From a virus, in the IMG/VR virus record IMGVR_UViG_3300025141_000484, positions 1-30,835 of that record: a stretch of 30,835 nt of DNA; one strand, given 5' to 3'. Below, in pieces: positions 1 through 30,835 of this stretch (positions within the stretch are counted from its first letter, which is position 1; each line of letters opens with the position of its first letter). The position numbers were made by a program, and so were the translations under genes. The notes beneath the pieces are model-generated. The model saw only the letters and a program-made list of their open reading frames with translations. It was not told where the DNA came from and did not search any database.

Positions 1-208
1 GCAGCTTTTTATCTATTTTCTCCTGAATTGTTTTGTCGGTTTCTAAATTATCGCCAAAAAAGCATTTCATGTTTAAATACTCCGACCAAAGTTCCATAAC
101 TTGGTCGTCGAGCCATAAGAAATAAACTATCTTGTCTTCTTGGGCTTCCGGAAGTGGCAAACATCTAAGCCTCGCCTCGTACTCAGGCGAGAATTCCTGC
201 GGCTTCAT
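1..208 (-). CDS. Hypothetical protein, truncated by window edge
   Basis: An open frame of 69 codons runs from an ATG at 208 off the left edge of the window, so only the N-terminal part is visible. It begins MKPQEFSPEYEARLRCLPLP and continues as a soluble, charged, Trp-containing sequence (FLWLDDQVMELW). No known motif is recognised and there is no signal peptide. The ATG overlaps the TGA of the upstream gene in an ATGA arrangement, which points to translational coupling and supports this start. The function is unknown. Confidence 0.6.
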   Translation of the reverse strand, partial: MKPQEFSPEYEARLRCLPLPEAQEDKIVYFLWLDDQVMELWSEYLNMKCFFGDNLETDKTIQEKIDKKL

Positions 209-480
209 TGCCCCACACCCCCAGTAGGCGAGGAGGGGGGGAGTAGGGTAGTAGTAGTATCGGAGCAGGCAATGATCTTTATTTTCCCGTCTTCGACGAG
301 ACGGAAGAAGGCTTTCACACCTATAACTGTGACTGCTCCATCTAGATAATGTATCTCGTAGTTGTCTCTCCAACTTAGAATGTCGCTTTCAAAATCCATT
401 TTGCCCATTCTGATGACACGAGCAATGACTCCGATCTTTCCATTATCTTCAATTAGGGTTCCGGCTTTTAGAATCTTCAT
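205..480 (-). CDS. Small phage protein, possible KIGDLV-type barrel
   Basis: This encodes a 91-residue soluble protein. The N-terminal half reads MKILKAGTLIEDNGKIGVIA, which follows the plan of several other small proteins here: a short strand (K-x-G-T/D-L-I/V), then a G-x-I-x strand, then YEIHYLDG and a closing strand. It is a diverged member at best. The last 18 residues are low complexity (Thr, Pro, Ser, Gly) and probably disordered. It overlaps the end of the upstream protease gene by 32 nt and is coupled to the next gene by ATGA. A GAGG lies almost against the ATG, so initiation probably depends on coupling. No biochemical role can be assigned. Confidence 0.6.
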   Translation of the reverse strand: MKILKAGTLIEDNGKIGVIARVIRMGKMDFESDILSWRDNYEIHYLDGAVTVIGVKAFFRLVEDGKIKIIACSDTTTTLLPPSSPTGGVGQ

Positions 481-1168
481 TCCTCAAAATCCCCAATATA
501 TGTTTTCTTTGCAAATCATAAACACGATTCACAACCACAATAGTTTCAATAAACTCTGGGCCTCCATAAAATGGGTTTAGCTCCAATGTTATTGCGTGAA
601 CGATACCGACGGCTCTTCCAGCTTGATCAAAAACCATTGAACCGCTGGCGCCGAACCAAGCGTTTGATTGCATTATGATGGTGGAATAGCTGGTACTACT
701 CACGAAGCCTTGAATCAGCAAACCATCGTGTTCGCTGGGGTATCCGTGAAAGTGCAGAACTTTGCCGTCCAAGTCTTTGTTTTTATTGTTAACATAGCTT
801 GATGGCTTTGTGTCTCTTAAGGCATTTAGGGGGAGCAGAATGGCCACATCACTATGTAGGTTTGCCCAAAGTACTTTGGCGGGCACCATATTACCATTCT
901 GCTCTGTTACGATAACTCTATCATAACCTTCAACGACGTGTGCAGCAGTAATGATGAAATGCCTACTACCAATTCTAAATAAGTTTCCTGATCCATGGCC
1001 ATCTCTAAACCCATCATCGTAAAGATCTATTCTAACTGAGGAGTCTATGGCTTTAGATATGCCGGTATTATAACTTTGAGACACTTTTGCTATCTCAATA
1101 TCTTTGGTTGTCTCATCTTCGTAATAAAAGACTTGACAAGCAACAAGCATTATAAAAAACCATACCAC
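449..1168 (-). CDS. Trypsin-like serine protease, predicted lipoprotein
   Basis: A 239-residue chymotrypsin-fold serine protease. The catalytic triad is readable: His77 in ITAAHVV, Asp107 in HSDVAIL and Ser175 in WFGASGS. This places it with trypsin-like/HtrA-type proteases, but no PDZ domain follows. The N-terminus MVWFFIMLVAC has a very short hydrophobic stretch ending in a lipobox (LVAC), so Cys11 is probably lipidated and the protease would sit in the cell envelope. The start is GTG at 1168, chosen because AGGAGG lies 8 nt upstream; the next in-frame ATG would destroy the signal peptide. It is divergent from the only plus-strand gene. A secreted protease lipoprotein is unusual cargo for a phage; it might process envelope proteins or receptors. 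The fold is secure, the role is not. Confidence 0.85.
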   Translation of the reverse strand: MVWFFIMLVACQVFYYEDETTKDIEIAKVSQSYNTGISKAIDSSVRIDLYDDGFRDGHGSGNLFRIGSRHFIITAAHVVEGYDRVIVTEQNGNMVPAKVLWANLHSDVAILLPLNALRDTKPSSYVNNKNKDLDGKVLHFHGYPSEHDGLLIQGFVSSTSYSTIIMQSNAWFGASGSMVFDQAGRAVGIVHAITLELNPFYGGPEFIETIVVVNRVYDLQRKHILGILRNEDSKSRNPN

Positions 1169-1247
1169 ATCCAGACCCTCCTAAAGTAACTAGGTGGGGG
1201 CTTATTAAAACGCATTGTGGTTTTCTATTGCTTTCCTAGTTATAGTG

Positions 1248-2192
1248 ATGTCTTTATTAGATTTTAAAACAAAACTAAGCAACGGATTTATCAATTGTCA
1301 TGCTCACATTGATCGAGCAGGAACAATACAATTCACCAATAGAGAATTCATAAAGAAGCACTTGCAAGAAAAATGGAAATTGGTTAATGAAGTTAAACAG
1401 TCGTTGTCTCAACGTTGCTACTATGAGAACATTTTAGCTTCCTGTCTCAAGCAGAAGGAATTCAATACAAATACTATTGTTTCCTTTATAGACTTGGACA
1501 GTACGATTCAAGCCAAGGCTTTACATGGTGCTATCAGAGCCCGGGAAGAACTAAAAGAACAGGGTGTTTCTTTACACATAGGTAACCAAACTGTTGGAGG
1601 GTTCACGCCGGAGAACCTTACCCTATTTGAAGACAATATAGAGAGTTTGGATTTTCTCGGCGGTCTTCCGAAGTCAGATGATGACCCAAAGCGACATCTA
1701 GATATCCTATTCAGAGCAGCACAAGAAACCGGCAAAAAGGTTCATGTCCACGTGGATCAATTGAATACCGATGAGGAGCAGGAAACTGAGTGGCTTGCTC
1801 TCAAGACAATCAAATATGGTCTTCAAGGTCAAGTTGTTGCTGTACATTCTATCTCTCTAGCTTGCCACTCTAAACCCTACAGGGATTATGTTTACGAACT
1901 GTCCAAGGATGCTGGTCTTCAGTTTATCTCCTGCCCTTCAGCATGGATTGATCATCAACGCACAGAACGACTAAGCCCCACTCACAACTCTATGACGCCT
2001 ATTGACGAAATGTTGGAATGGGGCTTAACCGTTGGTATCGGCACCGATAACATTGAAGACATATACAAGCCTTACTGTAACGGTGATATGATGTTCGAGC
2101 TTCGAATGGCCCTTGAGTGTTACAAGATTTATGATGCTGACATCTTGCTTGATCTTGCATACAACAATGGACTAAAGATTCTCAATCTCTGA
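1248..2192 (+). CDS. Cytosine deaminase-like amidohydrolase
   Basis: This is the only plus-strand gene in the window. The 314-residue product has the amidohydrolase metal signature: HxH in NCHAHIDRAGT, His in VHVHVDQL, His in VAVHSISL and the late Asp in VGIGTDNIED. The C-terminal stretch (TPIDEMLEWG, GTDN, then PYCNGDMM) resembles the CodA-type cytosine/isoguanine deaminase branch. The likely reaction is hydrolytic deamination of a free base such as cytosine to uracil, but the substrate is inferred. The start is uncertain: ATG at 1248 puts the HxH near residue 20; a TTG at 1215 would add 11 hydrophobic residues. Neither has a clear ribosome binding site. It converges tail to tail with the next gene, overlapping by 11 nt. 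Confidence 0.8.
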   Translation: MSLLDFKTKLSNGFINCHAHIDRAGTIQFTNREFIKKHLQEKWKLVNEVKQSLSQRCYYENILASCLKQKEFNTNTIVSFIDLDSTIQAKALHGAIRAREELKEQGVSLHIGNQTVGGFTPENLTLFEDNIESLDFLGGLPKSDDDPKRHLDILFRAAQETGKKVHVHVDQLNTDEEQETEWLALKTIKYGLQGQVVAVHSISLACHSKPYRDYVYELSKDAGLQFISCPSAWIDHQRTERLSPTHNSMTPIDEMLEWGLTVGIGTDNIEDIYKPYCNGDMMFELRMALECYKIYDADILLDLAYNNGLKILNL

Positions 2193-2457
2193 GGAGTTGT
2201 ATCTTGTTGCGACCTAGCTTTTCTCTTATTTGATCTGCTGAGCCTACGACGACATAGTTTTGGAACCCTGCCTGTCCGGACATCACCACCTCGGAAAACT
2301 GTACGTTTTGATCAAAATCTAGGTTCATCTTACCTTCTCGGAGGAGATTGTTATATTGGTGATGATCTTTAACCACAGAAATATGAGATGGATTAATTAA
2401 AATCTTACTAAGGTAAAACTCTTCATGAAGACTGCATACTGTTATTAATTCAAGCAC
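2182..2457 (-). CDS. Small conserved phage-type protein
   Basis: A 91-residue protein starting with GTG at 2457, supported by AGGAG 7 nt upstream. It opens LELITVCSLHEEFYLSKILI, has a central NPSHISVV strand, and ends with FSEVVMSG, NYVVVGSADQIREKLG. The pattern (two N-terminal strands, a 'locus of I-S-V-V', a late helix that may close a small domain) resembles small FlbD-like or phage-borne proteins, but I cannot name the family with confidence. The start overlaps the end of the upstream gene by 8 nt, so translation is probably coupled. The 3' end overlaps the convergent amidohydrolase gene by 11 nt. Confidence 0.65.
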   Translation of the reverse strand: MLELITVCSLHEEFYLSKILINPSHISVVKDHHQYNNLLREGKMNLDFDQNVQFSEVVMSGQAGFQNYVVVGSADQIREKLGRNKIQLLRD

Positions 2458-2689
2458 AACTCTTCTCCTTCATATGATAAACAAACCTAGTTGGCAGCGT
2501 CCAGTCGCCATCGTTAAATGTTACTAGACATTGGTGATTAGGTAAGTGTTCTTTAAACAAACCAACCATCGGAACCTTAGTCTTCTTAATAGCAGAGAAA
2601 AAATCTAATTGCATCTCTGCTTTCTTGAACCTATAGACTTCGGATGGTATGTGAACTAAGTCACCCATCTTCAGATTTTTCGTATACAT
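2450..2689 (-). CDS. Small KIGDLV-type protein
   Basis: A 79-residue soluble protein whose N-terminus MYTKNLKMGDLVHIPSEVYR carries the K-x-G-D-L-V motif shared by several genes here. It is followed by a VPMVGLF strand and LVTFNDGDWTLPTRFV, consistent with a small SH3-like beta barrel. The start at 2689 was chosen because AAGGAG lies 6 nt upstream; a longer frame from 2770 would overlap the upstream coiled-coil gene by 110 nt and lacks such a site. It overlaps that gene by 29 nt. The function is unknown; small barrels of this type may bind proteins or nucleic acids. Confidence 0.7.
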   Translation of the reverse strand: MYTKNLKMGDLVHIPSEVYRFKKAEMQLDFFSAIKKTKVPMVGLFKEHLPNHQCLVTFNDGDWTLPTRFVYHMKEKSCA

Positions 2690-2963
2690 CTGTCTCTCCT
2701 TGTTTTTGCTGTTCAAGTAGTCCATAATATCCTTGTAAGATAGAGGAACAATCTTCGAGTGTTTGATCATATCTAGATAGCTCCTTTCTTGTTAAATCGA
2801 CTTGTCTAATGACTGTGCTTATTGACTCTTCGTCAAAACCTTCTCTGGCTCTATGTAGTTTACCAATTTGGTTGTGAAGTTTAAGCTCAGCTTGTTCGAT
2901 AAGCCTCTGCACTTCTTCGATGAGGTTTTCCACCTCAACGGCGTAATTAATTCTGACTCTCAT
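2661..2963 (-). CDS. Coiled-coil hypothetical protein
   Basis: A 100-residue charged protein that is mostly helix. Regular hydrophobic spacing in VENLIEEVQRLIEQAELKLH and again in VDLTRKELSRYDQTLEDCSS suggests two coiled-coil segments, possibly an antiparallel hairpin. The C-terminal 15 residues are Gln/Glu/Lys-rich and probably disordered. There is no signal peptide, membrane segment or catalytic motif. It lies between a holin-like gene and a small KIGDLV gene in the same direction, with a 17 nt gap upstream holding an AAGGAGG-like site. The function is unknown. Confidence 0.65.
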   Translation of the reverse strand: MRVRINYAVEVENLIEEVQRLIEQAELKLHNQIGKLHRAREGFDEESISTVIRQVDLTRKELSRYDQTLEDCSSILQGYYGLLEQQKQGETDVYEKSEDG

Positions 2964-2980
2964 GAAACCTCCTTATAGTG

Positions 2981-3244
2981 TTAAGAGAGAAAGCCTTGAT
3001 AAAATGTTGTCGTCAAGAGACCAACAATGGTGGTCATAATGACCCACATAATTTTTGATGTAGAGTCTTTCCACTGCTCCAAGGCTTTTATTCGAGCGTA
3101 GAGACCCTGTTCTGGATCGTAAACAGCCTTTTTGATCTGCTTAACATCATCCACCATTTCTTCTTGCTTCTCAGCCATTCTTTCGAGATTCATTTTCATC
3201 TCTAATATGGCCGTTGTTAAATTTTGTAATTGTTCATCAGTCAT
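2981..3244 (-). CDS. Coiled coil plus C-terminal TM protein, holin-like
   Basis: An 87-residue protein with a helical, charged N-terminal two thirds (MKMNLERMAEKQEEMVDDVK) and a single C-terminal membrane segment around residues 64-84 (IMWVIMTTIVGLLTTTFYQG). This plan, an amphipathic coiled coil followed by one TM helix, is that of XhlA/hemolysin-type phage membrane proteins that help holins, and of several unnamed phage proteins with a conserved Y-x-R-I-x-x-L-E-x-W segment (here YARIKALEQW). A role in lysis is possible, since the endolysin gene is about 3 kb upstream in the same direction, but it is not adjacent. Confident on topology, weak on function. Confidence 0.65.
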   Translation of the reverse strand: MTDEQLQNLTTAILEMKMNLERMAEKQEEMVDDVKQIKKAVYDPEQGLYARIKALEQWKDSTSKIMWVIMTTIVGLLTTTFYQGFLS

Positions 3245-3259
3245 AGCAAAGTAATTAGT

Positions 3260-4828
3260 CTAATGTTTTACTATGGCATAGTTCGTGGTGATCAAAGTCG
3301 AAGCCACTGAGACAGCGTTTTCAATCGCAGAAATTGTAACCTTAACAGGATCAATTACACCACAAGAAAAAAGATCTTCAGTCTTTCGAGTCATGAAATT
3401 ATACCCATGGCCGGCTGCTGATGAAGATACGTGTTGATAAATTATATCAGGCGACTCTCCTGCGTTTAAACACATTTGGTTCAGTGGGGCTCGGCACGAT
3501 TCGAGTACAATGTTAATGCCAAGCTGTTGTTCGTTAGCGCCGGTTAGTAGTTTAGATTCGCTAAGCTTTGCTAGTGTGGCTCCGCCACCAACAATCATTC
3601 CCATCTCTTGTCCAGACTTTACTGCTGCCAGTGCGTCTTCGACTCGGTGCTTCTTCTCAATCATCTCGATCTGAGATGCCGCACCAACTCGTATGACAGC
3701 AACGCCAGATGCAAGCCTAGTAATGCGCTCTTGTAGACGTTCGCACTCTTTGAGAGAATCCGTCTGTGTGATCTCTGTCTTGATCGCCTCGATTCTTTCG
3801 TCCGTTTCATCATAATCTCCTTTGCCTCCAACTATGGTAGTCCATCCCTTATCCACAGATATCGATTTAGACTGTCCAAAGTGCCCTAATTTAACATCTT
3901 TTAGCTGTAAACCATCTTCCCTAGTCAATAGGGTAGCCCCAATAGACAAGCACAAATCTTTTAGTATATTACGACGTTCTTCACCATATCTGGGTGCTTT
4001 TACAGCGGCTACCTTCATGGTTCCTCGGACTGAGTTCATTATGAGGGCAGCGAGAGCTTGTCCTTCTATCTCGGAGGCCACGATTAATAATGGTCGGGAC
4101 TCTCTCGCTGCTAACTCTAATGTTGGATAAATCTGCTCGACATGTTCAACCTTCTGATCCGTGACCAGAATCAGAGGTTCGTCATATTCCACACAACCTG
4201 TACGTTCATTTGTAATGAAAGCAGTTGCAGCATAGCCTGAATCAAATCTGAAGCCTTCAATCAGATCCAACGAGGTCTTCATTGATCTTGCTTCTTCGAT
4301 GATCACAGAGCCATCCTTGCCTGCTGAGTCTACAGCGGTGGCTACCAGATCTCCAATTGTTTCATCATTGTTCGCAGATATAGTTGCGATGTTCATGATG
4401 TCTTCTTTGGAGCGAATAGGTGTTGCTTGTTCTTTAAGCTTACCAACGATAAACTCACATGCTACATCCATCCCTCTCTTGAGTTCAATGGGAGACACGC
4501 CGGTCGCAATGTACTTTTGTGCTCCTTTGATCATTGCTCGTGCTAGAACGGTTGTTGTGGTTGTTCCATCACCAGCGGTGTTTGCGGATTGTTCTGCTGC
4601 TTGCTTGACGATCTGTGCTCCGACGTTTTGGATTGGATCATCAAGTTCGATGAACTTTGCTATTGTTACTCCGTCTTTCGTAATAACCGGAAGGTTCTCT
4701 TCCTTGTGATAGAGGATAACATTCCTCCCTTTTGGTCCAAGGGTTGATCCGACATTGTCAGCGAGTATATCAACTCCCTCAATTATTTTTTGGCTTAGCT
4801 CGTAGCCGTTCACATAGTGTTTGCTCAT
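3260..4828 (-). CDS. groEL: Chaperonin GroEL (phage-encoded)
   Basis: A 522-residue group I chaperonin. Key elements are present: VITKDGVTIAK with the Asp52 equivalent, AGDGTTTTTVLARA with Asp87, the apical segment EGFRFDSGYAATAFIT, PLLIVASEIEGQALA, VAAVKAPRYGEERR, and the ATPase aspartate in HRVEDALAAVKSG just before VGGGATL. It should form an ATP-driven folding ring in the cytoplasm. The C-terminus stops at NYAIVKH, so the flexible Gly-Gly-Met tail of bacterial GroEL is missing. ATG at 4828 was chosen because GGAGG lies 4 nt upstream; an in-frame ATG at 4849 lies closer to the promoter and lacks one. Its own near-consensus promoter sits at 4858-4886. A GroES-like gene lies 26 kb away, not next to it. 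Confidence 0.97.
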   Translation of the reverse strand: MSKHYVNGYELSQKIIEGVDILADNVGSTLGPKGRNVILYHKEENLPVITKDGVTIAKFIELDDPIQNVGAQIVKQAAEQSANTAGDGTTTTTVLARAMIKGAQKYIATGVSPIELKRGMDVACEFIVGKLKEQATPIRSKEDIMNIATISANNDETIGDLVATAVDSAGKDGSVIIEEARSMKTSLDLIEGFRFDSGYAATAFITNERTGCVEYDEPLILVTDQKVEHVEQIYPTLELAARESRPLLIVASEIEGQALAALIMNSVRGTMKVAAVKAPRYGEERRNILKDLCLSIGATLLTREDGLQLKDVKLGHFGQSKSISVDKGWTTIVGGKGDYDETDERIEAIKTEITQTDSLKECERLQERITRLASGVAVIRVGAASQIEMIEKKHRVEDALAAVKSGQEMGMIVGGGATLAKLSESKLLTGANEQQLGINIVLESCRAPLNQMCLNAGESPDIIYQHVSSSAAGHGYNFMTRKTEDLFSCGVIDPVKVTISAIENAVSVASTLITTNYAIVKH

Positions 4829-4857
4829 TTGGCCTCCATGGTTTAACACTTATTTAT

Positions 4858-4886
4858 ATTATAACTTGTTCTTAACTGTTTGTCAA
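4858..4886 (-). promoter_or_regulatory. Sigma70-type promoter of groEL
   Basis: Reading the minus strand, TTGACA (4886-4881) is followed by a 17 nt spacer and TATAAT (4863-4858). Both hexamers match the sigma70 consensus exactly. The TGA stop of the upstream 475-residue gene lies inside the -35 box (4885-4883). Transcription should start near 4851, about 23 nt before the groEL ATG, leaving room for the GGAGG site. This makes groEL separately transcribed from the gene before it. Confidence 0.9.
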
Positions 4887-6310
4887 GTATTATTTTTTAA
4901 AACTTCTAAAATTAGTTTATCCAATTGTCCTAGCTTATTTTCATTCGTAGGGGCAGGTTGCCTTACTTCACCGGGCGCTGAAATTATATCGGACAGTGCT
5001 TTGAAATAGCCTTCGCTAGCCTCTAACTCATCTAAGACTTTGATTCCGATTGATACATCACCCTCAGCAATATAAACTCTGGATTCTTCTTCAGCTTGGC
5101 TCATTGAATCGTAAAACTTTTGCATCTGAGAGAAGGCATCCTGTATGTTTTTATTGGTCTGTTGTATAGACTTGCCAATCATCTCTCTAAAAGTCTGAGT
5201 GTATACTTCTGCTATGTAAAGAGGTATGGGAACAACATCCTTTAAGATTGAATCGAACACCAGCGTTTTTCCATTTGGCGTCGTGGGAACAGCCTTGCCA
5301 CTAACTTTGAAACTTCCATCAGCAGAGGAGATAACATCAAATACATATATGTCCAATCCAATGATCCTATCTGGATCACTGGCGCCTCGGCTCTTTTTGC
5401 CTCGTTGTTCTTCACCTTGCTTTTTAAGTGCCACAATGTATGTTGTGGTCGATGGGACATCAAAACCAGAGATGGCTTGTGTGATATCGCTACCTGTCTT
5501 ATAGTACTTTGAACTTCCCAAGTTACCTGCTTTATCTGTGAAGTCTGTGGCTCCCATTTGTCCGGAATCAGAATTGGGATCTTTACCCTTCACCTCACCA
5601 CCAGCCAGATAAGCCAAAAAGTATTCAAACAGGTATGCTCCGGCACCAGCATCGACATCCTTTGCAATGAAGGACAGCAGATCCAATAGCATGATTTCCG
5701 AAAGAACCACCGATGGTGATCTTGTTCTTATTTTGGCGCCGGTTTGTGCTGCGGCGAAATACTTCTTTGAAATCTCACTAATCTTCTCAATTCTGTCAGA
5801 AATGTTTTTATTTGTAGAACTCATCACTCTGTTTAGAACTGCCAACTGGTCTCTTGAGTAGATACCTCTTGATGCTCCTTGGGGCGATCCAATTCTAGGT
5901 GAGCTAACAGTAGTTTGCCTCGCTGCTGTGGCGGCGATTGCGTCTTTCTTGACCTGAAGTGTATCAATCGCTTGTTGTCTTAGTTGCCTCGAAGTGGCAT
6001 CTCGTCGACTTGCTAAGCCTTTGACTAATGCTATAAGCTTTCTCTCTATGTCTGTGTTGATAAGCTCTGGGTTGTCTCTTAAAAACTCAAAGTCATCATC
6101 TTTTAATTTACCTTTAGGCTCTTTTATCCTAGCCAGCTTATTGAATATTGCTGTCTTTGATTGTTTTCCTTCCACGTCGATATCATCAACAGGGACAAGG
6201 TTTCCTTCGTCGTTTACTTTTGCCAGATTGATGTCGTCTGCATTAGCTACCACCACCACTTCGCTCAACACCTGCTTGATCAGTTCATCTAATTCATCTA
6301 ATTTAGCCAT
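4883..6310 (-). CDS. Probable virion-internal protein, 475 aa
   Basis: A 475-residue protein with a short amphipathic motif at both ends: LDELDELIKQVLSE at the N-terminus and LGQLDKLILEVLKN at the C-terminus. Such short leucine-rich termini resemble capsid-targeting sequences of internal proteins of T4-like phages, and V-L-S-E fits an L-x-E processing site. The centre (about residues 205-280) has helical FIAKDVDAGAGAYLFEYFLA, then GGEVKG, GATDFTD and GSSKYYK, spaced like a D...x-K nuclease core, but this is only suggestive. A later helical segment (residues 375-430) is Gln/Ser/Glu-rich. The start overlaps the end of the endolysin gene by 8 nt. No family is recognised with certainty. Confidence 0.75.
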   Translation of the reverse strand: MAKLDELDELIKQVLSEVVVVANADDINLAKVNDEGNLVPVDDIDVEGKQSKTAIFNKLARIKEPKGKLKDDDFEFLRDNPELINTDIERKLIALVKGLASRRDATSRQLRQQAIDTLQVKKDAIAATAARQTTVSSPRIGSPQGASRGIYSRDQLAVLNRVMSSTNKNISDRIEKISEISKKYFAAAQTGAKIRTRSPSVVLSEIMLLDLLSFIAKDVDAGAGAYLFEYFLAYLAGGEVKGKDPNSDSGQMGATDFTDKAGNLGSSKYYKTGSDITQAISGFDVPSTTTYIVALKKQGEEQRGKKSRGASDPDRIIGLDIYVFDVISSADGSFKVSGKAVPTTPNGKTLVFDSILKDVVPIPLYIAEVYTQTFREMIGKSIQQTNKNIQDAFSQMQKFYDSMSQAEEESRVYIAEGDVSIGIKVLDELEASEGYFKALSDIISAPGEVRQPAPTNENKLGQLDKLILEVLKNNT

Positions 6311-7181
6311 TCTTTATTTCCTCAATAAGTTGCGCTATGTCTAGCCCAGCACAATCGATCTTAGTCTTTTTAAGATGATAATGAGAGATAAATCCCTTAT
6401 ATGTGCCTCTGACTGCTGTACTATAAGTAGTTGTTGAATCAGGTGTTTTCAAAGGAATGTCTGCTGCTTTATGGACTGCTTCCATAAGTGCTTTCAAAGC
6501 TTGAAGCTGAACATCATAAAATCCCAAGAACGGTTTGAGCGTTGAGCCATGAACTTTTGCGTTATCCCAAATAGGTCTTTCACCAAATCCGTTCTTGACA
6601 TACCAAGCTTGATGCTTTGGATAGTAAGCATTTGCAATCTCTACACCAACAGATGCTGCATTCCATTTAGATGATCCTGCGTGGTACGCTATGTGATTCA
6701 TATCGAGCAACTGGTAGATGGATCCGTCGTTATCGATAAGAAAGTGGACTGCTAGCCCACGGTTTTCCAAGACTCTCCAAGTAGACTTCGAGTTGAGACA
6801 AACGTCCCAATGACATACGAAGTTCTTAATATCTCGCTTCTCAACTACCTTCTTGTAGCCTTTAGTGGATTTCATTCCACCAAACATAAAGGGAAGATAT
6901 ACTCTGTCCCACTTGATATCAAAGTAGTCACTATTATATATGATACTTGTGTTATCGTGACCCGGTATATTATCCTTTCTATACTCCAAGGTTGACTGCC
7001 GGTCGGTCCACACCCTTCGGTAAGTTCCCGGACCGCACAGCCCATCTGCTTTCAGGCCTGATTCTTTTTGATATGCTTTGATTGCCTTCGTCAGTTCCTC
7101 GTCAAAGTCAGAACACCCGAACCACGAAGGTCTCCAGCCGAGCTTCGCTGCCGAAGCTTCATTGTAAAATTCTGCATCCAT
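6303..7181 (-). CDS. Endolysin: N-acetylmuramoyl-L-alanine amidase with PG-binding domain
   Basis: A 292-residue modular endolysin. Residues 1-55 form a peptidoglycan-binding domain (LTKAIKAYQKESGLKADGLC, then GPGTYRRVW). From about residue 115 comes an amidase_2 (T7 lysozyme type) domain that cleaves the MurNAc-L-Ala bond: zinc ligands His in NFVCHWDV, His in FISHYHLKK and Cys in KIDCAGLD, plus the AYHAGSSKWNAASVGVEIAN core. There is no signal peptide, so it needs a holin to reach the wall. Its ATG overlaps the clpP stop as TAATG, with GAGG inside the end of clpP. The PG-binding domain at the N-terminus is the arrangement seen in several phages of Gram-negative hosts. Confidence 0.93.
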   Translation of the reverse strand: MDAEFYNEASAAKLGWRPSWFGCSDFDEELTKAIKAYQKESGLKADGLCGPGTYRRVWTDRQSTLEYRKDNIPGHDNTSIIYNSDYFDIKWDRVYLPFMFGGMKSTKGYKKVVEKRDIKNFVCHWDVCLNSKSTWRVLENRGLAVHFLIDNDGSIYQLLDMNHIAYHAGSSKWNAASVGVEIANAYYPKHQAWYVKNGFGERPIWDNAKVHGSTLKPFLGFYDVQLQALKALMEAVHKAADIPLKTPDSTTTYSTAVRGTYKGFISHYHLKKTKIDCAGLDIAQLIEEIKNG

Positions 7182-7834
7182 TATATTACCTCGTCTGCTA
7201 AACCGTATTCAACAGCTTCCTCCGCTGTTAGGTATACGTTAACCTTTTGATCAAGCATCTTTCTGATTTGCCTCTTGGTCAGGTTGGTCTCGTGGGCCAA
7301 TGCTGACACGTACATGTCTTGAAGATGTTGGATTTCTTCCAGTTCGTTCTCGAGATTATGAATGGTCCCCAAGTTACCAGCAGAAACTGAATGGATCATG
7401 ACTCGACAATTACGGAAAATTTTCCGGCGTCCTTTTGTGCCTGAAGCTAGCAGGAGCGTGCCTGCTGACATGATCTTACCCATACCGATGGTTTCAATAT
7501 CGCAATCTTGCTTTACAAATCTCATTATATCATGCACAGCAAACATATCATCTGCTGATCCTCCATAAGTTGATATGTAAAACTTGATAGAATTGTCGGC
7601 ACCTTCATCATCTTTTTTATGACCATGCAGCATGAGCAAGCCAGCAACCATATCACCTGATCTTTCTTCGGTGACGTCTCCATATAACATCATCGTTCTC
7701 ATATCTTTTCCCTCAGCACCAGCTAGCATCTCCAACACTTGGACGGTTGCTTCTGTTTCAGCGAGGGCATCGCTTGCTTCTGCTTCTTCGATGGGTATCG
7801 GTTCTGCTTTTTTCTTATCTAATATTGTAAACAT
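7181..7834 (-). CDS. clpP: ClpP-like serine protease
   Basis: A 217-residue member of the S14/ClpP family. The catalytic triad is Ser123 in GKIMSAGTLLLASG, His148 in CRVMIHSV and Asp195 in RKMLDQKV; the oligomerisation-type STYGGSADD loop and AEEAVEYGLADEVI end are also present. It would form a proteolytic barrel that needs a AAA+ unfoldase (ClpX/ClpA), probably from the host because none is seen here. The first 45 residues are acidic and unlike the usual short propeptide. A clpS gene lies at 18.3 kb, suggesting a Clp role; but ClpP-fold proteases also serve as prohead proteases in some phages, and a scaffold-like gene is close by. AAGGAGG precedes the ATG. Confidence 0.93.
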   Translation of the reverse strand: MFTILDKKKAEPIPIEEAEASDALAETEATVQVLEMLAGAEGKDMRTMMLYGDVTEERSGDMVAGLLMLHGHKKDDEGADNSIKFYISTYGGSADDMFAVHDIMRFVKQDCDIETIGMGKIMSAGTLLLASGTKGRRKIFRNCRVMIHSVSAGNLGTIHNLENELEEIQHLQDMYVSALAHETNLTKRQIRKMLDQKVNVYLTAEEAVEYGLADEVI

Positions 7835-8215
7835 TTAGCCTCCTTGTTTGATATGCTTTTCAATGCTTTTCATCAGTGTTTCCCAGTCGTTAAACTCAAT
7901 TAAATGAGAAAACGACTTAGGAAAGTTTGATGTTATTGTTCTTACAATTTTTCTTTTAAATATGTTTATTTCTTTTTCATCTATTTTTTGTTGTAATTCG
8001 ATTTGCTTTTCTGTTTTTCCTGATTTTTCTAGCTCGTACCTTTTAAGTTCTTGGAGAGCGTAGATATCTTGAACCACGTTCGCTAGAAACAAAAGAGTCT
8101 CCGCAAGTACTCTTTTCAAGAGCATCACGGAAGACCCTAGGCTGAACATGTAGATGAACAGTGTGTGGCTAAACCAGCCAATTGCGAATATACAGATGTA
8201 TAATAGAAATGTCAA
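7835..8215 (-). CDS. Membrane protein with coiled coil, unknown function
   Basis: A protein of about 126 residues with an N-terminal hydrophobic hairpin (FLLYICIFAIGWF and TLFIYMFSLGSSVM), then a charged helical region (ELKRYELEKSGKTEKQIEL) and a C-terminal domain ending EFNDWETLMKSIEKHIKQGG. The start is uncertain. The promoter at 8260-8288 predicts transcription from about 8253, which excludes the GGAGG before an in-frame ATG at 8254. I therefore prefer TTG at 8215, which has GGGGG 4 nt upstream; a leaderless ATG at 8254 is the alternative. It abuts clpP with no gap. Similar membrane-anchored helical proteins occur in large marine phages, without known function. Confidence 0.65.
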   Translation of the reverse strand: MTFLLYICIFAIGWFSHTLFIYMFSLGSSVMLLKRVLAETLLFLANVVQDIYALQELKRYELEKSGKTEKQIELQQKIDEKEINIFKRKIVRTITSNFPKSFSHLIEFNDWETLMKSIEKHIKQGG

Positions 8216-8222
8216 ATTGCCC

Positions 8223-8256
8223 CCAAAATAAAAGGATGGGTTTAAGCCGCCCATCC
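8223..8256 (-). terminator. Hairpin terminator after the acidic protein gene
   Basis: On the minus strand GGATGGG (8256-8250) pairs perfectly with CCCATCC (8240-8234) across a 9 nt loop and is followed by TTTTATTTT. This fits a rho-independent terminator for the gene at 8295-8831. The promoter at 8260-8288 starts transcription inside the 5' arm, so transcripts begun there would carry only a shortened stem. Confidence 0.65.
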
Positions 8257-8259
8257 TCC

Positions 8260-8288
8260 ATTATATCATATTGGTTTACTTGTGTCAA
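8260..8288 (-). promoter_or_regulatory. Sigma70-type promoter before the membrane protein-clpP-endolysin block
   Basis: TTGACA (8288-8283), a 17 nt spacer and TATAAT (8265-8260) on the minus strand match the sigma70 consensus, with an extended -10 (TGA before TATAAT). The predicted start of transcription is about 8253, inside the terminator hairpin arm. It should drive the block from the membrane protein through clpP, endolysin and the 475-residue protein. Confidence 0.88.
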
Positions 8289-8294
8289 ACAAAA

Positions 8295-8831
8295 TTACTT
8301 TGTTTTTCCAAGTGCCTTGTTGAGCATTGCTTGGGCTTGCTTTGCTTCCATAATTCTTTTAGCAACTCGCTTAGCAACCTCGTTGACAAGTTCTTTCTGA
8401 GAAGGAACATAGTTAACTCCTCGGAGTGCCTCGGCCAATACATCTTCTTCCTCTTCAGGCGCTTCTTCAGCATCCATTTCTGGTTCTTCTTCAGGGCCCA
8501 TATCCAGAGGCTCTTCAGCATCCATTTCTGGTTCTTCAGCAACACCACCGAGTGCGTCAGCCATTTCCTGAACGGCTCCAGCAGCATCGACAAATCTCTG
8601 TACCAGTTCTTCGTCAAGTTCTACATCAGATTCGGGTGCTTCTTCAGCTTCCTCTTCTGGTGGGAAGTCAGCGGGTGGCTCTTCAGCAGCCAGATCCATT
8701 GGTGCTTCTTCCTCTTCTACTTCGTAAAGCTCTGCTTCGTCCATTCCAAAACCCATTTCTTGAAGGGGTTGGATGTTTGCAAGACTCATGAAACGTCGGA
8801 CTTGAGCCTCAGATAAAAGTTTTTTAGACAT
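8295..8831 (-). CDS. Acidic scaffold/prohead-core-like protein
   Basis: A 178-residue protein with a short basic start (MSKKLLSEAQVRRFMSLANI), a long Glu/Ala/Pro/Met-rich acidic centre (residues 30-140), and a basic helical C-terminus (LVNEVAKRVAKRIMEAKQAQ). Such charge-segregated, low-complexity proteins are typical of phage scaffold or prohead-core components, and L-L-S-E followed by Ala near the start fits an L-x-E prohead protease site. This is inference from composition and similarity in plan to proteins in large marine phages. It stands alone between a terminator and a weak promoter, with AAGGAG 8 nt before the ATG, which fits high, separate expression. Confidence 0.7.
   Translation of the reverse strand: MSKKLLSEAQVRRFMSLANIQPLQEMGFGMDEAELYEVEEEEAPMDLAAEEPPADFPPEEEAEEAPESDVELDEELVQRFVDAAGAVQEMADALGGVAEEPEMDAEEPLDMGPEEEPEMDAEEAPEEEEDVLAEALRGVNYVPSQKELVNEVAKRVAKRIMEAKQAQAMLNKALGKTK
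8464..8537. repeat. 26-bp direct repeat in the acidic gene
   Basis: An identical 26-bp segment occurs at 8464-8489 and 8512-8537, 48 nt (16 codons) apart. It encodes a repeated EEPEMDAEE segment of the acidic region. The in-frame spacing suggests local duplication that lengthened the low-complexity domain. Confidence 0.85.
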
Positions 8832-8849
8832 TATATAATCTCCTTAAAT

Positions 8850-8877
8850 GTTATAACACAGTAAATAGAGACAAGAA
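8850..8877 (-). promoter_or_regulatory. Possible weak promoter of the acidic protein gene
   Basis: TATAAC (8855-8850) is preceded by TGTG, like the extended -10 boxes elsewhere in the window, but the best -35 at a 16 nt spacing is TTCTTG (8877-8872). It lies in the 56 nt gap before the acidic protein gene. Only the -10 is convincing. Confidence 0.35.
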
Positions 8878-8887
8878 AACAAAAAGT

Positions 8888-9211
8888 TTATAAATCTGGG
8901 TGTTCTTCCGCAATTAAATCAAAAATATTATCTAACTCAGCGTCCTTAATTCCAAACTTCTGCATTAAATCGTCATTAATTTTATCTTCTTTTTCTAGAA
9001 TCTTGGCGTCACGCTTTCGACCTATACCTTTTTGTTGCTTGTACTTCCTAACGTACTTTATAAAATCGGGGTCCTCGTCAATCATGCCGGTTAGACATGC
9101 ACGGAAGAACTCAGCTTGAGATATTGATTCTCTTTCAAGCTTTATTTTCAACTGCGCATGTCTAACATCGGTATCTACGAATTGGACTTTCTTCTTCACA
9201 ACATCGGACAT
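8888..9211 (-). CDS. Small protein, possible ribbon-helix-helix
   Basis: A 107-residue soluble protein. The start (KKKVQFVDTDVRHAQLKIKL) has a strand followed by ERESISQAEFFRACLTGMI, whose strand-helix-helix plan resembles ribbon-helix-helix DNA-binding proteins. A Lys/Arg-rich linker follows (KYKQQKGIGRKRDAK) and an acidic C-terminal helix ends IFDLIAEEHPDL. It lies 3 nt downstream of the dUTPase gene and is probably cotranscribed with it. If the fold is right it could be a small transcription factor, but no operator can be pointed to. Moderate confidence in the fold, none in the target. Confidence 0.65.
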   Translation of the reverse strand: MSDVVKKKVQFVDTDVRHAQLKIKLERESISQAEFFRACLTGMIDEDPDFIKYVRKYKQQKGIGRKRDAKILEKEDKINDDLMQKFGIKDAELDNIFDLIAEEHPDL

Positions 9212-9214
9212 GTT

Positions 9215-9631
9215 TTAATTAGTCCCTGTGGAGCCGAAACCACCAGCACCTCGTTCAGAATCTGACAGTTCATCAACCTCCACATACTCTATCTCTGGGT
9301 ATGGTAGGATCATGATTTGTCCTACTCGATCTCCCGCTAAATAACCCCCAGCTTCTCCGCCAAACTTAAGCATGATTGGACCTCTGTATCCAGAGTCGAT
9401 AACACCAACAGCATTGCGAAGAGACAGGCCAGTCTTTGATACTGATGACCGTGGAAAGATAAGCCCAACATATCCATCGGGTATCTCCATAGCTATCTGT
9501 GTGTCATAGACTTGATTGCCATACTTATCTATGGTATGACTTGCGGCATAGAGATCCATACAGGCATCTCCTTTCTTTGCATATCTTGGTACCTTAGCAT
9601 CAGGGCTAAGCTTTTTAATTTTGACTTTCAT
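9215..9631 (-). CDS. dut: dUTP diphosphatase (dUTPase)
   Basis: A 138-residue trimeric-type dUTPase, which hydrolyses dUTP to dUMP and pyrophosphate, keeping uracil out of DNA and supplying dUMP to thymidylate synthase. All five family motifs are present in order: GDACMDLYAA, the PRSSVSKTGL loop, NAVGVIDSGYRGPI with the catalytic Asp, GDRVGQIMILP, and the C-terminal arm RGAGGFGSTG that closes over the nucleotide. The length matches bacterial and phage enzymes. The start has a GGAGTAAC site. It works in the same pathway as the ThyX gene at 29.1 kb. Confidence 0.97.
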   Translation of the reverse strand: MKVKIKKLSPDAKVPRYAKKGDACMDLYAASHTIDKYGNQVYDTQIAMEIPDGYVGLIFPRSSVSKTGLSLRNAVGVIDSGYRGPIMLKFGGEAGGYLAGDRVGQIMILPYPEIEYVEVDELSDSERGAGGFGSTGTN

Positions 9632-9656
9632 TTGTTACTCCTTTTTTGAAAAATCA

Positions 9657-10589
9657 TTATTCTAGTATTTGTATGATCCCTGTGTTTGTCCATACTTCCA
9701 AGTCTTCTGTCCAAACTGTGGTTGATAATCCTGCCAAAGATAGTATGGCTGATGTACCGAGAGTGGTGATTACAGGTCTTATCTCTTCGTCTGTGAATTC
9801 AGCAGTTGTGTTCTCACAGCTTGACTCGCAAACCCAATCAGTAGGACTCTCGAAATCACAGTGATCAGCGCTCGTGACTTTAATTGCATGATAGTCTTCC
9901 ATCATTTGAAACAGATCCAACCCGTTGTTCGCAGAGTTACACACAGAGCTTTCAGCGAGTAGAGAGAGTGCTGGGATTGTTACGTTCGAAGCGTACTCTC
10001 GTCCTATATAATCTGGGACGTTTGGAATATCCTCTGTGTCGGTGGCGTCTAATCCTAGAACCCCTAACGCTTTGGAATCGTGCGAAGCAGCTATAATCGC
10101 AGCTAGGCCACCTGCTGAATGTCCTGCGTAAATGACATTGAGCGCACCATGTGTGGTGGCTAGTTCATTCATGTTTCGACCATTCATTTCATGACCGACA
10201 CCACTGAGTACATTGTAGTGACACAGAGTCGGAAGTAGAACTTCTACTCCCCACGATGCCAAGTGTTCAGCCCAGCCTGTCATCGACTTCGCTCCTCTGG
10301 CGAAACCATGGGCAAGAACCACAACAGGTGGCTGCAAGACGTCTACTGGTGAATAAATTGTGTAACTCATGTTCGGGCAGTTTGTCACACTAGCTGTGGA
10401 TTCTTCCTCGAATACTTCATAAGATCCTCTTTGGGAAAAATCGGGTGTCGGAAGTGGCTCTGCTAATATCGCAGTGTCGGCCTCCGACGTATCTAATGAT
10501 GATACATAGGTATCATCGGGCGTGTCTTTAGTAGGTGCGGTGCATGCTACTGTTGTGCCAAGACACAGGGCGATTAGTTTGTTATTCAT
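9657..10589 (-). CDS. Lipoprotein alpha/beta hydrolase
   Basis: A 310-residue predicted lipoprotein: short signal peptide with TTVAC lipobox (Cys16), then a 40-residue Thr/Asp/Pro/Glu-rich linker, then an alpha/beta-hydrolase domain. The HG oxyanion segment (VVVLAHGFARG), the nucleophile elbow GHSAGG (Ser158), an acid in GLDATD (Asp181 or Asp184) and His243 in SADHCDF are all visible. The plan resembles chlorophyllase/cutinase-like esterases of bacterial envelopes. Several Cys residues could form disulphides outside the cytoplasm. The substrate is unknown. The ATG overlaps the preceding small gene, whose end supplies the GGAGG. A surface esterase is unusual in a phage and may have been acquired from the host. 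Confidence 0.85.
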   Translation of the reverse strand: MNNKLIALCLGTTVACTAPTKDTPDDTYVSSLDTSEADTAILAEPLPTPDFSQRGSYEVFEEESTASVTNCPNMSYTIYSPVDVLQPPVVVLAHGFARGAKSMTGWAEHLASWGVEVLLPTLCHYNVLSGVGHEMNGRNMNELATTHGALNVIYAGHSAGGLAAIIAASHDSKALGVLGLDATDTEDIPNVPDYIGREYASNVTIPALSLLAESSVCNSANNGLDLFQMMEDYHAIKVTSADHCDFESPTDWVCESSCENTTAEFTDEEIRPVITTLGTSAILSLAGLSTTVWTEDLEVWTNTGIIQILE

Positions 10590-10758
10590 TTATTACCTCC
10601 AAATGTGATTCGTGCATAATATTATATCTACCTAACATGAGAAACTGCACTCGGTTTCCATGCTTTACTGGTATGATCGCTGTTACGATCCCGATGTTGT
10701 TTTCAAGGGCGAACCCTTTGGGATATCCAACAACCCGAACTAAGTCACCTATCTTCAT
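10582..10758 (-). CDS. Small KIGDLV-type protein, 58 aa
   Basis: A 58-residue protein starting MKIGDLVRVVGYPKGF, the clearest example here of the K-I-G-D-L-V motif at a true N-terminus. It continues with NIGIVTAIIPV and ends MHESHLEVINE, giving the strand order expected of a small SH3-like barrel. It overlaps the end of the upstream gene by 14 nt and the start of the lipoprotein hydrolase gene by 8 nt, and its 3' end holds the GGAGG site for that gene. The function is unknown. Confidence 0.75.
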   Translation of the reverse strand: MKIGDLVRVVGYPKGFALENNIGIVTAIIPVKHGNRVQFLMLGRYNIMHESHLEVINE

Positions 10759-10993
10759 CGAAACCTACTTGATCCTCTGTGTCTGCATCTGGATCTATTT
10801 CGCAGGTATCGTCAATTTTTAAAATTAACGTTTGATAATATAGGTGGGAAGTTACTACACTGCTGGGAGCGTGAGTTACATACTCTGACTTAACTACCAT
10901 TCCCCCTAGAGGGATCCAACCGAGTGACAGCAAGCAGCATACTTCTTTCTGTAGCTGGGTTGGGCTTGTTGCTTCAATTATTTTATAGTTCAT
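10745..10993 (-). CDS. DUF1737-like small protein
   Basis: An 82-residue protein whose first 60 residues match the plan of the DUF1737 family: a strand MNYKIIEA, a helix TQLQKEVCCLLSLGW, then a strand PLGGMVV and a terminal strand SHLYYQTLIL. The last 20 residues are an acidic tail (DPDADTEDQVGFDED). The function of this family is not known. AAGGAG precedes the ATG. It lies 15 nt downstream of dnaE and is probably cotranscribed with it. Confidence 0.75.
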   Translation of the reverse strand: MNYKIIEATSPTQLQKEVCCLLSLGWIPLGGMVVKSEYVTHAPSSVVTSHLYYQTLILKIDDTCEIDPDADTEDQVGFDEDR

Positions 10994-11008
10994 GATTTCT
11001 CCTTGTTA

Positions 11009-14000
11009 TCATCCTAAAAGGGCCCAAGAGGTATCAACGTTGCCATTGGTTGAAAATCCCCAAGTTTGATCGTATCTGGGCTTGAGTAGATATGGTCTGT
11101 TGATATGTATTATGTCTTTATCAATGTTTACACCCCAACATCTAATCTGAGTTTCTACTGAGTTTGAGTCGATGACCTTGATTACGTAGAAGTTTTTTCC
11201 ATTTCTTGTCTTCTTCTTAAGAACAGACCTTGGAATACACCAACACAATTGTAGCTCTGGGTCAAACTCAGAAATTGGAGGAAGATATCTCTCATCCAAT
11301 CTCCTCTGAACATCGGGGGAAATTACAATCGACATCGGAAATATCCCTGTGAGGTCAGCTAAAAACTCTATCTTCTCTTGTTCTGAGAATGATCCTTCTG
11401 GCCTGTATGTTTCTATGTTTTCATCAAGCTTCTTTTTCGTTCTTGGCTTGTCAAGACAAACGGCAGACCAAAAATGTTTGTCGCCGGTAAAACGCTCATC
11501 AATTAAATCATTCATTGCTCCTGCCCTGCAAAGTACATCAAAGGCTTTCTTATTTAGCTTGGCGTACTTTATATCCGGATGGAATAACATTTCCTCAACA
11601 GTGTTAAAGGGTCTGTGTGACATGATTTGTTCCAAAGCAGAAGCTCCTAGGCCTTTGATGGTCGTTAGTGGTGCTATCAATGTCTTATCGTCTTGAATCT
11701 TCCAAGATCCCTCCGAGTAATTAACGTTCAGTGGTTTGATATCATACCCATGTTGTTTAGCGAGGTTGATCGCTTTCTCTTTACGAGTTTCTGGTTCTCT
11801 ATCTAGGAAAGAGGCGACCCATTCAACAGGATAGTTGTGACATAACCAAGCACACTGGTATGATATGATCGAATATGAAACAGCATGTGACTTATTGAAA
11901 CCGTAGCCAGAGAAATATTCAAAGGTTTGCCAAAGCTTTCGAGCCTCTCGTTCTTTAATACCCTTAAGGATACACCCAGATACAAACTTATCAAAGATTG
12001 CTTCTTTGACCTCATTGCCTTTGCCTGTTCCTTTCTTGGTCAAGATCTTACGAAGCAAGTTAGCTTCATCCATCGTGATACCTTCTCCAAGTCTATATGC
12101 TAGCATAGCAATTTGCTCTTGGAAGATAAGAAACCCATAAGTTTCAGATGTTACTTCTTCAACAATTGGATGGAGATACTTGATGTTTGTTGGATCACTG
12201 ATTGCGTCAACATAATCCTTATCTACACCAGCCGATAAGGGGCCGGGACGATAGATAGAAGTGATAGCAGCAAGGTCAATAATAGACTTGGGCTTCACTT
12301 GTTGTGCAAATGTTTGTGCTCCGCTTTCAGTAAACTGAAAGATCCCTACCCACTTTCCTTTGTCAAATATGTGTTTGTATATATCCTGATTGTTTAGATC
12401 AATATTGTTTGGGTGCAACTCTTTATCATAAAAGCTCTTAATGTCTCCAAAGGTTGGCGAGGTAATATCAAAGTGTCTCTGTAATACTCTGCCTATACAG
12501 TCTTCGATCATACGCAACGTAGATAGTCCAAGGATATCAAATTTAATGAATCCCATGGGTTCTAATTGGCGAACATTTTGACCTTCAGACCAAGGGGTTT
12601 GTCTTACCCCTTTGGAAGAGATCAAGGGCATAAACTTGTCTAATTGTTCACCGATTACAACTCCACCGGCGTGTCTGGAGCATGAGCGATAAGAGCCGTG
12701 AAGAGCTTCGCAGTGACTCTGAACGTCTGGGTATTTTTTGAAGAAATCCTGTAGAGTATCTGAGAACTCTACAACTTCTTCAAAGGTTGGCGTATAGACT
12801 CCGGCTTTGATACCATGCTTCTTTTTAGCCATCGGTGTGGCTTCAGCCAACATCTTACTGGTGACGTTATTCACTTCACGAAACTCAATCTCATAGAACT
12901 TGGATATGTCTTTGATCAATGAACGAAGCTGGAGCGTATTCCAGTTAGAAATAGGAACAACCGTTGAGCTTCCCCACTGATCGATCAGAATATCTTTAAG
13001 TACCATAGGATCGGATACATCATAATCAATATCAGGATAGTCCGTAGCATCCGAACGTAAGAAACGTGAGAATAAAAGACCATACTTAATTGGATCAACC
13101 TGAGTAATGCCCAGAGCATAAGCAACCAGAGAACCAGCCGCAGAGCCTCTACCGGGCCCCGATAATTGTACTTCATTTGTTTTATCCGCTATTGCTTTCA
13201 TAGTTAGAAAGTATTTTGAAAAACCACGATCAGCAATAACTTTGAGTTCGTGCTTCAATCTCTTCTCATACTCATGGACCAGTGATCTGGACCTAGTTTG
13301 CTTTTGTGTTAAGCCCTGTTCTTTAAGTATAGAAAACAACCCCTTGGACGAAAGTCGCTCAAGATATGTATCTTCTTCATATCCCGCTGGGACGACAAAG
13401 TCTGGAAGACGAACTGTGGTGTCTGGTAAGAAATCTTCGATGCGGTCAAACGCAATACGATAAGACTCTTCAATAGACTGTTCTACCAAGTCATCGTCAT
13501 ACTCTTGATCACATGCTTCGGAATACCCACAGTAAGCTTCCCACATTTGAAGCCCGTTCTTAGGATACAGTTCATACTCCATCTCTTGAACATCAGTCGG
13601 AATGTTCATGTCTAGCCACTCAGGCTTTCCTTTTCCAATCCAACCAAGTCGCTTGTATAGCTCTCGGTCCTTCCAAGCATCAGGGTTTGGATAGTGAGAG
13701 TCAGCGGTTGATACAAGCTTGAGGTCGAACTCTTTAGCAATACGAATGATGTATTGATTGAGTTCATGTTGCTCAGGGACAGCGTTCCACTGAAGTTCTC
13801 CGTACCAACGATCACCAAAGATGTCTTGCATTTTTTGAGTTTGTTCTCTCATGCAATCCATAACAGCCTCGTCACCGTTCTCTCGCTCCTGCCAGTAGCA
13901 TCCGGCATAGATCCCACCGAGACAAGCAGACATAGCAATAACACCCTCACCATACTTCGCGAGCAAGGCATAGTCAACACGAGGTTTACGATAGAAGTAA

Positions 14001-14770
14001 TCTCCATTATAAGACTCTGATATCATTTTGAAGATGTTATTGAGTCCTGTCTGGTTCATAGCGAGAAGCACCAAGTGACGAGTACGATTGATGTCCGACT
14101 TGGACAGGCCTTTAGACTCGCCATCGGCCTCGATGTTTGTACCAGAACGCCCAGCATCAATCTGCTTAGCTTTCTTCTTGTCTTGTCGATACTCCTCAAT
14201 CTTAACCTTCCACTCATCGACTGAGGGAATGAAGTAAGCCTCAACTCCGAATATCGGCTTAAAATCTTTACCTGCTGCTTTCATCCTCTTAGCATGCAGG
14301 ACTTGATAAGCAAAGCCGTTCATGTTACCATGATCAGTCAATGCAAGTGCTTCGCAACCATTTTCATATGCGAAGTCCATGTGTTCTTGCGGATAGCCAA
14401 ACCCGTCAAAGGGTGAGCCTACACCGCTATGTGCGTGTAAGTTTACAAAACTAAGTATGCTGTTTTTTCTCTGGTTGTTTTTGCTTCTCTCAACCACTTC
14501 AGCTATTATTTCGACGGTGCGGGTGAGATCCTTGGGTGTTGGTTCCCGACTAGACTTAGCACTAATGGTATATTCAAAGCAGCCATCTCTATGTTTGTGA
14601 GCGTTTATCTGCCAGTCAGTTGTGATCTCGTCAATGTCTCTTTCTGAGAAGCCAAGCTTGTCTAAGTGTTTAACTGGAAAGGTCGCAATGGTCTCTCCTT
14701 GGCTCTTCACTACACCATCGTAATTGCTGTGCAGTGGTTTGATATTTAATACTACGTATCCTGATTTCAT
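11009..14770 (-). CDS. dnaE: DNA polymerase III alpha subunit (DnaE type)
   Basis: A 1253-residue C-family replicative polymerase. About 105 N-terminal residues have no counterpart in cellular DnaE; then comes a PHP domain with HxH at 112/114, LTDHGNMNG, GVEAYF and STADSHY, so its metal site may be intact. Palm residues are GPGRGSAAGS, PDIDYD (Asp580, Asp582) and Asp745 in IKFDILGL; SRHAGGVVIG, IYRPGPL and GYGFNKSHAVSYS follow. An OB-fold-like end contains FYVIKVID. It should copy phage DNA in the cytoplasm; no clamp, loader, helicase or primase is seen in this window. It is preceded by a near-consensus promoter and CGGAGGAAAT. Among phages a DnaE-type enzyme is less common than A- or B-family polymerases. 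Confidence 0.96.
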   Translation of the reverse strand: MKSGYVVLNIKPLHSNYDGVVKSQGETIATFPVKHLDKLGFSERDIDEITTDWQINAHKHRDGCFEYTISAKSSREPTPKDLTRTVEIIAEVVERSKNNQRKNSILSFVNLHAHSGVGSPFDGFGYPQEHMDFAYENGCEALALTDHGNMNGFAYQVLHAKRMKAAGKDFKPIFGVEAYFIPSVDEWKVKIEEYRQDKKKAKQIDAGRSGTNIEADGESKGLSKSDINRTRHLVLLAMNQTGLNNIFKMISESYNGDYFYRKPRVDYALLAKYGEGVIAMSACLGGIYAGCYWQERENGDEAVMDCMREQTQKMQDIFGDRWYGELQWNAVPEQHELNQYIIRIAKEFDLKLVSTADSHYPNPDAWKDRELYKRLGWIGKGKPEWLDMNIPTDVQEMEYELYPKNGLQMWEAYCGYSEACDQEYDDDLVEQSIEESYRIAFDRIEDFLPDTTVRLPDFVVPAGYEEDTYLERLSSKGLFSILKEQGLTQKQTRSRSLVHEYEKRLKHELKVIADRGFSKYFLTMKAIADKTNEVQLSGPGRGSAAGSLVAYALGITQVDPIKYGLLFSRFLRSDATDYPDIDYDVSDPMVLKDILIDQWGSSTVVPISNWNTLQLRSLIKDISKFYEIEFREVNNVTSKMLAEATPMAKKKHGIKAGVYTPTFEEVVEFSDTLQDFFKKYPDVQSHCEALHGSYRSCSRHAGGVVIGEQLDKFMPLISSKGVRQTPWSEGQNVRQLEPMGFIKFDILGLSTLRMIEDCIGRVLQRHFDITSPTFGDIKSFYDKELHPNNIDLNNQDIYKHIFDKGKWVGIFQFTESGAQTFAQQVKPKSIIDLAAITSIYRPGPLSAGVDKDYVDAISDPTNIKYLHPIVEEVTSETYGFLIFQEQIAMLAYRLGEGITMDEANLLRKILTKKGTGKGNEVKEAIFDKFVSGCILKGIKEREARKLWQTFEYFSGYGFNKSHAVSYSIISYQCAWLCHNYPVEWVASFLDREPETRKEKAINLAKQHGYDIKPLNVNYSEGSWKIQDDKTLIAPLTTIKGLGASALEQIMSHRPFNTVEEMLFHPDIKYAKLNKKAFDVLCRAGAMNDLIDERFTGDKHFWSAVCLDKPRTKKKLDENIETYRPEGSFSEQEKIEFLADLTGIFPMSIVISPDVQRRLDERYLPPISEFDPELQLCWCIPRSVLKKKTRNGKNFYVIKVIDSNSVETQIRCWGVNIDKDIIHINRPYLLKPRYDQTWGFSTNGNVDTSWALLG

Positions 14771-14792
14771 ATTTCCTCCGATTGTTGTTTAT

Positions 14793-14820
14793 ATTATAAC
14801 ACATTGTGTCTGTTTGTCAA
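14793..14820 (-). promoter_or_regulatory. Sigma70-type promoter of dnaE
   Basis: TTGACA (14820-14815), 16 nt spacer, TATAAT (14798-14793) on the minus strand, with TGT before the -10 giving an extended -10. It lies in the 63 nt gap between the ParB-like gene and dnaE. The leader ends with CGGAGG ahead of the dnaE ATG. Confidence 0.9.
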
Positions 14821-14833
14821 GGGGGTTTTTTAC

Positions 14834-15997
14834 TTATTCTTTGCTTTTCACTTCGTCAAACTCTTCATTTTGGTCGTTCCATTCCCATGCCTCATATGAA
14901 TCAAGCTCTGATTGTTTGACAAAAAACACTCTTTCAACCAGAGGATAGCCACCGAGAATATGATTATCATTCGTATTACTTTCGATTAGATTTGCAATAT
15001 AAGACTTTCTACCGCTTTCTATACTTTTAATAGAAGTTATAGGTGCGTCTAATTTGTCCCCAATTCTGGCTGCTATCCACACTTTATCTCTAACTGGGGA
15101 CGCAGTCATTCGATTTCTCCACATATTTCCTAGTGTTTGATAAACAAAGTCAAATCTTGATGGAAATCTTCTTTGTTTTATTTTTCCACTGTTTTCTGGG
15201 TCCCAAGTGTTTTTTGGGAAAAATTTTACAAACTCTGCGGCTATTTCGGAGTCACTTGGCATAGGTAGAGATTGCACTCTGTGGTCTGCGAACAATTGAT
15301 TTGTCATCCTAGTTAGTCGAGCTTTCCTGCTGGGTGCAGCATATTTTGGCTTTTTGTTCATGATGTAGTTCTCTGCCCATTTTTTCTTTTGGTCAGGTGT
15401 CCAATCTTTGGTTGCAGGCTCTACGCTTTCGTGAATCTCCCATGCGCATTTAGTCTGATGTATAATGTCGTTTTCGTTTTCTTTAGTTACATCATCGTCA
15501 CTTTCACGGTTTGAAATACCAGCCAATTCGTGCCCATGACGTTTTTTATCATTTACTGATAATCCGTCTCCAAGTACGAGCACGTGCCCTAGAGATTCAT
15601 AGCCATTTTCTTGTCCTTTCTTGTGTGCTCTAGATCTATGGTTGCCGCAAAAAGGGTAGAGCTTATCATCAATTTCAAAACCAATAATAATTCTTTTCAT
15701 TAAAACTTTGTCTTCGTAAAATTGTGAATAAAGATCATCTATTTGTGTCTTATCTTCACAATTTTGTCTGGCTTGAAAAAATCTGTAATAATGCGACGTG
15801 CGAGGGCCAAGCTTTGACGCAAAATCGTAATTTGGTACAACTTTGGTTTTCAAGTTATTATTACATATGTATTTCCAAATTTCTCTATACCTCTCGTCAG
15901 TATCAGAGGATGGATCGTTCATGTCCAATTGGCGAATCAGACCCACTGTTTCTACGTAATAAGAATTACTAATTTGTATAACATTTTCTTCACTCAT
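14834..15997 (-). CDS. ParB/sulfiredoxin-fold-like protein
   Basis: A 387-residue protein with no signal peptide. Its central part reads LYPFCGNHRSRAHKKG, then LGHVLVLGDGLSVNDKKR and ELAGISNRESDDD. A G-N-H-R loop followed by a helix and a beta strand is the hallmark of ParB/Srx-fold nuclease-like domains found in many phage proteins, so DNA binding or nucleotide hydrolysis is plausible. The C-terminal half has basic, helical DNA-binding-like sequence (APSRKARLTRMTNQLF; VWIAARIGDKLD). The start at 15997 follows AGGAG by 7 nt; a longer frame up to 16078 runs through the promoter-terminator and is rejected. It has its own promoter and neighbours an HNH gene, so the two may form a mobile or accessory unit. 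Confidence 0.7.
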   Translation of the reverse strand: MSEENVIQISNSYYVETVGLIRQLDMNDPSSDTDERYREIWKYICNNNLKTKVVPNYDFASKLGPRTSHYYRFFQARQNCEDKTQIDDLYSQFYEDKVLMKRIIIGFEIDDKLYPFCGNHRSRAHKKGQENGYESLGHVLVLGDGLSVNDKKRHGHELAGISNRESDDDVTKENENDIIHQTKCAWEIHESVEPATKDWTPDQKKKWAENYIMNKKPKYAAPSRKARLTRMTNQLFADHRVQSLPMPSDSEIAAEFVKFFPKNTWDPENSGKIKQRRFPSRFDFVYQTLGNMWRNRMTASPVRDKVWIAARIGDKLDAPITSIKSIESGRKSYIANLIESNTNDNHILGGYPLVERVFFVKQSELDSYEAWEWNDQNEEFDEVKSKE

Positions 15998-16027
15998 TTT
16001 TTTACTCCTATTGTTAAGTGTGTTTAT

Positions 16028-16056
16028 ATTATAACACAAAACCCCTTGTTTGTCAA
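16028..16056 (-). promoter_or_regulatory. Sigma70-type promoter of the ParB-like gene
   Basis: TTGACA (16056-16051), 17 nt spacer, TATAAT (16033-16028) on the minus strand, both perfect, with an extended -10 (TGT). The -35 box contains the TGA stop of the HNH gene (16055-16053) and lies inside the terminator hairpin described separately. Confidence 0.92.
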
Positions 16057-16066
16057 GGGGTTTTTT
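16035..16066 (-). terminator. Terminator hairpin overlapping a promoter
   Basis: On the minus strand CCCCTTG (16060-16054) pairs with CAAGGGG (16048-16042) around a 5 nt loop and is followed by TTTTGTG; an A-run precedes it, so it could also terminate on the plus strand, where six T residues follow. It ends the HNH gene. The same bases contain the -35 box and spacer of the next promoter. Confidence 0.8.
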
Positions 16067-16634
16067 CGTAATCTTCAAGCTTTTGCTTGAAATCTAACCA
16101 CCTTTGCGATGATAGAAGTGCTTCTCTTCTTTTTAGCACCGACCTGATCCTTTCTTTTTCTGCATCGGTAACATCAACCCTTCTAAAGTAGTAATCATAT
16201 GTCATAGAGCATTTTTTATATCGATTGGCGTTTCCGGAAAGAAACTGTAGATTCTCTAATGAGTTGTCACCTCCAGAATTTACCGGTACAATGTGATCTA
16301 CCTCGTAGACTACGTCAGTGGTTTTCCAATTATTAAAATCCTTTCCGGGTGCATTCCAAGTAGCAGACACTTGATCCCCTGAAGTTGGTAGGTCATGTGT
16401 ACACCTGAAATCCTGTATCTCAAATATCATCTTAACATACTCCATGGTTAATGCCGGGTTATATTGAGACTTCTTGTACCCATTTAGAAAGAAATAGTAT
16501 TTTACTTTCCTTGATAGTGCGACAAACTCTTTGTGACCTGCTGGTCTGTTTGTCTCTATTTGTTGCAAATGCTCACTAAGAGTTCTCGGGTTTTCACAGG
16601 TTTGACTGTATCTCTTTTTGTTATAATAGCTCAT
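16053..16634 (-). CDS. HNH endonuclease
   Basis: A 193-residue protein with an HNH nuclease core at about residues 110-140: VYEVDHIVPVNSGGDNSLEN, then LQFLSGNANRYKK. The D-H-I-V-P and N-L-Q-x-L positions match the family, while the zinc-binding Cys pairs of many HNH proteins are missing. N-terminal residues 1-100 are basic and helical and may bind DNA. It probably cuts double-stranded DNA as a homing or free-standing nuclease. AAGGAG-type sequence and its own promoter precede it; its stop codon lies in the next promoter. It separates the PiT transporter from the ParB-like gene. Confidence 0.85.
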   Translation of the reverse strand: MSYYNKKRYSQTCENPRTLSEHLQQIETNRPAGHKEFVALSRKVKYYFFLNGYKKSQYNPALTMEYVKMIFEIQDFRCTHDLPTSGDQVSATWNAPGKDFNNWKTTDVVYEVDHIVPVNSGGDNSLENLQFLSGNANRYKKCSMTYDYYFRRVDVTDAEKERIRSVLKRREALLSSQRWLDFKQKLEDYEKTP

Positions 16635-16661
16635 GTTGTTCTCCTTTTTTATTATGTTTAT

Positions 16662-16689
16662 AATATAACACGCCTATGTTATTTGTCAA
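16662..16689 (-). promoter_or_regulatory. Sigma70-type promoter of the HNH gene
   Basis: TTGACA (16689-16684), 16 nt spacer, TATATT (16667-16662) on the minus strand, with TGT before the -10. One mismatch to consensus in the -10. It lies in the 61 nt gap between the PiT transporter stop and the HNH start. Confidence 0.82.
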
Positions 16690-16695
16690 GTGTTT

Positions 16696-17649
16696 TTATA
16701 AAGAATCTAAATAAATAACGCCCGATACAATGGCCACAGATAATGCCAGACCAATCATAATCTTCATGAAGTCTCTTGCAAGAATTGGAAAGATCATCTT
16801 GATTTTCTTTCCTTTATTGAAGTTGCGATAGACAGCCATCTCGCGGCCAGATAGTAGCCCAACAAAAACCCATGTTGTGCTCATGGGAATCGAGCTATGT
16901 ATTTTAAAATACCAGAGGATGAGGGCGTAAAAGAAATCGATTATACAAGCGGAACGGATAAACCTTGTGCCGCTCTTTGATAAAACAATCTCCTGTATTC
17001 TTCCTCCATTTGTGTAAAATAGGTGCCCTAGTCCGCCCATGAGAACTGCTATAACTCCAAGCATTGTCATCAAGCTTACCCCATCTCTGGGGAGATAAAC
17101 AAAAATGTTAGCAATGTCATGAGACAGCCACATGTACCATAGAAAGCCAGTAGAGCACCACTGTGCCACCGACCAATATCTTTTATGTTCTTCTCTTACC
17201 GACTGCTTTTCGTTAAGAAATCTAGACAGTATCATCCAAATAGCATATGCAGCCACTGCGGCGACGCCATATCCTAATGCTGATTTCATTATGATCTTCT
17301 CTAAGACAAGGCCGTTTGAAAAAGCACTAAGGGTTAACAACGTGGTTGATACTGGTATACCGAGGCGAGTGAAGCCAAGTAACAAGGCTGGTGCGAGGGC
17401 ATGGTACCAGTAAAACTGCTCAGGGAAGGGGATTCTATCCAGTCTTCCAAATGCAATATCGTTCTGCGACCATCCGTACAGAAGGGTTGCAGCTAAGATT
17501 GCCGAGGTGAAGATCCACATCCAGTACCACTTAACCTTCTTACTGTTGGAACTAATAAACGTTCCAAGTGTTTGGGCACTATCGTTTCCAATAACAGAGT
17601 ATGCTGCCAATAGAAAGCCGATAGTGCCATATATCGTTGATAAAGACAT
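16696..17649 (-). CDS. PiT-family-like inorganic phosphate transporter
   Basis: A 317-residue polytopic membrane protein with roughly eight to nine TM segments. Two inverted-repeat signatures of PiT/PHO4 transporters are present: SVIGNDSAQTLG near the N-terminus with GIPVSTTLLTLS, and SHDIANIFVYLP with IPMSTTWVFVGLLSG in the second half. It probably brings inorganic phosphate into the infected cell by cation symport, supplying phage DNA synthesis. It is shorter than typical bacterial PiT proteins (400-500 residues) because the central loop is short. AAGGA precedes the ATG, and it follows the HAD gene by 17 nt in the same operon. Confidence 0.88.
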   Translation of the reverse strand: MSLSTIYGTIGFLLAAYSVIGNDSAQTLGTFISSNSKKVKWYWMWIFTSAILAATLLYGWSQNDIAFGRLDRIPFPEQFYWYHALAPALLLGFTRLGIPVSTTLLTLSAFSNGLVLEKIIMKSALGYGVAAVAAYAIWMILSRFLNEKQSVREEHKRYWSVAQWCSTGFLWYMWLSHDIANIFVYLPRDGVSLMTMLGVIAVLMGGLGHLFYTNGGRIQEIVLSKSGTRFIRSACIIDFFYALILWYFKIHSSIPMSTTWVFVGLLSGREMAVYRNFNKGKKIKMIFPILARDFMKIMIGLALSVAIVSGVIYLDSL

Positions 17650-17666
17650 GTTTTTTCCTTGATTAG

Positions 17667-18029
17667 TTAGGTATATTCATATGAAACTTCTACTTCTGGT
17701 GTAACAAGCTCTTCTATCCCTCTCGGCGTATATGAAGCCATCACAGGGCGATTGTCAACCCAATGATAGGTTTGACCTTGTTTGATTCTTGGCTTGTTAT
17801 ACGTGACCCCTTGATAAGGGAAACCATGTTTATCAAGCCACGCTTCCGTTGCTTCGGAATGCTCATTTGTTCTCGCTGTGAAGAACCAGATCTCTCCGGT
17901 CTTTTCCATCTCTTTCACTTTATCGAGCGCTCCGACAAGCGGTTTCGCTGTTACAAAAAGTTCTGGTGTCTCGTTTGGAATGTCTTCACAGACTGTTCCG
18001 TCAATATCTATTAGCCACACTTTACTCAT
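17667..18029 (-). CDS. HAD-superfamily phosphatase-like protein
   Basis: A 120-residue minimal HAD protein. Motif I is WLIDIDGTVCED (nucleophile Asp8, Asp10), motif II is WFFTART, a Lys lies in NKPRIKQG, and a late acidic motif is HWVDNRP. There is no large cap domain, so it may act on a macromolecular or phosphorylated-end substrate, as in phage 3'-phosphatase or polynucleotide kinase-phosphatase parts; the substrate is not deducible. The gene starts a chain of ATGA overlaps: its ATG overlaps the stop of the VOC gene by 4 nt. Confidence 0.82.
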   Translation of the reverse strand: MSKVWLIDIDGTVCEDIPNETPELFVTAKPLVGALDKVKEMEKTGEIWFFTARTNEHSEATEAWLDKHGFPYQGVTYNKPRIKQGQTYHWVDNRPVMASYTPRGIEELVTPEVEVSYEYT

Positions 18030-18325
18030 TTTTCCTCCATATATTTTATTAATTCATAAATGTTTCCGAACGGATCTCGTTTATATACAGAGACCGTTCC
18101 ATCTCTGTGTTTCTTTGCTCGGTCCCCTTCCTCAAAACCATCCACTTCAAATGCTATGTGTTCGGGGTGTTGTGATTTTACAACGAATGCGAGCTTGATG
18201 TTCTCCATCTGTACGAAACTCCATGTCTCGTCAACATAGAGTATCTCGCCTTCAAACTCATCACGATACCACTCTGCTGCTTCTTTTGGGTTTTCAACTT
18301 GTAGTGCTATGTGATCAATCTTCAT
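18026..18325 (-). CDS. VOC (glyoxalase/bleomycin-resistance) fold protein
   Basis: A 99-residue protein with the paired beta-alpha-beta-beta-beta modules of the vicinal oxygen chelate superfamily. It opens MKIDHIALQVENPKEAAEWY (His5 a likely metal ligand), has PEHIAFEVDG in the second module and DPFGNIYELIKY with a terminal Glu ligand. The family includes lyases, dioxygenases and drug-binding proteins, so the reaction cannot be named. It is coupled by ATGA overlaps to the clpS gene before it and the HAD gene after it. Confidence 0.85.
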   Translation of the reverse strand: MKIDHIALQVENPKEAAEWYRDEFEGEILYVDETWSFVQMENIKLAFVVKSQHPEHIAFEVDGFEEGDRAKKHRDGTVSVYKRDPFGNIYELIKYMEEK

Positions 18326-18648
18326 TCAGCCTCCATCGTCACCAACAGTGGGTGGCTCAGCATCTTCGCAAAATCCATAGACTGGATGACTTTCATCTCC
18401 GCCACTTCTTTTGAATAGATACCGGCGATACCTTTACCTGAATTGTGAACAGCGTCGGTTAGATATCTAGCTTCCGCTTCGGACTTGTAAAAGACCTCTC
18501 GCAATATCTTTACGACATCGGGTGCGTATGTGTAATCATCATTCCAGATGATAACTTTATATTTGCTGGGTGGTACAACCTTTTCTCGGTCCATTGTCCC
18601 GATGCCGGTTCCCACTCCATGTTTCTTATCTTTTTTTCTTTGTGTCAT
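18322..18648 (-). CDS. clpS: ClpS, N-degron adaptor for Clp protease
   Basis: A 108-residue ClpS. The core aligns without gaps to the E. coli protein: PPSKYKVIIWNDDYT (Asn34, Asp35, Asp36), DAVHNSGKGIAG with His66, YSKEVAEMKV and HPLLVTMEAE. It should bind proteins with destabilising N-termini and hand them to ClpA/ClpP. Two pocket residues differ: the position of E. coli Met40 is Ala and that of Met62 is Thr, which would widen the specificity pocket. A basic N-terminal extension (MTQRKKDKKHGVGTG) precedes the core. It sits in an ATGA-coupled chain between an HNH gene and the VOC gene, 10 kb from the phage clpP. Confidence 0.95.
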   Translation of the reverse strand: MTQRKKDKKHGVGTGIGTMDREKVVPPSKYKVIIWNDDYTYAPDVVKILREVFYKSEAEARYLTDAVHNSGKGIAGIYSKEVAEMKVIQSMDFAKMLSHPLLVTMEAE

Positions 18649-19109
18649 TCTTTCTCCTTGTATTTATTGTATCGTTTTAGCATCTTGCACACGCTTTTAT
18701 TTGTCCATTTGCGGCCTCTGGGTGTTGTTATATCTTGTTCGTTTAGCTCCTCTGCGATGGTTGTGAGCGTGGCTTTTCCGCTTTTACTCACAGAAATCAG
18801 TTCACCTTTTACTCGTTCAATTTCCGCACCCAAAGTCATGGCTGACTGGTGTCCTCTGGCTATATTTGCTTCTCTTGCTTTTGCTCTATCTAAGCTTTCT
18901 GGATTCCCTATCTTTTCTCCTCTGGCTCGTTTGGCTGCCCATATATCTTTCATAAGTTGGCTAAAATGTATGCCCTTACCATCACTGCCGTGAGCCTTTC
19001 TGTGACACTGGTAACATAGTGCAACGGTCTTGGTGCCACCTTTTGATCTTGGCACAACGTGGTGTTCTTGAAGATCTTCTGTTGTTTCACATTCAAAGCA
19101 TTTCTTCAT
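18645..19109 (-). CDS. HNH zinc-finger protein with recombinase-like C-terminal domain
   Basis: A 154-residue protein. Residues 1-42 form an HNH nuclease with zinc Cys pairs (MKKCFECE, LCYQCHRKAHG) and the EHHVVPRSKGG core. The C-terminal part, IAEELNEQDITTPRGRKWTN, then KSVCKMLKRY, matches the helix-turn-helix segment common in serine recombinases and in some homing nucleases. It is likely a free-standing homing endonuclease that nicks or cuts a specific DNA site. It is coupled by ATGA overlap to clpS downstream and to the GIY-YIG gene upstream, so both nucleases were inserted into the operon without breaking it. Confidence 0.85.
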   Translation of the reverse strand: MKKCFECETTEDLQEHHVVPRSKGGTKTVALCYQCHRKAHGSDGKGIHFSQLMKDIWAAKRARGEKIGNPESLDRAKAREANIARGHQSAMTLGAEIERVKGELISVSKSGKATLTTIAEELNEQDITTPRGRKWTNKSVCKMLKRYNKYKEKE

Positions 19110-19753
19110 GTTACCTCCTTGTAAGATATTATTATATTATAAAGGTCATTGCCGTCATCTATTCTTCGCTGTATTTCTCTTGCTTCCTCTATCATCAACA
19201 TTTCTCTGTCCTGTGGGTATTCTTTTATAACTGACCACTCGAACGCTTCTTGTCCATATTTATCAAAGTCTTGTTGAAGTTTGTGATTTTTATGTTTTTT
19301 TGTTTTAAGTATCCTAATGTGTTGTTTCCAGCGTAGCTTTCCTCTAAATGTTTGTCCGATGTAAACTTTGTTATTAATTGTGTTTTTTATTTGATAAATA
19401 CAGGCTGGTTCGGCTTCTCTTATTTGACGACTATATGCTTTAGCATAAGACAGTTTTTTTTCTTTGTTCTCAGAATAATATTTTCGACCATAAGTCCGCC
19501 TGTGATCAACATACTCTTGATCAGAGTAGTTTTGTTTGTGACGAAGTCGATTTCTTTCTATAACATTTGTTCTTTTATTATATTGCTTATCGTATTTTCT
19601 TTTAGCTTCTTTCTGCTGTTTTGTTGAATTACGTTGATTCTGTTGTTTATTTGTACAGGCTTTACATGACGGCCTTCGTCCATCTTTTTTTGATTTATCT
19701 TTATGAAATTCCTCTAAAGTCTTTTCAGTTTCGCATTTTGTACACTTTTTCAT
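19106..19753 (-). CDS. GIY-YIG homing endonuclease with N-terminal zinc finger
   Basis: A 215-residue protein. Residues 1-40 hold a zinc ribbon (MKKCTKCETEKTLEEFHKDK, then PSCKACTNKQ). A long Lys/Arg/Gln-rich DNA-binding linker follows (residues 40-115). The GIY-YIG catalytic domain is at about 116-180: ACIYQIKNTINNKVYIGQT, RWKQHIRILKT, and DKYGQEAFEWSVIKEY. This is typical of T4-type Seg/homing endonucleases that spread their own gene between phages. It shares its first 20-residue layout with the neighbouring HNH protein. It is only 1 nt from the ada gene stop. Confidence 0.92.
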   Translation of the reverse strand: MKKCTKCETEKTLEEFHKDKSKKDGRRPSCKACTNKQQNQRNSTKQQKEAKRKYDKQYNKRTNVIERNRLRHKQNYSDQEYVDHRRTYGRKYYSENKEKKLSYAKAYSRQIREAEPACIYQIKNTINNKVYIGQTFRGKLRWKQHIRILKTKKHKNHKLQQDFDKYGQEAFEWSVIKEYPQDREMLMIEEAREIQRRIDDGNDLYNIIISYKEVT

Positions 19754-19754
19754 G

Positions 19755-20648
19755 TTACCTCCTAAACAGGGCTTGGCGGCCCCAATTGTAAGTTTTCTCT
19801 ACGTCCTCATCAGTCAAACCACATCGGAGCATCGAGTGCATAATCTCAACTGATAGGTCTGTGTTAGACAGTAGGGTATTATCCGCACAGATAGAGACAG
19901 GTATATCCTGCCTTATCCACTCCTTAATAGGGTGATCGCCGATATTATCAATGACCCCTGTGTGTAGGTTTGATGTGATACATGCTTCTAACACAACGTT
20001 CTTTTCTCTAACAAGATCAACAACCCTCTGGTTTTCAAGTATGGTTGTTCCGTGGCCGATCCTCTGAGCGTGGAGGAAGTTTATAGCAACTTCAATCTCT
20101 TTTGGCGACCTGCCTTCTGCGGCATGAACGGTTCGTCCGATACCATACCGTCGAGCTTTTTCAAACGGCTCAATATAGTCAAAGATATTCCACTTGTGGG
20201 TTGGCAAGGGTCCACCGGCAAGGTCAATGCCAACAACTCTTGGTCTGGGCTTGGCCACTTCGACCAGCTTGTTGAGCATCTCTGGTGGCTCTCCGTAGAG
20301 GCCGCAAAGGATGAGGTTTGAATCATGGTCCAAACCATCGATCGCGGCGTCAACAATCCTTTCAATAGATGCGCCACCATGCAACTGTGGTGCAAATCTT
20401 ATTTCCATGTGGTGCACACCAATCGCTTCTGCGTCTTCGCAAATTTCATTGGCTACTCTGGTGACGTGCTGAGGTTGTTGCAAAACCGACAGGGTCAGTT
20501 CAAATTTCTTAAGGGCGCTTTGTAAACTCATCCCTTTGTGAAACGTAATTTCTCTTGGAATAGGTAACGGTTTTCTCTGTCTGGTAGCAAGCTGTTGAAG
20601 CGTGTGAAACCGTATGGAGCCATCTAAATGGCAATGTAGTTCGTTCAT
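19755..20648 (-). CDS. Adenosine deaminase-like protein
   Basis: A 297-residue metal-dependent adenosine deaminase. Signature segments appear in order: ELHCHLDGSIR (His5, His7 zinc ligands), VVGIDLAGGP, RTVHAAEGR with a catalytic Glu, AQRIGHGTTI (His), LEACITSNLHTGVI and PVSICADNTLLSNTDLS with the late zinc Asp. It converts adenosine or deoxyadenosine to inosine products, and so may recycle purines released from host nucleic acid. It is about 35 residues shorter than E. coli Add; another amidohydrolase such as adenine deaminase or a related enzyme cannot be ruled out. CGGAGGAAAC precedes the ATG. Confidence 0.9.
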   Translation of the reverse strand: MNELHCHLDGSIRFHTLQQLATRQRKPLPIPREITFHKGMSLQSALKKFELTLSVLQQPQHVTRVANEICEDAEAIGVHHMEIRFAPQLHGGASIERIVDAAIDGLDHDSNLILCGLYGEPPEMLNKLVEVAKPRPRVVGIDLAGGPLPTHKWNIFDYIEPFEKARRYGIGRTVHAAEGRSPKEIEVAINFLHAQRIGHGTTILENQRVVDLVREKNVVLEACITSNLHTGVIDNIGDHPIKEWIRQDIPVSICADNTLLSNTDLSVEIMHSMLRCGLTDEDVEKTYNWGRQALFRR

Positions 20649-20659
20649 GTTTCCTCCGA

Positions 20660-20923
20660 TTATTTTTCTAAAAGCTTGATCTCAATAGCTTCTATTTCTT
20701 TTTTAACTTTGTTTATCCAATCTCTATTCCTTCTCATGTGTAACGAATAGATTTTTTTATTGTCTGGGTCATCTGTTATAAGTTGTTTAAGCTTAAAGAT
20801 GGATTCAAGCCGCTGCTTGTTCTCTTCAATTAACTGAAGTTTTTGTGTTTCAAGTTCTTCGACCTGTTCTTTAGTAAGCTTTTGACTTGATTTGTAGTTC
20901 TTTTTATATAAATCCTTAAACAT
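20660..20923 (-). CDS. Small coiled-coil protein
   Basis: An 87-residue charged protein predicted to be almost all helix (LTKEQVEELETQKLQLIEEN, later NRDWINKVKKEIEAIEIKLLEK). The ATG at 20923 follows GGAG by 8 nt and lies 2 nt after the stop of the preceding small gene; a longer frame upstream runs through that gene and is rejected. No membrane segment or catalytic motif is seen. The two coiled-coil stretches could pair as a hairpin or dimerise. The function is unknown. Confidence 0.65.
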   Translation of the reverse strand: MFKDLYKKNYKSSQKLTKEQVEELETQKLQLIEENKQRLESIFKLKQLITDDPDNKKIYSLHMRRNRDWINKVKKEIEAIEIKLLEK

Positions 20924-20924
20924 G

Positions 20925-21086
20925 TTATGACTCCTCAATCTTCTCAATGGCCTTTTCCAACTCTTCAATGGCAGTATCAATGTTTTGTTTCCACTCATCG
21001 GCTGACGTTACCCAGTGTTTTCCTTGCTTTAGCTTCTTCAATGCTGAGTCGAGCCAAAGCCAAATTTTATGGTTTTCTTGTTTCAT
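20925..21086 (-). CDS. Small helical protein, 53 aa
   Basis: A 53-residue protein, MKQENHKIWLWLDSALKKLK to KAIEKIEES, with a good AGGAG site 6 nt before the ATG and tight packing between the methylase gene and the next coiled-coil gene. The C-terminal half is an amphipathic acidic helix (IDTAIEELEKAIEKI). It looks like a real small gene from spacing and ribosome site; the function is unknown. Confidence 0.6.
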   Translation of the reverse strand: MKQENHKIWLWLDSALKKLKQGKHWVTSADEWKQNIDTAIEELEKAIEKIEES

Positions 21087-21094
21087 GATTACTC

Positions 21095-22135
21095 CTATTT
21101 ATCAATTACGAAAAAATATTCGACCAGATTTTTCTGCTGTTTTTTCATACTTTTTGGTTGCATGCAGATTTTATGATCTTGGTCGTATACAGTTACATTG
21201 CCATGCTTCTGGCATATCAGCAGGAGATCGGCAAAGGAGATGGCATTCCTAGGTCCGTTGCTGTACGAGAGTATAATCCTTTTACAATCAAACTTCTTTA
21301 AAAGATTATCAAAATCATCATGTACTGTTTTTTTCATGTAAAAGGCACCAGCGCATTTTTGATTCTTCTTAAAACAAACACGATCTGGTCTGGGTAGGGC
21401 GAATGAATTATCGACACTTGGTTTATCCCAAAGCACAACAGAATCGTTTAAATGATAACACGCATCATAAAGAACTCCAGTTGTATACGGTGGGTCCAAA
21501 TAGACTACATCCACCTCGGTGTTGGAAATGTCAAAAATATCACAATGTTCCACTATTCCGCTGATGCCCTCTATCAAGGTTGGTGTTTCTAAGACAACCG
21601 ACTTCTTGGATGATGCTGACCACTTTTTCAGTGAGCTTTTTTGATCATTCGTTCCGTTAAACACCTTGTTCATGGCAATGATTGCACTGAACAGAAGAGC
21701 GTTTTTCTCTGCTGATGATTGCAAGCTGTGAATGTAGTCAAAAATAGCATCTAGTTTCTGGCCATTGGCCAGAGTAAATGCTCTTGGTCTCCATTGTGGA
21801 GCGGTCTCGCCTCTAACTGGTCTTAAAAAGTTACCGGAATAGTTCTTATATATCCATCCTTTTTTACCAGTTAGGTTGTTGATCTTCTTTATCGCCATTC
21901 CTACAAGCTCTTTATCAAAACCAGTTAGAAAGACGCTAGCATAGAGTGCTGCTGACGGTGATTTGTCGCTAGCGTATACCTCCAAGCCGCTTTGTCTCAT
22001 GTGGGCAGAGACTATTCCAGACCCAGAAAAGCCATCATAAAATGTTTCTATATCTTCTACCTCTAAGGTTAGTTCTGTTATTGTTTTTAATAGTTTTCTT
22101 TTGGATCCTTTGAATCCTATAGTGTTGTACTTCAT
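21095..22135 (-). CDS. D12-class DNA N6-adenine methyltransferase
   Basis: A 346-residue Dam-type (D12 class) methyltransferase. It has the SAM-binding motifs: GFKGSKRKLL at the N-terminus, FYDGFSGSGIVSAH (motif I), and the catalytic VVYLDPPYTTG (DPPY, motif IV). It should add a methyl group to adenine N6 in a short DNA target, probably protecting phage DNA from host restriction or marking it for packaging or replication. The target sequence cannot be read from the protein. No cognate nuclease is adjacent, so it looks like an orphan methylase. It has its own promoter at 22157-22184 and a CGGAGG site before the ATG. Confidence 0.93.
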   Translation of the reverse strand: MKYNTIGFKGSKRKLLKTITELTLEVEDIETFYDGFSGSGIVSAHMRQSGLEVYASDKSPSAALYASVFLTGFDKELVGMAIKKINNLTGKKGWIYKNYSGNFLRPVRGETAPQWRPRAFTLANGQKLDAIFDYIHSLQSSAEKNALLFSAIIAMNKVFNGTNDQKSSLKKWSASSKKSVVLETPTLIEGISGIVEHCDIFDISNTEVDVVYLDPPYTTGVLYDACYHLNDSVVLWDKPSVDNSFALPRPDRVCFKKNQKCAGAFYMKKTVHDDFDNLLKKFDCKRIILSYSNGPRNAISFADLLLICQKHGNVTVYDQDHKICMQPKSMKKQQKNLVEYFFVIDK

Positions 22136-22156
22136 TGTTCCTCCGATTATGGTATT

Positions 22157-22184
22157 ATTATAACACGATTTTAAAGTTTGTCAA
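22157..22184 (-). promoter_or_regulatory. Sigma70-type promoter of the adenine methylase
   Basis: TTGACA (22184-22179), 16 nt spacer, TATAAT (22162-22157) on the minus strand, with TGT before the -10. It is nested in the upstream gene: its -35 encodes Leu-Thr of that product, and its -10 contains that gene's TAA stop (22160-22158). Confidence 0.9.
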
Positions 22185-22346
22185 ATTATTTTTTAAAATT
22201 TTTATTTCGTTTATCTCGCCAATCACGGGGTGTTCAAAGTGCAAATAAACAAACTCCTCTGTTTCCCAAAGGCAGCAGCATCTCATGCCCTTTTTGAGAA
22301 TTCCCATTTCATTAATTACAACAAGTTGCTTTCCTGCATACTTCAT
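22158..22346 (-). CDS. Small hypothetical protein with embedded promoter
   Basis: A 62-residue soluble protein, MKYAGKQLVVINEMGILKKG, with a CCC triplet (RCCCLWETEEF), then VYLHFEHPVIG and a Lys/Asn-rich end. The strand pattern could be a small beta barrel. ATG at 22346 is chosen for its position 8 nt after the preceding stop, though it lacks a clear ribosome site; a TTG at 22373 with AGGTGG upstream is the alternative. Its last eight codons form the methylase promoter, so the coding end is constrained by DNA function. The function is unknown. Confidence 0.5.
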   Translation of the reverse strand: MKYAGKQLVVINEMGILKKGMRCCCLWETEEFVYLHFEHPVIGEINEIKILKNNLTNFKIVL

Positions 22347-22353
22347 GTTGTAA

Positions 22354-22443
22354 TTAGTTTTTAAACCTCTCAACTAGCTGTCCACCTACTAAAATCACAA
22401 ATGAACATATTGCTACAGTAAATAAAATTGAATGTGCTGTCAT
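22354..22443 (-). CDS. Tiny membrane peptide, 29 aa
   Basis: A 29-residue peptide with one membrane segment (SILFTVAICSFVILVGG) and a short basic tail ending VERFKN. AAGGAGG lies 7 nt before the ATG, and the ATG overlaps the stop of the preceding gene as ATGA. A peptide of this kind could act in membranes or lysis control, but there is no direct evidence for a function. Confidence 0.5.
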   Translation of the reverse strand: MTAHSILFTVAICSFVILVGGQLVERFKN

Positions 22444-22592
22444 TGCTTTAGCCTCCTTGAAATCTCTTCCATTGTTTGTTTGTATTGCTCTCTGTCTCTT
22501 TTGTTTTCTTCCAAGCTCTTCACAATCATTGCGTGATTGTGAGCGAACAGAGCAATAAACAAAGAAACAATTACTATTGTTATATTAGTCAC
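22440..22592 (-). CDS. Small membrane peptide with coiled-coil tail, 50 aa
   Basis: A 50-residue protein starting with GTG at 22592, with GGAG 7 nt upstream. Residues 2-20 form a membrane segment (TNITIVIVSLFIALFA), followed by a charged helix (VKSLEENKRDREQYKQTMEE). The plan recalls small single-TM phage proteins, including i-spanins, which are usually longer; a role in lysis is only a guess. It overlaps the upstream gene by 8 nt and the 29-residue peptide by 4 nt. Confidence 0.55.
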   Translation of the reverse strand: MTNITIVIVSLFIALFAHNHAMIVKSLEENKRDREQYKQTMEEISRRLKQ

Positions 22593-22878
22593 TTTTTATC
22601 TCCATTAATATTATCATACTTTCATCTAGATACTCATGCCCTGATGAGTCAATCCAGTCAACCTTATATTCGGTAACATATTTAATGTACTCTGACGGGT
22701 CGAAGCTTTCTTGAATGAAAAATCTAACTTCTGTTATTAGGCCAACCTTTCCGCAACTCACCCAACTGTACAATTCCCAATCACTATAGGAAATTACCTG
22801 AACGAGATCACCAATTTTGTATTTAGCCTCAACACCATCTGGTCTTTCTTTCACCTCTAGATATCTAAACTCTTTCAT
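22585..22878 (-). CDS. KIGDLV-type protein, 97 aa
   Basis: A 97-residue protein with the K-I-G-D-L-V motif (AKYKIGDLVQVISY), then CGKVGLITEVRFF, YKVDWIDSSGHEYLDE and SMIILME: the order of strands of a small barrel, with a hydrophobic strand before G-x-I. ATG at 22878 directly follows the upstream stop; a longer frame from 22956 would overlap the zinc-finger gene by 77 nt. The function is unknown. Confidence 0.6.
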   Translation of the reverse strand: MKEFRYLEVKERPDGVEAKYKIGDLVQVISYSDWELYSWVSCGKVGLITEVRFFIQESFDPSEYIKYVTEYKVDWIDSSGHEYLDESMIILMEIKSD

Positions 22879-22879
22879 C

Positions 22880-23275
22880 TCAATAATACGTATTGCCGAA
22901 GCAAGCAGTGCACTGCTTTGGTGTATACGATCCTGTTTGAATTTTTTGCTCTCCATATGAGCCGCAAGTGTTGCACAGCTTAGAGCATTGCATCTCAGCC
23001 ATTTTGATAACTCCTCTCATGAAATCATCATTGTTCTCAATGTAGAACCTAAGTCCTCCGAACTTATTTTTTACTTGCTTGACCTTATAATCGACTTCGC
23101 CATTCCACTCTTCGCGCTTTTTCATAATAACAATTATATCTGCTATTACTTCGTTCCAAGTGTTTACTGGTGAGTAGTCGAAGCATTCTTCGAATTTCAT
23201 ATATACAAATTCCTCATAAGATCCGTCCAAGTGTTTTGACAATGAAGCCCAAGCCTTATCCCTAATGTGTTTCAT
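22880..23275 (-). CDS. Zinc-ribbon-containing conserved phage-type protein
   Basis: A 131-residue protein. The N-terminal part is helical (KAWASLSKHLDGSYEEFVYM). The middle holds VKQVKNKFGGLRFYIENN, a segment I associate with a small family common in large phages. The C-terminus has four Cys in CNTCG and CTACFG that could bind one zinc ion as a ribbon (Cys pairs about 20 residues apart), with a further Cys pair in MQCSKLC. The function is unknown. AAGGTAG precedes the ATG, and it overlaps the upstream gene by 14 nt. Confidence 0.7.
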   Translation of the reverse strand: MKHIRDKAWASLSKHLDGSYEEFVYMKFEECFDYSPVNTWNEVIADIIVIMKKREEWNGEVDYKVKQVKNKFGGLRFYIENNDDFMRGVIKMAEMQCSKLCNTCGSYGEQKIQTGSYTPKQCTACFGNTYY

Positions 23276-23510
23276 GTTCTACCTTCTCCAATTCATATTC
23301 TATTGCAACCATCTCCTCGTTTGCATCTGTCAAAATATAATCGTAACAGCTATGTTCCTCTGGGGATTTATTCACATAGTCCTTCACCAACCAGATACGC
23401 TCTCTGTCTTTAAACGCTATATCTATAGCATCTACTCTAAAGACGACGAGGTCTCCGATCTTAAAGACGAGATTCCTTTTAGCCTTATTATATTTTGGCT
23501 TCTTATCCAT
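23262..23510 (-). CDS. KIGDLV-type protein, 82 aa
   Basis: An 82-residue protein with a basic start (MDKKPKYNKAKRNLVF) followed directly by KIGDLVVFRVDAID. A central strand IWLVKDYV and CYDYILTDANEEMV follow, ending with an acidic helix. It shares the motif and plan of the other small barrel-like proteins here. AAGGGGA lies about 9 nt before the ATG. It overlaps the next upstream gene by 79 nt in another frame, unusually long for this window. The function is unknown. Confidence 0.6.
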   Translation of the reverse strand: MDKKPKYNKAKRNLVFKIGDLVVFRVDAIDIAFKDRERIWLVKDYVNKSPEEHSCYDYILTDANEEMVAIEYELEKVEHETH

Positions 23511-23671
23511 AACGTTTTTCCCCTTTCTATATCGTGGATAGAGATGTAGAACATAAGCGCTTGATTACAAACTAATATCATTCCTAGTGACACCAGTCCA
23601 GTAATCGGACACCTATATTCCACTAGATCTCCTTTCTTGATCGGCAGTGCATGACCCCCATCCACAATCAC
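23432..23671 (-). CDS. KIGDLV-type protein, start uncertain
   Basis: A frame ending at 23432 encodes KKGDLVEYRCPITG, then LGMILVCNQALMFYISIHD and TLWIRSQNIIRLKG, again the plan of the KIGDLV-type barrel. The start is unclear: GTG at 23671 or 23665 would keep the whole motif but lacks a ribosome site; GTG at 23623 has AAGGAG 5 nt upstream but would begin inside the motif. The upstream part overlaps, in another frame, a Cys-rich coding stretch, so a frameshift here is possible. About 80 residues with the chosen start. The function is unknown. Confidence 0.45.
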   Translation of the reverse strand: MIVDGGHALPIKKGDLVEYRCPITGLVSLGMILVCNQALMFYISIHDIERGKTLWIRSQNIIRLKGISSLRSETSSSLE

Positions 23672-23706
23672 AGGGGTCGCAGTCGCAAGCCGGGCAACGG
23701 TTTTTA

Positions 23707-23781
23707 CTAACAACCGCAACAGTCACAGCTACAAGACGCTTTGACGCATCCGCAACATTCGCATTTTTCTTGATTTGACAT
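23707..23781 (-). CDS. Cysteine-rich 24-residue peptide, metallothionein-like
   Basis: A 24-codon frame with an excellent ribosome site (AGGAG 6 nt before ATG 23781). It starts MSNQEK and then has ten Cys in 18 residues, in patterns such as CECCGC and CSCDCCGC. This could bind metal ions such as zinc or iron in the manner of metallothionein, an inference from composition only. In a different frame just downstream, more Cys-rich sequence (NRCPACDCDPCDCGWGSC) continues to a stop at 23613, which a +1 shift at the TAG stop would join. It lies 20 nt downstream of a lipoprotein gene. Confidence 0.55.
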   Translation of the reverse strand: MSNQEKCECCGCVKASCSCDCCGC

Positions 23782-23800
23782 ATTATTCTCCTATGGTTCA

Positions 23801-24685
23801 TTAGTAAATAGTCCCCGTACCAACGACTTCCCAACTCATGTGTGTCTCGATATATGAATTATTTATATCCGTCTCTACTAGGTCCACTTTGTGTCTTTCG
23901 AGGTGAATCGCAGCCAAGGATCCCGCTTGATAAGCTTGTAAATATTGTGCTGGAATAACCATTGAACCATTGTCTGGTCCGGCACAAGTTACATAGCCTA
24001 GAAACTGGCTTCCATCCCACGAATACACCGCTACGGTGATCATGAACGTTGAATCAGCACTTGTGGGCGCCCAAGAGAATGTAACACCGGATCTATAGAT
24101 AGGCGCTTCAAAAGCATAGCTAGGGTCGACCCATAGCATTGTATATGGCTCAATAAAGTCAAACCCATGAGTGGACACAAAATCATATCCACCCTCTTCT
24201 GTTGCGACATTGTAGGTAGCATCTCTCAATAGTTGAGACTCCCAAATGCTTGTTGTCTCATAAACTCCGGCGACGATCTGTTCGGCTCCGAAGTTATGTG
24301 CACCAGCATCAACTATAATACTTGGACCAACATCCATTGGATTGGTGGATGGACTAACCCCTATGAGATTGGTGGTACACTGATCATTAGCTGGGATCCA
24401 GCTTGTATGATTATCAGAAATAGGCTGGTGGAATTGTGCAGTAAAACTTACTGAGATTTCTTGTGATTCGCCCATACAAGCAGGGCATGCGACTTGTCTA
24501 AGGTGTAGACTTGTATAGCCCGTAACTCCCGACCTTTGCGGTTCTTGAGACGGTTCAACTGATGGTTGGGTTGGTTCAATCACAACCTCCTGTGTGTCTT
24601 TTGTGGCTGAGTCCGTGGGATTGTCGTAAACCTTTACGATTCCGATATCTCCTTGGCGGCATGCCAACAGCATCATTAGTAACAT
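23801..24685 (-). CDS. Secreted lipoprotein of unknown function
   Basis: A 294-residue predicted lipoprotein. The signal peptide is extremely short, MLLMMLLAC, with an LLAC lipobox, followed by a 45-residue Thr/Pro/Ser/Glu/Gln-rich linker (PTDSATKDT, PTQPSVEPSQEPQ). The rest is beta-rich (VSFTAQFHQ, GVTFSWAPTSADSTFMITVA), with possible disulphide Cys at RQVACPACMG and GYVTCAG. No catalytic motif is seen. ATG at 24685 was preferred to the ATG one codon upstream for spacing from GGAG; both give a lipobox. The short signal and linker resemble Myxococcota-type lipoproteins, so recent acquisition from a host is plausible. It would sit on the cell surface or in the periplasm. Confidence 0.8.
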   Translation of the reverse strand: MLLMMLLACRQGDIGIVKVYDNPTDSATKDTQEVVIEPTQPSVEPSQEPQRSGVTGYTSLHLRQVACPACMGESQEISVSFTAQFHQPISDNHTSWIPANDQCTTNLIGVSPSTNPMDVGPSIIVDAGAHNFGAEQIVAGVYETTSIWESQLLRDATYNVATEEGGYDFVSTHGFDFIEPYTMLWVDPSYAFEAPIYRSGVTFSWAPTSADSTFMITVAVYSWDGSQFLGYVTCAGPDNGSMVIPAQYLQAYQAGSLAAIHLERHKVDLVETDINNSYIETHMSWEVVGTGTIY

Positions 24686-25302
24686 CATAACTCCAATTTA
24701 AATAAATGATTTAAGAATTGCTTAACAACCCTTTGCATACAGTTCTTGTCCTCTTCACATTCAAAAAGCATCCAACTGTATGTTGTTTCGTTTTTGGCGA
24801 CCTCTTTTCTAAGAGAGTCGATCTCTTCCCTCATAAGGGGAAATATGTCCTTGAAATTGTCAGGCAGGATATCAAGGTCGGATGCTGCTTCGAGTATAAC
24901 CGACCACTCTCCGTTATTATATGCCTCAGAAACTTTAGCAAACTTTTCTGCATTTCCTTCCTCCTTATCTGGGTGTAATTCTCTGGCTAATCTCTTGTAG
25001 ATTTTTGAAAACTTATTAGCTTTTCTCTTGATCTCTATCTTCTCTGTTGGTATCAGAACGTCTTTTTCATCAAACTTGCTGTTAATTGGATTATCAGGTA
25101 TTATCTGGTCTACTCTGCTTGAGTGTTTTTTATTTAAAGCATCAAGGTCAACATCATTATTTGCACACCATTCTCTGTAAAAAGATTCAAAGTCAAGATG
25201 TGCTGTGAGTAATACTTCTTTTTGGTAATCCAATTCAGATCGAAGATAGGTAACCTCCTTTAAAAGCTTTTGGTATTTTCTAAGATTTATCGTATAAGAC
25301 AT
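24685..25302 (-). CDS. J-domain (DnaJ-like) protein
   Basis: A 205-residue protein with a J-domain-like segment in the middle: FSKIYKRLARELHPDKEEGN, then AEKFAKVSEAYNNGEWSVIL, with HPD at residues 110-112. HPD is the loop that stimulates the ATPase of Hsp70/DnaK. The N-terminal half is a coiled coil (YLRSELDYQKEVLLTAHLDF). The C-terminus has LRKEVAKNETTYSWMLFECE. It may recruit host DnaK to phage proteins. The start is uncertain because the -10 box of its own promoter overlaps the ATG at 25302; TTG at 25233 is an alternative. It overlaps the lipoprotein start at its end. Confidence 0.82.
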   Translation of the reverse strand: MSYTINLRKYQKLLKEVTYLRSELDYQKEVLLTAHLDFESFYREWCANNDVDLDALNKKHSSRVDQIIPDNPINSKFDEKDVLIPTEKIEIKRKANKFSKIYKRLARELHPDKEEGNAEKFAKVSEAYNNGEWSVILEAASDLDILPDNFKDIFPLMREEIDSLRKEVAKNETTYSWMLFECEEDKNCMQRVVKQFLNHLFKLEL

Positions 25303-25329
25303 TATAACACACTCATTCGGAAATGTCAA
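25301..25329 (-). promoter_or_regulatory. Sigma70-type promoter over the J-domain gene start
   Basis: TTGACA (25329-25324), 17 nt spacer, TATAAT (25306-25301) on the minus strand, both perfect, with TGT before the -10. It lies over the 3' end of the upstream gene and its -10 overlaps the ATG at 25302, so transcripts would start near 25294, inside the annotated coding region. Confidence 0.85.
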
Positions 25330-26218
25330 GTCCAATTCTATGAAATTCTGAATATTTCATGTGTTTAGGCCTCTTGATGATGTTGGACAGGTTCGAGGAT
25401 AAATAGTTCTTATATTCTTCCCAAGATCTCAAATCATAAAACTCATCAATATTGACAGAATTATCTGTGTCTAGATCTAAGTCCATAAACACATCTTTGA
25501 TATCAAACCAGCGAGCAGAATATCTTTCCTCCAAAGGCAGTCTTTCGGTTGGAGCCAGCTTGCCCGGCTCAACGATGTTCTTGAACTCGCCTGTTCCTTT
25601 TCTAATTTCTCTCCGAAACTTGACGAACTCGTCTTTACCAAATGTAAAAGAGATAGGCAGGTTGTCCTCCGGAGACATACCTTTGTATGTTACGTAGAAG
25701 TTCTGGGCTGAAGAGATCTTCCTTCTGTATTCTCGAAGCACCATTGGATTGTACATTCCATATGGAAACGATACAAAGTACTTATCTGGTATCAACCATT
25801 TCGATATATTAGCAGATACTTTGAAGGCATTGAGCGCTCCATAGATAACAGACCAGCTTAAACAATCTCTTCTGTCTCTATCCTTTGGATGAATCGGTAC
25901 ATAATAGATTGGAATTCTTATCTTGTGCTCTGACGGGAACGCTTCGTGTTTTCTATGAATCCAGACAGGATCTTGTACGAAGTCTCCTATCCTTTGTCTT
26001 ACGAATCTTGCTGTCTCATGATGCATGCAGAGCCAGATTGTATCACAACCAGCGTAGGCACACTCAAGTATTGCCGCTTCCAGCATTGTGTAGTTGGGTG
26101 CTACCGGCATCATAAAATCCGGCCACTCCATTCCATATTCTAGTGGCTGTCCAGCACAGGGAATTATCCCAGCAAGGTGGAAGCCATGCCCCTTAAAAGG
26201 CTTGTCGTTAATTTCCAT
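25313..26218 (-). CDS. Conserved phage protein, nucleotidyltransferase-like
   Basis: A 301-residue protein. The start FHLAGIIPCAGQPLEYGMEW resembles the G-x-x-P-A-x-G nucleotide-binding loop of sugar-nucleotidyltransferase-like folds, followed by YTMLEAAILECAYAGCDTIW and a long motif IPIYYVPIHPKDRDRRDCLS, then WSVIYGALNAF. I recognise this layout as common in large marine phages, where it is usually called a nucleotidyltransferase-like protein; activity has not been established by anything seen here. It overlaps the upstream gene by 55 nt, a longer overlap than normal, and I found no good ribosome site for the ATG at 26218. Confidence 0.75.
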   Translation of the reverse strand: MEINDKPFKGHGFHLAGIIPCAGQPLEYGMEWPDFMMPVAPNYTMLEAAILECAYAGCDTIWLCMHHETARFVRQRIGDFVQDPVWIHRKHEAFPSEHKIRIPIYYVPIHPKDRDRRDCLSWSVIYGALNAFKVSANISKWLIPDKYFVSFPYGMYNPMVLREYRRKISSAQNFYVTYKGMSPEDNLPISFTFGKDEFVKFRREIRKGTGEFKNIVEPGKLAPTERLPLEERYSARWFDIKDVFMDLDLDTDNSVNIDEFYDLRSWEEYKNYLSSNLSNIIKRPKHMKYSEFHRIGLDISE

Positions 26219-26979
26219 AAGTCACTATTTTGATCCAATTTAAGTTTTAACAGGTCTGCTACCTGTGGTTTGTTGTCGTACTTGTACCTTGTTTCTCTGT
26301 ACATGTGCTCGACTTTAATTGCGTAATGCAATTGAAGGCCTTTTTTGTTATAGCCATTTGATTGACCTCTAATACCGTATTGCTTCATAAGCTGTAGGAC
26401 GCGCATCCTCACATACATCTCGGACCATTCTATGTCATTGATCTCAGCCTCTGGTATCTCGGATATAGCACATACATCCTTCATGTCGTTTCTAGTCTTA
26501 GCTCTTGTAGACGAGTGAAACATAAGCGTATGAACAAAGTTTGTATCGGGCACTTTGATTAGCTCGTGTTCATGTCTGGCTCCTGAACGAACAGCGAACC
26601 AATCGTATACAATCATATTTTCGCCTTTATCACGATCAAATTCAATAATTTCATTGTATGAAACCTTAAACCTCTGATTGTTGTTCATTATGATGGACAA
26701 AACACCCTCTTCTTGTCTAAAACTTTGGATATTGTTAGGAAAAATCACCATCCCAGCCATTGAGAGTAGGAATACCAGTCTATCCCATACTTGACTCTTT
26801 TTATGCGTCAATTTAGAAGAAAAACCGATAAAACCGAAATCCCAGTGGTTTGGGCAATCATCAAGCTGAAAAGGTATATGAGCCTTATCAATTATGACTG
26901 GAAGATTGTGTTTGTATGCATATAACAAAGCAGCAAGAGAGCCACCAACAACAAGTTTATCAAAACTTAAATGTTCCAC
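26164..26979 (-). CDS. Conserved phage protein, Rossmann-like N-terminus
   Basis: A 271-residue protein. FDKLVVGGSLAALLYAYKHN resembles the first strand-loop-helix of FAD/NAD-binding folds, though the loop is G-G-x-x-A rather than the classic G-x-G-x-x-G. Later segments are LVFLLSMAGMVIFP, IVYDWFAVRSGARHEHELIK and MRVLQLMKQYGIRG. This protein and the nucleotidyltransferase-like gene after it appear together in large marine phages as far as I recall. A redox or nucleotide-binding role is possible but unproven. The start at 26979 overlaps the upstream gene by 13 nt. Confidence 0.7.
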   Translation of the reverse strand: MEHLSFDKLVVGGSLAALLYAYKHNLPVIIDKAHIPFQLDDCPNHWDFGFIGFSSKLTHKKSQVWDRLVFLLSMAGMVIFPNNIQSFRQEEGVLSIIMNNNQRFKVSYNEIIEFDRDKGENMIVYDWFAVRSGARHEHELIKVPDTNFVHTLMFHSSTRAKTRNDMKDVCAISEIPEAEINDIEWSEMYVRMRVLQLMKQYGIRGQSNGYNKKGLQLHYAIKVEHMYRETRYKYDNKPQVADLLKLKLDQNSDLWKLTTSLLRGMASTLLG

Positions 26980-27911
26980 ACACCCACCAATCCGGCTAAT
27001 CCGATAAGCTCTTTATATTTTGGATGCTCTAATACCGCTGGGGTAGTGAACGTCTTGCTTTGAAGAGCAGATGAAATGTTTCTTTTACTCTCAAGCGCTT
27101 CGGCTTCTGGAACCTGTCCCTGTTGAATCTGATACAACTGATTGATCATAGAATCGATCGAGTGAAGTATTGATTCTCCAACCTGCTGGTCGGGTGTTGG
27201 GTCATGGACTATCCTGTCCTGTACTGACTGCCAATCCTTAAGTGGTATGCCTTCGAGGTAATTTGCCTTAAATTCATCCTCTGACAGCATTGGGATGACT
27301 ACATTTGGATCTCTCGGGAGCATCTTAAGAACCTCTCCTATCATTGTCTGCATCTCGAACAGGTGTCTGTCTTGTTCCGGTATGTTTGACAACTCTGGGC
27401 TCTTTTTTAACATAAAATCAAGATCCTTTTTGAACGGCTGAAAGAATGAGCGCCTTGCCTTACCAAAGATAAAAGTATCAAAGTCGCCCGGAGCAGCTAC
27501 ACCATATGCTGTCGCAAGTCCCATCGTTTTCCTAGATTTGTTTTGTTGCATATAATACCCCATCATCAGCGCATCGGCTGCAAAAATCTTATCCTCTGGA
27601 GGGTCCAGTGCTACGACAAAGTGTTTAACTCTTTTTTGTATCTCTTGCATGACTGCTGCTGCGTTGGCACCGTCCCCTATCTTATATCGTATCACTTGTC
27701 CCTCAGAGTTGGTCACGGGGTGAACACCCTTGTAGAGATAATACAGAAAGGGAAGCTCTTGTGGGAAGTTCGCCCTCTGTCGCGATGGTTTCTGTAGGAT
27801 GTGAAAGATTCTGTCTGCTATCATCATGCGGTGCTGTTCGACTCGCTCCTCTGATAGGCCTGTGTCTGTCTCTTTCAAGTATTTTTTCCATTCATTAAGA
27901 ATCTTCTTCAT
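26967..27911 (-). CDS. Probable virion-internal protein, 314 aa
   Basis: A 314-residue protein starting MKKILNEWKKYLKETDTG, a short amphipathic N-terminus with an L-K-E site that resembles capsid-targeting sequences of internal proteins in T4-like phages. The rest is helical and Gln-rich, without a recognisable catalytic motif (FPQELPFLYYLYKGVHPV, later YQIQQGQVPEAEALESKRN). No signal peptide or TM is seen. It is coupled to the upstream small gene by a 17 nt overlap. The virion role is inferred from its N-terminus and from neighbours that have the same feature. Confidence 0.65.
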   Translation of the reverse strand: MKKILNEWKKYLKETDTGLSEERVEQHRMMIADRIFHILQKPSRQRANFPQELPFLYYLYKGVHPVTNSEGQVIRYKIGDGANAAAVMQEIQKRVKHFVVALDPPEDKIFAADALMMGYYMQQNKSRKTMGLATAYGVAAPGDFDTFIFGKARRSFFQPFKKDLDFMLKKSPELSNIPEQDRHLFEMQTMIGEVLKMLPRDPNVVIPMLSEDEFKANYLEGIPLKDWQSVQDRIVHDPTPDQQVGESILHSIDSMINQLYQIQQGQVPEAEALESKRNISSALQSKTFTTPAVLEHPKYKELIGLAGLVGVWNI

Positions 27912-28167
27912 CTGTCACTACCCCTTGCAGAAAAGTTTCTGGCATCATTTTAATTAGCTTGCCATCAACGAAAATATCGTACGTCCAATATTCAAAATAA
28001 AACAAATCTTCCACCAAATGAGAATGAGTCGTAGTTTTGAATATATATGGCCCATCTGCTATAATTCCCAAATCAGAACTTGAATCAACGATCAACAGAC
28101 CGAAGTTGTTTATCTTGATCAAATCTCCTATTTCAAACTTTGCTTCTTCAAGGGGTGCTCTCTCCAC
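27895..28167 (-). CDS. KIGDLV-type protein, GTG start
   Basis: A 90-residue protein, MERAPLEEAKFEIGDLIKIN, carrying F-E-I-G-D-L-I-K, then LGIIADGPYIF, FEYWTYDIFVDGKLIKMMPE. GTG at 28167 is chosen for a strong GGAGG 7 nt upstream. The same frame extends to a TTG at 28239 and would add a hydrophobic segment (FWRLCLLSILWLLARIGG); that longer form cannot be excluded. The function is unknown. Confidence 0.6.
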   Translation of the reverse strand: MERAPLEEAKFEIGDLIKINNFGLLIVDSSSDLGIIADGPYIFKTTTHSHLVEDLFYFEYWTYDIFVDGKLIKMMPETFLQGVVTDEEDS

Positions 28168-28235
28168 TTCCAGCCCTCCAATGCGTGCGAGAAGCCACAA
28201 GATGCTTAATAAGCACAACCTCCAAAAGCGAATTA

Positions 28236-28379
28236 TCAATTTTCTTCATACTCATTTAACAGTTCTATCAGCTTATCATCAAATGGTGCTTCAATCTGCT
28301 GCTCCTTATGGTTCTTAAGTAAATAACCATTCAAATACCCAAGCGCAAAGCATCCGATATAAAATATTATTTTTTTCAT
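28236..28379 (-). CDS. Small membrane protein, 47 aa
   Basis: A 47-residue protein with an N-terminal membrane segment (KKIIFYIGCFALGYLNGYLL) and a charged C-terminal tail (DDKLIELLNEYEEN). AGGAG lies 6 nt before ATG 28379. It lies in tandem with the next KIGDLV gene and follows the TM-containing gene before it by 11 nt. The function is unknown. Confidence 0.6.
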   Translation of the reverse strand: MKKIIFYIGCFALGYLNGYLLKNHKEQQIEAPFDDKLIELLNEYEEN

Positions 28380-28390
28380 GTTTTCTCCTG

Positions 28391-29113
28391 TTAATTGTAT
28401 TCTATTAAGTTTTTTAAATCTGCTAGTTCTGATTGTAGGTGACTTGAACTATCAAACCCTGACGCTATTGCTATTTTCTCTAATTCATCTGGGCTATCAA
28501 CTACTTGTTCAAAGTTTTGAATCGCTGTTATCGTCTTGTTTCTAAAAACATCGTACATCACAGACCAAGATGGAGGGAGAATTTGCTGTCCGTCTTTAGA
28601 GTAGAACGGCGCCCTAGTGTCTGCTTGTATGTTGTAGGCCCATTTACCTGAAGTGCCATACAACATCGACTTAAGCTCTAATAGGTTAAACTGGTCACTA
28701 AATTGTTTGTAGTCTTTTACTGACACGGAAACCATAGGTAATTGGAAACTATCTGCTATTTCAAAAGCAGGGATATATGAATATCCATCGTTAGCAGGAG
28801 CCGGGACAAGCTTGTCAGCATAAGTTGTATCTATCATGTTGATAATTCTTTCTCTAGGTTCTTGGTTTCCAGATGAAATCCCAAAGGATGGAAGATCTGA
28901 TAAGTTTGTGGAGCTTGCAACTTTGTCAAGCTTGTCTTTGATTTCCTGCTGTGTTGGCTCATTATCATCCATTTGCATGTACATTGTTGTGCCACCAGCG
29001 AATAGAGACAAGGCCAACAGCATTTCCCGAAAACCTTCTTTTAAGATTTTTTGCTCATCTTGTTTGGAAAATCTATCCCAATTTTCCATAATTGTTTTCA
29101 TATTACTTTTCAT
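28391..29113 (-). CDS. Probable virion-internal protein with TM-like segment, 240 aa
   Basis: A 240-residue protein starting MKSNMKTIMENWDRFSKQDE, with an amphipathic N-terminus and ILKEGF (an L-x-E/G site) at residues 23-28. A hydrophobic stretch (MLLALSLFAGGTTMYMQM) follows, then a long region without known motif (FGISSGNQEPRERIINMIDT; VYDVFRN is not present, but SVMYDVFRNKTIT is). The N-terminal plan resembles those of the 314- and 245-residue proteins nearby. An ATG at 29101 is also possible. It overlaps the thyX end by 11 nt. The virion location is inferred. Confidence 0.6.
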   Translation of the reverse strand: MKSNMKTIMENWDRFSKQDEQKILKEGFREMLLALSLFAGGTTMYMQMDDNEPTQQEIKDKLDKVASSTNLSDLPSFGISSGNQEPRERIINMIDTTYADKLVPAPANDGYSYIPAFEIADSFQLPMVSVSVKDYKQFSDQFNLLELKSMLYGTSGKWAYNIQADTRAPFYSKDGQQILPPSWSVMYDVFRNKTITAIQNFEQVVDSPDELEKIAIASGFDSSSHLQSELADLKNLIEYN

Positions 29114-29834
29114 TCTTCATTTTCCTATAAGAGTTCACTGACACCGGCCAGAGATCTGTTGCAATTTCTAAGCACGCTTCAGCTACTTTCTGAATTTCCC
29201 ACTGGGCTCCTTCGTGTGTTCGAAGGTCTATAAACTTAAGTAGATTTGAAAGATTGCACGTTCCGTAGTATTCAGTATACAAATTTTGTGGAAGTATCAT
29301 TCTGGCTTGTTCTCGGCAAACACCTCTATCTAAGAAATCATTATAAGCAGCAAGACACTTGTTTGTGCAGATCTCCATATATTCAGAAACAGTTATGTTC
29401 GATGGCATCATTGCCCCATCATCGATGTCCCACATCTTTGGATTAATCAATTCTTCGGGGTTTGATGCTTGTCTGTTCGAACTATGTTGTGTTCGAAAAC
29501 TCTTTGGCAAGTAGAAAGCCATATTTTTCTCTGTATATCGTCTAGAAATTTCATTATAACTCCATGTTCTATGACGGTGGTGCTGAGAACGTATAAAGAG
29601 AGGCACGACAAATTTGAAACTAACGACATTATGCTCAAATGTCGAAGTGTGTTTGTGCTTAACGAGATATTCAACCAATCGTTTATCCCTATCGCTAAGT
29701 TCATCTCTTGTATTACCAAAACTGACACGAGCACTATTAACAATGGTAAGGTCAGTACCCATGTGGTCAACATAGCTAACCGAACCCACATCATCACCGT
29801 ATATAGAAATTGTTCTACTATAGCTCTCACTCAT
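29103..29834 (-). CDS. thyX: FAD-dependent thymidylate synthase ThyX
   Basis: A 243-residue ThyX, which makes dTMP from dUMP using methylenetetrahydrofolate, FAD and NADPH. The ThyX motif is complete: HHRHRTWSYNEISRRYTE (R-H-R-x-x-S-x-N-E-x-S-x-R-Y). Other family segments are STFEHNVVSFKFVVPLFI, CREQARMILPQNLYTE and LRTHEGAQWEIQKVA. Its length is close to bacterial and phage ThyX. It takes dUMP made by the phage dUTPase at 9.2 kb and so raises dTTP supply during replication. The start overlaps the preceding gene by 4 nt. Confidence 0.97.
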   Translation of the reverse strand: MSESYSRTISIYGDDVGSVSYVDHMGTDLTIVNSARVSFGNTRDELSDRDKRLVEYLVKHKHTSTFEHNVVSFKFVVPLFIRSQHHRHRTWSYNEISRRYTEKNMAFYLPKSFRTQHSSNRQASNPEELINPKMWDIDDGAMMPSNITVSEYMEICTNKCLAAYNDFLDRGVCREQARMILPQNLYTEYYGTCNLSNLLKFIDLRTHEGAQWEIQKVAEACLEIATDLWPVSVNSYRKMKNEK

Positions 29835-30547
29835 GAATCCCTCTCACTTTTGCCAATTGGAAATTCGGGTCTTTCAGTATCCTGTGCGACGTGCTCGTCC
29901 TCTTCGGAGAAGAATGGAATAACAAACTTTTTATCACCAACTTTGGAGTAAAACTCTGTTTTGTTCTGTACCTCTGCTCCTCTCAATACCATATCTCTGG
30001 TTTCTGAAATTTCATAGTCATCAATACTCATATTGGGCTTGCCCATTTTGGTAGGCTTAAGATCTATCATGTCAAACCTCATTCTATAAAGAGCAGGGTC
30101 ATTCTCGCCATATGTTTGAGAGTAAAACTTTTGGCCGACAATAACCGAATCTTGAAGGTATTTTTTCCCTAAAAAGATCATATCAGTCTTCATTGACTCT
30201 CTCATTTTTTTATCGCCAATAACCATTAGCGAATTCTCCTCACCGCCATATTCTCCTAAGATCTGATGGTACTCGTACCCCTTGTGGTTCAAATCTATCT
30301 TCAAATAGCTGAGCATCGTATTATCATCCCACGGGAAATCAGCACCTGCCGCTCTTGGTGGGTTCTCAGCACTTATGAATGCAATTTGAGAGGCTCCATC
30401 CGGTCCCGATAAGGAGTCAAAAGCAGCCATAGCATCAGATGATGCCTGTGTGGGTGGAAGCTCAGCTTCTCCCAAAGGAGCCTTCAGTTCTTCCTTCTTA
30501 ATGATCTCCATTATAAGAGACCTAATATTATCTTCAGTCAATTTCAT
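29831..30547 (-). CDS. Probable virion-internal protein, possible DUF3293-like region
   Basis: A 238-residue protein starting MKLTEDNIRSLIMEIIKKEE, the short amphipathic type of N-terminus also seen in other genes here, followed by PLGEAELPP (an L-G-E/A site). Residues 50-110 have AFISAENPPRAAG, LSYLKIDLNHKGYEYHQILG and EYGGEENSLMVIG, a plan that resembles DUF3293 proteins; this match is by eye and tentative. ATG at 30547 is chosen because GGAGG lies 8 nt upstream; the longer frame from 30568 lacks one. It overlaps the GroES-like gene by 14 nt, so coupling is likely. Confidence 0.65.
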   Translation of the reverse strand: MKLTEDNIRSLIMEIIKKEELKAPLGEAELPPTQASSDAMAAFDSLSGPDGASQIAFISAENPPRAAGADFPWDDNTMLSYLKIDLNHKGYEYHQILGEYGGEENSLMVIGDKKMRESMKTDMIFLGKKYLQDSVIVGQKFYSQTYGENDPALYRMRFDMIDLKPTKMGKPNMSIDDYEISETRDMVLRGAEVQNKTEFYSKVGDKKFVIPFFSEEDEHVAQDTERPEFPIGKSERDS

Positions 30548-30824
30548 TTTCAATACCTCCATAGACATAGTTTTCTAACACTAAATAGTAAGTTTGACCT
30601 AGAATCTCAATCTCTTCAATCATAGATCTTTGTACTATAATGTTCATATTCGTTATGATATCTATTTTGCAATCACAAGAAAAATCTTTAACCTTGCAAA
30701 GCACATATGGTGATTTCTGCTTCTTGTAGTCAGCGGGTAGCAAGAATGAGTGTTCTTTCTCTTGCTCGTCCTCTTCTAATATATCGACAAGGACGTGTCT
30801 GTTAAACGGTGTGAATCTGTTCAT
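30534..30824 (-). CDS. GroES-like co-chaperonin
   Basis: A 96-residue protein with the GroES plan: NRHVLVDILEEDE as the first strands, a charged mobile-loop-like region with hydrophobic SFLLPADY (compare the IVL of GroES and the III-type loop of T4 gp31), LCKVKDFSCDC, NMNIIVQRSMIEEIEILGQT, and a closing YYLVLENYVYGGI. It is close to the usual 95-110 residues. It would cap a GroEL ring and complete folding of capsid or other proteins, perhaps with the phage GroEL at 3-5 kb. Identity is by fold pattern, not by strong residue match. GGAGGTAAT precedes the ATG. Confidence 0.8.
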   Translation of the reverse strand: MNRFTPFNRHVLVDILEEDEQEKEHSFLLPADYKKQKSPYVLCKVKDFSCDCKIDIITNMNIIVQRSMIEEIEILGQTYYLVLENYVYGGIENEID

Positions 30825-30835
30825 ATTACCTCCAA

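Follow-up and report, generated by a model that had tools for sequence, protein, structure and literature searches.

Jumbo phages with proteostasis sets of several genes have been described before. In Atu_ph07, seven Clp-like proteins are accompanied by DnaJ and Hsp20 (PMC6102473), Vibrio phage 2.275.O encodes GroEL, GroES, ClpP, and a ClpA/B-type ATPase, and DnaK, ClpP, a ClpA/B-type ATPase, and several J proteins occur in huge phages of ~640 kb; the statement of the earlier note that phages carry one or two such genes thus understates the record. In a survey of 224 jumbo phages, Hsp60 and Hsp10 were found in entirely different phage sets, and several phages encoded ClpS "instead" of ClpP (PMC7824862). 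GroEL and GroES occur in one phage in Flavobacterium phage immuto, Bacteroides phage DAC23, and the Vibrio phages 2.275.O and D506; among these four, ClpP was found in 2.275.O only and no J protein was found.

We analyzed a stretch of viral DNA of 30,835 nucleotides (hereafter, the window), in which all five genes listed in the earlier note are present at their expected places on the minus strand. The genes, with a neighbor of clpP, are as follows.

3260–4828, minus strand: GroEL (Cpn60), 522 amino acids from the ATG at 4828 (PF00118, 8e-60; phrog_5725, 2e-134).
7181–7834, minus strand: ClpP-family subunit, active site Ser-His-Asn, N-terminal extension non-canonical (PF00574, 7e-36).
7835–8254, minus strand: small protein of membrane type, immediately upstream of ClpP, with which it shares a unit (8254–7181) (ORF and synteny).
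18322–18648, minus strand: N-degron adaptor ClpS, in which Ala replaces the Met40 gatekeeper (PF02617, 3e-22).
24685–25302, minus strand: J-domain protein, 205 amino acids from the ATG at 25302 (HPD, lineage profile, and AF2 model).
30534–30824, minus strand: GroES/gp31-like co-chaperonin, 96 amino acids, with the mobile-loop motif FLLP (lineage profile and Foldseek).

The window thus shares GroEL plus GroES with immuto, DAC23, 2.275.O, and D506, but ~26 kb separate the two genes, whereas groES lies just upstream of groEL in immuto and DAC23. It shares ClpP plus ClpS with the jumbo phages Atu_ph07, Phosso, and SCTP-2, the first two of which also have a J domain. Unlike the lineage described here, however, these three phages encode ClpA/ClpX-type ATPases, show the canonical triad in ClpP, and have no GroEL, and 2.275.O has its own ClpA/B-type ATPase. 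The Ser-His-Asn ClpP and the occurrence of GroEL together with ClpS appear to be new. We consider it probable, if only slightly, that the segment comprises one stand-alone chaperonin machine and a group of parts that plug into the host Clp and DnaK systems.

The window is phage DNA and not host chromosome, since its genes include those for homing endonucleases, an endolysin, ThyX, Pol III alpha, and a dUTPase. Synteny links it to contigs bearing T4-type RNR, sheath, portal, and capsid genes, and the closest bacterial ClpS found was at most 48% identical, which together ruled out host chromosome or contamination. It is a conserved proteostasis segment from an uncultured lineage of large T4-like phages. 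Rfam and tRNA scans gave no match.

Four contigs (the window, G003, G004, and G009) carry all five genes in a conserved order, subsets of the five were found on ~20 further contigs, and most of the set is also present on fragments and in two large relatives (185 and 196 kb). Because the same genes are found again in the same order on related contigs, with dN/dS values of 0.04–0.17, indicative of purifying selection, for those set genes where dS could be estimated, the gene set is more than a product of chance. Six perfect sigma70-type promoters were observed in the window against 0.035 expected, including the following.

4858–4886, minus strand: perfect sigma70-type promoter (TTGACA-17-TATAAT) before GroEL, from the sequence.
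8260–8288, minus strand: perfect sigma70-type promoter of the 8254–7181 unit (membrane protein and ClpP), from the sequence.
25301–25329, minus strand: perfect sigma70-type promoter at the start of the J gene, from the sequence.

A perfect promoter also precedes GroEL in G001, G003, G004, G009, G012, and G025, and one is found 67–70 bp before the ClpP ORF in G004 and G010. Altogether, such promoters precede 24 of 61 proteostasis genes versus 65 of 1227 others (odds ratio 11.6, with a p-value inflated by the relatedness of the contigs). These sequences suggest that the set genes may be transcribed by the unmodified host RNA polymerase, probably early.

The J gene is cleanly missing from G001 and ClpS from G012, and the G005 contig retains GroEL only; the five genes therefore need not form one system. 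Together with the second ClpP paralogue carried by some lineage contigs and the placement of the set genes in different transcription units, kilobases apart, this variable presence would fit a loose collection of genes, acquired independently for a small benefit each and sharing the window by coincidence in a gene-rich core region. We regard this as unlikely, as GroEL, GroES, ClpP, and J stay together across wide divergence (GroEL ~48 to 93% identity), and as purifying selection and the unusual promoter enrichment are common to these four.

For the chaperonin machine of the preferred reading, GroEL exceeded the Pfam cut-off (203 bits versus 34) with a profile match over its full length, and also that of PRK12849 (570 versus 352), but narrowly missed the TIGR02348 equivalog (560 versus 582). 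The start of the gene is likely the ATG at 4828, preceded by GGAGG, and not the GTG with which the ORF reaches 4849. The ATPase residues D52, D87, T89–T91, and D398 are identical to those of E. coli in 10/10 proteins, and K51 is also kept. The C-terminal GGM tail is absent, and the inter-ring positions, R452 and E461 in E. coli, are N452 and S461 in the window. An apparent split of GroEL in G004 was traced to an assembly N-gap at 33133–33142 and not to a frameshift.

The GroES-like gene is complete (ATG at 30824) despite its position at the contig end. Its product scored below the Pfam cut-off (14.5 versus 21.1), whereas the G003 relative scored above it (25.9). The lineage profile matched Cpn11 (8e-9) and GroES (6e-4), and Foldseek with the AF2-predicted fold returned, at ranks 1–35, exclusively GroES/Hsp10 proteins, T4 gp31 included, or chains from the co-chaperonin complex 7ekq, so that the identity proposed for this protein was borne out. 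Its fold, which includes a disordered mobile loop, is that of T4 gp31 and GroES/Hsp10 (Foldseek probability 1.00 for 1g31 and GroES), and the loop reads [FIV][LAV]xP in the lineage proteins. There was, however, no detectable sequence match to gp31, nor any tblastn match in named phages, and T4 relies on the host GroEL, whereas the lineage encodes a cognate one. What the sequences show is the family, the residues for ATP, and the mobile loop; we infer that the two proteins would pair as chamber and lid to fold clients from the phage, for example capsid subunits. The best PDB sequence match was Chlamydomonas Cpn11 from entry 7ekq, a chloroplast ClpP complex with co-chaperonins; in the rather unlikely hybrid-protease reading given below, the lid could therefore also cap ClpP.

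The J protein keeps the HPD motif, which is invariant in 16/16 J proteins, and the lineage profile matched the DNAJA1 J domain (3e-8), with matches starting at helix II. In the AF2 model (pLDDT 85), helices 86–109 and 118–130 flank the HPD. These results support the proposed HPD-bearing J domain in part, but the four-helix domain is incomplete, with helix II-HPD-helix III only and no helix I detected by profile search, and the window protein scored just under the Pfam cut-off (27.5 bits versus 27.8; relatives, 36.2 and 32.8). Foldseek with the whole model returned helical noise and no DnaJ. The exact start is uncertain because the ATG at 25302 overlaps the −10 box. A precedent is Rki (PMC3486835), an HPD J-domain protein of the likewise T4-related phage RB43; unlike Rki, the protein described here, known from its sequence and model, has a long N-terminal helix and a J remnant in mid-protein. 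It would present its HPD to the host DnaK and redirect it as Rki does.

ClpS exceeded the Pfam cut-off (78.6 bits versus 23) and matched ClpS entries in the PDB to 3e-17. Its degron-binding core was said to be present, and N34, D35, D36, T38, V43, V65, H66, and L99 (E. coli numbers) are indeed kept, but the Met40 gatekeeper is replaced by Ala. The alpha-amino-group and pocket residues N34, D35, D36, and H66 are found in 11/11 proteins, as is E79, and K84 in 10/11 with one Arg; we take E79 and K84 to be ClpA-binding residues. Because it retains residues for binding N-degrons as well as the N-domain of ClpA, the phage ClpS should dock on host ClpA/ClpC, which it may then steer to N-degron substrates. 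The Met40 position is Ala in the window and G001, Phe in G002, and Met in eight others. A Met-to-Ala change at the gatekeeper reportedly relaxes specificity. Met40 acts as a gatekeeper (PMC12493166), and true ClpS proteins also show natural replacements of this Met (PMC12493166, PMC7966870).

ClpP was well above the Pfam cut-off (124 bits versus 20) and did not reach the NCBIfam clpP equivalog (100 versus 308.6). The intact catalytic triad attributed to it proved wrong: Ser and His are kept, but Asn stands where E. coli has Asp171. This Asn is found in 14/14 main-copy ClpPs of the lineage, the catalytic Ser and His in 17/17 ClpPs, and Asp or Glu occupies the position in 11 ClpP-family proteins from other phages. 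In three distant relatives there is a second, divergent ClpP, which has Asp; the window contains none. The neighboring Asp of LDQKVN is unlikely to be catalytic, being Glu in G015 and G025, whereas the Asn is invariant. The canonical N-terminal motif is missing, and the Arg before the catalytic position (E. coli R170, beside the oligomerisation-sensor region) is Val. In the docking pocket for the IGF loops of ClpA/X, Y62, F82, and L48 are kept and Y60 and F112 are Lys; as the pocket is only partly kept, ClpP may bind no ATPase at all.

In Listeria monocytogenes, ClpP1 has the same Asn and an unusual N-terminus and is active only with its partner ClpP2, the mixed complex degrading ~10 times faster and binding ClpX ~7 times tighter (PMC5361862). 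ClpP1 is bacterial, with ClpP2 in its own genome, whereas the window provides no such partner. Based on the Asn of the lineage and the dependence of ClpP1 on a partner, we propose that the phage protein is plugged into host ClpP. The loss of the catalytic Asp suggests that it may work only when joined to the host protease; it would most likely be weak or inactive alone and act in partnership with host ClpP, either as a ring or as a subunit.

In agreement with the idea that ClpA/ClpX and DnaK come from the host, no DnaK, ClpA, ClpX, or Lon was detectable in the 185 and 196 kb relatives (possibly incomplete) or in any of the fragments, so that the proposal of host ATPases powering the set stands. 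The presence of host ClpA and of a compatible host ClpP is assumed. We tentatively suggest, although we think it rather unlikely, that the phage makes a hybrid Clp protease, in which the Ser-His-Asn ClpP, silent alone, is switched on by pairing with host ClpP and raises host ClpA/ClpX activity, and ClpS with its opened gatekeeper pocket feeds N-degron substrates that the host would spare.

Alternatively, the Ser-His-Asn ClpP may be a decoy that enters and blocks host ClpP to protect phage proteins, the phage ClpS jamming ClpA or diverting it from normal substrates. The invariant and derived Asn, the Val in place of R170, and the eroded docking pocket are consistent with this, and ClpS itself suppresses degradation of SsrA-tagged substrates (PMC12493166); however, the Ser and His invariant in all ClpP copies would be odd for a pure decoy, and in Listeria a triad with Asn can show activity as part of a mixed complex (PMC5361862), which makes this explanation unlikely. 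Although PHROGs puts head maturation proteases first for ClpP (phrog_94, 3e-23), it is highly improbable that it is a prohead protease and the set chaperones only, because a separate T4 gp21-type head protease (phrog_207, 1e-61) is encoded in the relatives of 185 and 196 kb, next to portal and terminase and at a distance of tens of kb from ClpP, the ClpP gene lies between the membrane protein and the endolysin, and Pfam and NCBIfam favor ClpP proper; a role as sole prohead protease in a head gene cluster was likewise rejected, since the gp21-type protease adjoins the portal.

With a predicted chaperonin machine of its own and putative parts for the host Clp and DnaK systems, the lineage, unlike the pattern of the 224-phage survey, keeps Hsp60, Hsp10, ClpP, and ClpS together without a detectable unfoldase. 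For N-degron choice during infection, the Ala, Phe, and Met forms that occur naturally at the ClpS gatekeeper provide a ready test. To our knowledge, hetero-oligomerisation as a means of protease control is known so far between bacterial paralogues only, and the invariant Asn of ClpP offers a sharp and cheap test of whether a virus converts a host compartmental protease in this way.

All five proteostasis genes were found where the earlier note placed them, each on the minus strand of a linear 30.8 kb contig (IMG/VR). In a Pfam check of the five calls, GroEL (8e-60), ClpP (7e-36) and ClpS (3e-22) passed far above their cut-offs, but in the window the J protein fell 0.3 bits short of the DnaJ cut-off, and the GroES-like protein was below that of Cpn10. 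The GroEL start is most likely the ATG at 4828, which is preceded by GGAGG.

The GroES-like call was nevertheless borne out. Searched against the PDB, a profile built from 20 lineage members (33-82% identity) matched Cpn11 of Chlamydomonas (8e-9) and bacterial GroES (6e-4), GroES/Hsp10-type chains, including T4 gp31, occupied ranks 1 to 35 in a Foldseek search with the AlphaFold2 model (pLDDT 79; mobile loop disordered), and the protein of one relative directly exceeded the Cpn10 cut-off. The mobile loop contains [FIV][LAV]xP, similar to the tripeptide by which GroES/Hsp10 binds GroEL. The J-domain call stood only in part: HPD was invariant in 16 members with identity down to 26%, and the lineage profile aligned with many J domains over helix II-HPD-helix III (best 3e-8), but helix I was not detected in the protein, where a long N-terminal helix precedes the J region, and Foldseek with the whole model returned no DnaJ among its matches. 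The term J-domain-like protein describes it best.

Alignment to E. coli ClpP showed that Ser97 and His122 were retained, but that Asn replaced Asp171 in 14 of 14 main lineage ClpPs, contradicting the intact catalytic triad proposed earlier. This position was Asp in 10 and Glu in one of 11 ClpP-family proteins from six other phages. Val replaces R170, and Lys occupies two positions of the docking pocket; judged from these residues, the lineage ClpP is not canonical. It shares its Asn with Listeria ClpP1, which lacks the N-terminal chaperone motif and forms inactive heptamers, but yields an active, faster protease with ClpP2 (PMC5361862). A role as head protease was rejected, because the large relatives (185 and 196 kb) carry their own gp21 protease with T4-type terminase, portal, capsid and sheath. 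A second, divergent ClpP-like paralogue keeping Ser-His-Asp, its gene lying near GroES/RNR or J, was observed in three distant relatives and is a possible partner of the Ser-His-Asn ClpP:

G015:146714-147316
G018:9303-9905
G025:125763-126395

ClpS keeps the N-degron contacts, as claimed for its degron-binding core, and the ClpA-interface residues. At the gatekeeper position, where Met40 of E. coli ClpS keeps out beta-branched residues (PMC12493166), the window and G001 have Ala, G002 has Phe, and the other members have Met. The top PDB match, Caulobacter ClpS entry 3g1b, has Ala there in its sequence, and the second-ranked Caulobacter entry has Met. ClpS was confined to a clade close to the window (11 of the contigs analysed, counting the window itself, plus G036). 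The HNH and GIY-YIG endonuclease genes immediately upstream of ClpS in the window (18645-19753, minus strand) are absent there in G003 and G004, and thus look like mobile insertions.

Thirty-seven related loci, including the 185 and 196 kb records, were recovered with the neighbouring 301-aa gene (25313-26218, minus strand), a lineage marker without a convincing family match or a counterpart found in named phages. All five genes occur in the window, G003, G004 and G009, and GroEL, GroES, ClpP and J on G012, G015, G016, G018 and G025; J in G001 and ClpS in G012 are clean absences. Where dS could be estimated, dN/dS was 0.04-0.17. Searches of the 185 and 196 kb records, which may be partial, revealed no DnaK, ClpA, ClpX or Lon, in agreement with the proposal that unfoldases and DnaK come from the host.

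Six perfect TTGACA-N16/17-TATAAT sites were identified in the window, against 0.035 expected by Markov resampling. Each lies on the coding strand, and most have an extended -10:

4886, 8288, 14820, 16056, 22184 and 25329, all minus strand: perfect sigma70 promoters, close to gene starts

Across 14 contigs, such promoters preceded 24 of 61 proteostasis genes, compared with 65 of the remaining 1227 genes (odds ratio 11.6). The p value of 5e-14 is inflated by the relatedness of the contigs. They were found before GroEL, GroES and J, and before ClpP in some contigs. The -10 box at J overlaps the apparent ATG, and therefore this start and the assignment of the promoter to J are only tentative.

Other genes were observed in the window:

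449-1168, minus strand: secreted lipoprotein-type trypsin/HtrA-like serine protease (Trypsin_2, 1.5e-15), kept in relatives; possibly a sixth member of the proteostasis set, which would act in the periplasm
1215-2192, plus strand: amidohydrolase/cytosine-deaminase relative, the sole large gene on this strand
11009-14770, minus strand: bacterial-type DNA polymerase III alpha, encoded by a phage whose head genes are T4-type; N-terminus extended by about 105 aa compared with some relatives
16696-17649, minus strand: multi-pass membrane protein that weakly matches a phosphate transporter (PHO4; 0.004); possibly an auxiliary metabolic gene
19755-20648, minus strand: adenosine deaminase (2e-54), which, like the amidohydrolase, could serve nucleotide salvage or counter-defence

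Published jumbo phages already include some that combine multiple Clp and chaperone genes (PMC6102473, PMC7824862, PMC12619734), and more such phages were found among sequence records. GroEL and GroES together in a phage are also already known. The Ser-His-Asn phage ClpP family appears new, as does GroEL with ClpS in one phage, compared with the ClpS-bearing jumbo phages Atu_ph07, Phosso and SCTP-2, in which GroEL was not found, and leaving aside ClpS records that are short or of doubtful phage origin. A third feature that appears new is the putative plug-in set itself, located in a conserved core segment of T4-like phages and with no unfoldase of its own found. Families, residue states, synteny, promoters and the lack of phage unfoldases were read directly from the sequences examined. 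The phage GroEL and GroES-like pair would fold phage proteins, ClpS would steer host ClpA/ClpC, ClpP may work via host ClpP, and the J protein may act on host DnaK, for which Rki of RB43 offers a precedent (PMC3486835).
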